Assembly: GCA_030950085.1 (NCBI GenBank)
Contig: JAUZRW010000027.1
Coordinates: 1-63,110 of the forward strand
Reading direction: 5' to 3'
Length of the DNA stretch: 63,110 bases
Origin: Anaerolineae bacterium
GTDB taxonomy: Bacteria > Chloroflexota > Anaerolineae > Aggregatilineales > Phototrophicaceae
In this document: one piece after another, positions 1 through 63,110 of the stretch
How positions within the stretch are numbered: position 1 is the first letter of the stretch
Layout: each line of letters opens with the position of its first letter
Program-made: the position numbers and the translations under genes
The notes under the pieces: generated by a model
Databases searched by the model: none
What the model was told of the DNA's origin: nothing
What the model saw: the letters and a program-made list of their open reading frames with translations, nothing else

Positions 1-55
1 TGCCATCAAAACCAAAGCGGATGCTGTCGGCAAAACCTTGTACGCGCTTGTTCAT
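1..55 (-). CDS. start of a gene running off the left edge (partial)
   Basis: An ATG on the minus strand opens a frame that reads MNKRVQGFADSIRFGFDG and continues past the window edge without a stop. It lies 19 bases downstream of the RNase H-like gene and on the same strand, so it could be the next gene of a short operon. Only 18 codons are visible and there is no clear ribosome binding site (a weak GAGAA lies about 15 bases upstream), so no function can be given. Confidence is limited by length. Confidence 0.35.
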   Translation of the reverse strand, partial: MNKRVQGFADSIRFGFDG

Positions 56-74
56 GATTTGTTATATGAATTTC

Positions 75-1046
75 TCAAGGCGGAGTTGCGTGACCCACGC
101 ATTCCTGCTCTTGATACCGCTTAGAAGCGAAAGTCCTATAAGGGTCTAAACGCCGTTTCTTGGTGTCGTATAAATCAAAGAAGCCGAGTCGTTTTTTACC
201 TTGATAGATACCGATTCGCGCAAATTGATGGTTTTTCACGCTGTCATACCTTGCCTGAAAGCCTTTTTCCTTGAGATGCGCCGCAAATGCCTCACCGATT
301 GCCCCTAAAGATGTGGATTCAAGTGATTCAACTTGCGGTACCTTTGTTTCGGATTCTTCTGCACCCTTTTTGGCTAATTTATCAGCTATTTCGTTCCAAT
401 GAACACCTGTATGACTAGCTACTTTATGCCAGTAAACTTTAATACCTGATTCGTTGACATACTTTGAATAGCTTTGAGCCATTGGTTTTTCTAATTTCCA
501 ATTTCCAATTGCCCATTCCTTAATGCCTTTATAGTCATAGAAAATGTCGATTTCATTCACGTTATTTTGCTTACACCAAGCAATCACACGCATTGTTGAA
601 GCAAGTTCACCTGCTATTTGACGTGATTCAAGATATTTATTGACAAAGCCAGATAGACGTTCGATTTCGTCACCTTGCTTGAGGATGACAGCACCATATC
701 CGACACTCTGTCGCTGTGAATCAAATGACCCATCAACAAAGGCTTGGTAGGCAGACTTACTTATCTTGATGACAGAAGGTTTTGCTTCATTTGCCAGCAT
801 TGTGTACCAAAAATCCATGATTTTAGGTGCATGAGATTTGTCGAGTTTTGGGGATGTGAGAGTATAGTAATCGCGCTTTGGACTATAGTAAAGTTTCGCT
901 CTCCCAGCATGGTGGAAACGTATCTCGACACTATACTCATCGAAAGATTTGTAATCTATTTCTGCATGATAACCAAGCGACGTATTGATCGCTTGGATAA
1001 ATCCATCGGCTTTGCTTGTTAATTGTTTTTTATAAGGAGAGGGCAT
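75..1046 (-). CDS. ribonuclease H-like protein with extra N- and C-terminal domains
   Basis: The 323-residue protein has an RNase H fold in its middle (about residues 98-230). The four expected acidic catalytic positions are visible: D105 in FVDGSF, E147 in AGELAS, D171 in FYDYKG and D222 in NEIADKLAKK, with the preceding SHTG histidine. The family cleaves the RNA strand of RNA-DNA hybrids. Around it are a roughly 90-residue N-terminal domain with a YYSPKRDYYTL stretch and a roughly 80-residue C-terminal domain ending in a similar basic-aromatic motif (GFFDLYDTKKRRLDPYR), probably nucleic-acid binding (inference). A plain RNase HI is about 150 residues, so this is a three-domain variant. The start is supported by AAGGA 7 bases upstream. 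No partner gene is recognisable. Confidence 0.8.
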   Translation of the reverse strand: MPSPYKKQLTSKADGFIQAINTSLGYHAEIDYKSFDEYSVEIRFHHAGRAKLYYSPKRDYYTLTSPKLDKSHAPKIMDFWYTMLANEAKPSVIKISKSAYQAFVDGSFDSQRQSVGYGAVILKQGDEIERLSGFVNKYLESRQIAGELASTMRVIAWCKQNNVNEIDIFYDYKGIKEWAIGNWKLEKPMAQSYSKYVNESGIKVYWHKVASHTGVHWNEIADKLAKKGAEESETKVPQVESLESTSLGAIGEAFAAHLKEKGFQARYDSVKNHQFARIGIYQGKKRLGFFDLYDTKKRRLDPYRTFASKRYQEQECVGHATPP

Positions 1047-1263
1047 TATATTGTCCTTAGCTTAATATTGAAACAATATTGTTACACCGCCAGAGTCGCA
1101 AATATGGTAGATGAGTTTGTAGGCAGTGTCTAGTATAGACAACACATCTACGAGGCAGCTCAGGAATATATCGGCATTGATAAGCCGCGATGGTTAGATT
1201 GTTGAAACGATAATCAAAGCATTTACGGGCATTCCTATATCTGCTTCCGATGCAAATTACAAC

Positions 1264-1290
1264 GGGCGAACACACAGGTTTCGCCCCTAC
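1264..1290 (+). repeat. dispersed hairpin repeat, CTAC-ended
   Basis: GGGCGAA and TTCGCCC form a 7-bp stem around a 9-base loop, followed by CCTACA-like sequence (CTACACT). Other copies with different stems but the same CTACA tail lie at 2342, 15284 and 15327. Confidence 0.6.
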
Positions 1291-1311
1291 ACTATGTCGC
1301 AATAATAACCA

Positions 1312-1340
1312 TTGACCTCAACTGGCTTTTTGCCTATAAT
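1312..1340 (+). promoter_or_regulatory. sigma-70 promoter of tRNA-Val
   Basis: TTGACC and TATAAT are separated by 17 bases; the mature tRNA begins 13 bases after the -10 box, which fits a very short 5' leader. Confidence 0.8.
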
Positions 1341-1353
1341 TTGCAGTAATTCA

Positions 1354-1426
1354 GGGCGATTAGCTCAATTGGCAGAGCAATTCACTTACATTGAATAGGT
1401 TGGGGATTCAAGTTCCTCATCGCCCA
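1354..1426 (+). tRNA. tRNA-Val (anticodon UAC)
   Basis: A full cloverleaf can be drawn: acceptor GGGCGAT/ATCGCCC, D stem GCTC/GAGC, anticodon stem ATTCA/TGAAT enclosing loop CTTACAT (anticodon TAC), T stem GGGGA/TCCTC with one G-U pair enclosing TTCAAGT, and discriminator A. CCA is not encoded. It is transcribed alone, with its own promoter and terminator. Confidence 0.93.
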
Positions 1427-1444
1427 AATATATCAATACATAAT

Positions 1445-1475
1445 AAAAATCCTGCAAAAAATAGTGGGATTTTTT
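1445..1475 (+). terminator. intrinsic terminator after tRNA-Val
   Basis: AAAAATCC pairs with GGATTTTT across a short loop, and the 3' arm runs into a T tract followed by GC. Confidence 0.7.
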
Positions 1476-1603
1476 GCTTTATAGCGGCGCTTAAGCGGCT
1501 GAATCGTAGTTTCTCAAGAAATTACCTTAATATTCAGTAGCCGAAATTCATGGTATACATTAGAATAAGTTGTGTTACAGATTAGTTATATGGGCGTTTG
1601 ATA

Positions 1604-2311
1604 ATGGCAACGTCAGTTGAAGAGCAAGACCTCAATATTCTCATTGTCGAAGATGACGAAGATACAGCCGAAGTGGTTTGCACGTTATTGAACGATGCTG
1701 GCTTCAAGGCGAGTGCTGTCGATAGCGGTCAATTGGCACTCAATGAAATCAATGCGGCGAATCCTGACCTTGTATTGCTGGATTTGAATCTGCCGGATAT
1801 TAACGGGCTAGATGTGTTGCGCTCTGTGCGTTCACACTCTTTTTTGCCAATGATAGTTCTTAGTGGCTATGGACAAGACCGAGATCGTATTTATGCTCTG
1901 GAAGCGGGCGCGGATGACTATATGGCGAAACCGTTTTCACCGGAAGAACTCGTTGCTCGTGTCAAAGCGTTATTACGACGTGTTGAATGGACTCCGAAAC
2001 CCGAAACGCATTTGCGTGTGCGCGACCTTGAGTTGGATATGCCACGCCGACAAGCTATGATTCGGGAAAAACGACTGCACCTGACACCGATTGAGTATGG
2101 TATTCTTGTTATGTTAATGAAAAGTGCCGGAAACGTTATTACACATGACGAACTGCTTAAATCAGTTTGGGGTGATGAGTACAAAGGCGATTTTTCTGTG
2201 TTGCGAGTTAATATTTCGCGTTTACGTCAGAAAATAGAGGACAATGCCCGTCGTCCGAACTATGTTGTCACCGCACCGGGTCAAGGTTATTGGATGCCAA
2301 CCAATCGTTGA
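1604..2311 (+). CDS. OmpR/PhoB-type response regulator
   Basis: The 235-residue protein is a two-component transcription regulator. The receiver domain (about residues 11-122) has the acidic pair in VEDDED, the phosphoacceptor D60 in LLDLNLPD and the switch lysine K109 in YMAKPF. The C-terminal winged helix (about 135-233) has the TPIEYGIL start, a recognition-helix segment VLRVNISRLRQKIE and the closing GQGYWMP. The ATG was preferred to an in-frame TTG six bases upstream; neither has a strong ribosome binding site. No histidine kinase is adjacent, so this is an orphan; the kinase near 10 kb is also an orphan and could be its partner, but nothing in the sequence proves it. Confidence 0.92.
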   Translation: MATSVEEQDLNILIVEDDEDTAEVVCTLLNDAGFKASAVDSGQLALNEINAANPDLVLLDLNLPDINGLDVLRSVRSHSFLPMIVLSGYGQDRDRIYALEAGADDYMAKPFSPEELVARVKALLRRVEWTPKPETHLRVRDLELDMPRRQAMIREKRLHLTPIEYGILVMLMKSAGNVITHDELLKSVWGDEYKGDFSVLRVNISRLRQKIEDNARRPNYVVTAPGQGYWMPTNR

Positions 2312-2341
2312 AGGGGTGCAAAATCAGCATTTTTGGTCATA

Positions 2342-2368
2342 AGGGACGCGATATATCGCGTCTCTACA
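2342..2368 (+). repeat. dispersed palindromic repeat, CTACA-ended
   Basis: GACGCGATATATCGCGTC is a perfect 18-base palindrome; one G-T and two more pairs extend it, and it ends in CTACA. It lies between the response regulator and the methyltransferase gene and is preceded by a T-rich stretch, so it could also end minus-strand transcripts, though both neighbours are on the plus strand. Confidence 0.7.
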
Positions 2369-2409
2369 ATTCACATAAAAGTAATTTCTAAGAAAAAGAA
2401 GAGTTATCC

Positions 2410-3162
2410 ATGCCCGGTGATTATAGTGTTTTATCAACAATTCATGACGAAATTGGGATGGATGCTTTTGCGCGTCACATCACGCCACAAATCATCAACT
2501 TTGCCCAACGGAATGATTGGCTCGGACGACAAGTGGTTGATATAGGCTGTGGTTCTGGAGTCAGCATTCGTTGGTTAGCACAACATAGTTATGTCGTTAC
2601 AGGTGTTGATTCGTCTCCGGCGATGCTCAATATTGCTAAACAAGTTGTTGCTAGTCAGAGTCTCAATGTGTCGTGGCAGCAACAAGATATCCTTGAAATG
2701 AACAATATCGGGGGGCAAGATTTAGCCCTATGCCTCGATACATTGCACGAATTTAGTAGTCTGCGCGAACTTGAACGGGCTTTCAAAAATATCGGCGACA
2801 CGCTTAAAGAGGGCAAATTACTCATTTTTGATATGTACACGATTGAAGGGCTTATTAAGCGCAATAGCTTAGGTGACTTTCTCGAATTTGATAATAATCG
2901 CTTGTGCATTTTCATCCAGAATAGATTCGACTACGAACGTCAAGTTCAACATCGAGACTACATCATTTACCGTAAACAACCAGATGATTCATGGATACGG
3001 CAGAACACTCAGCGTATACTCCGTACTTATCCTGTACAAGCTATTGTTGCTCTGGTCAATCGCTGTGGATTTGAAGTTAATTACGTCCTCAATAGCAATT
3101 TAACACCCCATCGCCCTAGTGATAGTACAGAAAGGGTTATCATCATCGCCAAAAAGCGATAA
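2410..3162 (+). CDS. class I SAM-dependent methyltransferase
   Basis: The 250-residue protein has the Rossmann-type methyltransferase core. Motif I is VVDIGCGSGVSIRWLA (about residues 43-58), the acidic residue after strand 2 is in VTGVDSSPAML, and motif III-IV is seen in LALCLDTLHEF, where ubiquinone/menaquinone-type and small-molecule methyltransferases have a similar segment. A variable C-terminal part (about 150-250) would bind the methyl acceptor, which cannot be named. The start is an ATG a short distance after AAGAAGAG. It follows the response regulator on the same strand with about 100 bases between, containing a repeat. Confidence 0.85.
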   Translation: MPGDYSVLSTIHDEIGMDAFARHITPQIINFAQRNDWLGRQVVDIGCGSGVSIRWLAQHSYVVTGVDSSPAMLNIAKQVVASQSLNVSWQQQDILEMNNIGGQDLALCLDTLHEFSSLRELERAFKNIGDTLKEGKLLIFDMYTIEGLIKRNSLGDFLEFDNNRLCIFIQNRFDYERQVQHRDYIIYRKQPDDSWIRQNTQRILRTYPVQAIVALVNRCGFEVNYVLNSNLTPHRPSDSTERVIIIAKKR

Positions 3163-3197
3163 AATAAGGCAACCAGATCAAAGAAGAATAGGTTTTT

Positions 3198-3899
3198 ATG
3201 ATGGTTGCAGTTGATGAATCCACAATCCAAACCACTCCTACGACTCACAATTCGCGCTCATTTGCTGTTGATGCCGAACATACCGGTATTCGGTCTGTGG
3301 GTTGTTTAGCGCTGGTTGGCAGTGGTATTCTATTATTTTTTATCGGCGGAATGTTGACTAATTTACCTGCATTGGTGGTCATTTTTGGTAGTATTACCCT
3401 CGCGGCAATCATATCCTATGGGCTTGAAAAATACTTAAAACAAACTTGGCCTAGTGGACGTGTGTTAGAGGTCAATCCTGAGACGATTATCCTCCGTAAG
3501 CATCAAGAGATTGAAAGCTCAATTAACCCACAACAACTGGTTAATGTCTTAACATGGACGTTTAAGGTCAAACGTGCGACACGAGTTAAAAAGGGTTGGC
3601 ATGTCGTGAGTATCTCATTAGAGCAAGATGGCGATTATATTCCGGTCTATACATTTGCATCGCCCGAAGAGTTTGAGAACTTGCCTCTCTCAGAACATTT
3701 CACGATGCTTGAACGAAATAAAAAGAGTAAAAAAGAGAAGACTAAAACTTCGACAAATATGCGTCATGCGGGAGAACAACGTCGTTTGCATGAGGCTGAA
3801 TATAATAGAGGCATCATCGGGGCAGAAGTGACTTTATCAGAGTTCACTGAATATATCGAATTCTTGCAAAAGAACTATGCTAAGTGGATGATTTCCTGA
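3198..3899 (+). CDS. membrane protein of unknown function
   Basis: I do not recognise this 233-residue protein. It has a polar N-terminus (about 35 residues), two close hydrophobic helices (about 37-57 and 59-78) forming a hairpin, and a soluble C-terminal domain of about 150 residues that probably faces the cytoplasm. The first part of that domain has a short-strand pattern reminiscent of bacterial PH-like domains behind a membrane hairpin (weak inference). A Lys-rich linker (KKSKKEKTK) precedes a helical C-terminus. Its end overlaps the next gene by 16 bases, which suggests they are translated together. Confidence 0.75.
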   Translation: MMVAVDESTIQTTPTTHNSRSFAVDAEHTGIRSVGCLALVGSGILLFFIGGMLTNLPALVVIFGSITLAAIISYGLEKYLKQTWPSGRVLEVNPETIILRKHQEIESSINPQQLVNVLTWTFKVKRATRVKKGWHVVSISLEQDGDYIPVYTFASPEEFENLPLSEHFTMLERNKKSKKEKTKTSTNMRHAGEQRRLHEAEYNRGIIGAEVTLSEFTEYIEFLQKNYAKWMIS

Positions 3900-5416
3900 G
3901 ATTTTTGCGACATAGTGCCAAAATTTTGTTTTGTGCCTGTGTTCTGTGGCTCAGTAGTGTATCGGCACAGGCGCAAACACTGACTTTGAATGCGAGTCAA
4001 TCTGGTGAATTGGCTGTAGGTGCTTCGGATTCATGGTCATTTATCGCCCAAGAAGGGCAAATACTCTCCTTTACTATGACAAGCGACACCTTAGATTCGG
4101 TAATTGCCATCCAAGATTTGAACGGCAATACACTCATTTCCAACGACGATTACCATTATCCCGAATCACGCGATGCCCTTATTGAAGCATTCAGCGCCCC
4201 TTACACAGGTAGTTATATTCTGCTGGTGAGTGGTTTTGGCGAGTCATCCGGCGCATATGACCTGTTAATGCTGTCCGGCTATAGTCAAATTGTGGCACAA
4301 GATTCATTTGATACGAACAGTGGCTGGCAAACGGTTGATGTCGGTAGTGAATCGTTGCCGGAATTAGAAATTGCTACTGGTACTCTGATGTTGAGTCAGG
4401 AAGGGATTAATCAGCGTGCGCTTGCGGTAGGCGTGCGTCCGACAAGTCCTGTATACGCCTTTCAAGCACGTTTTATGCGTGTTTCTGGGGGGCAGGGGTG
4501 GCGCGTTGGACTTTTGTTTCAATACGAAGATGCTCTCAACTACTACGCTGTTCTGCTTAATCACAATGGGGCGTGGCGTATGTTACGGGTACAAGCGGGT
4601 GAAGAAACGATTTTGCGCGATTGGGGAACACATCCCGCGATTCGTCCGAGCGCGACTGAATTTACCCTCGGCGTACTGGTTAATGGCACAGGCTATGATA
4701 TTTTCTATAATGAACAATTCATCGGCACACAAGTTGATGCGGCACTGTCCGATGGGCAAGTTGGATTTGTGATTAATACGGTTGATGCCATCGGCAGTAC
4801 GGTGACAGCGCGTATTGATGATATGATTATTACAGCACCAATGTCGCTTAATGGCGAAAATCTTTTTCCTGATACCTTAGTTGCTCTCAATAATACGTAC
4901 ACAGCACGCGAATTAGAACGCCGCCTTATTATTCCGACAGGGGGTGTCATGGCACTCCATATCCCAGAAAGTTTTGCCCAGCAGGTTAGCGCAGGGGTGA
5001 GTCGCTTCCCTCTGGCACGCGAGTCACAATTTGCGAATTTTGTACTGGGTGCTACCGTATCATGGCAAGCATCCAGTGCGGATTTGAATGGTTGTGGGTT
5101 AATCGTGCGTGCTGCTGATAACCTCGATTATGTATTAGGCTATGTTGATAGTATGGGTGGCTATGGCTTGTCTGTGCGGCGTGACGACACATTCACAGAG
5201 AATATCTTCAATGATAATTTAGCTGTTATTCGGCAAGCGTATCAATTGCTATTGATTGCAGTTGACGATGTTGTGCTTTTCTATCTCGATGGTACTTTCG
5301 TTGGTGCTGTTGATAGTGAAATTTCATCTGGGGGAATCGCTGAGGCGGTTGTGAATTTTGAAGCGACCAATACGGAATGTCGCTATACAAATCTCTGGGT
5401 TTGGACGTGGGATTAG
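3884..5416 (+). CDS. secreted protein with PPC-like and two LamG-like domains
   Basis: The 510-residue protein starts at GTG inside the preceding gene. A signal peptide (about 1-30, hydrophobic ILFCACVLWLSSVSAQAQ) sends it out of the cytoplasm. Residues about 35-130 look like a bacterial pre-peptidase C-terminal (PPC) domain, with the SWSFIAQEGQ and ISNDDYHYP...APYTGSYIL pattern. Two repeats of a jelly-roll, laminin-G-like module follow (about 140-320 and 330-505); both contain a short strand with an aromatic-aromatic core and a GTxVxxxxSxG turn (FIGTQVDAALSDG; FVGAVDSEISSGG). Such modules bind carbohydrates or proteins. There is no catalytic motif. Confidence 0.75.
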   Translation: MDDFLRFLRHSAKILFCACVLWLSSVSAQAQTLTLNASQSGELAVGASDSWSFIAQEGQILSFTMTSDTLDSVIAIQDLNGNTLISNDDYHYPESRDALIEAFSAPYTGSYILLVSGFGESSGAYDLLMLSGYSQIVAQDSFDTNSGWQTVDVGSESLPELEIATGTLMLSQEGINQRALAVGVRPTSPVYAFQARFMRVSGGQGWRVGLLFQYEDALNYYAVLLNHNGAWRMLRVQAGEETILRDWGTHPAIRPSATEFTLGVLVNGTGYDIFYNEQFIGTQVDAALSDGQVGFVINTVDAIGSTVTARIDDMIITAPMSLNGENLFPDTLVALNNTYTARELERRLIIPTGGVMALHIPESFAQQVSAGVSRFPLARESQFANFVLGATVSWQASSADLNGCGLIVRAADNLDYVLGYVDSMGGYGLSVRRDDTFTENIFNDNLAVIRQAYQLLLIAVDDVVLFYLDGTFVGAVDSEISSGGIAEAVVNFEATNTECRYTNLWVWTWD

Positions 5417-5511
5417 TAAGGTCAATTTGCTGTTTGCACGTAAATGTCATCTAAATAAGCATGTTTCATCGTATATTTTAACGGACAGACCATGCCAATC
5501 TGGAGTCAGTT

Positions 5512-6420
5512 ATGCAAAATATTGAAACCGCGATACTTCGGACTCTGTTATATGCTGATATTTTTCGCTTCGCTATGACTGCTGCTGAACTTCATCGTTA
5601 TCTCATCTGCTCAAAACCTATTGCTGTAGAAGCCATAGAAGAAACGCTTAGAGAATCGCCTCGTTTGCAAACATTACTTATTCAAGAAAAAGGCTATATT
5701 ACACTGACTAATCGCTATGAAAATATTACCCGTCGCATCGAAGGTGAGCAGTATATCCAACCGATGTGGGACGATGCGATGCGCTATGGGCATTGGTTAG
5801 CACAGATTCCATTTGTGCGGATGGTGGCGCTAACAGGTGCATTAGCAGTTCGTAATCCTGTTGATGTGCATGATGATTATGATTACTTGTTGGTGACACA
5901 GCCGAGACGAGTCTGGTTAGCGCGTGGGCTGGCAATTGTATTGGTGCGCTTGGTACGGCTCTTTAAGCGCGAACTCTGCCCGAATTACGTTTTGGCATCT
6001 GACCAATTGGAACAAGAGCGTCGAGATTTGTTCATGGCGCGTGAAGTGGTGCAAATGTTCCCGATTTATGGAGACGATATTTATCAGGCGATGATGACGG
6101 CAAATAACTGGGTTGGAGTCTATCAACCAAACGCGACTCCATATCCGACTGAAAAAAGCGAATCGCAGCCCATAAAAATGATACTCGAAAAATTATTCGG
6201 TGGTTGGCTAGGTGATAAACTCGAACAGTGGGAATATAGCCGTAAACGTCGCAAATTTGCGCCTGAAGTGCATCAACCAGAATCATCTGCCGTGATTGAT
6301 AGTGGGCATGTGAAAGGGCATTTTAATGATAACGGACATCCAGTGATGCAGAAATATCAAGCGAGACTGCGCGAATATGGTTTGTTGGAAGATGAAACAA
6401 TCGAATTGGCAGGAGACTGA
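5512..6420 (+). CDS. winged-helix plus nucleotidyltransferase-like protein
   Basis: The 302-residue protein begins with a helical, winged-helix-like segment (about residues 1-75, starting ETAILRTLLYADIF). It then has a pattern resembling the DNA polymerase beta-type nucleotidyltransferase core: VALTGALAVRN, followed after a loop by DDYDYLLVT, where the two spaced acidic residues would bind metal. The usual GS dipeptide is replaced by TGA, so activity is uncertain. A basic C-terminal half follows with no motif I know. The start has GGAG 7 bases upstream. The next gene is convergent, only 11 bases away. The substrate is unknown. Confidence 0.6.
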   Translation: MQNIETAILRTLLYADIFRFAMTAAELHRYLICSKPIAVEAIEETLRESPRLQTLLIQEKGYITLTNRYENITRRIEGEQYIQPMWDDAMRYGHWLAQIPFVRMVALTGALAVRNPVDVHDDYDYLLVTQPRRVWLARGLAIVLVRLVRLFKRELCPNYVLASDQLEQERRDLFMAREVVQMFPIYGDDIYQAMMTANNWVGVYQPNATPYPTEKSESQPIKMILEKLFGGWLGDKLEQWEYSRKRRKFAPEVHQPESSAVIDSGHVKGHFNDNGHPVMQKYQARLREYGLLEDETIELAGD

Positions 6421-6431
6421 TTACGGTGGGT

Positions 6432-6686
6432 TCATTCAGGAGAGGCAAAAGCACGCCGCCAACAAGTGACATGAGGGGTATTTTGCGAAGCCTCGGCATC
6501 AATATGCCAGCCTTTGTTCCGTAAATTAACCTCAAACTCCAATACTTCGGAACGGGTCTGGAACTCGATAATATAATCGCCATTATTCTTGCTGACTTCT
6601 AGTAGGCGTTTGACCATGTGCCAGTTATTCAAATCATGGGAGTTGACGTTTTCGCCACACCAGACCCAGATTGTACTTTCATCCAT
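6432..6686 (-). CDS. small protein of unknown function
   Basis: I do not recognise this 84-residue acidic protein, which begins MDESTIWVWCGENVNSH and has an alpha-beta pattern ending in HVTCWRRAF. The start chosen has a strong GGGGAG 10 bases upstream; an in-frame ATG 18 codons earlier lacks one. It stands alone, downstream of the terminator of the glycoside hydrolase-like gene, with a possible promoter of its own. Confidence 0.65.
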   Translation of the reverse strand: MDESTIWVWCGENVNSHDLNNWHMVKRLLEVSKNNGDYIIEFQTRSEVLEFEVNLRNKGWHIDAEASQNTPHVTCWRRAFASPE

Positions 6687-6729
6687 ACGTAAATTTCTCC
6701 CCAATCTACCTCCACTTGAATTGTACTGA

Positions 6730-6758
6730 ATTATAGGCAAGTTGCATATGAATAAACT
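6730..6758 (-). promoter_or_regulatory. possible promoter of the small gene
   Basis: On the minus strand a perfect TATAAT stands about 45 bases upstream of the start; the matching -35 region (AGTTTA at 17-base spacing) is poor. Confidence 0.4.
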
Positions 6759-6805
6759 GAATCCAAACTGTTAACTTTGCCAAAATTTTCTTGCAATATT
6801 GTGAA

Positions 6806-6834
6806 ATAAAAAGGTGTAGCACATTGCCACACCT
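6806..6834 (-). terminator. terminator of the glycoside hydrolase-like gene
   Basis: On the minus strand AGGTGT and ACACCT form a stem with two further inner pairs, followed directly by TTTTTATTT. Confidence 0.75.
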
Positions 6835-6866
6835 AATTTGATTGCTAACCAAATATGCGAGCTGAT

Positions 6867-8330
6867 TTAGCCACCTGCTCCCATGACTGCGCCAAGTGCA
6901 GAACAAGCCGGACAACTTCCATCAGGGCGAAGAATGGCATAACCACCCATGGGGTCACTATCCCAGCGTGTGAAGTTTACATTCCATACAATCATGAGAC
7001 GAATATCGCCCCGTGATGCTGCCCGTGATGCGGCATCTGCTAACCATGCGGCATGTTCGGCAACGGTTGTGTCACCCGCCCATCCAAATGCAGGTGGAAT
7101 GGTTGCTCCCATACCTTCACCGGATAGATAACCGAGTTCCGTGAAGCAAACAGGTTTACCGGGGAAGCGCGAAGATGCACGATTAATCATTGAGCCAAGA
7201 TAGTAGGTCGGATACTCACCACGCGGGTCGCCGCTAAAGGTGCCGGGCGAGACAATGCCTTCGTTATAGTGGATACCTACACAGTCGAAATATTGCGCTG
7301 CGCCTGCATCTGCCATTTGCTGCAAATAGACATCATCATTACAACCAGATGCACCGCAACCTGCCGCACCGAAGAAACCTGTTGGAGCCAATGCGCCACT
7401 GATAACCATCGTATTCGGATTAGCTGTTTTGATAGCATTATAGGCAACTGCTAGCAATTGCACATAATTTGCCCCACTGATTTGTGCCGCGGGCCATTCA
7501 CGGTCAATATTCATTTCATTATGGACTTCAATCGCATCAGCACCTGCTTCTGCCATGGCGGCTGCAAAAACAGCATATTGTGGGGCGTAAGCTGCAACAT
7601 CAACCAGGTCACTCGGATTCGCCACAATGCCGAGCAAAATTTTGAAACCATTACTGTGTGCGGCATTAATCATGTTATAGCCTTCTTGCACACCTGCGGA
7701 GATGGGTAATTGTTTCTTCACCCATGTCATGCCAGATTGATTCATGGCATTGATGGCTTCAGTGGTCATACCGTTAACGTGTCCACCGAGTTCAAATGAC
7801 CCTGTTGCGGCGCTGCCAGCCACAGGAACTGGTAAATCGCCTGTTGTTGCTGTTTCACCGCTTGCTGCTGGAACGGCTGTTGGCTCGGCTACAGGAGACG
7901 ATACAATGTCGCAGACCACGACATCTTCTAAATTGAAACTCACACGCGCCTCGTGTAATCGTCCATTAAGGTCAGTAATCTGGAATGTCCAGCCGAAATA
8001 TACATCGCGTGCTAGGACGATGATAACGGCGGAGTCGCAACTGTCGATGCCGGCGGCTTGTTGGGGATGATTAGCATTTGGGGTTGACCAATCATCTTGG
8101 AAAAAGTCCCAGCGTTGGACGATTTGCAGGTTAACCCCTTCTGATTCTTCTATTGCGTCACGCGCTGCTGAAAACGCTAACCACACGGGGTCGCGTGGGG
8201 TTGCGGTGGGTTCTTCAAATTGTGCATAAGTTGGAGCAGCCGGCGTTGCTGTAAAGGAAAAGACGATTCCCAGTAGTAACAACATCACAGCCGCAGCTAG
8301 ACTACCTGTACGCCAAAAATTACGGTGCAT
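6867..8330 (-). CDS. secreted glycoside hydrolase-like protein (clan A type barrel)
   Basis: The 487-residue protein starts with a signal peptide or membrane anchor (about 1-35) and a linker rich in Pro, Thr and Ala. Residues about 175-485 form a TIM-barrel pattern of the clan A retaining hydrolases. The typical acid/base Asn-Glu pair is in EVHNEMN (Glu near residue 272) and a candidate nucleophile Glu is in CFTELGY (near 397), each at the end of a beta strand. Substrate class cannot be fixed; the best general label is a GH5/GH39-like family. It is monocistronic, with a clear terminator. A related architecture is encoded at 59.8 kb. Confidence 0.75.
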   Translation of the reverse strand: MHRNFWRTGSLAAAVMLLLLGIVFSFTATPAAPTYAQFEEPTATPRDPVWLAFSAARDAIEESEGVNLQIVQRWDFFQDDWSTPNANHPQQAAGIDSCDSAVIIVLARDVYFGWTFQITDLNGRLHEARVSFNLEDVVVCDIVSSPVAEPTAVPAASGETATTGDLPVPVAGSAATGSFELGGHVNGMTTEAINAMNQSGMTWVKKQLPISAGVQEGYNMINAAHSNGFKILLGIVANPSDLVDVAAYAPQYAVFAAAMAEAGADAIEVHNEMNIDREWPAAQISGANYVQLLAVAYNAIKTANPNTMVISGALAPTGFFGAAGCGASGCNDDVYLQQMADAGAAQYFDCVGIHYNEGIVSPGTFSGDPRGEYPTYYLGSMINRASSRFPGKPVCFTELGYLSGEGMGATIPPAFGWAGDTTVAEHAAWLADAASRAASRGDIRLMIVWNVNFTRWDSDPMGGYAILRPDGSCPACSALGAVMGAGG

Positions 8331-8382
8331 ATTTCAATACCTTTTTTAGATGCTTTTTTAACACGCGGCGTAAGGTTACATT

Positions 8383-8428
8383 AAATCTGCAAAAATGCCA
8401 GAGTTATCAACTCGAAATTTGCAGATTT
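8383..8428 (-). terminator. hairpin between CpXC gene and glycoside hydrolase-like gene
   Basis: AAATCTGCAAA and TTTGCAGATTT give an 11-bp perfect stem, with a second small hairpin GAGTT-atc-AACTC in the loop. It follows the minus-strand CpXC gene, though the T run on that side is short; the longer T run is on the plus side. Confidence 0.55.
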
Positions 8429-8448
8429 TTTCTGACGTAGGGTAATCG

Positions 8449-9807
8449 TCAGCTAAGAGACTTTTCTAAAGCAGCGCGAATAATTTCTAGGCGCTCGATG
8501 CCGTCAGCTTGCCCCTGTGCCTCAAATAGTTCTTCTACCGCATCAACAACATCTAGCAAATCGTCGTAATCGCTTGCTTTTTCGTTGATGAGTGTTTGCA
8601 TCGCTTCGGGGCTTTCTGCTGATAAGAGGTCATTGATATAGCGCAATTCAGGTGTCATTTGTGATTGCAAAATTTCAACAGCCTTGTCATAGATTTGTGT
8701 CATTTTGGCGAGTGTTACGTCATCTTGACGACGTTTAGCCTCTTGCATATTGGCTGCCAATACGCCCATAAAATTGTCATCAATCATTTCAAGATTTTGC
8801 CGTAATAGTGGCTCAAAATCTTCGGCATCCAGCATGGAGCGCAATAATTGTGTTTTTTGTTGAACAACTGAGCGAGTTTGTTCGTCCACTTGCTCACTCA
8901 ATTCGCGCAGCATATCGCGTATGGCTTCGAGTTTTTCACGCTCATCAGCAGGCTTTTTGCTGATGCGTTCTGAGAATTCGAGGAAGAACTGATAATCCAA
9001 GGCTGTACGAGCTAATCCGACAAGAGCCTGTAACTTGGCATCATCGTCACCATAGTCAATCGCAAGGTCGATAATATCTGCGCGCCTTGCTGATTCACCG
9101 AGTTTCTCTAAACGCTGTGCGACTTCTTGTATGGCGCTATCTTGTGCTTGTTGCTGTGCGGTAATTTTTTGTCCGAAAGTGCTATGTTCCAACATCACTT
9201 GTTGAATTGCCATCAAATGCCCCCCAAGTTGTTGTTGCCCGTCTTGCATCACTCGTTCTCCCATGAGTGATAGCGTTTGGAACAAACCCATGTCGATATC
9301 CGCATCGTGTTTTTTGACTAATTCCACGACTGCCTCTTCAGATTCTGCCTTGAGGAAGGTCTGCAATAATTCGACACGTTGTTTTTGGTCGGCAATCATA
9401 TCTTTGGTGATGCCGTCGGCTTCTATGACTTGCTCTATCACGCCTTGTAAGGTTAAGGCACGTTTTGGATTGAACATATAGGCGCGAAAAGCCTCTTTTT
9501 CTAGGCTACTGGTGAGTTCATTCATCAAGTCGCCGATGATTTTTTCTTCATTGACCTTTTGTTTCAGCGCCACATCCATCGGCACAAAGGCAATGAGCAA
9601 TTCTTTGGAGGCATCGTGATACAGCAAGGGAGAACTTACCGTGTTCATCGTTTCGCAATTTTGGCAGCGAAACGTATTGACTCGTCCATTGAGGAGTAGG
9701 TTTTTCCCTTGTGAATCTTTCTGGACATCAATTACACGGCGCAATGTGACGGGATTCGGTGTGCCACAATTGGAACATTGCAACATAGTTTGTTGAGGGT
9801 GTGTCAT
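8449..9807 (-). CDS. CpXC-domain protein with long helical C-terminus
   Basis: The 452-residue protein begins with two CxxC pairs, CSNCGTPN and CQNCETMN, about 35 residues apart, which would bind one zinc ion. This fits the CpXC domain family, whose function is not known. The following segment (about 60-140) has strand and helix pattern VSSPLLYHDASKELLIAFVPM. The remaining 300 residues are almost wholly helical, rich in Glu, Gln, Leu and Ala, and likely form coiled coils. The start was moved to the ATG with GGAG six bases upstream and directly before the zinc motif. It lies downstream of the histidine kinase on the same strand, about 100 bases apart. Confidence 0.75.
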   Translation of the reverse strand: MTHPQQTMLQCSNCGTPNPVTLRRVIDVQKDSQGKNLLLNGRVNTFRCQNCETMNTVSSPLLYHDASKELLIAFVPMDVALKQKVNEEKIIGDLMNELTSSLEKEAFRAYMFNPKRALTLQGVIEQVIEADGITKDMIADQKQRVELLQTFLKAESEEAVVELVKKHDADIDMGLFQTLSLMGERVMQDGQQQLGGHLMAIQQVMLEHSTFGQKITAQQQAQDSAIQEVAQRLEKLGESARRADIIDLAIDYGDDDAKLQALVGLARTALDYQFFLEFSERISKKPADEREKLEAIRDMLRELSEQVDEQTRSVVQQKTQLLRSMLDAEDFEPLLRQNLEMIDDNFMGVLAANMQEAKRRQDDVTLAKMTQIYDKAVEILQSQMTPELRYINDLLSAESPEAMQTLINEKASDYDDLLDVVDAVEELFEAQGQADGIERLEIIRAALEKSLS

Positions 9808-9905
9808 GGTATCTCCGTTGGTTTTGATTCTGATAATACCTTGCATTGTAGCGGTCAAAGCGACCTTGTTGTAGGGCATAGCACACCCAAATTATGTGGT
9901 ATTCA

Positions 9906-11486
9906 TCAATTACGAGGAATAGTGAAATAAAATGTTGAACCATGTCCTATATGGCTTTTGACACTAATATTGCCGTTATGGGCTTCAATGATGGCTTTCG
10001 ATAGGTACAATCCCAAACCTGTCCCCTGTGTTTTGCTGGTCAACTTGCTATCAATGCGATAAAAACGCTCAAAGATTTTCCGTTGCTCTTCCTCCGCAAT
10101 ACCTTCGCCGGAGTCACGCACAAAAATAGTCACTGATTCCCCACTATAGCGTCCGCCGATAGTGATTGTGCCACCAGAGGGCGAATATTTAATAGCATTC
10201 GTCAGTAGATTGTCGATAACTTGGCGCAGTAATTTGGCATCGCCGGATACTGTGGGGAAATTATCTTGAAAACTGAGTACAAATTCATGCCGAGTCGATT
10301 GCACACGGAGGCGTTCTAGCGAATGTTTTGCGATTTGGTCAAGGCGGACATCAGCTAAGTTCAATTTGATGTTACGGTCAGCTTGGATTTTGCTGGCAGT
10401 GAGCAAATCTTCAATCAGTTCGGTAAGGCGGTCAGCCTCTTCTTCAATCACTTCTAAACTTTGCTTGACAGTATTCATATCCCATTGGGCATCTTCACGG
10501 GTGAGGGTACTAGCATAGCCTTTAATGAGCGTCACGGGCGTTCGCAATTCGTGAGAGACAGTCGAGATAAAGACATTCTGCATTTCTTGTGCCTTACGAA
10601 AGTTTGTAATATCACGCACATTGGCAATGATATTAGCGAGTTTGCCATCTTCATTGAAAAGTGGCGCATAGGTGATACCAATGCTGACTTCCATTCCGTC
10701 GCGGCGTTGTAATTCCCCTTCGACATAAAGCGTATCAGATGCTTCGCTCTCGCTACGTTTCTGAGGCCATCCTTGTTGAATCGCATCTTGCAAATCGTTA
10801 TGTTCGATATTCGCCCAAATAATCACATCATCTTGGTGTAAACTGACTGCATCCTCGGCACGCCAAGCGGACATATACTCGAATGAGCGATTGATTTGTA
10901 AGATATTGAGATTGGCATCCAATATCATGACACCATCGCCACTATAATCAAGAATTGCTCGTAATTGCTGCCGTTCTCGGTTGATATTTTCATAGAGTTG
11001 CGCGTTATGGACAGCAATCGCTGCTTGGTCTGCAAAACTCTGTAGAATTTGAACATCATTACGGGTGACTTCGACTTCATATGAGCGAAAGACAATCAGC
11101 AAGCCCATGGGACTCTTATCGAAGAGCAGAGGCATAGCGACTGACTGTCGTAATCCCTCGTCGATTGAGCTTGCGATTTCAGTCAGTTTTGACTCAATAT
11201 AATCATAATGAAGGGCGGTTTTGGGGACATCATTCATTAACTCATGCAGTTTTTCATTGATAAGCGGCACAATCTCTTGCTGGATACCCGTAAATGCTCG
11301 CACATTAAATTGCTGGTCATCAGGATTGCGTAAGGCAATGAGACCTACTCGTCCAGCAGTCATTACTACCGAGGCATGGAGTACGCGCTTAAGCACTTCA
11401 GTTAAATCCAGCCGTGACGTGATGGCACGAGAAATCTCTAGCAAAAAATCACGCTGTCGTACTGGGAAGTCAGGTAAAGTCAACAT
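9906..11486 (-). CDS. GAF-PAS sensor histidine kinase
   Basis: The 526-residue protein is a soluble two-component kinase with no membrane segment. Domains in order: GAF (about 20-175), PAS (about 185-300, with the conserved LQINRSFEYM and the terminal ITNFRKAQ linker), HisKA with phosphoacceptor His in VSHELRTPV (near residue 311), and HATPase with N box NLLTNAIKYS, G1 box DSGEGI, F box IFERFYR and G2 box GTGLGLYLSK. All residues for autophosphorylation are present. There is no adjacent response regulator. It would sense a cytoplasmic or diffusible signal. Confidence 0.93.
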   Translation of the reverse strand: MLTLPDFPVRQRDFLLEISRAITSRLDLTEVLKRVLHASVVMTAGRVGLIALRNPDDQQFNVRAFTGIQQEIVPLINEKLHELMNDVPKTALHYDYIESKLTEIASSIDEGLRQSVAMPLLFDKSPMGLLIVFRSYEVEVTRNDVQILQSFADQAAIAVHNAQLYENINRERQQLRAILDYSGDGVMILDANLNILQINRSFEYMSAWRAEDAVSLHQDDVIIWANIEHNDLQDAIQQGWPQKRSESEASDTLYVEGELQRRDGMEVSIGITYAPLFNEDGKLANIIANVRDITNFRKAQEMQNVFISTVSHELRTPVTLIKGYASTLTREDAQWDMNTVKQSLEVIEEEADRLTELIEDLLTASKIQADRNIKLNLADVRLDQIAKHSLERLRVQSTRHEFVLSFQDNFPTVSGDAKLLRQVIDNLLTNAIKYSPSGGTITIGGRYSGESVTIFVRDSGEGIAEEEQRKIFERFYRIDSKLTSKTQGTGLGLYLSKAIIEAHNGNISVKSHIGHGSTFYFTIPRN

Positions 11487-11531
11487 AATGGCATTGTATC
11501 ATGCCTTGTATTAGATTGAGATAGGTGTCAT

Positions 11532-12518
11532 CTATTCCACACTGATATTTTTGGCAACTTTGGTCACGCGCTTGCGTCCACCTTGCGTTATGACAAGGGT
11601 TGCTGCGCCGATAATGCCGACATCTTCACTCATATTGCTAGGAATAATAGGTGTGTCTTTCCAGTATTCATCGTCTAGCGCATATTCACGAACTGTTTCG
11701 CGTATTTTGTTGAACCAGATATCCCCAATATAACTGACACCGCCGCCAATCACGACAACTTCAGGATTGAATAGCAACAACAATGACACAATGCCTAAAC
11801 CGACGATTTTTGCACCATCTTTAACAATGCTGACTGCCAACACATCGCCTTGATTCGCCGCCGTGCCAATCATTTTGGAATCAATTGCCTCTAAGTTACC
11901 ATTTGCCATTTCGACCAAAATTGATTTTTCTCCATCTGCGATTCGTTGGCGTGCTTTGCGTGCTAAAGCGGGTCCGGCGGCTTCTTTTTCTAGTGTGGAG
12001 ACGGTGTTCTTATCGACAACCATAATCATATGACCTGCCTCACCGCCGATACCTGATTTGCCAAGTACCAAACGTCCGTCACTGATGATTCCGCTACCGA
12101 TTCCGGTACTGACAGTCAAATATATGGCATCTCGATAGCCTTTCGCCGTGCCGACAGAGGCTTCTGCGAGGGCAGCGACATTGGCATCATTGCCCACATA
12201 AACAGGTACACCGAATTCTTTACTCAAAATATCGGCAAGTGGAACATCGTGCCAACCATCAAGATTGGGTGGAGCAACAACGACACCTGTTTTGGGATTG
12301 GTTGGACCCGCAGCCGAGACACCGATACCGATTACCTTTGCTTCGTCATCTGGCAGCACCTCACGGATGATGTCTTTCATGCGCTGTAAGGTGGGGTCTA
12401 AGCCTTCGTGTGCCTTCGTGAGTGTTTCACACCGTTTGGTGATTCTCAAGTCTGAGTCTACTTGTGCTGCTCGTAGTCGTGTACCACCTAAATCAACAGT
12501 GATAATGATTTTTGCCAT
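11532..12518 (-). CDS. ROK-family sugar kinase (glucokinase-like)
   Basis: The 328-residue protein phosphorylates a hexose with ATP in the cytoplasm. It has the phosphate-1 motif VDLGGTRLRAAQ, the sugar-binding and catalytic GNDANVAALAE, the phosphate-2 motif VSTGIGSGII and the ROK GGEAGHM. The cysteine-rich zinc motif that normally follows (CxCGxxGCxE) is absent: the segment reads VDKNTVSTLEKEAAGPAL. It therefore belongs to a zinc-free ROK branch, and glucose specificity is inferred. The chosen ATG has AGGAGA six bases upstream. It is divergent from mutS. Confidence 0.87.
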   Translation of the reverse strand: MAKIIITVDLGGTRLRAAQVDSDLRITKRCETLTKAHEGLDPTLQRMKDIIREVLPDDEAKVIGIGVSAAGPTNPKTGVVVAPPNLDGWHDVPLADILSKEFGVPVYVGNDANVAALAEASVGTAKGYRDAIYLTVSTGIGSGIISDGRLVLGKSGIGGEAGHMIMVVDKNTVSTLEKEAAGPALARKARQRIADGEKSILVEMANGNLEAIDSKMIGTAANQGDVLAVSIVKDGAKIVGLGIVSLLLLFNPEVVVIGGGVSYIGDIWFNKIRETVREYALDDEYWKDTPIIPSNMSEDVGIIGAATLVITQGGRKRVTKVAKNISVE

Positions 12519-12623
12519 AGTGTCTCCTAACAAATGTTGAAGCGACTGTTAAGCCCTGATAGAATAGCTCTATCATAAAAAAACACCCCGCTCTTTAACA
12601 GGCATAAACAGGGAAGATGAGTC

Positions 12624-15251
12624 ATGGCGAAAGTCACTCCTGCACGGCGACAATATCTTGATATTAAAAAGCAGTATCCTGATTGCATTTTGTTTTTCCG
12701 TATGGGCGATTTTTATGAAATGTTTGATGATGATGCCGTCGTTGCTTCCCGTGAACTGGAAATTACCCTAACATCGCGTAAGTTCAGCAAGCGCAATGGG
12801 ACAGAAACGCCGATGGCTGGCGTGCCGCATCATGCCGTGGATGGCTATATCTATCAACTGATTGAAAAAGGCTATCATGTTGCTGTCTGTGACCAAATGA
12901 GCGAACCCACCGGACGCGGTATTGTTGACCGTGAAGTGGTTCGTGTGATGACACCCGGTACATTGACTGAGCCGCAACTGCTCGATAAAGCTAAACCAAA
13001 CTATTTGATGTGTGTTGTTCCGGTTGGCAACCCTGAATCTGGCAAGTGGCACAAAGCTGGTCTGGCATTTGTTGATATTTCGACAGGGCAATTTGAGGCA
13101 ACACAATTAGAAGGCGATAATGTCGGGATTCTCGTTCTGGAAGAACTCGCACGCCTGACTCCGCGTGAGGTGATTATGCCGGAAAGTTGGGTTGAGCGCG
13201 GTGTTTCGATGCCCGATGGGATTCATCTATCACCTGTGCAAGATTGGACAGCCGAATTTGCAGGGGCAGAACAACTCCTAAAAGACCATTTTCAGGTTGG
13301 TACACTTGATGGCTACGGGTTGGTCAATATGCCTCATGCCATTAGTGCCGCCGGAGCAGCTTTACAATACTTGCGCGTCACACAGAAAAATTCATTATCG
13401 CAATTGGTGAATATTCGGACTTATTCAACTTCGCAATTTATGGTGCTAGACCAATTCACACGCCGTAATCTGGAACTGACACAGACGATTCGCAGTGGCA
13501 AGACTCGTGGCAGTGTTTTGGGTGTATTGGATAGAACAGTCACGGCAATGGGCGCACGCTTATTGCGAACATGGATGCTGCAACCCTTACTTGATTTGAA
13601 GCGCCTGAATGCACGCTTAGATGCTGTTGATGCACTGACTCATGATGAAGCGCTGCGGCTTGAATTGCGAGCTTTGTTTAAGCATGTATCGGATATTGAA
13701 AGACTCGTGAATCGTTTATTGATTGGCAAGGCGAATCCGCGTGATTTACTCGGATTGCGCGATAGTCTGAGTGTGATTCCAAATTTAGGAGAATTGATAA
13801 ATGATATTCCAGCTTTGCAAGCTCTCACAGAACGCCTAGACCCTTGTGCTGATGTCTATGATTTGATTACACAGGCGATTACTGATGACCCTCCGGCAAC
13901 ACTCAATAATACAGGCATTATCCGTCAAGGTTTCTCAAAAGAATTGGATGAAATTCTCGCTTCGACACAAGATGCCCGTGATTGGATTGCCAACCTTGAA
14001 CCAACAGAACGCCGCCGCACTGGAATCCCAACGATAAAAGTGAGTTATAACAAAGTTTTTGGCTATTATATCGAAGTCACAAAAGCACAGAGCGACAAAG
14101 TGCCAGATGACTATATTCGCAAGCAAACGCTGGTGAATGCCGAACGTTACATCACACCGCAACTGAAAGAGTACGAAGCCTTGGTGCTGAGTGCCGAAGA
14201 GGAAATTCTCAAGACCGAGCGTGAAATTTACGAGCAAGTTTGCAGGCAATTATGTGAATTTGGGAGTCAACTCCTGCGGACTGCGCGTGCAATTGCTCAT
14301 CTCGATACATTTTTGGCATTGGCGACTGTCGCTGTCAATGAAGGCTATGTGCGCCCGACTCTCACCGAAGATAATGTGTTGCATATCAAAGATGGACGGC
14401 ATCCGGTGGTCGAAAAATTACTCGATGATGTGACGCGCTATGTGCCGAACGATACCACAATGACTGCTGAATCACGGGTGCATATCATCACGGGACCGAA
14501 TATGTCCGGTAAATCGACGTATATTCGGCAAGTGGCAATTATTGCGATGATGGCACAAATCGGCAGTTTTGTTCCAGCAGATGAGGCGATTATCGGGCTA
14601 GTTGACCGTATTTTTGCCCGTATTGGCGCACAAGATGAAATCCATGCCGGACAGAGTACCTTCATGGTGGAGATGATTGAGACAGCACGCTTACTTTCGG
14701 GCAGTAGCCATCGTTCGCTGTTGATTCTGGATGAAATCGGGCGCGGCACATCAACCTACGATGGTTTGGCGATTGCGCGTGCGGTGATTGAATATATTCA
14801 CAATAACCCACGCCTGAATTGTCGGACATTGTTTGCGACACACTATCATGAACTGACAGAACTGCCGAATATTTTGCCACGCACTGAAAATCACAATGTC
14901 GCCGTAGCAGAGCGTGGTGAGGATATTGTCTTTTTGCACAAAGTTGTTCTCGGCGGCGCAGACCAAAGTTATGGCGTGCATGTGGCACAACTCGCTGGAA
15001 TGCCACGTCCTGTCGTTGAACGGGCGCGTGCATTGTTGGCGCAATTAGAAGAATCAGGCAGTGATTTCAAGCTGCAAAAACCGAAGTCGGATAACAAAGA
15101 AGATGATAAACCCGCCCAACTGAGTTTCTTCGCGCCGAAAGAAGAAAATCCTGCCATTGAAGCCATCCGCCAAATCGAGGTCGATTCGCTGAGTCCGTTG
15201 GAGGCATTAACGAAGTTGTACGAGTTGAAGAAATTAGCAGAAAGTGATTAA
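12624..15251 (+). CDS. mutS: DNA mismatch repair protein MutS
   Basis: The 875-residue protein recognises mismatches and small loops and passes the signal on by an ATPase clamp. The mismatch-binding FYE (F30, E32) is in FFRMGDFYEMF. Connector, lever and clamp regions follow, and the ATPase has Walker A GPNMSGKST (near residue 623), Walker B LLILDEIGRGTSTYDG (near 700) and the FATHYHELTEL switch. Length is that of a normal MutS1. GGGAAGA precedes the ATG. No mutL is in the window. Confidence 0.97.
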   Translation: MAKVTPARRQYLDIKKQYPDCILFFRMGDFYEMFDDDAVVASRELEITLTSRKFSKRNGTETPMAGVPHHAVDGYIYQLIEKGYHVAVCDQMSEPTGRGIVDREVVRVMTPGTLTEPQLLDKAKPNYLMCVVPVGNPESGKWHKAGLAFVDISTGQFEATQLEGDNVGILVLEELARLTPREVIMPESWVERGVSMPDGIHLSPVQDWTAEFAGAEQLLKDHFQVGTLDGYGLVNMPHAISAAGAALQYLRVTQKNSLSQLVNIRTYSTSQFMVLDQFTRRNLELTQTIRSGKTRGSVLGVLDRTVTAMGARLLRTWMLQPLLDLKRLNARLDAVDALTHDEALRLELRALFKHVSDIERLVNRLLIGKANPRDLLGLRDSLSVIPNLGELINDIPALQALTERLDPCADVYDLITQAITDDPPATLNNTGIIRQGFSKELDEILASTQDARDWIANLEPTERRRTGIPTIKVSYNKVFGYYIEVTKAQSDKVPDDYIRKQTLVNAERYITPQLKEYEALVLSAEEEILKTEREIYEQVCRQLCEFGSQLLRTARAIAHLDTFLALATVAVNEGYVRPTLTEDNVLHIKDGRHPVVEKLLDDVTRYVPNDTTMTAESRVHIITGPNMSGKSTYIRQVAIIAMMAQIGSFVPADEAIIGLVDRIFARIGAQDEIHAGQSTFMVEMIETARLLSGSSHRSLLILDEIGRGTSTYDGLAIARAVIEYIHNNPRLNCRTLFATHYHELTELPNILPRTENHNVAVAERGEDIVFLHKVVLGGADQSYGVHVAQLAGMPRPVVERARALLAQLEESGSDFKLQKPKSDNKEDDKPAQLSFFAPKEENPAIEAIRQIEVDSLSPLEALTKLYELKKLAESD

Positions 15252-15283
15252 TTTCAGTGAACCATAGTTTTGTGTTTTGCGGC

Positions 15284-15308
15284 GGACAGCATGTATGCTG
15301 TTCCTACA
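15284..15308 (+). repeat. dispersed palindromic repeat, CTACA-ended
   Basis: ACAGCAT and ATGCTGT make the core, flanked by GG and TCC, and the element ends in CTACA. It faces the next copy (15327) head to head. Confidence 0.6.
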
Positions 15309-15326
15309 AATGACCCTTTCTGAACT

Positions 15327-15350
15327 GTAGGGACGAGATATATCTCGTCC
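15327..15350 (-). repeat. dispersed palindromic repeat, inverted copy
   Basis: TGTAG followed by GGACGAGATATATCTCGTCC, a perfect 20-base palindrome. Its TGTAG end is the complement of the CTACA end of the preceding copy, 18 bases away. Confidence 0.7.
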
Positions 15351-15398
15351 GTTGTGACCAAAGATAGGGATAAGCTGCGAATCTGTGACTTACTGAAT

Positions 15399-15983
15399 TT
15401 ACCCACCGAGCGCCTCTAGCTCAATTTGGATACTGTCGATGTAGCGTTGGGCTTCGGCGGAATCATCACCATCGGGCGCGATTTCGAGATAATGCTGAAA
15501 GTCGGCTTGGGCAGATTCGCGTTGTGCCATGGTGTAATAGAGTATCCCGCGCTGAAAATAGGCTGGCGCATAATCAGGGTCAAGTTCAAGTGCCGTATTG
15601 AAATTATCGAGTACCCTATCCCATTCGTAAATCAAGAAGATGATTTCACCGCGCAGGGTATACAATTCGGCTAGTTGTGTATCGCTGACATCGTTTGCTT
15701 CGGCTAATTCTATTGCACCATCCATATCTCCAATCGCGCTATCGTAATCGAATGCAAGGGCATATTGTTGGGCGTGGCGTGTGAGAAAATTAATTCTGCC
15801 AAATAGGGTTAGTGTAATGCAGTTATGGTCATCTAAAATGATGTTATTTTGACTTGCAATTTCAGGAAATTCTACCAAGCAGGTGATATGAATAACAGTA
15901 GTCTCAGTCTGACCCGATATATGCCAGTTGTTCATGGATAGCGACATACAAATCACACAAGCTAAAATCCAACCAGACCGCAT
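15399..15983 (-). CDS. exported TPR-repeat protein
   Basis: The 194-residue protein has an N-terminal signal peptide (about 1-25). Residues about 70-190 contain roughly three tetratricopeptide repeats, for example the unit ending in NFNTALELDPDYAPAYFQRGILYY and then FQHYLEIAPDGDDSAEA. TPRs form a helical groove for protein contacts. One Cys pair in the N-terminal part (CLVEF and HNCITL) could form a disulfide outside the cell. GAGAGG six bases before the ATG supports the start. No partner is evident. Confidence 0.75.
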   Translation of the reverse strand: MRSGWILACVICMSLSMNNWHISGQTETTVIHITCLVEFPEIASQNNIILDDHNCITLTLFGRINFLTRHAQQYALAFDYDSAIGDMDGAIELAEANDVSDTQLAELYTLRGEIIFLIYEWDRVLDNFNTALELDPDYAPAYFQRGILYYTMAQRESAQADFQHYLEIAPDGDDSAEAQRYIDSIQIELEALGG

Positions 15984-16078
15984 AGAAAGCCTCTCAAAAC
16001 CTATTCAACCTGCTGATATATCCCAAATTTATCCCAAATCGCGGTGTGGTTTTATCCCATACTCACCACAAACGAACG

Positions 16079-16107
16079 TTCGCAATCAGGGTAAATTCTG
16101 CTATAAT
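16079..16107 (+). promoter_or_regulatory. gyrA promoter with overlapping palindrome
   Basis: TTCGCA, 17 bases, TATAAT, with TG one base ahead of the -10 (extended -10). CGAACGTTCG overlaps the -35 box and could be an operator. Confidence 0.65.
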
Positions 16108-16284
16108 GGTAACATGGAATCATAATGGCTTAGATAACGATTGCCCTGCGCTTTATGGCAGATTGTGAAATCGCAAATGAAGAAAAAACATTGTTTATAA
16201 ATGACGTAAATTAGAATTGAGACAACCCCCTATCCTTATCTGTTGGCGTGGGGCTTTGTTGTCTTAACAGCACAGAACGTGTTG

Positions 16285-16316
16285 AAAGGAGTTATGCGGC
16301 TGCGGCTGCATCAACA
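16285..16316 (+). promoter_or_regulatory. gyrA ribosome binding site with intervening hairpin
   Basis: AAAGGAG ends at 16291, 25 bases from the ATG, which is too far. ATGCGGC and GCTGCAT (16294-16311) fold with a TGCG loop into a 7-bp stem with one G-U pair; folding leaves an effective spacing of 7 bases and hides an out-of-frame ATG. Confidence 0.5.
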
Positions 16317-18896
16317 ATGGTCGAAAATGATAACGAAAATGGCAATATCGGTACAATTCGTACTATTAATATCAACGAAGAAATGCGTGGGAGCTATCTC
16401 GATTATGCGATGAGCGTGATTGTCAGTCGCGCTTTGCCGGATGCCCGTGATGGATTGAAGCCTGTGCATCGTCGCATTTTGTACGCCATGCACGATATGG
16501 GCATCAGACCCAATACGCCGCACAAGAAAAGCGCCCGTATCGTCGGTGAGGTTTTGGGTAAATATCATCCACATGGCGATAGTGCGGTTTATGATTCGAT
16601 GGTGCGGATGGCACAAGTATTCAGCCTGCGCTATCCATTGATTCATGGTCAAGGCAATTTTGGCAGTCAAGATGGCGATGGTCAGGCGGCAATGCGTTAT
16701 ACAGAGGCACGACTCGCGCATATTGCCGAAGAACTGCTCTCCGATATCAGCATGGATACCGTCGATTTTGTTGATAATTATGATGGCTCAACACGAGAAC
16801 CGTCGGTATTGCCGGCACGTTTGCCCAATTTACTGCTCAATGGTTCAAGCGGAATTGCTGTCGGTATGGCAACCAACATTCCGCCGCATAACCTACGTGA
16901 ATTGGTAGAAGCAATCACCTATATCATCGACAATTATGACAATATGGACGATATCACCGTTGATGACATGATGCAATTCGTCAAGGGACCCGATTTCCCG
17001 ACAGGCGCGACGATTATTATTGGTGATGAACTGAAAGAAGCATATGCCACGGGTAAGGGGCGCGTAGCGATTCGCTCGACTGCGGACATTGAAGAAGCTA
17101 AAAACGATACATTCAGGATTGTATTCACTTCAATTCCGTATCAAGTCAGTAAATCAGGCATTATTGAACGTATTGTGTCGCTTGTGCGCGAAGGTCGTTT
17201 GGAAGCAGTGCGTGATTTGCGCGATGAATCAGACCGCAAAGGCTTACGCTTAGTCGTTGAACTGAAACCTTATGCTCAACCCAACAAAGTCCTGAATCAG
17301 CTTTACAAATATACACAGTTACAGACTTTTCATAGTATTCAAATGTTGGCGTTGGTCAATAATGAACCACGTAACCTGAGCCTCAAACGCGCATTACAAA
17401 TTTATATTGAGCATCGCTACGATGTGATTGTGCGCCGCAGTAATTATGAACTGAACAAATTACGGGCAAGAGCGCATGTTCTCTTAGGTTTGCTGAAAGC
17501 TGTCTCGAACATTGATTTGGTCATTAGCACGATTCGCAGTTCGCCCGATGTTGAAACAGCACGCGCTCAATTGCAAACGCGCTTTGACCTGAGCGAAATA
17601 CAAGCGAGTGCGATTCTCGATATGCAATTACGGCGGCTGGCGGCGCTAGAACGTCAAAAACTACAAGACGAACATGATAGCGTTCAAGAACGGATTGATT
17701 ATCTTGAAGATTTGTTGAGCAATCCGCATAAGATATTACAACTCATTCGTGATGATGTGAATGAAATTGCTGAAAATTATGGTGATGAGCGCCGTACAGC
17801 CATTGAATATGGTAGTGCCGATTTCAATGAAGCCGACCTCGTGCGTGAAGAGCAAGTTGTTGTTTCCCTGACTTCTCGTGGGTATATCAAACGTGTTCCG
17901 GCTCGTTTGTATAATTCACAAAAACGCGGCGGTAAAGGTGTTATCGGGATGCAGACCAAAGAAGAGGATGCTTTGCTGGATTTATTTGCAGCCAGTAGCC
18001 TTGATACGTTGTTATTTTTCAGCAATAAGGGCAAAGTCTATTCTGAAAAAGCCTATGCTATTCCTCAAGCGGGACGGGCGAATAAGGGAATCTTGATTCA
18101 GATGGTGTTGAATCTTGGCGTTGATGAACATATCACAGCGATTTTACCTGTGAGTACCTTTGACCTCGATGAAGCCTATTTTGTCATGACGACACGGCAA
18201 GGACGTATCAAGCGCGTTCCATTAGCAGAGTTTGAGGCAGTGCGCCCTAGCGGATTGATTGCGATGGGGCTGCATGAGGGTGATGCTGTTGGATGGGTGA
18301 AATATACCGATGGTAATCAAGATGTGATGCTTGTGACAGAAGGTGGACAGGGCATCCGCTTCCATGAAAATAATGTGCGAGTCATGGGTCGTCCGGCAGG
18401 GGGTGTCAATGCCATTAAGTTGATTGGTGATGATAGCGTTGCGAGTATGGATGTGATTAATCCTGACGAACACACTCATATTTTGGTTGTAACGCGCAAC
18501 GGTTTTGGCAAACGGACTCCCATTGACCAATACTCACGGCAAGGGCGTTATGGGCAAGGGTCAAAAACCCTCAGTCGTACTGAGAAGACGGGCCCCATTG
18601 TGGCGATGCGTTCAATTGCGGCATCCGATGGTATTTTGTTGATTTCGCGTGCTGGTATCGTATTACGCACCAATTTAGAGTCCATTCGTGAGACAGGTCG
18701 CCGCACACAGGGAGTCACGCTGATGAATCTTGTGGATGGTGATGAAGTGGTTGGTATTGCTATCGTTGATGATGATACGGAAGATGATGAAGATATTGTC
18801 GAGACAGAGGGTGATGCTGAAAATGAAATCACTCAGGATGAGACTGTTGCAGGAAATGATACCACGCCTGATTCCGATGATAATACTGAAGAATAA
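16317..18896 (+). CDS. gyrA: DNA gyrase subunit A
   Basis: The 859-residue protein is the DNA-cutting subunit of gyrase, which adds negative supercoils. Catalytic Tyr128 is in [10 protein letters not shown]. The quinolone-determining region is [17 protein letters not shown] with Ser and Asp at the two positions usually changed in resistance, so it looks drug-sensitive. The C-terminal part has the GyrA box QKRGGKG, which separates it from ParC, and beta-propeller blades. It ends in an acidic tail of about 45 residues. The ATG was chosen because family N-termini start about 20 residues before [13 protein letters not shown]; a GTG 23 codons upstream is an alternative. gyrB is not in the window. 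Confidence 0.95.
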
Positions 18897-18920
18897 TTAA
18901 GATACTAGAATACAGAATCT

Positions 18921-18953
18921 AAAAGGCGACTACTGAACATGAGTCGCCTTTTT
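18921..18953. terminator. bidirectional terminator between gyrA and rplY
   Basis: AAAAGGCGACT and AGTCGCCTTTTT form an 11-bp stem with A and T tracts on the two sides, serving the two convergent genes. Confidence 0.9.
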
Positions 18954-18977
18954 GTTATTGCGCTATACAGACGACTA

Positions 18978-19616
18978 TTATTCGTCGTCGCTTTCTTCGC
19001 CCTCTTCGCCTTCTGCACCCTCAGCCAATTCAAGGGCTTCAAGTGCTTCTTCAGCACGGGCGGCAGATGGTTGTACAATCTTGGCAATCATTTCTTCGGG
19101 TTCGTTGATAATGGTTACGTCGTCTAGTACAAGGTCTTTGACAGAAATTGTATCACCTATTTCTTCCATGCCGGAGACATCGACAACAATCTGATTCATC
19201 AGGCGCGATGGTAACATTTCAACAGTCAGCGAGTTGGGACCTGTCAACATAATACCCAGACGCGAGACAACTAACGGGCTTTGTCCCTCATAAACTAATG
19301 GGATTTCCGCACGGATTTTTATGTTCATATCCACCGCAAAGAAATCCACATGCAAGATGTTGCCCTTAATAATGTCACGTTGGACTTCGCGTGCTAGTAC
19401 CGGATAATTCTTATCCCCATCGACATTGATGTCAATGAGATTTGTACCGCCTGCATTGCGTAACGTTGTTTCTAGGTCACGATACTGAAACTGCAACTTA
19501 ATAGGGTCAGTGTTAGGTCCATACAGTGCGCCGGGGACAACCCCTTGCTTCCGTAATTGACTGACTTTCTTGCCTTGAATACTACGCATCTCTGCGCTTA
19601 ATGTGAAATCTGCCAC
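18978..19616 (-). CDS. rplY: 50S ribosomal protein bL25 (CTC form)
   Basis: The 212-residue protein binds 5S rRNA in the large ribosomal subunit. The N-terminal L25 domain (about 1-95) has KKVSQLRKQGVVPGALYGP and the HVDFFAVD end; the CTC-type C-terminal domain (about 96-190) follows. An acidic Glu/Ala tail closes it. The GTG start is set by TAAGGAG 7-8 bases upstream and by the family start xADFTLSAE. It has its own promoter and is not linked to other ribosomal genes. Confidence 0.95.
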   Translation of the reverse strand: MADFTLSAEMRSIQGKKVSQLRKQGVVPGALYGPNTDPIKLQFQYRDLETTLRNAGGTNLIDINVDGDKNYPVLAREVQRDIIKGNILHVDFFAVDMNIKIRAEIPLVYEGQSPLVVSRLGIMLTGPNSLTVEMLPSRLMNQIVVDVSGMEEIGDTISVKDLVLDDVTIINEPEEMIAKIVQPSAARAEEALEALELAEGAEGEEGEESDDE

Positions 19617-19698
19617 AATAGAACTCCTTAATAATTCCCCAAGATGTGGTATGGGTGGGGAAACGCTTTTTCTGAAATCTGTTTGACGAAACCTAGAT

Positions 19699-19727
19699 AT
19701 TCTAATGATAGGGCGGTCATGCGTCAA
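19699..19727 (-). promoter_or_regulatory. rplY promoter
   Basis: On the minus strand TTGACG, 17 bases, TAGAAT, about 80 bases upstream of the GTG start. Confidence 0.65.
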
Positions 19728-19740
19728 TGCCGTATGAAGG

Positions 19741-19775
19741 CAATAAAAATGCACACTGTCGTTACTGTGTGCATT
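19741..19775 (-). terminator. terminator of tRNA-Gly
   Basis: On the minus strand AATGCACAC and GTGTGCATT form a 9-bp stem followed by TTTATTG, directly after the tRNA. Confidence 0.8.
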
Positions 19776-19780
19776 AGGTG

Positions 19781-19852
19781 AGCGAGTGACGGGACTCGAA
19801 CCCGTGACATTTAGCTTGGGAAGCTAACGTTCTACCACTGAACTACACTCGC
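19781..19852 (-). tRNA. tRNA-Gly (anticodon CCC)
   Basis: Acceptor GCGAGTG/CACTCGC, D stem GTTC/GAAC, anticodon stem TTAGC/GCTAA around loop TTCCCAA (anticodon CCC), T stem ACGGG/CCCGT around TTCGAGT, discriminator U. Length is 72 and CCA is not encoded. Confidence 0.93.
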
Positions 19853-19864
19853 AAGCTATCCTGA

Positions 19865-19893
19865 ATTATAGTTTTGCAGCAGATGAATGTCAA
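19865..19893 (-). promoter_or_regulatory. perfect consensus sigma-70 promoter of tRNA-Gly
   Basis: On the minus strand TTGACA, exactly 17 bases, TATAAT; the tRNA starts 12 bases after the -10 box. Confidence 0.9.
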
Positions 19894-19896
19894 GCA

Positions 19897-20298
19897 TCAC
19901 TCAGGTTCGTTTGGGACGTAAATAGTATCGCCAACACGGATTCGATTTGGATTATCAAGGCAGTTGGCAGCAATGAGTTCGTCAACTGTGCTACGGGTGC
20001 GGCTGGCAATATTGGTCAGATTATCCCGACGCTGAATCGTATATTGATACCAATCACGTTGGGGGACACATAAGATTCCAGCCGGAGGGGTTTCGTCGCT
20101 TGCAGAATCAGGTGGCGGTGTGCTTGAATCAGATGGTGTATCAAGAACGATAGCGTTCTCCGTTACGTTTACGTCGGTAGCAAAAGGAAGCGTTCGTGTT
20201 GGTGGCGGTGTATCACTTAGCGTATCTTGCGTATTGGAGGTTAGATTGCATCCTGAGATAATGAATATGAGAATGATGATAAATCGTAAGCGTTGCAA
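19897..20298 (-). CDS. LysM-domain lipoprotein
   Basis: The 133-residue protein has a type II signal with lipobox IISGC (Cys near residue 17), so it is likely anchored by lipid. A Pro/Ser/Thr-rich linker (about 20-75) leads to a single LysM module (about 85-130: YTIQRRDNLTNIASR...GDTIYVP) that binds N-acetylglucosamine-containing glycans such as peptidoglycan. The TTG start is supported by AAGGAG with five bases between. It diverges from the flippase-like gene. Confidence 0.85.
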   Translation of the reverse strand: MQRLRFIIILIFIISGCNLTSNTQDTLSDTPPPTRTLPFATDVNVTENAIVLDTPSDSSTPPPDSASDETPPAGILCVPQRDWYQYTIQRRDNLTNIASRTRSTVDELIAANCLDNPNRIRVGDTIYVPNEPE

Positions 20299-20336
20299 AA
20301 TAGCTCCTTCGGTGTACTACGAATCACTTTGCTCTA

Positions 20337-20345
20337 TGCTATAAT
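20337..20345 (+). promoter_or_regulatory. extended -10 promoter ahead of the glycosylation cluster
   Basis: TGCTATAAT is a full extended -10 box; no good -35 is visible at the right distance. The 53-nt repeat lies just downstream, so it would be part of the transcript leader. Confidence 0.5.
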
Positions 20346-20355
20346 ACTGCCCTTG

Positions 20356-20408
20356 AGCCCCTGTCTGGGTTTCATCTCGCCTCACACAAAATAACATGGT
20401 GAGATAGG
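20356..20408 (+). repeat. 53-nt dispersed element, copy 1
   Basis: It matches copy 2 (38250-38302) at 43 of 53 positions without gaps. Internal arms CTCAC/GTGAG can pair. It lies in the presumed leader of the flippase-like gene. Confidence 0.65.
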
Positions 20409-20467
20409 ATTGATTGACTTACCAAATATACGCTAGTCAAACAAGTTGAAACAAGAAAGTTCAATCA

Positions 20468-21499
20468 TTGAAGTTATCAAACCGCACCAAAATTGGATTA
20501 CTGGGTCTATTTGTCAGTTTCTTAGCACTCTATTTCATTGCTCTGCAAATTGATTCTACATTATTTATTGACGCATGGCGCACAGCAGATTACATTTATT
20601 TGCTGCCCTGTGTCTTGTTTTTGCTTGCAGGGTTGCTAACACGGGCATTTCGTTGGCAAGTATTATTGAATGGCGATTTGCCACTTGTCCGCGCCTTTAG
20701 CATTATGAATGTGGCGTATTTAGTCAATGGGATTTTACCCCTACGGATTGGCGAAGTTGCCCGTGTCTATTTAGCCTCACGGGTTCAGAAACCTGTTCCC
20801 ATGCCAAAAACAACGGGAACAATCATTGTCGAGCGTGTACTAGATTTATTGTCAGTTGTAGTAATGGCTTTGACAGCGATTGCACTCGGCGCACAATCTG
20901 ATGAACTTAAGACAGCTAGTTTGTTTGTGGCGCTTGTAGCAATTATAGGATTTTCTATTCTAATTTTGTTTGCGCGTCGGCGTGCATGGGCAGGGTGGCT
21001 ATTCACCTTCGTGAACCGAATCTTCCCTTTCTTAAAACGTTTTCCCGTGCTAGAAGTATGGTTTGAGCAATTTTTGGACGGTTTGATGCCACTAGCAAAT
21101 CCGCGTGCGCTAGGGCAAGCTATATTTTGGACAGCCATTAGTTGGGCGCTTTCGATATCGGCTGGCTATGTGCTGATGTTCGCATTTTTTGAGCAAGCGA
21201 GTATTGCAGCGACTATGCTCTATATTGCGGCGGCGGCTTTTGCGATTGCACTGCCGGCAGTTCCGGGCAATATCGGCACTTATGAAGCATCCATTTTATT
21301 AGCCTTGTACGCCTTAGGCTACCAACAGTCCGATACAGCGATTGCTTTTGCCGTGATGGTTCATGCCATTAATGTGATGGTTCATTCCACAATGGGCGTA
21401 GTCGGTTTTGTACAAGAGGGCATTTCGCTATCGCAACTTTCGCAAGGGGTACAGCAAATGGAGCAGACAAGCACAGAGGTAGGATTAAACGAAGTATGA
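20468..21499 (+). CDS. flippase-like integral membrane protein (LPG synthase TM family)
   Basis: The 343-residue protein has about eight transmembrane helices and fits the UPF0104 / lysylphosphatidylglycerol synthase TM-region family; the marks are the RAFRWQVLL segment, the ILPLRIGEVARVYLAS loop and the ALPAVPGNIGTYEA motif. Members lacking the soluble aminoacyl-transferase domain, like this one, are often encoded beside glycosyltransferases and are thought to move or handle lipid-linked intermediates. Start is TTG with AGAAAG nine bases upstream. Its end overlaps the next gene by ATGA, so the cluster starts as a coupled operon. Confidence 0.85.
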   Translation: MKLSNRTKIGLLGLFVSFLALYFIALQIDSTLFIDAWRTADYIYLLPCVLFLLAGLLTRAFRWQVLLNGDLPLVRAFSIMNVAYLVNGILPLRIGEVARVYLASRVQKPVPMPKTTGTIIVERVLDLLSVVVMALTAIALGAQSDELKTASLFVALVAIIGFSILILFARRRAWAGWLFTFVNRIFPFLKRFPVLEVWFEQFLDGLMPLANPRALGQAIFWTAISWALSISAGYVLMFAFFEQASIAATMLYIAAAAFAIALPAVPGNIGTYEASILLALYALGYQQSDTAIAFAVMVHAINVMVHSTMGVVGFVQEGISLSQLSQGVQQMEQTSTEVGLNEV

Positions 21500-22671
21500 C
21501 AGAGCAGGGGCGCAAGCTGAAAATCTTAATTTGCTTGCTATATTATTTTCCGCATCGTACCGGATTAACACTTCATGTTCAGCAAGTAGCAGAAGAATTA
21601 GTACGGCGTGGTCATGACGTGACGGTATTAACAGCCCGTTATTTGCAAGATATGAGCAATGACGAAATCATGCACAATGGTGTCCGTGTGATTCGCTTAT
21701 GGGCTCCGATTAAAATTAGTCGTGGGATGCTGATGCCGTCTTACCCATTGGCAGCATATAAGGCAATTCGTGAAGCTGATATTGTGAGTATTCATACCCC
21801 GATGCTAGAAACGGCGCTTGTGAGTTTTATTGCCAAGCTGACTGATACGAATGTTATAGCGACACATCACGGCGATTTGGTGCTGCCGAATAATTTCGCC
21901 AATCGTTTTATTCGTAATACAATGCTGAAATTATTCCAGTACATGGCGAATAATGCTGCCCAACTGCTTGCCTATAGCCAAGATTATGCCGATTATTCTT
22001 ACTACCTCAAACCGTATTTGCATAAAACGACTCCCAATTACCCACCGATTGCCATACCTGAACCGAATTTAGACCATGTAGCGGAACTGCATGCAAAGTG
22101 GCAGTGTCAAGGCGACCCCATCATTGGTTATAGTGGGCGCTTTGTCGAAGAAAAAAGACCTGAGTTGGCAATTAAGGCATTAAAAGTCATCAATCAGCAG
22201 TACCCGAATGCGCGATTAGTCTTTGCTGGCGAATATGAAATTCCTTATGAAGATACTTGGAAGCGACAGCAGCCTATCGTTGAACACTATCGAGGACAGT
22301 TGATTTTTCTCGGTTTGCTGAAAGACCGTCAAGAGTTGGCAGATTTTTATGCGGCTTGTGATGTGGTTATTTTGCCCAGTGATACCGAATGTTTTGCACT
22401 GGTACAGGTTGAGGCGATGCTTTGCGGTACACCGATGGTCATGACTGATATTCCGGGCGGACGTGTTCCAGTACAAGTGACAGGGATGGGCAAACTAGCA
22501 CAACAAGGGAATGCGGATTCTATCGGGCAAGCGGTGGTGGATATTTTGAACGCGCCAGAACAGTATCACAAATCACGAGACTTTATTGAAGATTGTTTCT
22601 CGTTTAAGCAGACAGTTGATACTTACGAAACCTTATTTTTGCAATATGCGAGGTCAGAGCGCAATGGTTGA
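21496..22671 (+). CDS. glycosyltransferase family 4
   Basis: The 391-residue GT-B enzyme transfers a sugar from a nucleotide donor, probably to a lipid or glycan acceptor at the inner membrane face. The N-terminal domain has GLTLHVQQVAEELVRRGHDV; the C-terminal donor-binding domain has YSGRFVEEKRPELAIKAL and the E-x7-E motif ECFALVQVEAMLCGTPMV. No membrane helix is present. It begins inside the stop of the flippase-like gene and its own end overlaps the methyltransferase by 8 bases. Donor and acceptor are not known. Confidence 0.92.
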   Translation: MTEQGRKLKILICLLYYFPHRTGLTLHVQQVAEELVRRGHDVTVLTARYLQDMSNDEIMHNGVRVIRLWAPIKISRGMLMPSYPLAAYKAIREADIVSIHTPMLETALVSFIAKLTDTNVIATHHGDLVLPNNFANRFIRNTMLKLFQYMANNAAQLLAYSQDYADYSYYLKPYLHKTTPNYPPIAIPEPNLDHVAELHAKWQCQGDPIIGYSGRFVEEKRPELAIKALKVINQQYPNARLVFAGEYEIPYEDTWKRQQPIVEHYRGQLIFLGLLKDRQELADFYAACDVVILPSDTECFALVQVEAMLCGTPMVMTDIPGGRVPVQVTGMGKLAQQGNADSIGQAVVDILNAPEQYHKSRDFIEDCFSFKQTVDTYETLFLQYARSERNG

Positions 22672-23512
22672 TATCGAGACGATTCAGCATATGACGCGCA
22701 ATGAGGCAGATATGGCTTTTAAGAAGCGTGTGCAAACCATATTTGAATGGGTTGACCCTACGGCTGGCAAAATTATCTTAGATATGCCTTGTGGACGCGG
22801 CTTTTATCTGAATATGTTTCATTACGCGACTGATTGCACCATGATAGGCGCAGAATTGGATTGGGATGTTATCAAGAAGGCACAGGCGCATGTCGGGCAT
22901 CTCGATATTGCGCTCCATAATGCCAATCTCTATCAATTGCCCTATGCGAATAATACTTTTGATGCGGTGATTTTGTCAGAGGTTTTGGAACATATAGATG
23001 ATGATGTTGCCGGCTTAAAGGAAGCCTATCGTGTGCTAAAACCGAATGGCGTTGTGGCTATCACCGTGCCTCATGCAAATTACCCATTTTGGTGGGATCC
23101 CATCAATAAATCACTGGAAACACTGTTTGGCACACATATTCAACATGGTTTCTTAGCCGGAATTTGGGCAAATCATGTCCGTCTCTATACACCGACAGAA
23201 TTGCGGTCAAGTGTTGAAATGTCAGGATTTATTGTAGAAGAGGAACGCTCATTCACCCATTATAGTTTCCCCTTCATTCATAATTTGGTCTATGGATTAG
23301 GCAAGCCGCTACTCGAAGCCGGGGCGTTACCTGCAAATATGGCAAAAGCCGCAGACCGTACCACCTTTGATGAAAATAATGGCAGTTTACTCAATCCAAT
23401 AAATTTGGGTCTAAAAGTATTCAATTACTTTGACCGTCATAACAAAATCAATGAGCCACCCGGACGCTCAACTGTGAATCTTGCTATCAAGGGGCGTAAA
23501 CCCGATGCCTGA
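22664..23512 (+). CDS. SAM-dependent methyltransferase of the glycan cluster
   Basis: The 282-residue protein has a class I methyltransferase core: motif I ILDMPCGRGFYLNMF, acidic residue in IGAELDWDVI, and the later DAVILSEVLEHIDDD plus LKPNGVVAITVPH. This form is common in methyltransferases working on lipids or sugars. The ATG chosen overlaps the end of the glycosyltransferase by 8 bases with GAGG upstream; a longer frame of 26 more codons runs inside that gene. Its context suggests a glycan or polyprenyl-linked substrate (inference). Confidence 0.85.
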   Translation: MVDIETIQHMTRNEADMAFKKRVQTIFEWVDPTAGKIILDMPCGRGFYLNMFHYATDCTMIGAELDWDVIKKAQAHVGHLDIALHNANLYQLPYANNTFDAVILSEVLEHIDDDVAGLKEAYRVLKPNGVVAITVPHANYPFWWDPINKSLETLFGTHIQHGFLAGIWANHVRLYTPTELRSSVEMSGFIVEEERSFTHYSFPFIHNLVYGLGKPLLEAGALPANMAKAADRTTFDENNGSLLNPINLGLKVFNYFDRHNKINEPPGRSTVNLAIKGRKPDA

Positions 23513-26333
23513 ACAGACTAATTTTCCGCCGAATGAACCTGATGAAACGAACGACGAGACGTTTTCAGTGGATGATTTTGCTCTTGAAGATGATAGTAGG
23601 TCTGACGCATCGGCATTGACTGATGATTCAAATAATAGTGATGAAGCGTCGGAATCAGGCTTGCGTGATATTCAGGATTTGACGCTGGCAGAATTTTTCG
23701 GTGCATGGATGAAATCACCGACAAAATTAGGGACGGCTTTCTGGGATATATTAAAACCGAATAGTTTTGGTGGGACACGCTTGGTCAGTGTCGATGTGCC
23801 AAAAGATGAATCGACTGGGAAAATATCATTCACTGACCATCTTCGTCGTGTGACATTGAGTCGCCGCTTGCTACAATTTGTATTGTGGATAATAGCGATA
23901 GTGATTGTCCTGCGCGGTAATCTGATACTAGCAGCGAATGAAATTGTGCGCCGTAGCGAAAGTATCCAACTGATACAAGGACTCCCGTATCTGTTCGTGG
24001 GTGTTCTGGTGTGGCTATTGGCAGAAGTTATTGGCAATTGGTCTCAATTACTCGCTTGGTGGCACGCAAAAGATTTTATCGGCAAGTTCAATTTAGGATT
24101 ACGCACCTTCCCAATTGGCTTGGCTTTAATAGGTCTTGCCGTTATGTGGACTTCTACCAGCGCAGCGCATGAAGATGTATTAGATATTGTCACGCCCGGC
24201 GTACAATTGGTTCTGGTGGGAGCAATTATCTGGTTTTTGCTTGATATCGGAGGCTTTGTGTTTGGCATTATTATTGAACGCAATCCGAGCCTCTTCCCTG
24301 CATGGATGCAAACCAGTATCGAAAAACGCAAGTATGATGATGATTCTCCATCACAAAATAATACGATTGACACCACGCCTTGGTATATGAAAATTCACCC
24401 GATGCGCTTGGTTTATGCCTTGTTGGGTGCGATACTGACGACGGTGACATGGTTTGGGACATCGGGCAACAATATTAACGGAATCACATTTATTATCTGG
24501 ATTTTGAGCGCGGCTGCATGGTCAATGACATTTGCCCCAAATATCAATCTTATGGATTGGGTGATACACAAGATTGACAGTTTTCGGCGGATTCATTGGC
24601 GCGGTGTTGCCCCTGTAGCGATGATGTTGCTCTTGATTATTGGCATTGGAGGGTATTTTCGCTTCCACAATTTGCGTGACCTACCGCGTGAAATGACCGA
24701 TGACCATGTAGAGAAAATCCTCGATGCAGCGTTGGTACGGAATGGCTTGCGTCCCATTTTTTTTGCCAACAATGGCGGACGCGAACCCTTCCAAATGTAT
24801 GCTATTGCCTTAGCCTCACGCTTGCCGAGTTTAGGCATTGACCATTTCACAATTAAAGTGGTGGCTGCAACAGAGAGCCTCCTGACAATTCCGCTTATAT
24901 TTTGGATGGCATACGAATTACTAGAAGGAGAAACTCGTCGGCGGCGCTTGTTAGTCGCGTTGGTTGCGGCGGCACTATTGGCGACAAGTTATTGGCATGT
25001 GGCAATTACCCGTCAAGCACTGCGGATTGCTCTGACTCCGTTGGTTGCCTCATTGCTGTTGATTTACCTCTCACGCGCATTGCGGCGTAATAATCGCGCT
25101 GATTTCATCAAAACAGGCTTGATACTTGGTTTTGGTTTGTATACTTATCAAGCAGTTCGCATGTTGCCGATTGTGATTGTTATTGCTGTCGGCATTACCG
25201 TCTATTTTGTAGCACAAAATTGGAAGGCGCGTTTTCGTTATGTTTTGAATCTCATCGTGTTAGTGTGGATTGCTTTTGTGGCGTTTATTCCGATGTTTCA
25301 TTATTCAGTCGAATTCCCTGAATTATTTTGGCGGCGAACAACGGGACGCTTATTGGGCGATGATGTCATTGAAGAAACATTAGATGACGGCACAATTGTC
25401 ATGCGCGAGGCATCTGTACAAGAACGTGTCGAGGCTTTCCGTGATAATGTGCCGCAGTTGATGAGCAATATTCGTAATGTGCTATTGATGTTCAATTGGA
25501 AAGGCGATGTTGCAGCTATTAGCGGTGTTCCCAATCGCCCAACAATGGATACTATGAGTGGGACATTATTCATTGTGGGGTTAGCTGCATGGGTCGCACT
25601 CATGATTCGACGGCGCGATGTGGCAATGTGGATGATTCCGATTTTTATTTTTATCATGCTCTTGCCATCGGCTTTGTCAATTGCTTTTCCAGTAGAAAAT
25701 CCGAGTCATACACGGACAAGCGGTGCAATGGTCGGCGTGTATCTGATTGCGGCGTTGCCTCTCGCACTGTTAGTTGAAGCATTGTTGATACTATCACGTA
25801 AACGCTTGGCGAAAGTTGCTAGTTTTGGACTTTGTACTCTTGTAATTTTTGGTGTGTATAGTGCCAATGCACATACTTATTTTGATGTGTATCCGCAAGT
25901 CTATGCCGATTCATTTGACCCGTATACAGAACCGGGTGCCTATTTGCGTGGTTTTGCGATTAGTGGCGGCTCATACGGCAATGCGTTCATGATTGGCTAT
26001 CAGCATTGGTGGAGTCATCGGGCGATAGGGCTTGCGGGTGGATTAGAGACATTGTGGCCAAATGGCATTGTGGCGCGAGAAGATATCCCGCGCATATTAC
26101 GAGACCATGCTAATCGCAGTGACCAATTTGTCTTTGACGCAAACCGTGATATTCTCTTTTTCTATTCGCCCGAAGATGAAGAAACAGGCAACTACTTGAG
26201 CGAACTTTTTCCAGATGGTTATGCAAGTTTAGAACGCACGTATGCCCAGAATAATGATTATATGGTCTATCGTATTCCGGCTTTAGGCGAATCTGGTTTT
26301 GCAGATTGGCTGATTGAAAACTTAGCCGACTGA
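23505..26333 (+). CDS. large GT-C-type membrane glycosyltransferase-like protein
   Basis: The 942-residue protein has an acidic soluble N-terminus of about 110 residues, four or more helices, and then a GT-C/PMT-like core of about ten helices starting near residue 370. The first outer loop of that core carries an acidic motif (REMTDDHVEKILDAALVRNG), as expected for enzymes that take sugar from a polyprenyl-phosphate donor outside the membrane. The loop continues with FANNGGREPFQMYAIALAS, similar to GT39-family members. A C-terminal extracytoplasmic domain follows. It overlaps the methyltransferase by 8 bases (ATGCCTGA). Acceptor unknown. Confidence 0.8.
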   Translation: MPEQTNFPPNEPDETNDETFSVDDFALEDDSRSDASALTDDSNNSDEASESGLRDIQDLTLAEFFGAWMKSPTKLGTAFWDILKPNSFGGTRLVSVDVPKDESTGKISFTDHLRRVTLSRRLLQFVLWIIAIVIVLRGNLILAANEIVRRSESIQLIQGLPYLFVGVLVWLLAEVIGNWSQLLAWWHAKDFIGKFNLGLRTFPIGLALIGLAVMWTSTSAAHEDVLDIVTPGVQLVLVGAIIWFLLDIGGFVFGIIIERNPSLFPAWMQTSIEKRKYDDDSPSQNNTIDTTPWYMKIHPMRLVYALLGAILTTVTWFGTSGNNINGITFIIWILSAAAWSMTFAPNINLMDWVIHKIDSFRRIHWRGVAPVAMMLLLIIGIGGYFRFHNLRDLPREMTDDHVEKILDAALVRNGLRPIFFANNGGREPFQMYAIALASRLPSLGIDHFTIKVVAATESLLTIPLIFWMAYELLEGETRRRRLLVALVAAALLATSYWHVAITRQALRIALTPLVASLLLIYLSRALRRNNRADFIKTGLILGFGLYTYQAVRMLPIVIVIAVGITVYFVAQNWKARFRYVLNLIVLVWIAFVAFIPMFHYSVEFPELFWRRTTGRLLGDDVIEETLDDGTIVMREASVQERVEAFRDNVPQLMSNIRNVLLMFNWKGDVAAISGVPNRPTMDTMSGTLFIVGLAAWVALMIRRRDVAMWMIPIFIFIMLLPSALSIAFPVENPSHTRTSGAMVGVYLIAALPLALLVEALLILSRKRLAKVASFGLCTLVIFGVYSANAHTYFDVYPQVYADSFDPYTEPGAYLRGFAISGGSYGNAFMIGYQHWWSHRAIGLAGGLETLWPNGIVAREDIPRILRDHANRSDQFVFDANRDILFFYSPEDEETGNYLSELFPDGYASLERTYAQNNDYMVYRIPALGESGFADWLIENLAD

Positions 26334-26396
26334 GTATTTAGCTTATTTGGCGTGTAGATAATTTGAACACTTTTTATTTTTGATGCAGGTGATGGC

Positions 26397-29300
26397 ATGA
26401 GTCGTTCGACACCCGATACAATACAAGACCGTCCGAAACATGGTGGCAACCGATTATTAGCAACTTTATTATTGCTGTTGATTATGCTAGTGGGTGGCGG
26501 CTTCCGTTTCATGAGTATGAATTGGGATGATTTTGCATCACTGCATCCTGATGAACGCTTTTTGACTCGTAATTTGCTACCATTATTAGGCGGTTTGCCA
26601 GAATATACACCCGATGATAGCCGTTATCCCTCACAGGCTATGCTCGTGAGTCTCAATGATATGACGATTCGCACCAGTCTTGATATTCAGGCGGATACAG
26701 CACGGCGTATTGGTGGTGTTCGGGATAGCTTAGGTTATGATTTGGCGCAATGGTGGTTAGGTGATGAAAGGCGAGTTCAACGCTATGATACACTTGAAGA
26801 TGGTGTTCAGGCATTAACATCGGGGCAAATTAGTGGACTCATTGTCTCGAATATTCTGGCACAATCGACTGTCAATAATGGGCGTGGGGTTCGCATTGTT
26901 GATACGTTTGATTCGGTTGCTGTTCAACGCAATTATTGTAATTATCAATATCCTGAAACAGGGGGTATCGGCGGTTACTTTGATGCCCGTTGCTCGACAC
27001 TCAATCCACATAATACCAATGTCGGCATGTATGCTTATGGGACATTGCCCTTATTCATGGCACATTGGACATCGAATTTTGTCCAGCAATTTGATGGCTA
27101 CACTGTCCCGTACACTGATTTCCAAATTAATTTTCAGGGACAAACACTGGTTTGGCGTTTCTTATCAGCATTATTTGATACGCTGACTATCCTTGTTATT
27201 TTCTTCACTGGTCGGCGGATGCACAACAAATGGGTCGGCTTAATTGCGGCTGCGCTCTATGCTTGTGCGCCACTCGCAATCGAAAAAGCACATTTTGGGA
27301 CTGTGAACGCGATTACAGCATTTTTTGTTGCGCTTGCGATGTGGGCGGCTCTCGCTGTCCAAGATAAGGCACGATTCCTACACTTTACGATATTTGGTAT
27401 GGCATTAGGGGCATCTTTAGCAGGTCGCATTAATGTTATTCCGCTTGCAGGAGTCGTTGTTTTGGCGGCAATGGTCAATGCACTACCGATATTAGATGGT
27501 CGTATCCCGTGGGAAGAGCGCGAACGGCTTTTCTGGCGCAATTTTATCGGTGTCTTCATTGCAGGTTTCGCCACACTGTTAACTTTCCGACTCTTGAACC
27601 CCTATGCTTTCTCTGGATCCTCGTTTTTCAATATCATTCCCAATGGACGTTGGTTAAACGATGCCAGCAGTAGTAGCTTTGCCGCCAGTGGTAACAGTGA
27701 TATTCCTCCAAATTGGCAATGGTTAGCACGCCCTTCTTATTTCTATCCTCTCAAGGATATGGTGTTTTGGGGCATGGGTATTGCAATGGGCGTAACAGCG
27801 TGGATTGGTACACTTTGGGCAGGCTATCGTATTGTGCGCGGCAGACCGTTCGCCTTGCGGAATATTTTACCTGTAGTATGGATTGCCGTCTACTTTGCTT
27901 GGATTGGCAACCTGTGGGTGATGACCATGCGCTATTATTTGCCGTTGTATAGTTCGCTGGTATTGATGGCGGCATGGATGCTCTACGAATTATGGCGACT
28001 TTCGCGTAAGCATGGAAAAGATGTGCCTCTGACACGCATTATGTTGGGGCTACTTGGGGCGATATTTGCGGCAGTACCGTTCTTTTCACTTAACGCCAAT
28101 GTAGCTTTGACGGCAACTACGACAGCTTCGGGTGTGATTGCGGCGACTCTGATAATTTTCGCTGTTTTACCTAGATTCAAGCATCGTGCGCTGATTTTAG
28201 GCATCTTTGTTATCGGTTTCAGCGCATTATGGGCGTTAATGTACACCAACATTTATCGCCACCAAGTTACGCGAGCCCAAGCGAGTCGTTGGGTGTGGGA
28301 GAATGTTCCGGGCGATTTTGCACTGCAAATAGAAGGTGCGCCCGATGGTACGCCGCTTGTGAATATTTCTATTGGTAATCAGAGTGGTGATAGTGCTGAT
28401 AATTCTAGCCGACTCGTCAATATGGCGACACGTTATGATGTTGGTTTACCACGCTTCTTTGAATTTGTTGCACCAGCAAGTGGGACGATAACAACAGTTC
28501 ATGCGCCGCATTTAGTCGATGCCTTTAACAATGCACAAAACGAAGCCCTCTATATTTCCATCGGACAACAAGTTGATGGCGTAATGCAGTTATTGAGTGA
28601 AGCGACCCTGATAGCAAATCTGCACAACGAAAATCACCCACTTGGCGACAGCTACGACATTGTTCTCGATACTCCCATTGATGTTGTTGAAGGCGAAACC
28701 TATACCTTCAAAGTCGAATCATTAGACGGCTCTATTGTTGGTTCGGGCGCGGTGATGCTGACCGAGGGTCCATGGGATGACCGTATCACGACAACAATGA
28801 TTTGCCATTTGCCGGATGGTTTGACACTCGCTGATGACCCGCGCCCCGGCTTGGTAGATTTTGATTCGTGCAACGGCTTATTATCAAATTATGCCCTATT
28901 GCAATCTTTTGATTTGCCGATGTCGTATCCTGTTGATGAGACTCTCAAGTTAGATGCTATTTTAGATGGCTTATACGCTGGCGATTATTTGGGAATTACG
29001 AGCAATCGTTTTTATGACTCTGAGACTCGTAACCCAGCACGTTGGGCAATGACAACGCGCTATTATGAATTGCTCTTCAATGGCGAACTCGGCTATGATT
29101 TAATTGCGACATTCCGCGAATCATTTGAACTAGGTCCCTTTAGTGTTGATGACCAATATTTGCCAATTTATGACTCGCCAACATGGTTAAATGAATTAGA
29201 GTCAGACGAAGCCTTCAATGTGTATGACCATCCGGCTGTGTTTATCTTCCGCAAAAGTGCCGATTATGACCAAAACCGGGTTGAAATGCTGCTGCGTAGT

Positions 29301-32300
29301 GTTCCCATACTGCGCTCAGAGCAGATTTCGGGTGTTAATGGCGAAATTGGCGAACAAGTTATCGGTGGTGTTTATTGGACATCATTAGAGGCTGACGTTG
29401 CCCCGACACAATTGATGCAACCAAGAGATGTACTAGAAGCTAATACGCAAGGTGGTACATGGTCAGACCGTTTTGATAGTGACAACTTAGTTAATAGCAA
29501 TCAGATTATTGGAGCGATAATTTGGTGGCTCACAGTGTCAGCGATTGGTTTGGTGACATTTCCGATTCTGTTTACAGCTTTCCCACGCTTAGGTGATAGA
29601 GGCTACGGTTTCGCTAAAATCATTGGCTTGCTCTTATTGGGCTGGGTTGCTTGGGTAGCATCAAGCCTTAAAGTGCCAATGTGGTCGCAGGGAGGCTTAT
29701 TTTTATTGCTCTTGCTACTGGCAGGATGCAGTGCTTATTTGGTCTATCGACGGCGTGAAGATTTTGTCGATTATTTGCGTGTCTATCGTCATCGCCTAAT
29801 AGCGATTGAAGTTATTGCACTGCTACTGTATGTCGCATTTATTGGCGTGCGCCTCATAAATCCTGATTTGTGGTATCACCCCATGGGCGGCGAGAAGCCG
29901 ATGGATTTTGCTTACTTCAATGCTGTTTTACGTAGTACGGCTTTCCCTGCTTATGACCCGTGGTTTTCTGGTGGGTTTATCAATTATTACTACTTCGGTT
30001 ATGTGATTGTCGGTGTGCCAGTTTTGTTGCTGAAAGTCGTGCCGTCCTTTGCTTACAACTTGATTGTACCGACGCTATTTTCAATAACCGGCATCGCGGC
30101 ATTTTCGGTAGCCTTTAACATTGTCGATAGTTGGAAATCACGCTTCGTTGATGAAACCGATGACCATAAACTGTCATTTGTGCAGCGCATGGGTAATCCT
30201 TGGGTTGCGGGCATTGCGACACTCTTATTGTGTGTTGTGATGGGCAATCTTGATATTCCGCGTGTTTTCATTAATGAAGGTGTTGCCCGTCTTGGGGGTT
30301 ATGAGCGTCCGACAGGTTTGGGGGATTTCCTGATTGAGCGGTATACCGAAGAGAATGGCACACCACCCAATGCTGAAACATTGAGTGAGCTTCATGCACG
30401 GGCAGCCGACGGGCGCTTGACAGACGAAATCGCCTACGAAATTGACAATGTGGTTGATTTGTGGTCGAGTTTCTTTAGGGGGCTGGGTCCAACATTTAGC
30501 GGACAGATTCTGCCAATAGGGTCGAATCGTTGGTATTGGGGACCTACTCGTGTGTTAGGCGAAACACCGGGCGTTGGTGGCAATGCGATTAACGAAATGC
30601 CGTATTTCACCTTTGTTTATGGCGATTTACATGCCCATATGATTAACTTGCCATTTTTGCTGTTCGCAATGCTGTTTGTCTTCTATGAAGTGAAATATGC
30701 AACACGAGATGACCGCGATATCTTTGCAATGGGATTAGCACTCTTTCTCGGTGCATTGACGATTGGCATGATGCGAGCAACCAATACATGGGATTGGCCC
30801 TCATTCATGCTATTCGGCGTAGTCGGACTTAGTTTCGCATGGTGGCGAAGATGGACTCGGCACTTAAGCCGTGCTTCACTTATCCATTTTATAGCTTCTG
30901 TGGGTGGATTTGTCGGACTGGCTTTGCTTGTGGTTGCCCCCTATACGGCGTATTATGCGTCGTTGTATAACAGTGTCGCCCTGTGGAAAGATGGTAAAAC
31001 ACCGCTTTGGGCATACTTCGATATCCACGGATTTTTCTTGTTTTTGGCGCTTGCCTTACTGCTCTGGGATACCTCACGCTGGTTACGGCTGGTGCGCGTT
31101 CGTTCGCTTAGTGGACAACGGAATTGGCTCATTGGCGGTTTCGTGGCTATCGTGACGACGTTGCTAGGGTCACTAATTCTGGCATTGATGGACTATCAAG
31201 TGGCTTTAATAGCCCTCCCCATGATTTTATGGATTGGCTTTCTGTTTTTCCGTTCAGAACAATCTGTTGAGATGCAATTTGTTCTCGTGCTACTCGGTTT
31301 TGCGCTGGCATTGACATTTGGCGTTGAAGTCATTGTTCTTGCCGGCGACATTGGGCGGCAGAATACAGTTTTCAAATTTTATATGCAGGCGTGGGTAGCG
31401 TTTAGTGTCGTCGGTGGTGTGGCTGTTGCATGGTTAGTGCAAGCCTCTGATTTCTGGAATAATCGCCAACGGATGTTATTCTATGCACCGTTATTGTTCT
31501 TAGGCGCGATTGCCATTATGTTCCCCTTGCTATCGACTCGTGCGCGTGCTGTTGACCGTTTTGCAGGCGAGGAAACACCGCTGACTCTGAACGGTCTTGA
31601 TTATATGCAATACGCACAGCATTATCTTCTCGATTTTGCGACCCCGATTGACTTGGAGACAGATTATCATATCATTCGCTGGTTGCAAGAAAATGTCGAA
31701 GGCACACCGGTTATTATGGAAGGGCGTAGTGCAGCGAGTGAATATCGCTATAATTTGCGGATTTCCATTAATACAGGCTTGCCAACTGTGCTGGGTTGGA
31801 ATTGGCATCAACGGCAGCAACGGACGATTCCGCCGCTTGACCGCAATGTATTCCAGCGTGAAGCGAATGTGAATTTTTTCTATAGCACAAGTGATGTCTC
31901 AGCAACCGTTGACCTGCTTCGTACTTATAATGTGCGCTATATTATTGTCAGCGATATGGAACGGGCGATTTACTCTGCGGCAGCACTAGCAAAATTCGAT
32001 GTGATGGCAGATTTGGGCTTGTTGACTGTCGTATTTGAACAAGACGAAGGCAATGTCTACGAAGTCAATGTTGATGCCATCGAAACATTTGCCTTGCATC
32101 AATACGCATTTGATGTCGCACTTGATATAACTGACCCCCTGCCATCTTATGCAGGAGTGGCGGGTATTGAGCCAAATTATGTTCCCAATAGTGATGTCAA
32201 TGTCGATGCAGCTTTGGCTGTACTGGCACACTATGATGAAATGACAACAATCGTAGCGAGTAATTTGCCACGTCTACAATTGTTTGCGCCTGATGCTTAT

Positions 32301-32417
32301 GATAGGCTGCTGAAATTAGAATCTATGGATATATTGCAAGCCCGTAATGAGGGTGTGCTGCTGCGTGTTTATGATGTCAATCGAGAGGCACTGAATGACA
32401 TATTGGATGAGGATTAA
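26397..32417 (+). CDS. giant two-module membrane protein: GT-C module with inserted domain, fused to a YYYxG (TIGR03662) module
   Basis: The 2006-residue protein joins two polytopic parts. Part one (about 1-640) is GT-C-like: after the first helix comes the outer-loop motif LHPDERFLTRN (near 49-59), and the loop resumes at YFDARCSTLNPHNTNVGMYAYGT. Between them (about 62-192) is an inserted segment resembling a type 2 periplasmic binding protein lobe (VQRYDTLEDGVQALTSGQ, then a GLIVSN strand). A beta-rich outer domain (about 640-1020) follows. Part two (about 1040-1990) is a Chlor_Arch_YYY / DUF2298 module with INYYYFGYV near 1192, VYGDLHAHMINLPF, TNTWDWPSF and VFKFYMQAWVAF. The next gene encodes the same module alone. 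Role: probable polyprenyl-linked sugar transferase complex (inference). Confidence 0.85.
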   Translation: MSRSTPDTIQDRPKHGGNRLLATLLLLLIMLVGGGFRFMSMNWDDFASLHPDERFLTRNLLPLLGGLPEYTPDDSRYPSQAMLVSLNDMTIRTSLDIQADTARRIGGVRDSLGYDLAQWWLGDERRVQRYDTLEDGVQALTSGQISGLIVSNILAQSTVNNGRGVRIVDTFDSVAVQRNYCNYQYPETGGIGGYFDARCSTLNPHNTNVGMYAYGTLPLFMAHWTSNFVQQFDGYTVPYTDFQINFQGQTLVWRFLSALFDTLTILVIFFTGRRMHNKWVGLIAAALYACAPLAIEKAHFGTVNAITAFFVALAMWAALAVQDKARFLHFTIFGMALGASLAGRINVIPLAGVVVLAAMVNALPILDGRIPWEERERLFWRNFIGVFIAGFATLLTFRLLNPYAFSGSSFFNIIPNGRWLNDASSSSFAASGNSDIPPNWQWLARPSYFYPLKDMVFWGMGIAMGVTAWIGTLWAGYRIVRGRPFALRNILPVVWIAVYFAWIGNLWVMTMRYYLPLYSSLVLMAAWMLYELWRLSRKHGKDVPLTRIMLGLLGAIFAAVPFFSLNANVALTATTTASGVIAATLIIFAVLPRFKHRALILGIFVIGFSALWALMYTNIYRHQVTRAQASRWVWENVPGDFALQIEGAPDGTPLVNISIGNQSGDSADNSSRLVNMATRYDVGLPRFFEFVAPASGTITTVHAPHLVDAFNNAQNEALYISIGQQVDGVMQLLSEATLIANLHNENHPLGDSYDIVLDTPIDVVEGETYTFKVESLDGSIVGSGAVMLTEGPWDDRITTTMICHLPDGLTLADDPRPGLVDFDSCNGLLSNYALLQSFDLPMSYPVDETLKLDAILDGLYAGDYLGITSNRFYDSETRNPARWAMTTRYYELLFNGELGYDLIATFRESFELGPFSVDDQYLPIYDSPTWLNELESDEAFNVYDHPAVFIFRKSADYDQNRVEMLLRSVPILRSEQISGVNGEIGEQVIGGVYWTSLEADVAPTQLMQPRDVLEANTQGGTWSDRFDSDNLVNSNQIIGAIIWWLTVSAIGLVTFPILFTAFPRLGDRGYGFAKIIGLLLLGWVAWVASSLKVPMWSQGGLFLLLLLLAGCSAYLVYRRREDFVDYLRVYRHRLIAIEVIALLLYVAFIGVRLINPDLWYHPMGGEKPMDFAYFNAVLRSTAFPAYDPWFSGGFINYYYFGYVIVGVPVLLLKVVPSFAYNLIVPTLFSITGIAAFSVAFNIVDSWKSRFVDETDDHKLSFVQRMGNPWVAGIATLLLCVVMGNLDIPRVFINEGVARLGGYERPTGLGDFLIERYTEENGTPPNAETLSELHARAADGRLTDEIAYEIDNVVDLWSSFFRGLGPTFSGQILPIGSNRWYWGPTRVLGETPGVGGNAINEMPYFTFVYGDLHAHMINLPFLLFAMLFVFYEVKYATRDDRDIFAMGLALFLGALTIGMMRATNTWDWPSFMLFGVVGLSFAWWRRWTRHLSRASLIHFIASVGGFVGLALLVVAPYTAYYASLYNSVALWKDGKTPLWAYFDIHGFFLFLALALLLWDTSRWLRLVRVRSLSGQRNWLIGGFVAIVTTLLGSLILALMDYQVALIALPMILWIGFLFFRSEQSVEMQFVLVLLGFALALTFGVEVIVLAGDIGRQNTVFKFYMQAWVAFSVVGGVAVAWLVQASDFWNNRQRMLFYAPLLFLGAIAIMFPLLSTRARAVDRFAGEETPLTLNGLDYMQYAQHYLLDFATPIDLETDYHIIRWLQENVEGTPVIMEGRSAASEYRYNLRISINTGLPTVLGWNWHQRQQRTIPPLDRNVFQREANVNFFYSTSDVSATVDLLRTYNVRYIIVSDMERAIYSAAALAKFDVMADLGLLTVVFEQDEGNVYEVNVDAIETFALHQYAFDVALDITDPLPSYAGVAGIEPNYVPNSDVNVDAALAVLAHYDEMTTIVASNLPRLQLFAPDAYDRLLKLESMDILQARNEGVLLRVYDVNREALNDILDED

Positions 32418-32419
32418 GG

Positions 32420-35023
32420 ATGCTGTTTGATTGGATAGCACGCGAGGGTTGGGTATTTCCGGTTTGGTGGTTGCTAGTGACACTGGCTGCTGCCGCCGTT
32501 TTTCCATTGTGTTTGCGCTTGTTTGGCGCATTACCGGATAAAGGCTATACCTTGTCACGGGCAATTGGCATGTTGTTGGTTGCCTTCGTGTATTGGCTGA
32601 TGGCGAGTTTCGGCTTTGTGCGAAATGGTGTCGGTGGCATGGTGTTGGCATGGCTAATTGTGCTGATTGTATCGCTTGTGATTTTCAAGCGCGGTGGCGG
32701 ATTCGATTGGCGTGCGTATTGGCGCGAAAATCGTTCAGTCATTATCAGCGCAGAGATTCTATTTATCGTGTTGTTTGTAGTACTCATACTCTATCGTGCC
32801 TTTTTGCCAGATACTGGCTCTACCGAAAAACCGATGGAATTGGCATTTATGAGTGCCATTATGCGAAGTGAGACTTTCCCACCCAATGACCCGTGGTTAG
32901 CAGGTTACAGTATCAGTTATTATTACTTTGGCTATGTGATGATGGCTATGCTGTCGATGCTCAGTAACGTCAATAGCGGCATCGGTTTTAGTATGATGGC
33001 TGCACTCTTATTTGCGCTAACGGGCAGCACTGTTTTTGGCGTGGCATATAATTTAGTGCGGTCTCGTGCCTTCGATACAGCACTCGGCACGTTGCGCGAG
33101 AATGCACAGGGGCGTTTCCCTGCGATTTTTACGGGCTTATTAGCAACTGTTTTTGTCTTACTATTGAGTAATTTTCAAGTCCCCCTCATTGAAGTACCCT
33201 ATCAGTCTGATGCTGTTTCCGAAGCCTATTTTGACTTTTGGGGCGTGCAAGAACGCAGTCAATTTGATGAAGGCACTTATAACCCCGAAGGTGATTTTAA
33301 CTATTTTTCAACGTTAAATAGTGCGGCATCATGGGATTTTTGGTGGTGGTTTCGCACGAGTCGCGTTCTCACCGATTATGAACTCAATGGGCAGCAATCG
33401 ACACATGCCCAACCGATTGATGAGTTTCCGTCTTTTAGTTTTATTCTCGGTGATGTGCATCCCCACGTTTTAGCATTGCCATTTGTGATTATGGCTATGG
33501 GTATCGCATTAAATATCGTGTTGAGTGGACACGTGCCTAAGCGCTATGAAATTTTATTTTACGGTATCGTCGTCGGCGGTTTGCTCTTCCTCAATGCGTG
33601 GGATGGACCCATTTATTTGATGGTATTGGTCAGCGCGGAGGCTCTGCGACGAACTATCCGCGATAAAGGGCGACTCTCGTTAGAGACTTGGTTGTCGCTG
33701 TTTCTGATGGCTGTGTCGCTGCTTGCGATTGCGATTGTCGCCTATTTGCCCTTTTTGATTGCTTTCCGAACACAGGCATCGGGCTTTCTGCCGAACTTGC
33801 TCTACCCGACTCTGTTCCGTCGTTTCTTCATTATGTTTGGTCCCTTGCTGTTGATGGTGATTCCATTCCTCTTGTTACAAGCATGGCAGGGCAACAAAGA
33901 AGCACGTATGAATTGGCGTTTAGGGCTACAAGTTGCCTTCGGTCTACTCATTACTTTAATCAGTATCACCTTGTTTTTGACACTCATCGGAACACTGATT
34001 CCTTCTATTCGGGATGCTGTTAATGGCTTTATCAGTCGTAATGGGGGGTGGGAAACCGTTTTACCGCAATTGCTGATTCGGCGATTGGCTTATGGATTAA
34101 CGCCATTGGTATTGCTGAGTGGGATTGTGCTTGTGATAGCGCGATTGTTCCCGGCAAATGGGGGCAGAGCGAGTGATGAACGGGAAGCGATTACCTATCA
34201 TCCGGCAACGGGATTTGCATTATTGCTTGTGGGGATGGCATTCTCTCTGGTATTGATACCGGATTTTGTCTACCTGCGCGATAATTTTGCTGTGCGGATT
34301 AACACGGTCTTCAAATTTTATTATCAGGCATGGATAGCTCTTAGTCTTGTCAGCGCCTATGCGGTCTATATCATCGTATTCAATGATGAATCGCGTAAGG
34401 ACTACGAACCCGCACGGTTACTAAAATGGGTCTTTAGTGGTGTGGTCATCTTGATTATTATTCTTGGTCTTATTTATCCGATACTTGGCGCATATAGTCG
34501 AGCATGGGTCGAAAATGGTTATCGCAACCGCACGCCGGATAACCCGCCTGTGTTGACATTGGACGGACGCAGTAACATGCCACTCTCCCGTGATGATTAT
34601 GATGCTGTGCTGTGTCTTGATAATCTAGTACAAAGTAATGATACTGTCGTTGCCGAAGCGGTGCAGTCCTCTTATCGTTCGTATTATGGACGTGTGGCTT
34701 CAATCACGGGGATACCGATTGTGATTGGCTGGCAAAATCATGAGCGACAATGGCGCGGCACGACATATTACACCATAGATGATGGGCGTGGGGCAGATGC
34801 ACGCGCTGATGATATCAACGAACTGTATACTGATTTACGCTGGGATATCGCAGTTGGTATCATCGAACGCAACAATATTGACTATATCTTCTTCGGCGAT
34901 ACCGAACGACAACAATATGGTTCGGCTGGTGAAGAGAAATTCCAAGAAAATCTTGATGTAGTCTGTGAATTTGGCGCAAGTCGTTTTTATCATGTCACAG
35001 AAGATGCACTTGTCCTAAATTAG
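32420..35023 (+). CDS. YYYxG membrane protein (TIGR03662 / DUF2298)
   Basis: The 867-residue polytopic protein is a stand-alone Chlor_Arch_YYY module. It matches the second half of its upstream neighbour motif by motif: EKPMELAFMSAIMRS, DPWLAGYSISYYYFGYV (near residue 165), FILGDVHPHVLALPF, LNAWDGPIYLM and VFKFYYQAWIALSLV. The GDxHxH and aromatic motifs lie in outer loops and may form the active site. Only two bases separate the two genes and GAGG lies before the ATG, so they are co-translated and arose by duplication (inference). The family occurs in Chloroflexi and Archaea; function is not established. Confidence 0.85.
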   Translation: MLFDWIAREGWVFPVWWLLVTLAAAAVFPLCLRLFGALPDKGYTLSRAIGMLLVAFVYWLMASFGFVRNGVGGMVLAWLIVLIVSLVIFKRGGGFDWRAYWRENRSVIISAEILFIVLFVVLILYRAFLPDTGSTEKPMELAFMSAIMRSETFPPNDPWLAGYSISYYYFGYVMMAMLSMLSNVNSGIGFSMMAALLFALTGSTVFGVAYNLVRSRAFDTALGTLRENAQGRFPAIFTGLLATVFVLLLSNFQVPLIEVPYQSDAVSEAYFDFWGVQERSQFDEGTYNPEGDFNYFSTLNSAASWDFWWWFRTSRVLTDYELNGQQSTHAQPIDEFPSFSFILGDVHPHVLALPFVIMAMGIALNIVLSGHVPKRYEILFYGIVVGGLLFLNAWDGPIYLMVLVSAEALRRTIRDKGRLSLETWLSLFLMAVSLLAIAIVAYLPFLIAFRTQASGFLPNLLYPTLFRRFFIMFGPLLLMVIPFLLLQAWQGNKEARMNWRLGLQVAFGLLITLISITLFLTLIGTLIPSIRDAVNGFISRNGGWETVLPQLLIRRLAYGLTPLVLLSGIVLVIARLFPANGGRASDEREAITYHPATGFALLLVGMAFSLVLIPDFVYLRDNFAVRINTVFKFYYQAWIALSLVSAYAVYIIVFNDESRKDYEPARLLKWVFSGVVILIIILGLIYPILGAYSRAWVENGYRNRTPDNPPVLTLDGRSNMPLSRDDYDAVLCLDNLVQSNDTVVAEAVQSSYRSYYGRVASITGIPIVIGWQNHERQWRGTTYYTIDDGRGADARADDINELYTDLRWDIAVGIIERNNIDYIFFGDTERQQYGSAGEEKFQENLDVVCEFGASRFYHVTEDALVLN

Positions 35024-35090
35024 TAAGGAAATTGATGTGTCGATGCGTATAACAGTTAACATCGGCAACGAATGAGTGAAAGTCTAATTG

Positions 35091-37040
35091 ATGCAAGCTG
35101 TAAATCATGAACAACCTGTAAGCACGATGAGTCCAAGTGTTTCTCTGCATATTTCGGCTGAGTTTATCGCCTACACCGTGCTGATTATCTTCGCGCTCTT
35201 GGTTCGAGTCGCCGACCTTGATATTGTGCCGATGAATGAGACCGAAGCGACTCAAGCACTTGCGGCGTATCAGACCGTTTACACAGAAACCCCTGTACAA
35301 GCACAATCCGCACAGAGTCCGATAGTATTCTGGTTACAATCAGCGACTTTCTCACTATTGGGTGGCGATGAATTTTCTGCACGTTTGCCGGGTGTCATCG
35401 GCGGTATGCTGCTAATATTCATGCCCCTATTGTTTCGTGACCGTATCGGACGCGAACGTGCTTTTTGGCTCAGTGTTTTATTGGCAGTGTCGCCGATTGC
35501 TTTTGCGGCAGCTCGTTTTGCTACCCCAACTGTGTGGACGATGGTATTTGCCTTTGGATTATTATGGGCAATATGGCGTTATTGGGAAAATGGCAATCAG
35601 GCGGATATCGCGCTAGGGGCTATATTCTTTGCTGCCTTAGCATTTTTATCCGAATCAGGTGGTTTGATATTTACGCTGATTCTGGCATTATCGGGCTTTG
35701 TTACGGTTTGGTGGACAGTGTTTATTGCGCCGCAAGTTTATGATGTCTCTGGCGACGAAATCTGGAAGACAGCACGCGAATTTATTGATACTATTCCTTT
35801 TCAGCGCGTTTTGCTGATTGTGGCAGCGACAGTGGGTTTAGGTAGCACCCTCTTTTTCATTTATCCTGTGGGATTGAATATTGTTGCCGAAGTGGTTCGT
35901 CGTGTATTGGCCGGATTTTTCCAACCCTATCAAGCGGGTACGCCTCCGATTATGCCCATTCTGACGCTCTTTGTATACAACATATGGCTCGTCGTTTTAG
36001 CGGTCATTTCAGCCGTAATATTGATAAATAATGGACAAGCGAGTTTTGCTGACCGTTTTGCTATTGTCGTGACTATCGTTTCGTTTTTTGTGCTGCTGGT
36101 CTATCGCGGTGGTCAACCTGCCCATGCTTTGTTCATGACTGTGCCGATGATGTGGCTGGTAGCGCGTCTCATCCATGAACTAACCGTGAACTATGCCCCG
36201 ACGGTCTTCTCTTATGATAGTTTTCAATTGGTAGAAGATGAGGATAGCTACTGGTGGATTAAGTGGGTATTGGCTGTTATCGTCCTTAGCCTGTTGATGA
36301 TGCTGGCGGTTCATTGGCTCGAAATTGGGCGCGGCTTCATGCAATTGCCATCAGAAAATATTTTTGCAGCATTGGCTGAGGCACGTTTCGCCGCCTTCAA
36401 ATCGAGTCTGATTTGGTTTGTGATTTCATTGTTGTTTGCGGCTGTCGGTTATTTTCTCGCGGCGAGTCTTTGGGGGCATACGAACGCATTGCAAGGTTTC
36501 GGCTTGGGATTGGTTCTATTTATGCTTGGTTCAGGGGTTGGAACAGGTTGGAATACCACCGTTGTCAACGCGACGAATCCGCTTGAATTATGGCAGAATA
36601 GCGCGACAACAAACGATGCTTATCTACTGCGCGAGACCCTATTAGAAGTGGCTGACCGCGATACAATGGGCTTCCCCTCGATTAACCTGACGATTTTGCG
36701 CGACGACTCTATTGGCATAACAGATAATGGACTTATCGCATGGCTTGTGCGCGATTTTCGCAATGCAGTTTTTGTCGATACGCTTGAAGAGGCGCAGCGT
36801 GATGAAATTATCCTGATGCCTGTCCTTGAAGAAGACCCTGATTTAGACGGTAGTTATGTCGGGCAAAGTTTTGTCATTCGCCAAGATTGGTCATTGAGTA
36901 GCCTATGTGCCTGTGAATGGATTTCATGGCTTGGGCAACGTCGAGTACGGTCAGATATCCTTGCATATGATGGCACGATTCTCTGGCTACGCATTGATGT
37001 CTACGATGACATTCCAGCATCAGAGAGAGTGGGTCGGTGA
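35091..37040 (+). CDS. GT39-like membrane glycosyltransferase
   Basis: The 649-residue protein has about twelve transmembrane helices in the GT-C arrangement. The first outer loop carries an acidic motif, IVPMNETEATQALAAY, followed by the family-like QSAQSPIVFWLQSATFSLLGGDEFSARLPGVIGG, in which a target lipid-linked sugar would be handled. A C-terminal outer domain of about 150 residues follows the last helices. The ATG was preferred to a TTG one codon upstream. It lies 67 bases after the YYY gene and 59 before the sigma factor gene, all in one direction. Confidence 0.82.
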   Translation: MQAVNHEQPVSTMSPSVSLHISAEFIAYTVLIIFALLVRVADLDIVPMNETEATQALAAYQTVYTETPVQAQSAQSPIVFWLQSATFSLLGGDEFSARLPGVIGGMLLIFMPLLFRDRIGRERAFWLSVLLAVSPIAFAAARFATPTVWTMVFAFGLLWAIWRYWENGNQADIALGAIFFAALAFLSESGGLIFTLILALSGFVTVWWTVFIAPQVYDVSGDEIWKTAREFIDTIPFQRVLLIVAATVGLGSTLFFIYPVGLNIVAEVVRRVLAGFFQPYQAGTPPIMPILTLFVYNIWLVVLAVISAVILINNGQASFADRFAIVVTIVSFFVLLVYRGGQPAHALFMTVPMMWLVARLIHELTVNYAPTVFSYDSFQLVEDEDSYWWIKWVLAVIVLSLLMMLAVHWLEIGRGFMQLPSENIFAALAEARFAAFKSSLIWFVISLLFAAVGYFLAASLWGHTNALQGFGLGLVLFMLGSGVGTGWNTTVVNATNPLELWQNSATTNDAYLLRETLLEVADRDTMGFPSINLTILRDDSIGITDNGLIAWLVRDFRNAVFVDTLEEAQRDEIILMPVLEEDPDLDGSYVGQSFVIRQDWSLSSLCACEWISWLGQRRVRSDILAYDGTILWLRIDVYDDIPASERVGR

Positions 37041-37099
37041 GGAAAATTGCCTCAACCTGTGTAACAAAGACTGGAATGATATCGACGCAAAGGTGAGCC

Positions 37100-37696
37100 A
37101 TGACTCAGCAATCCGCCAAAATAGATATTGAAGCAGTGATTGAATTAGCGATTGAGGGCAATCAACAAGCCTATGCTCAACTCTATGATTATTACGCTGC
37201 CGGTATTTATCGTTTGTGCTATAGTCTCGTGCTGAATGTGCAAGATGCAGAAGATGTGTTGCAAGAATCGTTTGTCTATGCCTTCAAAAATTTGCAACGT
37301 TACGATAAGACGAAAGCGGCTTTTAAGACATGGTTGTATACGATAACCGTGAGTCGCTGTCGCAATACCTATCGGCGTAAGCGTTTCGCACTGGTTGATA
37401 TCTCACAGATTATGCACTGGCAATTACCCGCGCCAAAGTCCGAAAGACCGGAAGCGGCTGTCGCCCGTCGAGAATCGATTGATGCGATACAAGGCGCACT
37501 GCACAAATTATCACCGATTTTGCGTGAGGCGATTGTGTTACGTTATGGACATGGCTTGACTTATCGGGAAATGGCAGAGGTCATAGGATGTCCACAAAAA
37601 ACTGCTGAAAGTCGTGTTCGCTTGGCACACGATAAATTGAAAAATGTTCTGCATCCCGTAGGACGAGGTTTACTTGATGAACTATTGCAAATATAG
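37100..37696 (+). CDS. ECF-type RNA polymerase sigma factor
   Basis: The 198-residue protein has region 2 (about 15-95: AYAQLYDYYAAGIYRLCYSL, DAEDVLQESFVYAFKN, then FKTWLYTITVSRC) and region 4 (about 130-185: LSPILREAIVLRYGHGLTYREMAEVIGCP, ESRVRLAHDKLK), and no regions 1 or 3, as is usual for extracytoplasmic-function sigma factors. It directs RNA polymerase to a special promoter set. It sits in the middle of the glycosylation cluster, 11 bases before a membrane protein that is probably its anti-sigma factor, so it may tie the cluster to envelope stress (inference). Confidence 0.93.
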   Translation: MTQQSAKIDIEAVIELAIEGNQQAYAQLYDYYAAGIYRLCYSLVLNVQDAEDVLQESFVYAFKNLQRYDKTKAAFKTWLYTITVSRCRNTYRRKRFALVDISQIMHWQLPAPKSERPEAAVARRESIDAIQGALHKLSPILREAIVLRYGHGLTYREMAEVIGCPQKTAESRVRLAHDKLKNVLHPVGRGLLDELLQI

Positions 37697-37707
37697 AGGC
37701 GAAAACG

Positions 37708-38247
37708 ATGCTTAAGTATTTACGTTATCGCTATGCAAAAATCAAAATGACGGCTTACATCAACGGTGAATTACCAACCCATACGCGACGCTTCATAGGT
37801 CGCTTGATTAACGACGATGAGCGTGTCTATAACGAGTATATTCGGCAACGCCAGACACAACGCGACTTGGAGCGACAACTACCGACATTGGGTCGTCCAG
37901 ATGCAGAGCGTCTTGATTCAATGTGGGCGAATATTCAAACACAATTAAATGCACCACATAGCCCGACTGCGCCAAATACGACAGGTCAATTTTATTCCTT
38001 GAGTTATGGGGTGGCACTTGGCTTGTGTGTCATGGCATTGATGGTTCTATTAACATTTGATTCTGGTAGGGCAAGTGCGGCTGTTTCTGCGCGACATTTG
38101 CCAGAAACTGTTGAGTTTACAACACCAGATACACCGCCTGTAAAATTAACGTCGGTAGCAGTCGCTAGGCGGCTTGAAACACTTGCAACTGATGAAGTTG
38201 CTACTGATTTGCAAAATACCCCTGCGCCACGAACGCCGGGTCAATAA
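37708..38247 (+). CDS. probable membrane anti-sigma factor
   Basis: The 179-residue protein has a cytoplasmic N-terminal helical region (about 1-85: KIKMTAYINGELPTHTRRFIGRLINDDERVYNEY), one transmembrane helix (about 98-115) and an outer Pro/Thr-rich tail. The layout fits an anti-sigma factor paired with the ECF sigma gene just upstream. It has no HxxxCxxC zinc motif, since the N-terminal region lacks cysteine, so it is a zinc-free type. GAGG lies 8 bases before the ATG. The assignment rests mainly on position and topology. Confidence 0.7.
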   Translation: MLKYLRYRYAKIKMTAYINGELPTHTRRFIGRLINDDERVYNEYIRQRQTQRDLERQLPTLGRPDAERLDSMWANIQTQLNAPHSPTAPNTTGQFYSLSYGVALGLCVMALMVLLTFDSGRASAAVSARHLPETVEFTTPDTPPVKLTSVAVARRLETLATDEVATDLQNTPAPRTPGQ

Positions 38248-38249
38248 TA

Positions 38250-38302
38250 AGCCCCTTTCGGGGTTTCATCGCGCCTTACACAAAATTGCAATGTGCGACA
38301 GG
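38250..38302 (+). repeat. 53-nt dispersed element, copy 2, with terminator-like hairpin
   Basis: It is a 43/53 match to copy 1 (20356-20408). Its left end, CCCC-TTTC-GGGG followed by TTT, is a short stem that may end the sigma/anti-sigma transcript. The right part has arms CGCCT/AGGCG. Confidence 0.65.
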
Positions 38303-38362
38303 CGTTAGAGCATCATCACAGATACTTTGTTAAACAAGATAGCTGTTCGATTTTGAGGTTTT

Positions 38363-41300
38363 ATGACGACACAAACACAAACCAGCGATAATAGTGGGCT
38401 TTTTTCACGCTCAGTCACCATCAATTGGGAAATCATCGTATTCATTGCGATTTTTGCCTTAGCGATGTTCACCCGTTTCTATGAATTGGGTGATAGGGTG
38501 ATGAGCCATGACGAAAGTTTACACACCCGATTTTCGTATAACCTTTACGCAGAGGGCGATTTTGTTCATTCGCCACTGATGCACGGACCCATTCTCTTCC
38601 ATGTGACAGCGTTCTTCTATGGGCTATTTGGTGATAGCGATTTTACGTCGCGCCTTTACCCTGCTATTGTGGGTGTGATGTTAGTGATGTCGCCCCTACT
38701 GTTCCGACGGTGGTTGGGACGGTGGGGAACGATTTTAGCCTCTTTGATGTTATTGATTTCGCCGATAACCATGTATTACGCTCGTTATATTCGTCATGAT
38801 ATGCCGTCAATTCTCTCGGCAATTTTGATGATGTGGTCAATTATGATGTATCTCAGTGCTTCAGAGAACCAGAAACGACGAGCGCATTGGCTCTATATTC
38901 TAGCTGCCTCGATGTTGTGGAATCTAGGTTCAAAAGAAACAGCATTTATCTATATCGCTATTATTGGCATATTCTTGTTTCTGTACTGGATTGTCCGTTT
39001 GATTCAGCATTTTGCCAAGGCACCCGGCAAACCCATCTTTAATACGGGCATGATAGGGGTGTTTCTGGGTGGCGTGATGGCACTTGGCATGTATATCTCG
39101 CTTGATGTTATAAAATTTGATATGCTAGGTGGCACAGAAACCTCATCATTTGGCGCATTATCAGGTGCTGACCAATCTACTTTTTTCATATGGACATTCC
39201 TCACAATTGTATCCGTTGTTACCGTGTTACTCGGAACATTGTTCTGGGTCTATCGGGATGATGTCGGTCAAATCAATTGGGCGCAGGTGGGCATCATTCT
39301 GCTAATTGCGCTGATTGTGTGCTTCACCTTTGTCGTTATGGAAGAATTATCGCATACTGAACCGACTTCGACTGAACAACCTGCTGACCCACTTGACCCC
39401 GATGCTGATGCTGAAACGAGTGAACCAACATCTTTGATTCGCTGGTCGCCGATGATTGCGTTATGGGGACTCACAGCAGGCGGCTTTGTTTTCTTGTTTT
39501 TCACTCGTCGCAAAGATGACCTGAATGGTATCCGTGATAAAGATAAATATGGACGGGGTTTTTGGGGGACAATGGATTTATTTCCCGAATTTGATGTAAT
39601 TATTATCATCGGGACATTGATTTTGCCGTGGGCAACAGCGATATTTCCCTTCGCTATGGGGGGGACAGAAGGTGATTTTGCCAATATTGCTTCATCATTG
39701 CCCTCATTTATGACGAGCTTTATCGGCACTTATGTTCCAGCCGTTGGCGGTGTCGGCGATATGACACAGACACAATTGGCACAAGTCGGGCGCTTCTGGT
39801 TGAACATTATGGCATTTATCCCACTTTTCGCGCTCATGAGTGGTATCGGACTCATGTGGAATTGGAAACGTTGGTTAATCGCCTCTGCAATATTTCATGG
39901 TCTCTTTGCCTTCTTCTTCACTACTGTTTTTACCAATGTTGCCGGCTTGGGTACGGGTTGGGTTTATAGTCTTGGTTATTGGCTTGAACAACAGGGTGTA
40001 CGACGGGGTAGCCAGCCACAGTATTACTACTTGTTAGTTATCATGCCGTTCTATGAATTTCTACCAGTGATTGGTAGCGTTCTGGCGATGTTCGCAGGGA
40101 CGACGCTCTTTTGGAGGCAGACTAAGAAATCTGCTGATGTAAAGCGCGAAGTGAATACTTTAACGCGCCTCGCTATGATTTGGCGTAATGATACCGAAGA
40201 ACTAGAAATTGAAGCTGTCAGCGAAGATGGTGAGTTAGCAGATGACTTCAATCTACAAGCCGAAATTGCAAGCGCCAAAGCACAGGTTCAATCTGCCAAT
40301 GATGAGGCTGAATTACCACCTCTAGCAAAAGCATATGATGATGCTAACGGACGGCTGCGGCGTTACGGTATGACTGTCGAAAAAGCCATTAGTGACCCAC
40401 AGCAACGTTGGCGGCGCTTAGAGGGCATCCCATTTTTGATGTTCTTTAGCTGGTTAGCCGTTCTCAATTTGGTGGGATACAGTCTCGCGGGGGAGAAAAT
40501 GCCGTGGCTGGGAACACATCTCACCATGCCAATGATATTCCTGACTGCGTGGTTCTTTGGGCGTATCATTGATGACATTGATTGGGAACTATTCAAGAAT
40601 CGTGGCTGGGAAGTGCGGATTGCGCTGGGCGTTTTTATTATCGGACTTTTCCGTTCAATCGCCCCCTTAGTGATGGGTACACGACCTTTCTCTGGCTTGG
40701 CACAGCATCAACTACAGGCAACGTATGGTTGGTTGAGTGCAGTCATTGTGACGGGGATTGCGCTATCGGTGGTGATTTACTATGTTGATACTGTTGGCTG
40801 GAAACACGTTCGCCAAATGGTTGCTGTTTCGATTTTCCTCATATTGAGCATCATATCCTTCCGTTCAGCATGGATGGCTTCGTTCATCAACTTTGATTAC
40901 GCCAGTGAATTTCTGGTTTATGCCCATGCCGCGCCGGGTGTGAAATGGGTGCTTGAAGATATTGAGGAATTGAGTGAACGTATCACCGATGGCAATGAAT
41001 TACGGATTGCCTACGATAATGAAGTGTCATGGCCCTATAGTTGGTATTTCCGAAATTTTGATAACGTCATTTATGTAGGAGAGAATCCCACTGTTCAAAA
41101 TTTGGATGATGCCGTTGTCATTGTGGTCGGCGCTGCCAATCGGAGCAAAGTAGAACCTATAGTAGAAGACCGTTATGTCCGTTTTGACTATATGCGTTTG
41201 TGGTGGCCGATGCAAGATTACTTTAACCTGACTCCGGCTCGTATTTCCGGTACATTCGATTTATCGCCCTCAAATACACAAGCGGCACAAGTACGACAAG

Positions 41301-42511
41301 GTATTTTTGAAATTTGGTGGAATCGAGATTATACAACCTATGGCAATGCTTTAGAGCGTGATTTTAGTGCTGAGAATTGGCCTGTATCAGATAGAATGCA
41401 CTTTTATGTGCGGAAAGACTTCGCAGCGCAAATTTGGGAATATGGTATTGGCGAGGGCGGTGTCACCAATCCACTCAATGAAATTGAACAAAACCAATGT
41501 ACAGCGAATTGGCAGCCGATTTCGGCGATTACATCCTTTACTGCACCCGATGGCTTGTCGCATCCGATAGGTCTTGATATATCAGCAGATAATACGCTCT
41601 ATGTTGCCGAAGAATTTGGGCATCGTATCTCGACATTTAATACAGACGGTACATATTTAGGCAGCTTTGGTGTTCAAGGCTTAACATTTGAGAATGGTGT
41701 CGCCTTTACACGTCCCAATAGTATTGACATTGGCGCAGATGGTAATTTGTACATTGCGGATACATGGAATTATCGTGTGCAAATCCTCACCCCGAATCTT
41801 GAACCGATTACACTCTTTGGTCAAGCCTATACGGGTGGTTTCGACTCTGTGACCAACCCAGTCGATGGTTTCTGGGGTCCGCGTGATGTGACAGTTAGCA
41901 ATGATGGTCTCATCTATGTGGCGGATACGGGTAATAAACGTGTTCGCGCCTATCGCATTATAGACGGAGTTGCACAATTTCAGTTCGACGTTGGTGAAGG
42001 TGGTAGCGGTCTTGGGCAATTAGACGAACCGAGTGGGTTGGTTGTTAATCCGGCAGATGGTCGCTTGTACGTGGCGGATACATGGAATCGTCGCATTTCA
42101 GTTTTCACTGCTGAGGGTGTTTTCCTAGATTCTTATCGCGTGCGCGGTTGGTATGAAGAACAGGGCAATCGTCCTTATCTTGCAATTGATAGCGAACGCG
42201 AATTGCTCTATGTGACTGACCCAGATAGTGGTCGTGTGCTGGTGTATACAACTGGTGGCGACTGTGTGGGTAGCTTCGGACAAGCGGCAGGAACGAGTCC
42301 AACACTCGGACAATTCGGTATCGCAACGGGGATTACGGTGGATAGTGAGGGCTTTGTCTACATTGCGGATAGTGAGCTGAATCGTGTTCTGAAATTTGAA
42401 CCGTTCACATTTATTCCTGTACCAGAAGAAGTCCCCGATGAAGCCCCAGAAGAAGCCGATGCTGAAGTCGGAAATGACGTTGAATCGAATGAGAATGACG
42501 CATCTGAATAG
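38363..42511 (+). CDS. Agl23-like (TIGR03663) membrane protein fused to an NHL beta-propeller
   Basis: The 1382-residue protein begins with a GT-C-like membrane part whose first outer loop has RVMSHDESLHTRFSYNLY and HSPLMHGPILFHVTAF, both typical of TIGR03663, called flippase-associated protein Agl23 in haloarchaea. The LAGEKMPWLGTHLTMP motif near residue 708 is another family mark. A charged cytoplasmic insert lies about 590-680. After the last helix there is an outer domain (about 850-1050), and then six NHL repeats (about 1062-1352; typical unit LYIADTWNYRVQIL) that should form a six-bladed propeller for protein or glycan contact. An acidic tail ends it. GAGG precedes the ATG. Confidence 0.88.
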   Translation: MTTQTQTSDNSGLFSRSVTINWEIIVFIAIFALAMFTRFYELGDRVMSHDESLHTRFSYNLYAEGDFVHSPLMHGPILFHVTAFFYGLFGDSDFTSRLYPAIVGVMLVMSPLLFRRWLGRWGTILASLMLLISPITMYYARYIRHDMPSILSAILMMWSIMMYLSASENQKRRAHWLYILAASMLWNLGSKETAFIYIAIIGIFLFLYWIVRLIQHFAKAPGKPIFNTGMIGVFLGGVMALGMYISLDVIKFDMLGGTETSSFGALSGADQSTFFIWTFLTIVSVVTVLLGTLFWVYRDDVGQINWAQVGIILLIALIVCFTFVVMEELSHTEPTSTEQPADPLDPDADAETSEPTSLIRWSPMIALWGLTAGGFVFLFFTRRKDDLNGIRDKDKYGRGFWGTMDLFPEFDVIIIIGTLILPWATAIFPFAMGGTEGDFANIASSLPSFMTSFIGTYVPAVGGVGDMTQTQLAQVGRFWLNIMAFIPLFALMSGIGLMWNWKRWLIASAIFHGLFAFFFTTVFTNVAGLGTGWVYSLGYWLEQQGVRRGSQPQYYYLLVIMPFYEFLPVIGSVLAMFAGTTLFWRQTKKSADVKREVNTLTRLAMIWRNDTEELEIEAVSEDGELADDFNLQAEIASAKAQVQSANDEAELPPLAKAYDDANGRLRRYGMTVEKAISDPQQRWRRLEGIPFLMFFSWLAVLNLVGYSLAGEKMPWLGTHLTMPMIFLTAWFFGRIIDDIDWELFKNRGWEVRIALGVFIIGLFRSIAPLVMGTRPFSGLAQHQLQATYGWLSAVIVTGIALSVVIYYVDTVGWKHVRQMVAVSIFLILSIISFRSAWMASFINFDYASEFLVYAHAAPGVKWVLEDIEELSERITDGNELRIAYDNEVSWPYSWYFRNFDNVIYVGENPTVQNLDDAVVIVVGAANRSKVEPIVEDRYVRFDYMRLWWPMQDYFNLTPARISGTFDLSPSNTQAAQVRQGIFEIWWNRDYTTYGNALERDFSAENWPVSDRMHFYVRKDFAAQIWEYGIGEGGVTNPLNEIEQNQCTANWQPISAITSFTAPDGLSHPIGLDISADNTLYVAEEFGHRISTFNTDGTYLGSFGVQGLTFENGVAFTRPNSIDIGADGNLYIADTWNYRVQILTPNLEPITLFGQAYTGGFDSVTNPVDGFWGPRDVTVSNDGLIYVADTGNKRVRAYRIIDGVAQFQFDVGEGGSGLGQLDEPSGLVVNPADGRLYVADTWNRRISVFTAEGVFLDSYRVRGWYEEQGNRPYLAIDSERELLYVTDPDSGRVLVYTTGGDCVGSFGQAAGTSPTLGQFGIATGITVDSEGFVYIADSELNRVLKFEPFTFIPVPEEVPDEAPEEADAEVGNDVESNENDASE

Positions 42512-42535
42512 GTGTTTTGGGCGATTTCTCTATGC

Positions 42536-42565
42536 TTGACACTGTAATGAGGCGCGTGATACAAT
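42536..42565 (+). promoter_or_regulatory. promoter of the nusA-infB operon
   Basis: A perfect TTGACA, 18 bases, TACAAT with TG just upstream of the -10. Transcription would start near 42572. Confidence 0.8.
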
Positions 42566-42588
42566 CTAAGTGAATACGATGTGACGAG

Positions 42589-42615
42589 AAGTGGGCAAAC
42601 CCCACTTTTTGTTTT
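42589..42615 (+). terminator. attenuator-like hairpin in the nusA leader
   Basis: AAGTGGG and CCCACTT form a perfect 7-bp stem around CAAAC, followed by TTTGTTTT. It begins about 17 bases after the predicted start of transcription and about 50 bases before nusA, so full termination here would silence the operon; partial read-through is likely. Confidence 0.75.
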
Positions 42616-42663
42616 ATGTAGACAATATTTAAGGTCATCTCCTAGTTTTGGAGCAATTCGGGA

Positions 42664-44577
42664 ATGGTAAACGAACTTAAAACCGCATTTAATGAAATTG
42701 CGGAAATGCGGTCTCTTCCAGAGGCGGTTGTTTTGGATGCTTTGCGAAGTGCGCTGGTTTCGGCTTATCGCCGCGACTCAGGGGCTAGTACGGCTCAAAA
42801 TATTGAAGCACGTATTGACCCGTCAACTGGACGCGCTCGTATCTTCATCGAGAAAGAAGTGATTGACGAAGAGATTCAAAGCCCCGCAACAGAAGTTTCG
42901 CTGGAAAAAGCACGCTTCTATGAACCAGAAGCACAAATCGGCGATACCGTAATGGTGCAAGTAGAACATACAACAAAGAAATTTGGGCGCATTGCCGCAC
43001 AAACAGCCAAGCAGGTTATCCTGCAAAAAATTCGGGAAGCGGAACGTAACGCCCTTTACAATGAATTCATTGAAAAAGAAGGTGAGTTAACAACAGGCAA
43101 AGTTCAGAGTATGAACTCGTCTGTCGTGACATTGCGGCTTCATGACCGTGCAGAGGCGATTTTGCCGCGCACACAGCAAATTCCCGGTGAACGGTATCGG
43201 CAGCATGAGCAATTGCGTGTTTTCATCTTAGAGGTGAAGAATGGCAACAAAGGACCCCAAATCGTGGTCTCGCGCAGTCATCGTAATATGTTGCGCCGCT
43301 TGCTGGAATACGAAGTGCCAGAAATTTCTAATGGTCAAGTTGAAATAAAGAGCATTGCACGCGAAGCCGGATATCGCTCAAAAGTTGCGGTGGCGGCGCT
43401 ACAAGATGGCATTGACCCTGTGGGTGCTTGTGTCGGGATGCGCGGTATTCGCATTCAAAATATCGTCAAAGAATTACACGACGAAAAGATTGATGTGATT
43501 GAGTGGAACAGTGATGCGCAAGCCTTCATTTCTAAATCATTGAGTCCAGCGCGTGTGACGGGTGTTTATTTAGATGATGACCCTCATACTGGGCGCACAG
43601 CTATCGTGGTTGTGCCAGATGACCAACTGTCATTGGCGATTGGTCGTGAAGGTCAGAATGCACGTCTAGCAGCAAAACTCACAGGCTGGCGTATTGATAT
43701 TAAGAGTGTCCTCGAAACAGCAGTTGGGGCGTTGGAAAATCTGGATGTGCCACCGCTTGATACGCTTCAAACATCTCATGCTAAACTGATTGAAGATGTG
43801 CAAGGTATCATCGCCAAGAAAGCTGCTAATAAAGCAATCATGCCGGAAGAATTTAACCTACTCGGTAAATTCGCTAATTTGATAGAAACACGCCTTGCAC
43901 GTTTGCGTGAAGAAATCCGCCAAGAGGAACTTGAACAGATTAATGCTGTTCGGATGACACTGCCCGAAGCACTTTTTGATGTTCCCGTCGATATTTTGGG
44001 ATTATCAACAGAGATAACAGAGGCTTTGCGTGATTTTGATACCGTGGGTGAAGTCTTGTTGGCAACATTGGTTGATGACCCACGCTTAGGTCAAATGCTG
44101 GCTAATATTGATGGCAACCCCATGTCGGCTGTTCAAACGGCGCTTGATGAATTGATGGAAACTGACCTCGATGATTTAGTAGAAGATGATACTGAAGCAG
44201 CCGAACCAGAAGCTATGCTAGAAACATCTGAAGCTGAGGCAGAACTTGTCGTAGAAACCGAGCCAGAAGTTGTTGAAGAAGTAGACGAAGTAGATATCGA
44301 AGCTGAGGCGGAACTTGCCTTAGATGATGTGCTTGAGCAAGATATGATTGAGGCTGAAACAGAAGTTACAGTTGAAACGCCTATAAATTTCGATGAACTT
44401 GTGGACTTTGAAACAGAAGAGGGGGATGTTGATGCACTCGGTCAGAAGAAAAAATCAAAAGATCGGCGTAAAAAACGTCGCTTAGTATTTGATGAAGAGT
44501 CGGGCGAAGTGGTGTCTCAGCGTCGTCGTAAACAGAGTCGCCGCCAAAAGGATTGGGATGAAGATGTCGAGCTTTAG
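42664..44577 (+). CDS. nusA: transcription termination/antitermination factor NusA
   Basis: The 637-residue protein binds RNA polymerase and nascent RNA and controls pausing and termination. Domains: N-terminal polymerase-binding (about 1-130), S1 (about 135-200: GKVQSMNSSVVTLRLHDRAEAILP), KH1 and KH2 (about 205-350; DQLSLAIGREGQNARLAAKLTG), and helical repeats up to about 495. Beyond them is a long low-complexity tail: a Glu/Asp-rich stretch, then a Lys/Arg-rich one (KKSKDRRKKRRL). A bacterial NusA of simple form is 350-500 residues. It heads an operon where rimP would be expected first. The leader hairpin could give autoregulation. Confidence 0.96.
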   Translation: MVNELKTAFNEIAEMRSLPEAVVLDALRSALVSAYRRDSGASTAQNIEARIDPSTGRARIFIEKEVIDEEIQSPATEVSLEKARFYEPEAQIGDTVMVQVEHTTKKFGRIAAQTAKQVILQKIREAERNALYNEFIEKEGELTTGKVQSMNSSVVTLRLHDRAEAILPRTQQIPGERYRQHEQLRVFILEVKNGNKGPQIVVSRSHRNMLRRLLEYEVPEISNGQVEIKSIAREAGYRSKVAVAALQDGIDPVGACVGMRGIRIQNIVKELHDEKIDVIEWNSDAQAFISKSLSPARVTGVYLDDDPHTGRTAIVVVPDDQLSLAIGREGQNARLAAKLTGWRIDIKSVLETAVGALENLDVPPLDTLQTSHAKLIEDVQGIIAKKAANKAIMPEEFNLLGKFANLIETRLARLREEIRQEELEQINAVRMTLPEALFDVPVDILGLSTEITEALRDFDTVGEVLLATLVDDPRLGQMLANIDGNPMSAVQTALDELMETDLDDLVEDDTEAAEPEAMLETSEAEAELVVETEPEVVEEVDEVDIEAEAELALDDVLEQDMIEAETEVTVETPINFDELVDFETEEGDVDALGQKKKSKDRRKKRRLVFDEESGEVVSQRRRKQSRRQKDWDEDVEL

Positions 44578-44659
44578 GATGCAAGCCTGATGCACAGTGT
44601 TGACAACCCTAGCCTAAAAGTAGGGGCTTCCAATGGAGAACTTGGATGAGTAATCCATC

Positions 44660-44926
44660 ATGACCCACAGAAAGAAGACTGTTCCGCAACGGATGTGTGT
44701 TATTTGTCGGAACAAGGTGGAAAAACGTCGTTTGACGCGCTTTGTGCGGACATCGAATGGAGTCTTTGCAGACTCAACAGGTAAACAGGATGGACGCGGT
44801 GCTTATGTGTGTGATGCTGCCGCGTGTCGTGACCGTGCTATCACAACGGATGTATTGGGCAAGGCACTACGTTATGTCCTAACCGATGCAGACCGCCAGC
44901 GAATTCGTGAAGTGGTAGCATCATGA
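44660..44926 (+). CDS. rnpM: YlxR/RnpM family RNA-binding protein
   Basis: The 88-residue protein is the small DUF448 member regularly found between nusA and infB. The signature is RMCVICRNKVEKRRLTRFV followed by GRGAYVCDAAACRD; a basic patch binds RNA. Work on Bacillus homologues links it to modulation of RNase P. Cysteines in CVIC and CDAAAC could bind metal, though this is not established for the family. It lies 82 bases after nusA. Confidence 0.93.
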   Translation: MTHRKKTVPQRMCVICRNKVEKRRLTRFVRTSNGVFADSTGKQDGRGAYVCDAAACRDRAITTDVLGKALRYVLTDADRQRIREVVAS

Positions 44927-44944
44927 AGATGTTAAACATATCAA

Positions 44945-44987
44945 GGTGAGGTAAAGATTACTTCTTTTGCTAGTAATTTGCCTCACC
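44945..44987 (+). promoter_or_regulatory. long hairpin between rnpM and infB
   Basis: GGTGAGG pairs with CCTCACC, then TAA with TTG and ATTACT with AGTAAT, giving about 16 pairs with one small bulge. No T tract follows, so it is more likely a processing or regulatory structure than a terminator. Confidence 0.5.
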
Positions 44988-45029
44988 CACAAAATACAAT
45001 GAAACAACAACTTGGGAGAGTGTGAATTA

Positions 45030-46850
45030 ATGACAAAAGAGCAACAGGTGGTCTTAGTACCTGATTATCTCACAGTACGCGAAGTCGCAGAACTCATAGA
45101 TAGCAGTCCGATTGATGTGATGAAGACCCTCATCGCTAACGGGATTATGGCATCTATCAACCAGCAGATTGATTTTGATACCGCAGCCATTGTCATTGGC
45201 GAGATGGGATATGAGGCGAAGTCGCAAAGTGCGCTAGAAGCCGAAAAAGCAGAACAACAGCGTGCTGAAGAAATGACACGCAAATGGGAGCAGATGTACA
45301 AGGGCGAAAAGCCTGAAGACCTCGAACCCCGCCCCTCCGTGATTACAATTCTTGGTCATGTTGATCATGGCAAAACAACACTGATTGATACCATTCGTAA
45401 GGCTAATGTCGCAGATGGCGAGGCTGGCGGTATTACCCAACACATTGGCGCGTATCAAGTCAAGCATGATAACCAGACCATTACCTTCCTCGATACTCCG
45501 GGTCATGAAGCCTTTACCGCGATGCGGGCGCGTGGGGCGCAAGGTGCGGATATTGCAATTCTCGTGGTGGCGGCGGATGATGGCGTTATGCCGACAACCC
45601 GTGAGGCTTTGAATCATGCCCGTGCTGCAAATGTGCCGATTGTCGTGGCGATTACCAAAGTTGATAAGGACAATGCCAATCCTGATTTGGTGAAGCAACA
45701 GCTTGCAGAACTTGAGTTGATTCCTGATGAGTGGGACGGCGATACCATGATGATTCCAATCGCGGCATTGGAAGGAGATGGCATTGATGACTTGTTGGAA
45801 GCGTTAATTCTTGTTGCAGAAGAACACGATTTCGCAGCTAATCCAATTGGTACAGTACGTGGTGTCGTCTTAGAATCAGAAGTTGATAAATTCAAAGGGA
45901 CGTTGGCAACGCTGCTTGTGATGAATGGGACACTCAAGGTGGGTGATTCGATTGTTGCGGGTACATCTTATGGGCGTGTCAAAGCGATGTATGATGAACA
46001 TGGCAAGAAAATAAAGTCTGCGCCACCCTCAACCCCTGTATCAGTGCTAGGCTTGAACAATCCCCCAGAACCCGGTGATCGTTTTGAACGGGTGAAAAAT
46101 GATAAAGTTGCACGGGCAATAGCCCAAGAACTCATCGAAGAACAAGCTGTGAAAGCTCACAAACCTGTTGAGGCGCTGTCCTTAGAAGACATTTTCAAAC
46201 AGTTCCGAGCAGGTCAGGCAAAGCAGTTGAATCTGATTCTCAAGGTTGATGTGCAAGGGTCATTGCAGCCGATTGTTGATGGACTGGAAAAGATTTCGGG
46301 TGCGAACGAAGAAGGTATTCAAGTACGGGTATTGGCAGCAGATGTTGGCTCTATTTCCGAAAGTGATGTCATGCTGGCAAGTGCCGGTGATGCCGAAGCG
46401 GACAAAGCAATCATTATTGCATTTAACACGATTGTAGCCGATTCTGCGAAGAAACAAGCTGAGACACATGGCGTTGAAATCCGTAACTATAACGTGATTT
46501 ATAAGCTCTTTGAGGATATTGAACTCGCGCTTGAAGGAATGCTAGATCCGAAATACGAAGCGAAAATCATTGGTCAAGCGGAAGTTCGCCAGATATTTAG
46601 CATTTCCCGTGTCGGTAAAGTGGCTGGCAGCTATATGAAAGAAGGCGAGGCACAACGGCGCTCAAAAGCACGCATCAGTCGCCGAGGCAAGGTGCTTGGC
46701 GAAAATCTGGAAATTGATGCGCTCAAGCGTTTCAATGAAGATGTTTCTGAAGTGCGAACGGGCTTTGAGTTTGGCGTGAGTTTTGTCAATTTTAATGACA
46801 TTGAAGAAGGCGATATCATTGAATTCTTCGTCATGGAACGGGTTAGATAG
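45030..46850 (+). CDS. infB: translation initiation factor IF-2
   Basis: The 606-residue GTPase brings initiator tRNA to the 30S subunit and drives subunit joining. A short N-terminal IF2 domain ([23 protein letters not shown]) precedes the G domain at about 108: [21 protein letters not shown], and TKVD at the G4 position where NKxD is usual. Domains II, III and the C-terminal tRNA-binding C2 (ending [14 protein letters not shown]) are complete. It is a short form without the long N-terminal extension. The ATG with GGGAGAG upstream was preferred to a TTG six codons earlier. Confidence 0.96.
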
Positions 46851-46876
46851 TCTGTGTCTTAGCGAGTAAAATGTTT

Positions 46877-46907
46877 TGAGGTACGTTGATTTGGCGTGCC
46901 TCATTTT
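46877..46907 (+). terminator. intergenic hairpin between infB and rbfA
   Basis: TGAGGTACG and CGTGCCTCA form a 9-bp stem (one G-U) with a 9-base loop, followed by TTTTGTCTT. It may reduce read-through to rbfA. Confidence 0.6.
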
Positions 46908-46941
46908 GTCTTAGATACAGCGTTCAGAAAGGATAGTCATC

Positions 46942-47295
46942 ATGTCAGTTAAGAGAGCGCGTGTGAATGAACGGATTCGCACAATTTTGAGTGAGTTGCT
47001 CCTACGTGAAGTTTCTGACCCACGTTTACAGGGTATTACCGTAACTGAAGTATCGCTTGACTCTGAATTGATGTATGCCACCGTGTATGTCAATGCACTA
47101 GGGGATGAAGAGCGCGAAGATGAAGTCATGTCTGCTCTCAAAAAAGCAGGAGGCTATTTGCGCCACGAAGTTGGGCAACGGATTCGCTTGAGAAATACAC
47201 CAGAACTCAATTTTCGCTGGGATAAATCATTGGCAGAGGCTGAACGGATTAATCAATTGCTGGATAGTCTCGATATCCCTGAGGATGAGGAATGA
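46942..47295 (+). CDS. rbfA: ribosome-binding factor A
   Basis: The 117-residue KH-like protein helps 16S rRNA maturation in the 30S subunit. The start RARVNERIRTILSELLLREVSDPRLQGITVTEVSL and the LNFRWDKSLAEAERINQLL end are typical. Size is normal. AAGG lies upstream of the ATG; the end overlaps nrnA by ATGA. Confidence 0.95.
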   Translation: MSVKRARVNERIRTILSELLLREVSDPRLQGITVTEVSLDSELMYATVYVNALGDEEREDEVMSALKKAGGYLRHEVGQRIRLRNTPELNFRWDKSLAEAERINQLLDSLDIPEDEE

Positions 47296-48281
47296 CAGAA
47301 AAACTAATTGAATGGGAAAAGGCAACACAGGCAATCAACGCAGCACAATCTATTCTGATTGTCACGCATATTAGCCCTGATGGTGATGCCATTGGCTCTG
47401 CCTTAGGACTCGCCAATGCCCTTAAGCAAATGGGCAAAACTGTGACGGTTGCCGATGATGATGGTGTGCCGGATTTCCTGAAATTTCTGCCTCATGCTGA
47501 TACTGTGGTGCAATACCTGAAAAAAGGTTCTTGGGATGTGATGATTTCTACCGATGCTAGTGATGATGAACGCACTGGCGAAGTCGGAATATATGGACGG
47601 GCGCATAGCAAAACGGTGATTAATCTCGACCATCACGTAACAAACACCTATTTTGGTGATATTTATCTCGTCGTGCCATCGGCGGTGAGTGCGACTGAAA
47701 TCGTATTTGACTGGTGGGAAACTATCGGGATTGACTGGAATCATGATATTGCGATGCCGCTACTGACGGGTCTTGTCACGGATACATTGGGTTTTCGTAT
47801 CAGTAGTGTTACCGCAAGGACACTAGAGGTTGCACAGTCATTGATGCGTTATGGCGGCTCGTTAGCAGAAGCGATGGCACGTACACTCGAAAGTAAATCG
47901 TGGAAAGAGGTTGCCCTTTGGAAACAGGTGCTACCCTCTGCGGTTTTACGGGGTCAGATTGTGGAAGCGGTTATCACGCCAGATGATATTGCGGCAGTCG
48001 GTCTGACAGAAATGGGTGATGCTGGTTTAGTTAGTTTTTTACGCAAAGTCGATGAGGCGGTTATTGCTGTCGTTTTCAAGCAACATAGTGAGCGCGAGGT
48101 TATTGTTAGTCTACGCTCTAAGCAGGGTTATGATGTAGCTGAGGTTGCTTTGGCACTCGGCGGCGGTGGTCATGCACAAGCATCGGGCGCAACGATTTTT
48201 GGCACACTAGATGATGCACGGGCGAAGGTTCTCCCTCTGCTAGAGGCGGCGGCTGAAAAAGGAAAACCAGAAATTGCCTGA
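47292..48281 (+). CDS. nrnA: bifunctional oligoribonuclease / PAP phosphatase, NrnA family
   Basis: The 329-residue DHH phosphoesterase degrades short RNAs and can release phosphate from pAp. Metal-binding motifs are visible: THISPDGDAIGSALGL, ISTDASD and the DHH itself in NLDHHVTN, and the DHHA1 domain has GGGGHAQASGATI. It is coupled to rbfA by a 4-base overlap and to truB by an 8-base overlap. This linkage to the infB operon is common in Gram-positive-like lineages. Confidence 0.92.
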   Translation: MTEKLIEWEKATQAINAAQSILIVTHISPDGDAIGSALGLANALKQMGKTVTVADDDGVPDFLKFLPHADTVVQYLKKGSWDVMISTDASDDERTGEVGIYGRAHSKTVINLDHHVTNTYFGDIYLVVPSAVSATEIVFDWWETIGIDWNHDIAMPLLTGLVTDTLGFRISSVTARTLEVAQSLMRYGGSLAEAMARTLESKSWKEVALWKQVLPSAVLRGQIVEAVITPDDIAAVGLTEMGDAGLVSFLRKVDEAVIAVVFKQHSEREVIVSLRSKQGYDVAEVALALGGGGHAQASGATIFGTLDDARAKVLPLLEAAAEKGKPEIA

Positions 48282-49173
48282 ACAAGTTATGGGTTTTCTC
48301 AATGTGAATAAACCATCGGGACTCACAAGTTTTGATGTAGTGGCACGAGTGCGGCGTTTATCTGTACAAACAACAGCGACGAAAAAAGTCGGTCATGCTG
48401 GCACACTAGACCCGATGGCAACGGGTGTCTTGGTGGTTTGCGTCGGGCAAGCAACGCGCCTCAGTTCATATGCTATGAAATCGAAAAAAGAATATCGTGC
48501 CACTGTGCATTTAGGTATTGAAACCGATACCTATGATGCCGAAGGAAAGACTGTCGCCACAACTGACTCCTCACACATCACACAGGAGCAAGTCGAATCT
48601 GTCTTAGGCGATTTTCGCGGTGCGATTCAGCAATTGCCACCCATGTATAGTGCTATCAAAAAAGATGGCAAAAAACTCTATGAATTGGCACGTCAAGGCA
48701 AGGCAATTGATGTTGAGGCTCGTCCCGTGACATTGTATTCAATTGATATTGTTGTGTGGGATGCGCCGCAATTTATACTGCATGTAAAGTGTAGTCCAGG
48801 TACGTATATTCGTAGCTTGGCGCATGATATTGGGCAAAAATTGGGCGTTGGCGCACATCTCGCCGCATTAGAGCGTACCCGTAGTGGTGGTTTTCATGTC
48901 GAAAATGCCGTTGAGCTAGATACCTTGCTTGCTAGTGAGGATTGGCAGCAATATTTAATTTCACCCAAGGTAGCTTTGTCGAATTGGCAGTCGATTCAAC
49001 TCAGTGACGAACAAGTCAACGAGTTGCAAGTTGGGCGTTTTATCGCAAACGAAACCAATACTGAAGAACCGTATATTATGGCTTATATGCCTGATGGTCA
49101 TTTACTGGCAATTTTGGAAAATCGCGGTAAGTTGTGGAAGCCACATAAGGTCTTTTTGCCGACAAAATCTTAG
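48274..49173 (+). CDS. truB: tRNA pseudouridine(55) synthase TruB
   Basis: The 299-residue protein makes pseudouridine 55 in the T loop of tRNAs. Catalytic Asp is in HAGTLDPMATGVLVV, with the family KKEYRATVHLG and the C-terminal PUA-like part. The TTG start overlaps the nrnA stop and has AAGGA upstream; an ATG five codons later (MGFLNVNKPSG) is an equally acceptable start and closer to family norms. Confidence 0.93.
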   Translation: MPEQVMGFLNVNKPSGLTSFDVVARVRRLSVQTTATKKVGHAGTLDPMATGVLVVCVGQATRLSSYAMKSKKEYRATVHLGIETDTYDAEGKTVATTDSSHITQEQVESVLGDFRGAIQQLPPMYSAIKKDGKKLYELARQGKAIDVEARPVTLYSIDIVVWDAPQFILHVKCSPGTYIRSLAHDIGQKLGVGAHLAALERTRSGGFHVENAVELDTLLASEDWQQYLISPKVALSNWQSIQLSDEQVNELQVGRFIANETNTEEPYIMAYMPDGHLLAILENRGKLWKPHKVFLPTKS

Positions 49174-49187
49174 GACGGAAAATTTTG

Positions 49188-50126
49188 ATGCAGCATGTCG
49201 CTTCACTGGCAGATGTACAGGTTGATAAATCGTCAGTCGTGACAATTGGGGTATTTGATGGCGTGCATCGTGGGCATCAATCGCTCATTAAGCGCATTGT
49301 CGAAACAGCACACCAAGCTAACCGTTTAGCTGTCGTGTTAACATTTCATCCCCATCCTGATGTTGTGTTGCGTGATGTGCAAAGTCGCTATTATCTAACG
49401 ACTCCAGATTATCGCGCTCGCTTACTTGGTGATATGGGTGTCGATATTGTTGTTACGCACCCCTTTGATGAGACGATTCGCTCTATTCGGGCGGCGGATT
49501 TTGTCAATAAACTGGTCAAACATTTACACATGAAAGATTTGTGGGTTGGGCAAGATTTCACACTGGGTTATAAACGCGAGGGCAATGTAGACTTGCTCAG
49601 ACAAATTGGGGTTGAACTTGGCTATATTGTGTCACCGATTGAACTTGTCACCCAAAATAATGGCGGCGATACAATTACGAGTACCATTATCCGCGAACTG
49701 CTTGAGAATGGAAATATTGAAGCAACCTCGGAACTCTTAGGGCGCAGTTATTGTGTTGAAGGGGCAGTGGTTGAAGGCGATAAGCGCGGGCGAACTATCG
49801 GCTTTCCAACAGCGAATATGGCAGTTTGGGAACAGCAAGCACTCCCCGCGAATGGTGTTTATGCAGGGTGGGCGATGTTAGGCGATGAGCGTTTTATGGC
49901 AGTCACCAACGTGGGTGTGAGACCGACATTTGATGGCACAACAATTACGATTGAACCACACTTACTCGATTTTGACCGTGATATTTATGGCGAAATACTC
50001 TCTTTGACATTTGAAACCCGTTTGCGAAGTGAACAGAAATTTGAGGGCATCGACGCATTGAAAGCTCAATTACATCGTGATATCGCACAGGGTCGAGATT
50101 TACTCGCACAAAAAGAAGCTAATTAA
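49188..50126 (+). CDS. ribF: bifunctional riboflavin kinase / FMN adenylyltransferase
   Basis: The 312-residue enzyme makes FMN and FAD from riboflavin. The adenylyltransferase domain has the nucleotide-binding GVFDGVHRGHQSLI and TFHPHPD; the C-terminal kinase domain has RGRTIGFPTANM and GVYAGWA. It is the last gene of the operon; 17 bases separate its end from the convergent era gene, with no clear terminator. AGGACGG precedes the ATG. Confidence 0.94.
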   Translation: MQHVASLADVQVDKSSVVTIGVFDGVHRGHQSLIKRIVETAHQANRLAVVLTFHPHPDVVLRDVQSRYYLTTPDYRARLLGDMGVDIVVTHPFDETIRSIRAADFVNKLVKHLHMKDLWVGQDFTLGYKREGNVDLLRQIGVELGYIVSPIELVTQNNGGDTITSTIIRELLENGNIEATSELLGRSYCVEGAVVEGDKRGRTIGFPTANMAVWEQQALPANGVYAGWAMLGDERFMAVTNVGVRPTFDGTTITIEPHLLDFDRDIYGEILSLTFETRLRSEQKFEGIDALKAQLHRDIAQGRDLLAQKEAN

Positions 50127-50143
50127 CAGGAATGGTGTATGTT

Positions 50144-51079
50144 CTAATCCACGTCGTTTTTCGGCATCCGATATCCGACTCGTCGCATAAAAGTTTCATT
50201 GCTACGCCAATTCTTGAGTACCTTCACTCGCAAATCAAGAAACACTTGTCGCTCTACCATAGGCTCAATTTCTTGACGGGCTTCAATACCAATCTTTTTA
50301 ATCATACTGCCACTCTTGCCAATCACAATGCCTTTTTGTGAATTGCGTTCCACGTAGATAACAGCGTAAATATCAGTGCGCGTCTCTTTATCTTTATAGT
50401 CCGTGACTTCAACAGCGACGGCGTGTGGAATCTCATGTTCCGTGTTGAGAATTACTTTTTCGCGGATGACTTCCGCCACCATAAAGCGCATCGTCAAATC
50501 GCTCACTTGGTCAACCGGATAGTAACGGGGTCCTTGCGGCATCAAGGCTATCAAAGCCTGTGTTAAATCGCTGATGCCGTCACCTTTGGCAGCACTGACC
50601 CGATAGGCTGCTGTGTGGTCTATGAGCGATGTGTAGGCGCTAAAATTATCTTTTTTCAGTACAAGGTCGATTTTGTTCAATACCAATATCACAGGCGTAT
50701 CTTTTGCTTTTTCTTGGATGGTTGTGGCGATATAGTTGTCGGATTTATGTGGCGCTTCGCTCACATCGAGAATCCAAACAATGACATCGGCATCTTCTAA
50801 TGCTTGTGATGCGACAGTCATCATATAATCGCCGAGTGCATTGCGTGGTTTATGTAATCCCGGTGTATCTGTGAAGAGAATTTGCCCCGATTCTTCGGTG
50901 TAAATCCCTAATTGATTGCGGCGCGTGGTTTGTGGCTTGGGGGTTGCAATGGCGACTTTTTGCCCAATGATGGCATTAATCAATGTCGATTTACCGACAT
51001 TCGGGCGACCTACCACAGCAATCCCGCCCGAACGATGGTCATCAGACCATTCATCATTGAAGATGCTATCGAGTGTCAT
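50144..51079 (-). CDS. era: GTPase Era
   Basis: The 311-residue GTPase checks 16S rRNA 3'-end maturation. G1 is GRPNVGKST, G2/G3 lie in TPKPQTTRRNQ and DTPGLHKPRNALG, G4 is LNKIDLV, and the C-terminal KH domain has the GKSGSMIKKIGIEARQEIE loop and FLDLRVKVLKNWR. The ATG with AGAGG upstream overlaps the preceding gene's stop by ATGA. It is convergent with ribF. Confidence 0.95.
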   Translation of the reverse strand: MTLDSIFNDEWSDDHRSGGIAVVGRPNVGKSTLINAIIGQKVAIATPKPQTTRRNQLGIYTEESGQILFTDTPGLHKPRNALGDYMMTVASQALEDADVIVWILDVSEAPHKSDNYIATTIQEKAKDTPVILVLNKIDLVLKKDNFSAYTSLIDHTAAYRVSAAKGDGISDLTQALIALMPQGPRYYPVDQVSDLTMRFMVAEVIREKVILNTEHEIPHAVAVEVTDYKDKETRTDIYAVIYVERNSQKGIVIGKSGSMIKKIGIEARQEIEPMVERQVFLDLRVKVLKNWRSNETFMRRVGYRMPKNDVD

Positions 51080-51582
51080 GATTGTGCCTCTTGCCATGCT
51101 TCAAGTGAATGATAGATAGTTGCATATTGATTGAGCCGTTCGGGTAATTTTGCTGTATCTGTTGTGATGATAGCGTTGATTTGTGCGAGGGGCTTTGTCG
51201 CCTCATTATCAGCATAGATAAGAATATGAAGCGGCTGCATTAAGTCCAAGGATTTAACAACAACCATATCTTCTTCGCCGTCATTGCGGAAACCAACGAC
51301 ATCAGCACGCGGATGTAAGTTACTCTTATTCATCAAGAAATGCCACGCATTCTCGCCCGTGAGAAATTCGCCATAGTCTAGTGCCAGTAAGCTCGGCACA
51401 ATGCTGACATGCGGCTTACCTAAATAGGCGACACCATAGCGCACAACCCAACTCCCCGTATGGATAATAGTTGTATTTTCGAGAGGGTGAGGTGATAGCA
51501 GCAATGCCGCGTCAATTTGCACGATTGCACCCTCAAAATCATCACCTATCGGATTGCGTGGCGGAATCTTTGGTGCGCTCAT
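51076..51582 (-). CDS. conserved-looking protein of unknown function, upstream of era
   Basis: I do not recognise this 168-residue protein. It is soluble, mixed alpha/beta, with no cysteine, no signal peptide and no membrane helix. Visible segments are GSWVVRYGVAYLGKPHVSIVPS and LDLMQPLHILIYADN. It overlaps the era start by ATGA and begins 6 bases after a small membrane protein gene, so the three form one operon. A link to ribosome assembly through era is only positional. Confidence 0.65.
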   Translation of the reverse strand: MSAPKIPPRNPIGDDFEGAIVQIDAALLLSPHPLENTTIIHTGSWVVRYGVAYLGKPHVSIVPSLLALDYGEFLTGENAWHFLMNKSNLHPRADVVGFRNDGEEDMVVVKSLDLMQPLHILIYADNEATKPLAQINAIITTDTAKLPERLNQYATIYHSLEAWQEAQS

Positions 51583-51588
51583 AAATGA

Positions 51589-51921
51589 TTAATGACTATC
51601 GCTATCTTCGGCATTTTCATCACCGTGGTCGTCATCGTCATGCTGATGTCCATGATATAGCGGCACATTGATATCATCAAAATGCTCATGTGGACGCACT
51701 GCAACTACCCAACCAGCAATAGATGTCACCAATAAACCTGCGCCGAGAGCAACCACGAGACCAACAATATCGCTTGGTGCATCGGGCAGCACGACACCAA
51801 CACCTGCCGCGACAATCATCAATGTGACACCCAAGCCACCAATCATCGCAATACCAGTGAGTACAGATTCACTGACTTTTGCTTGTTCTTTATCTTGCGT
51901 TTCTTGTGTTTCAGTTGACAC
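51589..51921 (-). CDS. small membrane protein with His/Asp-rich tail
   Basis: The 110-residue protein has a polar N-terminus (about 20 residues), two transmembrane helices (about 22-44 and 50-70) and a C-terminal tail of about 38 residues very rich in His, Asp and Glu (HGHQHDDDDHGDE and closing DSDSH). Such a tail is likely to bind divalent metal such as Zn or Ni (inference); no known transporter motif is present. The start is GTG after AAAGGG; a promoter lies upstream. Confidence 0.65.
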   Translation of the reverse strand: MSTETQETQDKEQAKVSESVLTGIAMIGGLGVTLMIVAAGVGVVLPDAPSDIVGLVVALGAGLLVTSIAGWVVAVRPHEHFDDINVPLYHGHQHDDDDHGDENAEDSDSH

Positions 51922-51989
51922 TGGAATAACCCTTTCCAGACTCTCAGTAAGCTAATCTAACTTAATTTTGAATTCAAAAACAGACTCTT

Positions 51990-52018
51990 ATTCTACGCGA
52001 TGAACAGAATGATTACAA
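51990..52018 (-). promoter_or_regulatory. promoter of the small-membrane-protein/era operon
   Basis: On the minus strand TTGTAA, 17 bases, TAGAAT, about 70 bases upstream of the GTG start. Confidence 0.55.
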
Positions 52019-52030
52019 CACTTCGACAAT

Positions 52031-52082
52031 TCTTAAGTGAATAACTGCTATGAGGTGCTGTACCATGTATCTCAAGTGAATA
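52031..52082 (+). repeat. direct repeat upstream of pckA
   Basis: TCTTAAGTGAATA at 52031 and TCTCAAGTGAATA at 52070 match at 12 of 13 bases and start 39 bases apart, a possible pair of regulator sites. Confidence 0.4.
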
Positions 52083-52330
52083 GAGACTCAATTTGCTAGA
52101 TGTAAAAATACCATGTGCATATTGCATAGTGAAAAATTTGCTTATATTGTGTATATTGTCCAGCGTCAGTAAGTGAGTGTTTGTGAAATTCCGTACAAAT
52201 GGATGAAAAGCACATCATTTTTCAAACAAATGTCACGACACTTTCATATGGACATCGTTTATAATTTTAATTGTTCAGGATTGCACAAGCTATTTTCGCA
52301 AACATTAAGGCAACAGGAGAAAATCCACTT

Positions 52331-53947
52331 ATGTATGCAAAACCCCATGTAAACAGTGATGTAGGGCTAGAAGAGGTTGGTCTGCGTTCTGCGGATATTA
52401 AGAATGTTCATATTCATTGGAATCTCAATCCGTCAGAACTATATGAACATGCTATCCGCAACAATGAAGCAGAATTGACAAAAGATGGTGCGATACGGGT
52501 ACTGACAGGTCAATATACAGGTCGTAGCCCTAACGATAAATACTTTGTCCAGCAATCGCCGTCTGAAAGTAAAATCTGGTGGGGCGACATCAATCAAGCA
52601 ACGACAGCACAGTTGTTTGACCACATGCACGGGAAAGTTCTCGACCACCTGAGTCATGCCCGTAACTTGTATGTCCACGACGCATTTTGCGGTGCAGATA
52701 AAACTTATCGGATGCCGATACGTGTTATCAGTGAAGTCGCGTATCATGCTCTATTTTCATGGAATATGTTTGTGCGTGCGACATTAGAAGAACAATCTGA
52801 ACATTTGCCAGATTTTACGGTTCTCGCTGCTCCAACTTTGATTGCTCGTCCTGATGTTGATGGCACGCGAACAGGGACATTTATTGGGGTCAATATTGAA
52901 AAGAAACTGATTATTATCGTGGGGACGCTTTATAGTGGCGAGGTCAAAAAAGGGATATTCAGCATCATGAATTACCTGCTGCCACAAAAAGGTGTGATGC
53001 CGATGCACTGCTCGGCAAATAGCAGCGAAGATGGTAGCAATTCGGCAGTTTTCTTCGGTCTCAGTGGAACAGGCAAGACAACCCTCAGCGCAGACCCCAA
53101 CCGCATCCTTATTGGAGACGATGAACATGGCTGGAGTGATGATGGAATCTTCAATTTTGAGGGTGGTTGTTACGCCAAAACGATTAACCTGAGCGAAGAG
53201 AGCGAACCTCTCATTTACGCGACAACTAAGATGTTCGGCACTATTCTGGAAAATGTACCGCTACTCGAAGACCGTACACCGGATTTTGACGATACCCGTT
53301 ATACACAGAATACACGCTGTTCCTATCCTTTGCACTATATCCCAAATGCCAGCGATACAGGTGTAGGCGGACATCCCGATAATGTAATTTTCCTAACGGC
53401 TGATGCCTTTGGTGTCTTACCACCTATCAGCAAACTATCACCAGAACAAGCGATGTATCACTTCATTAGTGGCTACACAGCAAAAGTCGCAGGGACTGAA
53501 CGGGGTGTGACAGAACCACAAGCAACATTCAGTGCCTGTTTTGGTGCGCCCTTTATGCCACTGCATCCGACTGTTTATGCCAAATTACTCGCGGAAAGAA
53601 TCAAGAAACACAGTGCGGCGGTATGGTTGGTGAACACGGGTTGGACAGGGGGTGCTTACGGTACAGGTAGTCGGATGAAACTCAGCTACACTCGTCGCAT
53701 GATAAACGCGGCACTCAATGGTGACTTGGATAATGTCGAATTTGAGGAAGAACCCTTCTTTGGTCTGATGATACCAACACACATACAAGGCGTACCAGAT
53801 GATGTTCTCAGACCGCGTGCAACATGGGCAGATGTGGGGGCATATGATGAAAAAGCCCAACAACTGGCGCAAATGTTCAAACAAAACTTTGCCCAATTTG
53901 CAAACCAAGCCAGTGATGATATTCTGGCAGGTGGACCAAAAGTCTAA
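52331..53947 (+). CDS. pckA: phosphoenolpyruvate carboxykinase (ATP)
   Basis: The 538-residue enzyme interconverts oxaloacetate plus ATP and PEP plus CO2, the entry to gluconeogenesis. Motifs: substrate-binding TGRSPNDKYF, the P-loop FFGLSGTGKTTLSADP, the metal-binding IGDDEHGWSDDGIFNFEGGCYAK and the adenine-binding NTGWTGGAYGTGSRMKLSYTR. The length and motifs place it in the ATP-dependent class. AGGAGA lies before the ATG; the longer frame upstream adds 20 non-conserved residues. It is followed by mdh. Confidence 0.96.
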   Translation: MYAKPHVNSDVGLEEVGLRSADIKNVHIHWNLNPSELYEHAIRNNEAELTKDGAIRVLTGQYTGRSPNDKYFVQQSPSESKIWWGDINQATTAQLFDHMHGKVLDHLSHARNLYVHDAFCGADKTYRMPIRVISEVAYHALFSWNMFVRATLEEQSEHLPDFTVLAAPTLIARPDVDGTRTGTFIGVNIEKKLIIIVGTLYSGEVKKGIFSIMNYLLPQKGVMPMHCSANSSEDGSNSAVFFGLSGTGKTTLSADPNRILIGDDEHGWSDDGIFNFEGGCYAKTINLSEESEPLIYATTKMFGTILENVPLLEDRTPDFDDTRYTQNTRCSYPLHYIPNASDTGVGGHPDNVIFLTADAFGVLPPISKLSPEQAMYHFISGYTAKVAGTERGVTEPQATFSACFGAPFMPLHPTVYAKLLAERIKKHSAAVWLVNTGWTGGAYGTGSRMKLSYTRRMINAALNGDLDNVEFEEEPFFGLMIPTHIQGVPDDVLRPRATWADVGAYDEKAQQLAQMFKQNFAQFANQASDDILAGGPKV

Positions 53948-53974
53948 TCTGTGACGAAACTCATGTTAAATTTT

Positions 53975-54016
53975 GTGGGAATTGGGTGTATGATTGCTCA
54001 GTTCCCACTTTTTATT
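53975..54016 (+). terminator. terminator after pckA
   Basis: GTGGGAA and TTCCCAC form a 7-bp stem around a 20-base loop, followed by TTTTTATT. Confidence 0.7.
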
Positions 54017-54058
54017 GTGGTTTTGACCGAAAATATTTCATCAGGAGATAATGACCGC

Positions 54059-55045
54059 ATGACAGAACCTATTCGTGTAGCGATAACAGGTGGTGCTGGA
54101 CAAATTGCTTATAGTCTATTGTTCCGTATCGGCAATGGCGAAGTTTTTGGATCCGACCAACCTGTGATTTTACAGATTCTTGAGATTCCCCCAGCGATGG
54201 ATGCGCTGAAAGGTGTCGTTATGGAATTGGAAGATGCTGCCCAACCGCTTGTCCATGGCATCGTTGCCACAGATGATGCAAGCGTTGCTTTCAAAGATGC
54301 AAATTGGGCGATTCTCGTGGGTGGTCGTCCGCGTGGACCGGGCATGGAACGGAAAGACGTAATTGGCGTGAACGCTCCGATTTTTGTTGACCAAGGCAAG
54401 GCAATTAATGATAATGCCGCAAAAGATATTCGTGTTTTGGTCGTTGCTAACCCCTGTAACTCCAATTGCTTGATAGCAAAATCCAACGCACCGGATATCC
54501 CGAATGACCGTTGGTTTGCAATGACACGCCTTGACCAAAATCGCGCCGTCGCACAATTGGCTAAAAAAGCAGGTGTCACACCGGATAAAGTAACGAACGT
54601 GGGCATCTGGGGTAATCATAGTGCGACCCAATTTCCTAGCTTTGAACACATCAAAATTGATGGCAAACCGGCACTAGAAGTCATTGATGACCGTGCATGG
54701 TTTGAAGGCGAATTCTTGAAGACGATTCAGCAACGCGGCAAGGCGATTATCAATGCCCGTGGCAAATCATCTGCGGCGAGTGCTGCCAATGCTGCACTCG
54801 ATACTATTCGCTCATTGATAACACCCACAGCAGATGGCGATTGGTTTAGTGCTGCTATCTATAGTGCTGGAAACCCCTATGGCGTTGATGAAAACTTGAT
54901 ATATTCTTTCCCATTACGCACCGATGGCAAAGGCAATATCGAAATTGTGGCAGGTTTGGATATCAGCGACTTTGCAAGCGGCAAAATCAAAGCCACTGAA
55001 GCTGAACTCACTGAAGAACGTTCTGGTGTGACGAATCTACTTTAG
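54059..55045 (+). CDS. mdh: malate dehydrogenase
   Basis: The 328-residue NAD(P)-dependent enzyme interconverts malate and oxaloacetate. The Rossmann start is [14 protein letters not shown], substrate-binding Arg are in GMERKD and TRLDQNRA, and the catalytic His is in [10 protein letters not shown]. Length and motifs match the 327-330-residue class (TIGR01759 type), also found in Thermus and many Gram-negatives. Placed after pckA, it supplies or uses the oxaloacetate of that reaction. AGGAG stands 11 bases ahead; a tiny out-of-frame ORF (ATG to TGA, three codons) overlaps the start. Confidence 0.95.
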
Positions 55046-55057
55046 TAGCAATGTTGG

Positions 55058-55080
55058 GGGCGGAGAAACTTCGCCCTCTT
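55058..55080 (+). terminator. terminator-like hairpin after mdh
   Basis: GGGCGGAG and CTTCGCCC form an 8-bp stem (one G-U) around AAA, followed by TCTTC, a weak T run. Confidence 0.5.
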
Positions 55081-55084
55081 CACT

Positions 55085-55108
55085 AATGATGTCGCAAATG
55101 ATGTCGCA
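55085..55108 (+). repeat. 12-base tandem duplication
   Basis: AATGATGTCGCA occurs twice with no gap, between mdh and the metallophosphoesterase gene. It is probably a replication slip. Confidence 0.7.
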
Positions 55109-55191
55109 AAATAACACTCCCTTGCTACTCTCGCCCGTAATTCCCACATATAATAGACATACATATAGCTATTTTCAGTAGAGGCTTTATT

Positions 55192-56178
55192 TTGACACAA
55201 TTTGCGCGTGTGCTTGATTTTGATAGCGGCGTGGCGATGATTGTCACTGATTTACATGGTGAAGGTCACGCCTACGACCAGATAAAATCGACCTTTTTAG
55301 AATTAAGGCGAGAGGGCAAGGCAGACAGGTTGATTCTGTGTGGTGATTTGATTCATGGCTATCGGGAATCATATAATGATGATAGCTTGCGGATGATGCT
55401 TGATGTGATGCGGATGCAGAAAGATTTCGGCAGTGATACGGTGACAATGCTGATGGGCAATCACGAAATGCCGCATGTCTATAACATCACGTTGGAAAAA
55501 GGGCATCATGAATTTACAGCGCGTTTTGAAGAATCGCTATCACAATCTGGTAAGCGCGATGAAGTCTTGGCATTTCTGAAACATTTACCGATTTATGCAC
55601 GAACCAAAGCCGGTGTACTAATTTCTCATGCCGGCGCGACTCCTGCTGTGACGAATGCTGAAAATGCCGAACGTATTTTCACATTTGACCACGAGGCTTT
55701 ATTGATGTTGGCAGAAGATAAACTGCAAAGTAGCTATGATTTAGAAAATCTCAAACAACATAGGCAGTACATTCGTCAAGTGAAAAATTATCTGGCTATT
55801 GATAGTGTTGATGACCCCCGTTTTCATCACTTGCTGCGTGGGCAAATCATCAGTCAGACGAGCGAAGATTTTTCATTCTTGTGGGATGTTCTATTCGCAA
55901 CCAATGAAAAAGGTTGGAATATTGGCGGTTACAATGTGATTGCTGAGGCATTTCTGAAAGCGATTTCTGACCATAGCTCGTATCAGCAAAAGGTTGTCGT
56001 AGCAGGGCATATTGCTGTAAAAGGTGGGCATCAATTAGTTGGCGATTGGCATTTGCGGCTTGCGACTTATGCCCATGCCAGTCCTCATAACGATGGAGAA
56101 TATCTCTTGCTGGATTGTGCCAAGCCAATAGAAAAGGTCGCAGACCTTGTGGCATGTCTGCGACCTACATTTGGCTAG
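55192..56178 (+). CDS. calcineurin-like metallophosphoesterase
   Basis: The 328-residue protein has the two-metal phosphoesterase fingerprint: TDLHGEGHAY (D, H), LCGDLIHGYRES (GD), LMGNHEMPHV (GNH) and later SHAG and AGHIAVKGGHQ. Enzymes of this fold hydrolyse phosphomono- or diesters; the substrate is unknown, and serine/threonine phosphatase-like activity is possible. No signal peptide is present. The TTG start has GAGG seven bases upstream. It is convergent with the PspC gene. Confidence 0.85.
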   Translation: MTQFARVLDFDSGVAMIVTDLHGEGHAYDQIKSTFLELRREGKADRLILCGDLIHGYRESYNDDSLRMMLDVMRMQKDFGSDTVTMLMGNHEMPHVYNITLEKGHHEFTARFEESLSQSGKRDEVLAFLKHLPIYARTKAGVLISHAGATPAVTNAENAERIFTFDHEALLMLAEDKLQSSYDLENLKQHRQYIRQVKNYLAIDSVDDPRFHHLLRGQIISQTSEDFSFLWDVLFATNEKGWNIGGYNVIAEAFLKAISDHSSYQQKVVVAGHIAVKGGHQLVGDWHLRLATYAHASPHNDGEYLLLDCAKPIEKVADLVACLRPTFG

Positions 56179-56193
56179 TTGCTGAATAGTTGT

Positions 56194-56433
56194 TTAGATA
56201 ACTTCGCCATTCTTGCGCTTACCTTGCTCAAATTCATCATAGCGCGGGGCATCTGGCATGACTAATCCTAATATCAGATAGAGCAGTAAGCCGGGTCCAC
56301 CTGCTAGTGTTAGGACGACGAAAAGGATGCGAACTAGCGTTGGGTCAACCTCAAAGTATTCAGCTAATCCGCCGCAAACACCCCAAACACGCTTATCAGT
56401 ATTGGATTTGTATAGTCGTTTTGTGTCAATCAT
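56194..56433 (-). CDS. PspC-domain membrane protein
   Basis: The 79-residue protein is a minimal PspC: KRLYKSNTDKRVWGVCGGLAEYFEVDPTLVRILFV followed by a single hydrophobic hairpin. Family members act in envelope-stress sensing with a DNA-binding PspB/PspA partner in other bacteria, but no psp partner is here. GGAG lies before the ATG. It stands alone. Confidence 0.88.
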   Translation of the reverse strand: MIDTKRLYKSNTDKRVWGVCGGLAEYFEVDPTLVRILFVVLTLAGGPGLLLYLILGLVMPDAPRYDEFEQGKRKNGEVI

Positions 56434-56530
56434 TATTTATTTTCTCCTATTTGTCCGATTGAACTTCTTACTAACTTATACGCGAGAAAAAATAGTTGGT
56501 TGTGAAATTTTGAGTGCTTTTATGAGATTT

Positions 56531-57067
56531 TTATGAATGGCTGCGCTGCCAGTCGTCGACTTGTGCGGAAACAGCATCCAAGACATTGTAGATAATGGGG
56601 CATTTCCCTGCACCCTCTAACATCCAATTCAGCATCCAACGAAAATCTGGTGTAAACTGTGGATATAAGCGACAGGCTTCGGGACGTTGTGCATAGACTG
56701 AACACCGTTTCCCACTGAGGAAGGTACAGGGTTTGTGCTTGAATGTGCCGATAATATCAGGGTCATCGGAATAGGTTTCAGCATCAACAAAATCGGTTTT
56801 GATACTTTCAACTGATTTCTCTGTTGCGGTAGCGAGGTTCACTATATCGTCATCACCTAATTGTACTGATAGCCCCCGACAGCAATTTGCACATTGCGTA
56901 CAATCTATCGCGGCAACTATCGGCGCAGCAATTGAATCCACTAAAACGTCAATTTTTTCATCACTCAAGTCATCATCATATTGCAATTGATAGCGCAGTA
57001 CATCAAATTCGTCTTTGCGTTGTTCGGCTAAGTGGGCAACAGTTTCAAGGTCGATAATCAGTGTCAT
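56531..57067 (-). CDS. YkgJ-family cysteine-cluster protein
   Basis: The 178-residue protein has the family's cysteine pattern: CTQCANCCRGL (about 56-66) and CTFLSGKRCSVYAQRPEACRLYP (about 113-135), eight Cys able to hold a zinc or iron-sulfur centre. Function of the family is unsettled. It overlaps fmt by ATGA and is therefore co-translated with it. Confidence 0.85.
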   Translation of the reverse strand: MTLIIDLETVAHLAEQRKDEFDVLRYQLQYDDDLSDEKIDVLVDSIAAPIVAAIDCTQCANCCRGLSVQLGDDDIVNLATATEKSVESIKTDFVDAETYSDDPDIIGTFKHKPCTFLSGKRCSVYAQRPEACRLYPQFTPDFRWMLNWMLEGAGKCPIIYNVLDAVSAQVDDWQRSHS

Positions 57068-57999
57068 GATGAGTTTTCGCTTGCTAGGGTTGTTCCAATG
57101 AAATCGCTATAGCCATTGACGAATGACGCAATATTGGTGCGCTTTTTGCCCGATAATTGTACTTCTAGCGGAAAGAAAACACCGTCGCCTGTGCCAATTG
57201 CAACGCGCTCATCAACTTTTGCAACTTCACCTGCTTTCAAATTGCCTGCGCCATTTTCGCCTACATGAATTTTTAATTGTTTACCGCGAAATGTGGTATA
57301 AGTGCCGGGCCATGGCGTAAAGGCACGCACGAGCCGTTCAATACTGGCTGCATCTTGTGACCAATCTATTTCACCTTCTTCTTTTTTGAGTTGTGGTGCA
57401 TGAGTGACACCTTCTTCGGGTTGTGGCTCGGCTTGCAATTCGCCCGAAAGATAGGAAGGTAACGCCTCAAGCAACATTTTTGCACCGATTTCTGCCAGCT
57501 TGTCATGCAATGATTGACCTGTTTCATCAGCTTCTATGGGGATTGCGCCTTTTAGCAACATGGGACCCGTATCTAACCCAGCATCCATTTTCATAATTGT
57601 GACCCCTGCCATATCATCGCCAGCACGGATAGCGGCATGAATCGGGGCAGCACCGCGCCAACGTGGGAGCAGTGAGGCATGAACATTAAGTGAGCCATGC
57701 GTTGGAATATCTAAAACAGTTTGTGGTAATATCTGTCCAAAAGCCGCCACAACGTAGACATCAGGTTGCCACTGCTTCAATTCTTCGATAGCTTCCTTGC
57801 GTCGGAGTTTCTCAGGTTGGAAAATGGGTATATTATGTTTTAAGGCGATTCTTTTTATGGGAGACATACGGACTGTCCCGCCCCGTCCGGCGGGTCTATC
57901 AGGTTGTGTGACGACACCGATAACTTGATGGTGGTCGATGAGTGCTTGTAATGTGGGTACTGCAAAATCGGGTGTTCCCATAAAAACGATTTTTGCCAT
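57064..57999 (-). CDS. fmt: methionyl-tRNA formyltransferase
   Basis: The 311-residue enzyme formylates initiator Met-tRNA with 10-formyl-THF. The N-terminal domain shows FMGTPDFAVPTL and GVVTQPDRPAGRGG; the catalytic triad lies in NVHASLLPRWRGAAPI (Asn, His) and DAGLDTGPML (Asp). The C-terminal OB-like domain contains FTPWPGTYTTF. The ATG with AGGAAAG six bases upstream was chosen over a frame 14 codons longer. def is not adjacent. Confidence 0.95.
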   Translation of the reverse strand: MAKIVFMGTPDFAVPTLQALIDHHQVIGVVTQPDRPAGRGGTVRMSPIKRIALKHNIPIFQPEKLRRKEAIEELKQWQPDVYVVAAFGQILPQTVLDIPTHGSLNVHASLLPRWRGAAPIHAAIRAGDDMAGVTIMKMDAGLDTGPMLLKGAIPIEADETGQSLHDKLAEIGAKMLLEALPSYLSGELQAEPQPEEGVTHAPQLKKEEGEIDWSQDAASIERLVRAFTPWPGTYTTFRGKQLKIHVGENGAGNLKAGEVAKVDERVAIGTGDGVFFPLEVQLSGKKRTNIASFVNGYSDFIGTTLASENSS

Positions 58000-58064
58000 C
58001 AATACTTTCCTATTTTTGCATGTGCGTGGTACTATCAGCATAATCTTAATGGCTAGTCAACTGA

Positions 58065-59795
58065 ATGTCTATGATAATCAAACAATGGGAATTCGCACCA
58101 GCAGCACCGAAATCCCTTCTCAAAAAATATCAGAAGGTCAGTCCAATTCTGGCGCAATTGCTCTACAATCGTGGCTTGCAAACACCCGATGAGGCTTATC
58201 ATTTTTTGTATGATAAAGACTTGTCTATCAACCCCTTTGCTATGAAAGATATGGAAAAAGCAGTTGCTCGTATCCGTAGGGCTATCAAGCAAAATGAAGC
58301 GATTGTGGTCTATGGCGATTTTGATGCTGATGGTGTGACCGCAACGGCTTTGATGATGCAAGTTTTGAAGCGCCTAAATGCCAATGTTCGCGCTTATATT
58401 CCGCATCGTGTGGATGAAGGTTATGGTCTCAATACACCAGCACTCGAAGAATTAGCATCACAAGGCATGAAAGTCGTGATTACTGTCGATTGTGGTATTC
58501 GTTCGGTACAAGAGGTTGAAGATGGCAACGCGGCAGGACTCGATATTATCATCACAGACCATCACTCCACGGGGCCAGAAATCCCACCTGCATTGGCAGT
58601 TGTCAACCCACAACAAGAAGATTGTTCGGGCGATAAAAGCCTTGCCGGTGTCGGGGTAGCGTTTATGGTTGCACGGGGATTATTGCTTGATGCGTGGGAA
58701 AAAAATGGCAAGCAAAAAGCTCATCAAAGGATTTATGCCCAACTGGTTAATGAATTACTCGATTTAGTCGCTATTGGCACAGTTGCTGATATTATGCCGC
58801 TTAATTCTGCTACGAATCGCGCCCTTGTACGACAAGGTTTGGGTGTGATTAATCGGGCGCATCGTCTTGGTTTGCGTGCTTTGATGGATGTTGCTGGTGT
58901 CAAACTTGGACAAGCAACAGCTATGAGCATCGGTTTTGGTTTAGCACCTCGAATTAATGCTGCTGGACGGCTCGAAAGTGCCTTAACTGCTTATGAGATG
59001 CTTTCCGCGGCAGACGTTGAAGAGGCACGCCGCTATGCCGAAGAATTGAATAGCCTCAATCAAGAACGTCAACGCCTGACTGCCGAAGCGCAAGATAGAG
59101 TACGTCAGATGCTTGATGCCAATGATATGAGCAACGCACAACTTATATTTGCTGTTGATGATGAGGTTTCACCCGGCATTGTGGGGCTAGTTGCAGGTCG
59201 TCTCACCGAAGAATTTTTTCGTCCGGCTGTGGTGGTTGAACGCGGTGATGAAGAATGTCATGCGTCTTGTCGTAGTATTCCACAATTTCATATTACACAG
59301 GCATTAGATGAATGTGCCGATTTATTGGTGCGGCACGGGGGTCATGCGATGGCGGCTGGTTTAACTGTATTGCCAGAAAATTTGGACTTATTGCAAGAAC
59401 GCCTGCAAGAAAAAGCGCGTGCTGTACTTGATGGCTTAGAATTATTGCCGACTCTGCATATTGATATGGAAGTTTCAATGCGTGATTTGACGATGGCATT
59501 GGCGCGTGAATTAGACGTACTAGAACCCACAGGTCAAGCGAACAAAAAACCTGTCTTTATGACATCAAATTTGCGTGTAGACGATGTAAAGACGGTTGGT
59601 AATGGCGCTGCCCATTTGAAAGTCAAACTTTCTGCTGATGGTCAACCGCCGATAGACGCGATTGGCTTTCGCTTGGGTGATTGGGCGTATGATATGCCGC
59701 CTGTGATTGATGCCGCTTATCATTTGGAAGTGAACGAATGGCAGGGACGGCGTAATCTACAATTGAATTTACAGGATATTCGACCTTCACAATGA
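58065..59795 (+). CDS. recJ: single-stranded-DNA-specific exonuclease RecJ
   Basis: The 576-residue 5'-3' exonuclease works in recombination and mismatch repair. DHH motifs: VVYGDFDADGVTA, TVDCGIRS and ITDHHSTG; the DHHA1 domain has RHGGHAMAAGLTV, followed by the OB-fold (QANKKPVFMTSNLRV). Length is typical. It diverges from fmt; its end overlaps the next gene by ATGA. No strong ribosome binding site is seen. Confidence 0.95.
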   Translation: MSMIIKQWEFAPAAPKSLLKKYQKVSPILAQLLYNRGLQTPDEAYHFLYDKDLSINPFAMKDMEKAVARIRRAIKQNEAIVVYGDFDADGVTATALMMQVLKRLNANVRAYIPHRVDEGYGLNTPALEELASQGMKVVITVDCGIRSVQEVEDGNAAGLDIIITDHHSTGPEIPPALAVVNPQQEDCSGDKSLAGVGVAFMVARGLLLDAWEKNGKQKAHQRIYAQLVNELLDLVAIGTVADIMPLNSATNRALVRQGLGVINRAHRLGLRALMDVAGVKLGQATAMSIGFGLAPRINAAGRLESALTAYEMLSAADVEEARRYAEELNSLNQERQRLTAEAQDRVRQMLDANDMSNAQLIFAVDDEVSPGIVGLVAGRLTEEFFRPAVVVERGDEECHASCRSIPQFHITQALDECADLLVRHGGHAMAAGLTVLPENLDLLQERLQEKARAVLDGLELLPTLHIDMEVSMRDLTMALARELDVLEPTGQANKKPVFMTSNLRVDDVKTVGNGAAHLKVKLSADGQPPIDAIGFRLGDWAYDMPPVIDAAYHLEVNEWQGRRNLQLNLQDIRPSQ

Positions 59796-61186
59796 AACGT
59801 GTTTTATTGATAACATTAACATTCATACTATTTTCGACGGTTCAGGCGCAAGATGTTTCTGAATACAACCGCTTTGGTGTGGTCGAAGGGTTTTGGTTTC
59901 CAGAGCAAACTTGTGATTTAGGCGTGGGGTGGGAGCGTATTATTTTCGATTGGGCGCAGCATCAACCTACTAGCCCTGATGACTGGCATACACTTAATGT
60001 CGATGACCAATGGTTACAAGCCGCAGATGCTTGTAATCGAGAAGTGGTTGCGCTACTAAAAAATACGCCTGAATGGGCGACTGATGGTTCTGCCGGACAC
60101 GGGCTACCGAATGGCCTCGATTTGGCGTTGGATGACCCGGAAAATTATTGGGCAAATTTCGTGCGCCGCACAGTTGAATATTATGCGAGTCGTGGCGTTA
60201 CGCACTTCATCATTTGGAATGAGCCGGATATTTCATCCGATACCTATGGTTATGAATTTGAGGGCAACTTAGAAGATTATTTTCAAATGCTGCGACTAGC
60301 CTATCTTGTTGCGAAAGAGGCGAATCCGGCGGCGGTGATTCATCTCGCAGGAACGACATATTGGCATGATGTCAATGCAGGTCGTCGCCCCTATATGACA
60401 CGCCTTGTCGAGCGTATCCTGAGCGACCCCGAAGCGGCTGAATATAATTACTACTTTGATGTGCTGAGTTTGCATCTGTACTTCAACACTGATTCAGTCT
60501 ATGACATTGTGCGTGAAATGCGCGAGATGTTGGATAGTAACGGTCTGGAAGATAAGGCTATTTGGATTAACGAAACCAATGCTGCACCCACTGATGACCC
60601 CAACTGGCTTGTTGACCGTCCGGTATTTCAACTCGATTTGCAGAATCAAGCGGCGTTTCTGGTACAATCTGTCGTGTTAGGATTGGCGAGTGGTGCAGAG
60701 CGCATCGCTGTTTATAAATTATATGACCAACAATTGCCAGTGGGCGGCGAGTCGTTTGGGATACTGAGTCCTGCTGATGCTGCACCCCGTCCGGCATTTG
60801 CAACATGGCGTATGATAAGTGAGCGTTTTAATGATGTCGAATCGGCTGCATTTGTTCAAACAGAAACACTCGATGCTGTCCAAATCAATCATGCTACTGG
60901 TCAGCAAACGGTTGTGGCATGGGCGCGAGAAGATATCCCAACAAGCATCGAAGTCCCTACGACGGGCGATAAAGCCTATCGCATTGCCCTGAATGGGACT
61001 ATAACTGTATTGCGTCCTGAAAATGGAGTGTATCGACTATCACTGTCGCCAGCCACTTGTGAAGCGAATGAAGGCTGTTTTTTAGGTGGTGAACCTGTAA
61101 TAATTGTGCAAGCACAGGGCGCTTCAATAATTAACGAAACTTCATTAGATAATGAATCTGTGACCTTAGAATTTGTTCAGGAGTAG
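59792..61186 (+). CDS. secreted glycoside hydrolase-like protein (clan A type barrel)
   Basis: The 464-residue protein has a signal peptide (about 1-19, ending VQAQ) and a TIM-barrel pattern. The acid/base Glu is in FIIWNEPDIS (near 142) and a candidate nucleophile in WINETNAAP (near 260), each at a strand end, as in clan A families (GH39-like). A C-terminal beta domain follows the barrel, with a Cys pair CEANEGC. It is coupled by overlap to recJ, which has no known functional link. Together with the protein at 6.9 kb it gives two such secreted enzymes; substrate unknown. Confidence 0.72.
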   Translation: MKRVLLITLTFILFSTVQAQDVSEYNRFGVVEGFWFPEQTCDLGVGWERIIFDWAQHQPTSPDDWHTLNVDDQWLQAADACNREVVALLKNTPEWATDGSAGHGLPNGLDLALDDPENYWANFVRRTVEYYASRGVTHFIIWNEPDISSDTYGYEFEGNLEDYFQMLRLAYLVAKEANPAAVIHLAGTTYWHDVNAGRRPYMTRLVERILSDPEAAEYNYYFDVLSLHLYFNTDSVYDIVREMREMLDSNGLEDKAIWINETNAAPTDDPNWLVDRPVFQLDLQNQAAFLVQSVVLGLASGAERIAVYKLYDQQLPVGGESFGILSPADAAPRPAFATWRMISERFNDVESAAFVQTETLDAVQINHATGQQTVVAWAREDIPTSIEVPTTGDKAYRIALNGTITVLRPENGVYRLSLSPATCEANEGCFLGGEPVIIVQAQGASIINETSLDNESVTLEFVQE

Positions 61187-61190
61187 AACG

Positions 61191-62264
61191 TTGGCAGAGA
61201 ACGAAACACAATCACCTAAACGCACGCCCGGAGAATTAAAGTTTTCATACGGTGGTCAAGCAGTCATTGAAGGGGTGCTGATGCGCGGCTCAAATGATTT
61301 TGCGATTGCTGTGCGCGACCCTGAGGGGCAAATTGTTGTCCACAAAGAACCGCTTAATAAACATTTGTATCGTGGCTTTTTGGCTAAAACGCCATTTTTG
61401 CGCGGCATTGTCGGTCTATGGGATGCCATGGGCTTAGGGACGAAGGCGCTGATGTGGTCAGCAGATGTGGCACTTGGTGAAGAAGAAGATATATCTTTTG
61501 GCGGCGCAGTTGGTTTTGTCACTGTGGCGGTCTCGTTGCTCATTGGTGTCGGGCTATTTTTCTTGCTGCCAACAACGGCAGCAACGGGTATCGGTAATCT
61601 GTTGGGTTTGACCTCATCTGACACCGATGCCATTGTCGAAGAAGGCGAATCTGAGGGACGGGCTTTTATCTTCTATGAGGCGTTGCCGGTGGGCTGGGAT
61701 GCCACCATTATCAACCTAATTGAATCAGTCATTCAATTAGGTTTACTCGCTGGTTATATTTGGGCAATTTCTCGGCTCGAAGATGTCAAGCGACTGTTTA
61801 GCTATCATGGGGCAGAGCATAAGACAATTAATGCCTATGAAGCGGGGGATGAACTCATACCAGAAGTTGTGGCAAAGTATCCGATTGAACATCCACGTTG
61901 CGGAACAGCATTTCTACTGACAGTTGTTTTTGTGAGTGCGATTGTCTTTTCGTTGATAGGTCGTCCGCCATTTCTCTGGTTGATTATCTCGCGTATTGTA
62001 TTCATTCCGATAATTGCAGGCATTAGCTATGAATTACTGCACTTATCGGCAGCCAATCTGCATCGTCCATGGGTGCGAGTGCTAGTCACGCCTAATCTGA
62101 TGTTGCAACACTTGACCACTCGTGAGCCTGACCTTGATATGTTAGAAGTGGCGATTGTGTCATTTCAGCATGTGTTAGCCTCTGAAGGCATCATCACGCA
62201 AGAAGAGGCGGTTATTCCCGAAGCAAAACCGGAAGCAGGTTACGCGGCTGCGGCTGGCGATTAA
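61191..62264 (+). CDS. DUF1385 integral membrane protein
   Basis: The 357-residue protein fits DUF1385: GGQAVIEGVLMRGSNDFAIAVRDPEGQIVVH at its N-terminus, then TPFLRGIVGLWDAMGLGTKAL, the central YHGAEHKTINAYEAG and HPRCGTAFLL, and about five membrane helices. The family is common in Gram-positives and Chloroflexi, often near prfA, and its function is unknown. The TTG start has AGGAG seven bases upstream, favoured over an in-frame TTG six codons earlier, and lies just after the preceding gene. Confidence 0.9.
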   Translation: MAENETQSPKRTPGELKFSYGGQAVIEGVLMRGSNDFAIAVRDPEGQIVVHKEPLNKHLYRGFLAKTPFLRGIVGLWDAMGLGTKALMWSADVALGEEEDISFGGAVGFVTVAVSLLIGVGLFFLLPTTAATGIGNLLGLTSSDTDAIVEEGESEGRAFIFYEALPVGWDATIINLIESVIQLGLLAGYIWAISRLEDVKRLFSYHGAEHKTINAYEAGDELIPEVVAKYPIEHPRCGTAFLLTVVFVSAIVFSLIGRPPFLWLIISRIVFIPIIAGISYELLHLSAANLHRPWVRVLVTPNLMLQHLTTREPDLDMLEVAIVSFQHVLASEGIITQEEAVIPEAKPEAGYAAAAGD

Positions 62265-62278
62265 CGATTGCATAGTTG

Positions 62279-62303
62279 GGGCAAGATATTTCTCTTGCCC
62301 TTT
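62279..62303. terminator. hairpin between convergent genes (possibly a repeat-family member)
   Basis: GGGCAAGA and TCTTGCCC form a perfect 8-bp stem around TATTTC, followed by TTTACA. It may end the DUF1385 transcript; its stem, internal GATAT and TTACA end also recall the CTACA-ended palindromes. Confidence 0.6.
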
Positions 62304-62306
62304 ACA

Positions 62307-63110
62307 CTATTCCTCGTCTTGAGATGACTCGTTATCCGATGGGGGTGTTTGTAGCTGCTGTTGCAACTTTATAGCCGCCTCATAATCGGGGTGTTCGGCA
62401 TTGTTGAGAACAGGGGCTAATAATGTGAGTGCTTGCTCAACAGAACCGGATGCCGCGTTTTGCTGGGCATTGAGAAACGCCATGTGATACTGTAATGCCT
62501 GAACGAGCGCCGGAAAACGATTATCATCAGGGAAATCATTGGCAGCAATTTTGCTCTGTTCAACTGCCTCCATTACTGCCGCACTTGTATCATTGAATAG
62601 GGCTGGATAGAGTTGGCTATAACTGTGGTCGGCATTAAGGCGCTGATTGACCTTTTGCCGCAAATCGTAGACATCCTCGAATGCCTCTAGCACAAATGGC
62701 GGATAGGTCTCAACCTGACTGAGTAATTCATTGGCTGCATGAGCATCTTCGGTGATTTGTGTGCGAACTTTAGCTAGTGTTTCTGTGGCATTGTTATAAT
62801 ATTCTTCGTAACTTGTAACCATATCTTCGAATTCAGTGAATTGTGTGAGTAACTCATCCAACGACGCATCTTTATTGGCATATTGTGACTTTGCCCCTTG
62901 TGCAATTTGCCGCACACGCGCCATATCTCGTGCATCATGGAAGGCACTATCTGCCTCTTTTAATAGGCTCTTCATCTGGCTGCGTAGAGCCTTAACGACA
63001 GTTTTTCGTGCTGCTTCTAAGCCATCTACCCACTGATAAGTATGATAAGCAGTGGCGTATTCATCCCACGCTCGTAGTGCATCTTCGGGCGCGACTTCAA
63101 TCGCTTTTTG
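62307..63110 (-). CDS. helical protein of unknown function, cut by the right edge (partial)
   Basis: The frame is open from the window edge to its stop, giving at least 267 residues; an ATG at 62975 is internal, because the frame continues upstream for 45 codons (QKAIEVAPEDALRAWDEYATAY). The protein is almost wholly helical, rich in Ala, Glu, Gln and Leu, with TPR-like spacing near its start and end (ALTLLAPVLNNAEHPDYEAAIKL) and a Ser/Glu/Asp tail. No motif allows a function to be assigned. Confidence 0.7.
   Translation of the reverse strand, partial: QKAIEVAPEDALRAWDEYATAYHTYQWVDGLEAARKTVVKALRSQMKSLLKEADSAFHDARDMARVRQIAQGAKSQYANKDASLDELLTQFTEFEDMVTSYEEYYNNATETLAKVRTQITEDAHAANELLSQVETYPPFVLEAFEDVYDLRQKVNQRLNADHSYSQLYPALFNDTSAAVMEAVEQSKIAANDFPDDNRFPALVQALQYHMAFLNAQQNAASGSVEQALTLLAPVLNNAEHPDYEAAIKLQQQLQTPPSDNESSQDEE

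Follow-up and report, generated by a model that had tools for sequence, protein, structure and literature searches.

The stretch of DNA analysed here (63,110 nt of an Anaerolineae contig, hereafter the window) carries a run of very large membrane proteins that raises the question of what kind of glycan pathway they would serve, and whether this would be protein N-glycosylation of the archaeal type. Positions 20468 to 42511 correspond to a block of ten proteins, all encoded on the forward strand, whose features are listed in Table 1. We consider it likely that this block represents an STT3-independent, lipid-carrier-based machine that would assemble and methylate a glycan at the extracytoplasmic side of the membrane. 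Gene content, synteny, co-occurrence, conserved motif residues and two predicted folds were established by computation and are presented below.

Table 1. Features of the ten-protein block and their positions in the window
Feature	Position	Strand	Size or supporting match
FLIP, flippase-like polytopic protein	20468..21499	+	TIGR00374 / LPG_synthase_TM (PF03706), 64.5 bits (cut-off 43.2)
GT4 family cytoplasmic glycosyltransferase	21496..22671	+	Pfam Glycos_transf_1, 4.6e-27; syntenic in relatives
Class-I SAM methyltransferase	22664..23512	+	Methyltransf_11, 9.1e-18; ATG at 22664, mechanical ORF start at 22586
GTCa, N-terminal extension of ca. 375 aa and GT-C-like domain, motif D408-H-x-E411	23481..26333	+	950 aa
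P5, fusion of a PMT_2 GT-C domain (HPDE, residues 50-53) and a DUF2298/YYY domain	26397..32417	+	2006 aa
P5 insert, ca. 100 aa, in the first external loop	26604..26900	+	resembles lobe 2 of amino-acid-binding periplasmic proteins
YYY, free DUF2298/TIGR03662 protein, predicted GT-C fold	32420..35023	+	867 aa; 459.0 bits
GTC7, divergent Agl23 paralogue lacking DE, HGP and R-x-D	35088..37040	+	650 aa; TIGR03663, 63.9 bits, under cut-off
ECF sigma factor	37100..37696	+	TIGR02937, 99 bits (cut-off 42.9)
Small protein, probably anti-sigma	37708..38247	+	suggested by its place in the block and a single hydrophobic segment; matches no family
Agl23-NHL, TIGR03663 GT-C protein with C-terminal NHL beta-propeller	38363..42511	+	1382 aa; 214.7 bits; Pfam NHL, 4.6e-33

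The original prediction of five large membrane proteins encoded on one strand together with a flippase-like protein, a GT4 enzyme and a methyltransferase agrees with the Pfam and TIGRFAM profiles, while two of its figures have to be corrected: the first gene begins near 20468 and not at 20337, and the five large proteins sum to 5855 aa (950+2006+867+650+1382) instead of ca. 4800. Intergenic spacing is, in gene order, -4, -8, -8, 63, 2, 64, 59, 11 and 115 nt, with both values of -8 assuming ATG starts at 22664 for the methyltransferase and at 23505 for GTCa; the tight packing that had been described is real, although overlaps do not occur everywhere and gaps reach 115 nt. The ECF sigma factor gene, the anti-sigma-like gene and the fused NHL propeller also lie within the block and were absent from the earlier list. 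FLIP is one of three proteins in the genome that score over the curated TIGR00374 cut-off. No polyprenyl-phosphate-sugar synthase was found among the block proteins; 34 GT2 matches occur elsewhere in the genome, none of which is tied to the block. GT-C proteins are common in this genome, with 46 PMT_2 matches.

Both DUF2298 proteins of the window, the free YYY and P5 (in which Pfam places the DUF2298/YYY domain at residues 1080-1667), belong to TIGR03662 with 459.0 and 467.2 bits, respectively, against a curated cut-off of 300.25, and match Pfam DUF2298 with 326.4 and 324.2 bits (cut-off 27.8). The TIGR03662 and TIGR03663 family descriptions include the motifs YYYxG, DE and HGP. The predicted YYY model (pLDDT 92.1, pTM 0.94) is closest to Protein Data Bank structures of STT3, ALG12, DPY19 and AftA (Z 13.8-13.0); rows 1-41 of the ranking are, by title, GT-C enzymes, complexes containing one or AglB domains, and the first unrelated row appears at Z 6.7. 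In Foldseek this model gives low TM-scores to GT-C entries, the five best lying at 0.26-0.36 (normalised by query length). For Agl23-NHL, which scores well over the TIGR03663 cut-off of 126.25 bits, the predicted model (pLDDT 87.6) has as its best structural match ArnT, with Z 28.6 and an rmsd of 3.6 over 441 residues at 15% identity; every hit in rows 1-45 is either a GT-C protein or complex or the U subunit of GPI transamidase, the first unrelated row has Z 7.5, and Foldseek TM-scores to GT-C entries are again low (0.15-0.17 for the eleven best, normalised by query length). ArnT is an aminoarabinose transferase. As judged from these models, the fold of YYY and that of Agl23 are both GT-C, which gives confident predicted folds for two of the five large proteins. 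When the Protein Data Bank was searched by sequence, no relative was found for YYY (best E 0.062, triosephosphate isomerase) or for the Agl23 N-terminus, while a profile of Agl23 that included part of the propeller yielded NHL- or propeller-type chains in the best 60 of 83 rows. Profile comparison by hhalign of YYY with Agl23 was negative (0.5%), and that of Agl23 with STT3 gave 33%.

The remaining large proteins, GTCa, GTC7 and the GT-C half of P5, were tentatively placed near the GT-C enzymes by PMT_2 matches and hhalign. PMT_2 is only weakly matched by GTCa (E 3e-4 for the whole protein and 1.3e-4 for its C-terminal part, both under the Pfam cut-off), yet it is found at E <= 0.01 in all 18 members of the GTCa alignment, the window's own copy included; D408 and E411 are conserved in 35/35 rows, and hhalign against Agl23 gives 92.7%. 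In the P5 GT-C half, H-P-D-E is kept in eight of nine rows, the other having a gap. Five of 48 rows, that of the window among them, carry the P5 insert; a profile of these five matched binding proteins with a best E of 1.8e-6, and no Pfam binding-protein match was found in any of the nine members scanned. A search of the Protein Data Bank with the single P5 GT-C half returned only ArtJ (E 0.13), and no relative was found there for GTCa or GTC7. The latter stays under the TIGR03663 cut-off; it has the DE, HGP and R-x-D of Agl23 replaced, with only the loop Glu kept (38/40 rows), but hhalign relates it to Agl23 at 99.7%. It is, on these profiles, a divergent Agl23 paralogue that lacks the conserved aspartates of the family, and it probably acts as a non-canonical partner. 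The key acid has a recurrent position in GT-C enzymes in general. An acid after the first core helix is kept in GTCa, the P5 GT-C half, YYY and Agl23 (in the latter D50 in 42/43 and E51 in 41/43 rows), which makes four of the large proteins with conserved external-loop acids; active-site geometry was judged by motif order and not by coordinates.

The block is kept as a unit in relatives, as had been anticipated. Neither of the two outcomes named beforehand as refuting, models lacking GT-C active-site geometry (judged here by motif order) and the lack of such a unit in relatives, was obtained. The grouping exceeds chance: among the 80 best of at least 569 loci around DUF2298 genes, 73 contain at least one other block gene at 45 bits or more and seven contain none. 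Close loci with sufficient flanking sequence number 12; P5, GTC7, the ECF sigma factor and Agl23 occur in all of them and GTCa in 11/12, while in the wider set Agl23 lies inside the stretch in only 20/48; fusions of the P5 type are also present in relatives. Co-occurrence across 201 Chloroflexota genomes very strongly links DUF2298 and Agl23: both are strong in 127, Agl23 only in one, DUF2298 only in three and neither in 70. Strong means here a best E < 1e-25 for Agl23 (128 genomes, equal in number to those over cut-off; 33 weak ones were left out of the 161 with E <= 0.001) and a best E < 1e-80 for DUF2298 (130 genomes; of 134 at E <= 0.001, with 133 over the Pfam cut-off, the four weak G017, G026, G034 and G151 were left out). 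Because genomes are not independent (at least 64 family labels are represented, of which 46 hold the pair), a Fisher test overstates the significance of this association. Among 14 controls TIGR03663 matched four, two of them over cut-off, and Bacillus subtilis and Corynebacterium glutamicum are among the four.

The likeness to archaeal glycosylation invites the reading that the block builds a lipid-linked oligosaccharide which an oligosaccharyltransferase of the AglB/PglB type moves to asparagines. Haloferax volcanii and Methanosarcina acetivorans indeed carry matches to DUF2298, TIGR03663 and STT3 together, and Haloarcula hispanica Agl23, with Agl22, is involved in the lipid-linked-sugar step of N- and O-glycosylation according to PMC11182771. 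Searches for STT3 point the other way: no PF02516 match was found in the 97% complete genome that carries the block (16/16 candidates scored), strong STT3 occurs in 4 of the 201 Chloroflexota genomes (G073, G150, G157 and G164), three of which lack the pair, and only 1/127 pair-bearing genomes has it; M. jannaschii and S. acidocaldarius match STT3 without DUF2298 or TIGR03663. STT3 was matched at E <= 0.001 in 51/201 genomes and over the Pfam cut-off in 24/201, strong being defined as a best E <= 1.3e-26; in many genomes only eight of the candidates were scored, and a true STT3 may have escaped detection in these. The other 20 matches over cut-off (best E 5.5e-8) were taken as cross-family matches among GT-C proteins because they are partial, 18 of them come from genomes that carry the pair and at least one falls on an Agl23 gene itself (G077:C53). 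AglB-dependent N-glycosylation, set aside on the strength of these searches in the block's own genome and in the 201 genomes, is very unlikely. The words Chloroflexi and Chloroflexus were not found in the main text of PMC4973528.

A different possibility is that DUF2298, though no member of the STT3 family, is itself the final oligosaccharide transferase, metal-dependent and in place of AglB, with Agl23 and the other GT-C proteins building the oligosaccharide. The invariant residues of YYY are E136, D345-x-H347-x-H349 and R626; E136, the first-external-loop acid, and D345-x-H347 are kept in 78/78 rows, the latter immediately N-terminal to the fourth core helix (353-368 in the model), and D-x-H-x-H is retained in both window copies. 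This parallels Asp161-His-His163, the second DXD motif of AfAglB, which binds metal (PMC8342417), and the equivalent D173/H175 occurs in 6/6 Chloroflexota STT3. Moreover, the C-terminal domain of YYY (718-860) resembles that of AglB (3vu0; Z 10.0, rmsd 2.5, 116 residues), and hhalign aligns its GW..HE.QWR segment with the WWDYG of STT3 (66.6%). DUF2298 nevertheless differs from AglB/STT3/PglB, as known here from sequence and model, by three extra N-terminal helices and by the lack of a PF02516 match and of WWDYG, which was found in neither window copy; ALG12, DPY19 and AftA tie with STT3 in Z-score, the P5 GT-C half surpasses DUF2298 against STT3 in hhalign (83.1%), and both control archaea with DUF2298 also have STT3. 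We regard this role as unlikely. Equally improbable is its extension to the phylum, by which DUF2298/YYY would be an unrecognised transferase class replacing STT3/AglB in most Chloroflexota with Agl23 as partner GT-C glycosyltransferase, in an overlooked glycosylation system devoid of a known oligosaccharyltransferase. If DUF2298 were the final transferase, proteins or polymers would be glycosylated by a route that is new. No activity was found for any DUF2298 protein among the 40 of 64 matching papers that a literature search listed; two of these name DUF2298, and in one, PMC8756737, the name appears as a label in a gene-neighbourhood table.

In the machine that we favour, donor, acceptor, direction of flow, order of steps and regulation are what we infer. 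The GT4 enzyme would put a sugar onto a membrane acceptor at the cytoplasmic side, the methyltransferase would modify the product, and the TIGR00374 protein, perhaps with Agl23, would help the lipid-linked sugar across the membrane. Outside, GTCa, the P5 GT-C half, both DUF2298 domains and Agl23 would act as GT-C enzymes with the help of GTC7. They would take their sugars from polyprenyl-phosphate or -pyrophosphate carriers and pass them to a glycolipid, a surface protein or a glycan under extension, an acceptor that the NHL propeller and the globular C-terminal domains would hold; the ECF sigma factor would couple expression to an envelope signal. Several of the observations given here weigh against this scheme: the block lacks a polyprenyl-phosphate-sugar synthase, PMT_2 proteins abound in the genome, no activity was found for DUF2298 in the papers listed, the Foldseek TM-scores are low, Agl23 is inside the stretch in 20/48 loci of the wider set, and the Haloarcula Agl23 is reported to be a translocator.

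A narrower form of this scheme, modelled by analogy on periplasmic O-antigen modification or mycobacterial arabinan synthesis, would have the GT-C enzymes add sugars to a membrane glycolipid or to a polymer of the capsule-like or sheath kind, with no protein modified. AftA, AftB and ArnT are among the fold matches, nine Wzy_C matches occur in the genome, and the single match of YYY in plasmid records (26.5% identity, 52% covered) is a distant DUF2298 gene amid surface-polysaccharide genes of a Pseudobutyrivibrio plasmid; no Agl23 match was found in these records. Bacterial three-component GT-C systems also add sugars extracytoplasmically, as described in PMC11127046. Yet none of the ten block proteins was recognised by Pfam and TIGRFAM profiles as a polymerase, as Wzx/Wzy or as an ABC exporter, and in 7/12 close loci the block is followed by nusA, not by polysaccharide genes. 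This form has a substantial, if somewhat less than even, chance of being correct. In the usual gene order nusA follows rimP.

With the three-component systems, whose prototype is GT136, the broader lipid-carrier machine would share a lipid-linked donor, a flippase, an external GT-C enzyme and an accessory acceptor-binding domain on the latter; according to PMC11127046, they have one GT-C module and a MATE flippase, whereas the window has five or six modules, a TIGR00374 protein and no donor synthase in the block. ArnT differs from the window's Agl23, of which it is the best structural match, by the long insertions and NHL propeller of the latter. The Haloarcula protein bears the Agl23 name used by TIGR03663 and is a membrane protein of lipid-linked glycan metabolism, a likeness drawn without its sequence, while that of the window is fused to a propeller and lies beside DUF2298 in a genome without STT3. 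Against a glycosyltransferase role, purified Haloarcula Agl23 is reported in PMC11182771 as a lipid-linked oligosaccharide translocator, and by analogy the window's protein may flip lipid-linked sugars instead of transferring them, although the window's predicted model has a GT-C fold with its loop acids kept. A direct test can now be framed of whether Agl23 works as a flippase, as a glycosyltransferase or in both roles.

For DUF2298, a family of unknown function in a large bacterial phylum and in archaea, these data predict a fold, propose residues of the active site and identify a near-constant partner; they also separate the Agl23/DUF2298 pair from AglB, its associate through archaea. Finally, a scan of the window with Rfam detected two tRNAs and nothing else, and uninformative scans for promoter-like and terminator-like sites gave 49 (37.7 expected) and 16 (23.1 expected), respectively.

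The block comprises ten genes on one strand (see table) of a 5.09 Mb genome assembled in 266 contigs with a completeness of 97%. The gene list of the original prediction was correct in outline, but its residue sum needed revision from 4800 to 5855, as did its start and its count of Agl23-type proteins. Among the products are GTCa, a GT-C-like protein of 950 aa; P5, a 2006-aa fusion of a PMT_2 GT-C domain to a DUF2298 domain; YYY, a free DUF2298 protein; GTC7, of 650 aa; and an Agl23 protein fused to an NHL propeller. On the 5' side, a tRNA-Gly and the gene for ribosomal protein L25 occupy the opposite strand; on the 3' side, ORFs reading by sequence as nusA, a short YlxR-like ORF and infB follow on the same strand. 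The Agl23 gene lies immediately 5' of nusA, a position usually occupied by rimP; no RimP_N match was found in this genome (4 of 4 candidates scored).

Coordinates of the block and of neighbouring or internal features
Feature	Position	Strand	Content
Ten-gene block	20468-42511	+	FLIP, GT4, MT, GTCa, P5, YYY, GTC7, ECF sigma factor, anti-sigma-like protein, Agl23-NHL
P5 insert	26604-26900	+	segment in first external loop of the GT-C domain
Agl23-nusA region	38247-42664	+	Agl23 gene, immediately 5' of nusA
Upstream ORF	19897-20298	-	133 aa; by eye, lipoprotein-like start and LysM-like end

The claim that these genes form a unit was borne out in relatives by neighbouring-gene counts. A scan of genome contigs returned at least 569 stretches encoding a DUF2298 relative, the best 80 of which were kept; among the matches listed, most of the named contigs encoding the closest proteins carry the label Anaerolineae or Chloroflexi, which suggests that the window belongs to the Chloroflexota, class Anaerolineae. 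At least one further block gene was found at 45 bits or more in 73 of these 80 loci and none in 7. Within the 10 kb flanks examined, 52 of the best 80 loci had at least 8.8 kb 5' of YYY, and there P5 occurred in 48, GTCa in 38, GT4 (glycosyltransferase) in 32, MT (methyltransferase) in 10 and FLIP (TIGR00374 flippase-like) in 10; 48 had as much 3', with GTC7 in 32, Agl23 in 20, the ECF sigma factor in 14 and nusA in 7. Sixteen of the 80 loci were close to the window, with YYY scoring at least 550 bits, and 12 of them had sufficient flank on both sides: P5 was present in 12/12, GTCa in 11/12, MT and GT4 in 8/12 each and FLIP in 1/12 upstream, and GTC7, ECF and Agl23 in 12/12 each and nusA in 7/12 downstream. 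Counts for FLIP and GT4 are lower bounds because these genes, at least 9.7 kb from YYY in the window, often fall outside the flank. In remoter loci the order FLIP-GT4-GTCa-P5-YYY-GTC7 recurs, complete or partial, with Agl23 usually absent from the stretch examined. Locus L118, from the cultured Chloroflexota member Ornatilinea apprima, has GT4, GTCa, P5 and YYY in that order.

Genome searches covered 201 Chloroflexota and 14 controls. Strong matches to Agl23 (E < 1e-25) were found in 128 of the 201 and to DUF2298 (E < 1e-80) in 130; both were strong in 127, Agl23 alone in one (G158), DUF2298 alone in three (G091, G115 and G138, all with weaker Agl23 matches) and neither in 70. STT3 was strong (E 1.3e-26 or lower) in only 4/201, of which only G150 has the pair. 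Weak STT3 matches above the Pfam cut-off occurred in 20 more genomes, 18 of them pair-bearing, and are taken as cross-matches. The genome under study has two DUF2298 domains and one Agl23 above cut-off, all inside the window, and no STT3 match. Given this absence and the rarity of STT3 among pair-bearing genomes, the pair seems able to do without the oligosaccharyltransferase found alongside it in two control archaea, Haloferax volcanii among them.

The original prediction also described the large proteins as GT-C-like; structure prediction supported this for DUF2298 and Agl23, and the others were judged by sequence profiles. The AlphaFold2 model of YYY (78 aligned sequences; mean pLDDT 92.1, pTM 0.94) best matched STT3 of the yeast OST (Z 13.8, rmsd 7.2, 475 residues), followed by ALG12 (Z 13.4), DPY19 (Z 13.2) and AftA (Z 13.0, rmsd 4.9, 495 residues), these top Z values being tied and near the tool's warning level for helical bundles. 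Foldseek gave five matches at E <= 0.001 (three DPY19 entries, AftA and yeast OST) with low TM-scores of 0.26-0.36. The GT-C match is credible because coverage is wide and there is a clean break after rows 1-41, which by their titles are GT-C enzymes, GT-C-holding complexes or AglB domains, the first unrelated structure having Z 6.7. For Agl23 (residues 1-1050, 43 sequences; mean pLDDT 87.6, pTM 0.89), ArnT was matched with Z 28.6 and an rmsd of 3.6 across 441 residues; rows 1-45 comprise GT-C proteins, GT-C complexes and the GPI-transamidase U subunit, with the first unrelated structure at Z 7.5. These matches support the GT-C fold of both proteins. For the remaining three, PMT_2 matches agree with this, as does hhalign (GTCa to Agl23, 92.7%; P5 GT-C half to STT3, 83.1%; GTC7 to Agl23, 99.7%, E 2.3e-25, 145 columns).

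GT-C enzymes carry a key acid in the first external loop. Candidates were conserved there in GTCa (D408/E411, 35/35 rows), P5 (H-P-D-E, 8/9 rows with one gap), Agl23 (D50 in 42/43, E51 in 41/43) and YYY (E136, 78/78). In the YYY model, E136 lies C-terminal to the first core helix (97-128). The motif D345-x-H347-x-H349, also in 78/78 rows, opens the fourth (353-368). A report on AfAglB names as metal ligands Asp47 in the first DXD motif and Asp161 and His163 in the second, Asp-His-His (PMC8342417); the same D-x-H occurs in six Chloroflexota STT3 sequences. The C-terminal domain of YYY (718-860) superposed on that of AglB (Z 10.0, rmsd 2.5, 116 residues), and hhalign of this domain only (66.6%) placed a GW..HE.QWR stretch at the WWDYG site. 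YYY thus resembles AglB/STT3 in the D-x-H before the fourth core helix and in its C-terminal domain, and is to that extent OST-like, but it lacks WWDYG and any Pfam STT3 match and lies outside the STT3 family. Its putative site may bind a metal.

GTC7, at places aligned to Agl23, has T for D50, QSP for HGP, T for R144 and T for D146, while E51 and R141 are retained. Among its 17 rows, D stands at the D50 place in one and at the D146 place in none, with Glu and Arg in all 17. Judged by these residues, GTC7 is not an ordinary Agl23 and is read as a non-canonical partner or pseudo-enzyme.

The firm part of the mechanism lies in gene content and order, the two predicted folds, motif conservation and co-occurrence. 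GT4 and the methyltransferase would act on the cytoplasmic side, the TIGR00374 protein, perhaps with Agl23, would translocate the lipid-linked sugar, the GT-C enzymes would act outside on polyprenyl-linked donors, and the NHL propeller and C-terminal domains would present the acceptor. One of 34 GT2 matches elsewhere in the genome could be the donor synthase. A study of Haloarcula Agl23 reported translocation of Man5GlcNAc2-PP-dolichol in liposomes and rescue of a yeast rft1 deletion (PMC11182771), an activity either at odds with the GT-C reading of this family or additional to it. The acceptor is no more likely to be a protein than a surface polymer or glycolipid; a Pseudobutyrivibrio plasmid carries a distant DUF2298 gene close to genes for O-antigen ligase, GT2 and sugar epimerase. 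With 46 PMT_2 (4 in the window), 14 PMT and 9 Wzy_C matches, the genome is rich in extracytoplasmic glycan enzymes beyond the block.

Both families, and their being common to Chloroflexi and archaea, were already known. In searches of the open-licence literature no account was found of the P5 fusion, the Agl23 NHL propeller, a conserved operon with a sigma factor, independence from STT3 or an AglB-like site in DUF2298.

Finally, the P5 insert, of ca. 100 residues, is similar to lobe 2 of amino-acid-binding periplasmic proteins (E 1.8e-6 with a profile of 5 rows); of 48 rows selected for the HPDE motif, 5 carry it, window included, and no Pfam binding-protein match was found in 9 members scanned. 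Locus L024 (G012:C93) has two adjoining Agl23-type matches, each assigned a 1624-aa open frame, the first alternatively given a 715-aa frame, and is a possible Agl23-Agl23 fusion. Unlike P5, which joins GT-C to DUF2298, loci L041, L042, L044-L046 and L048-L050 carry two DUF2298 domains within a single open frame of roughly 2500-2770 aa.
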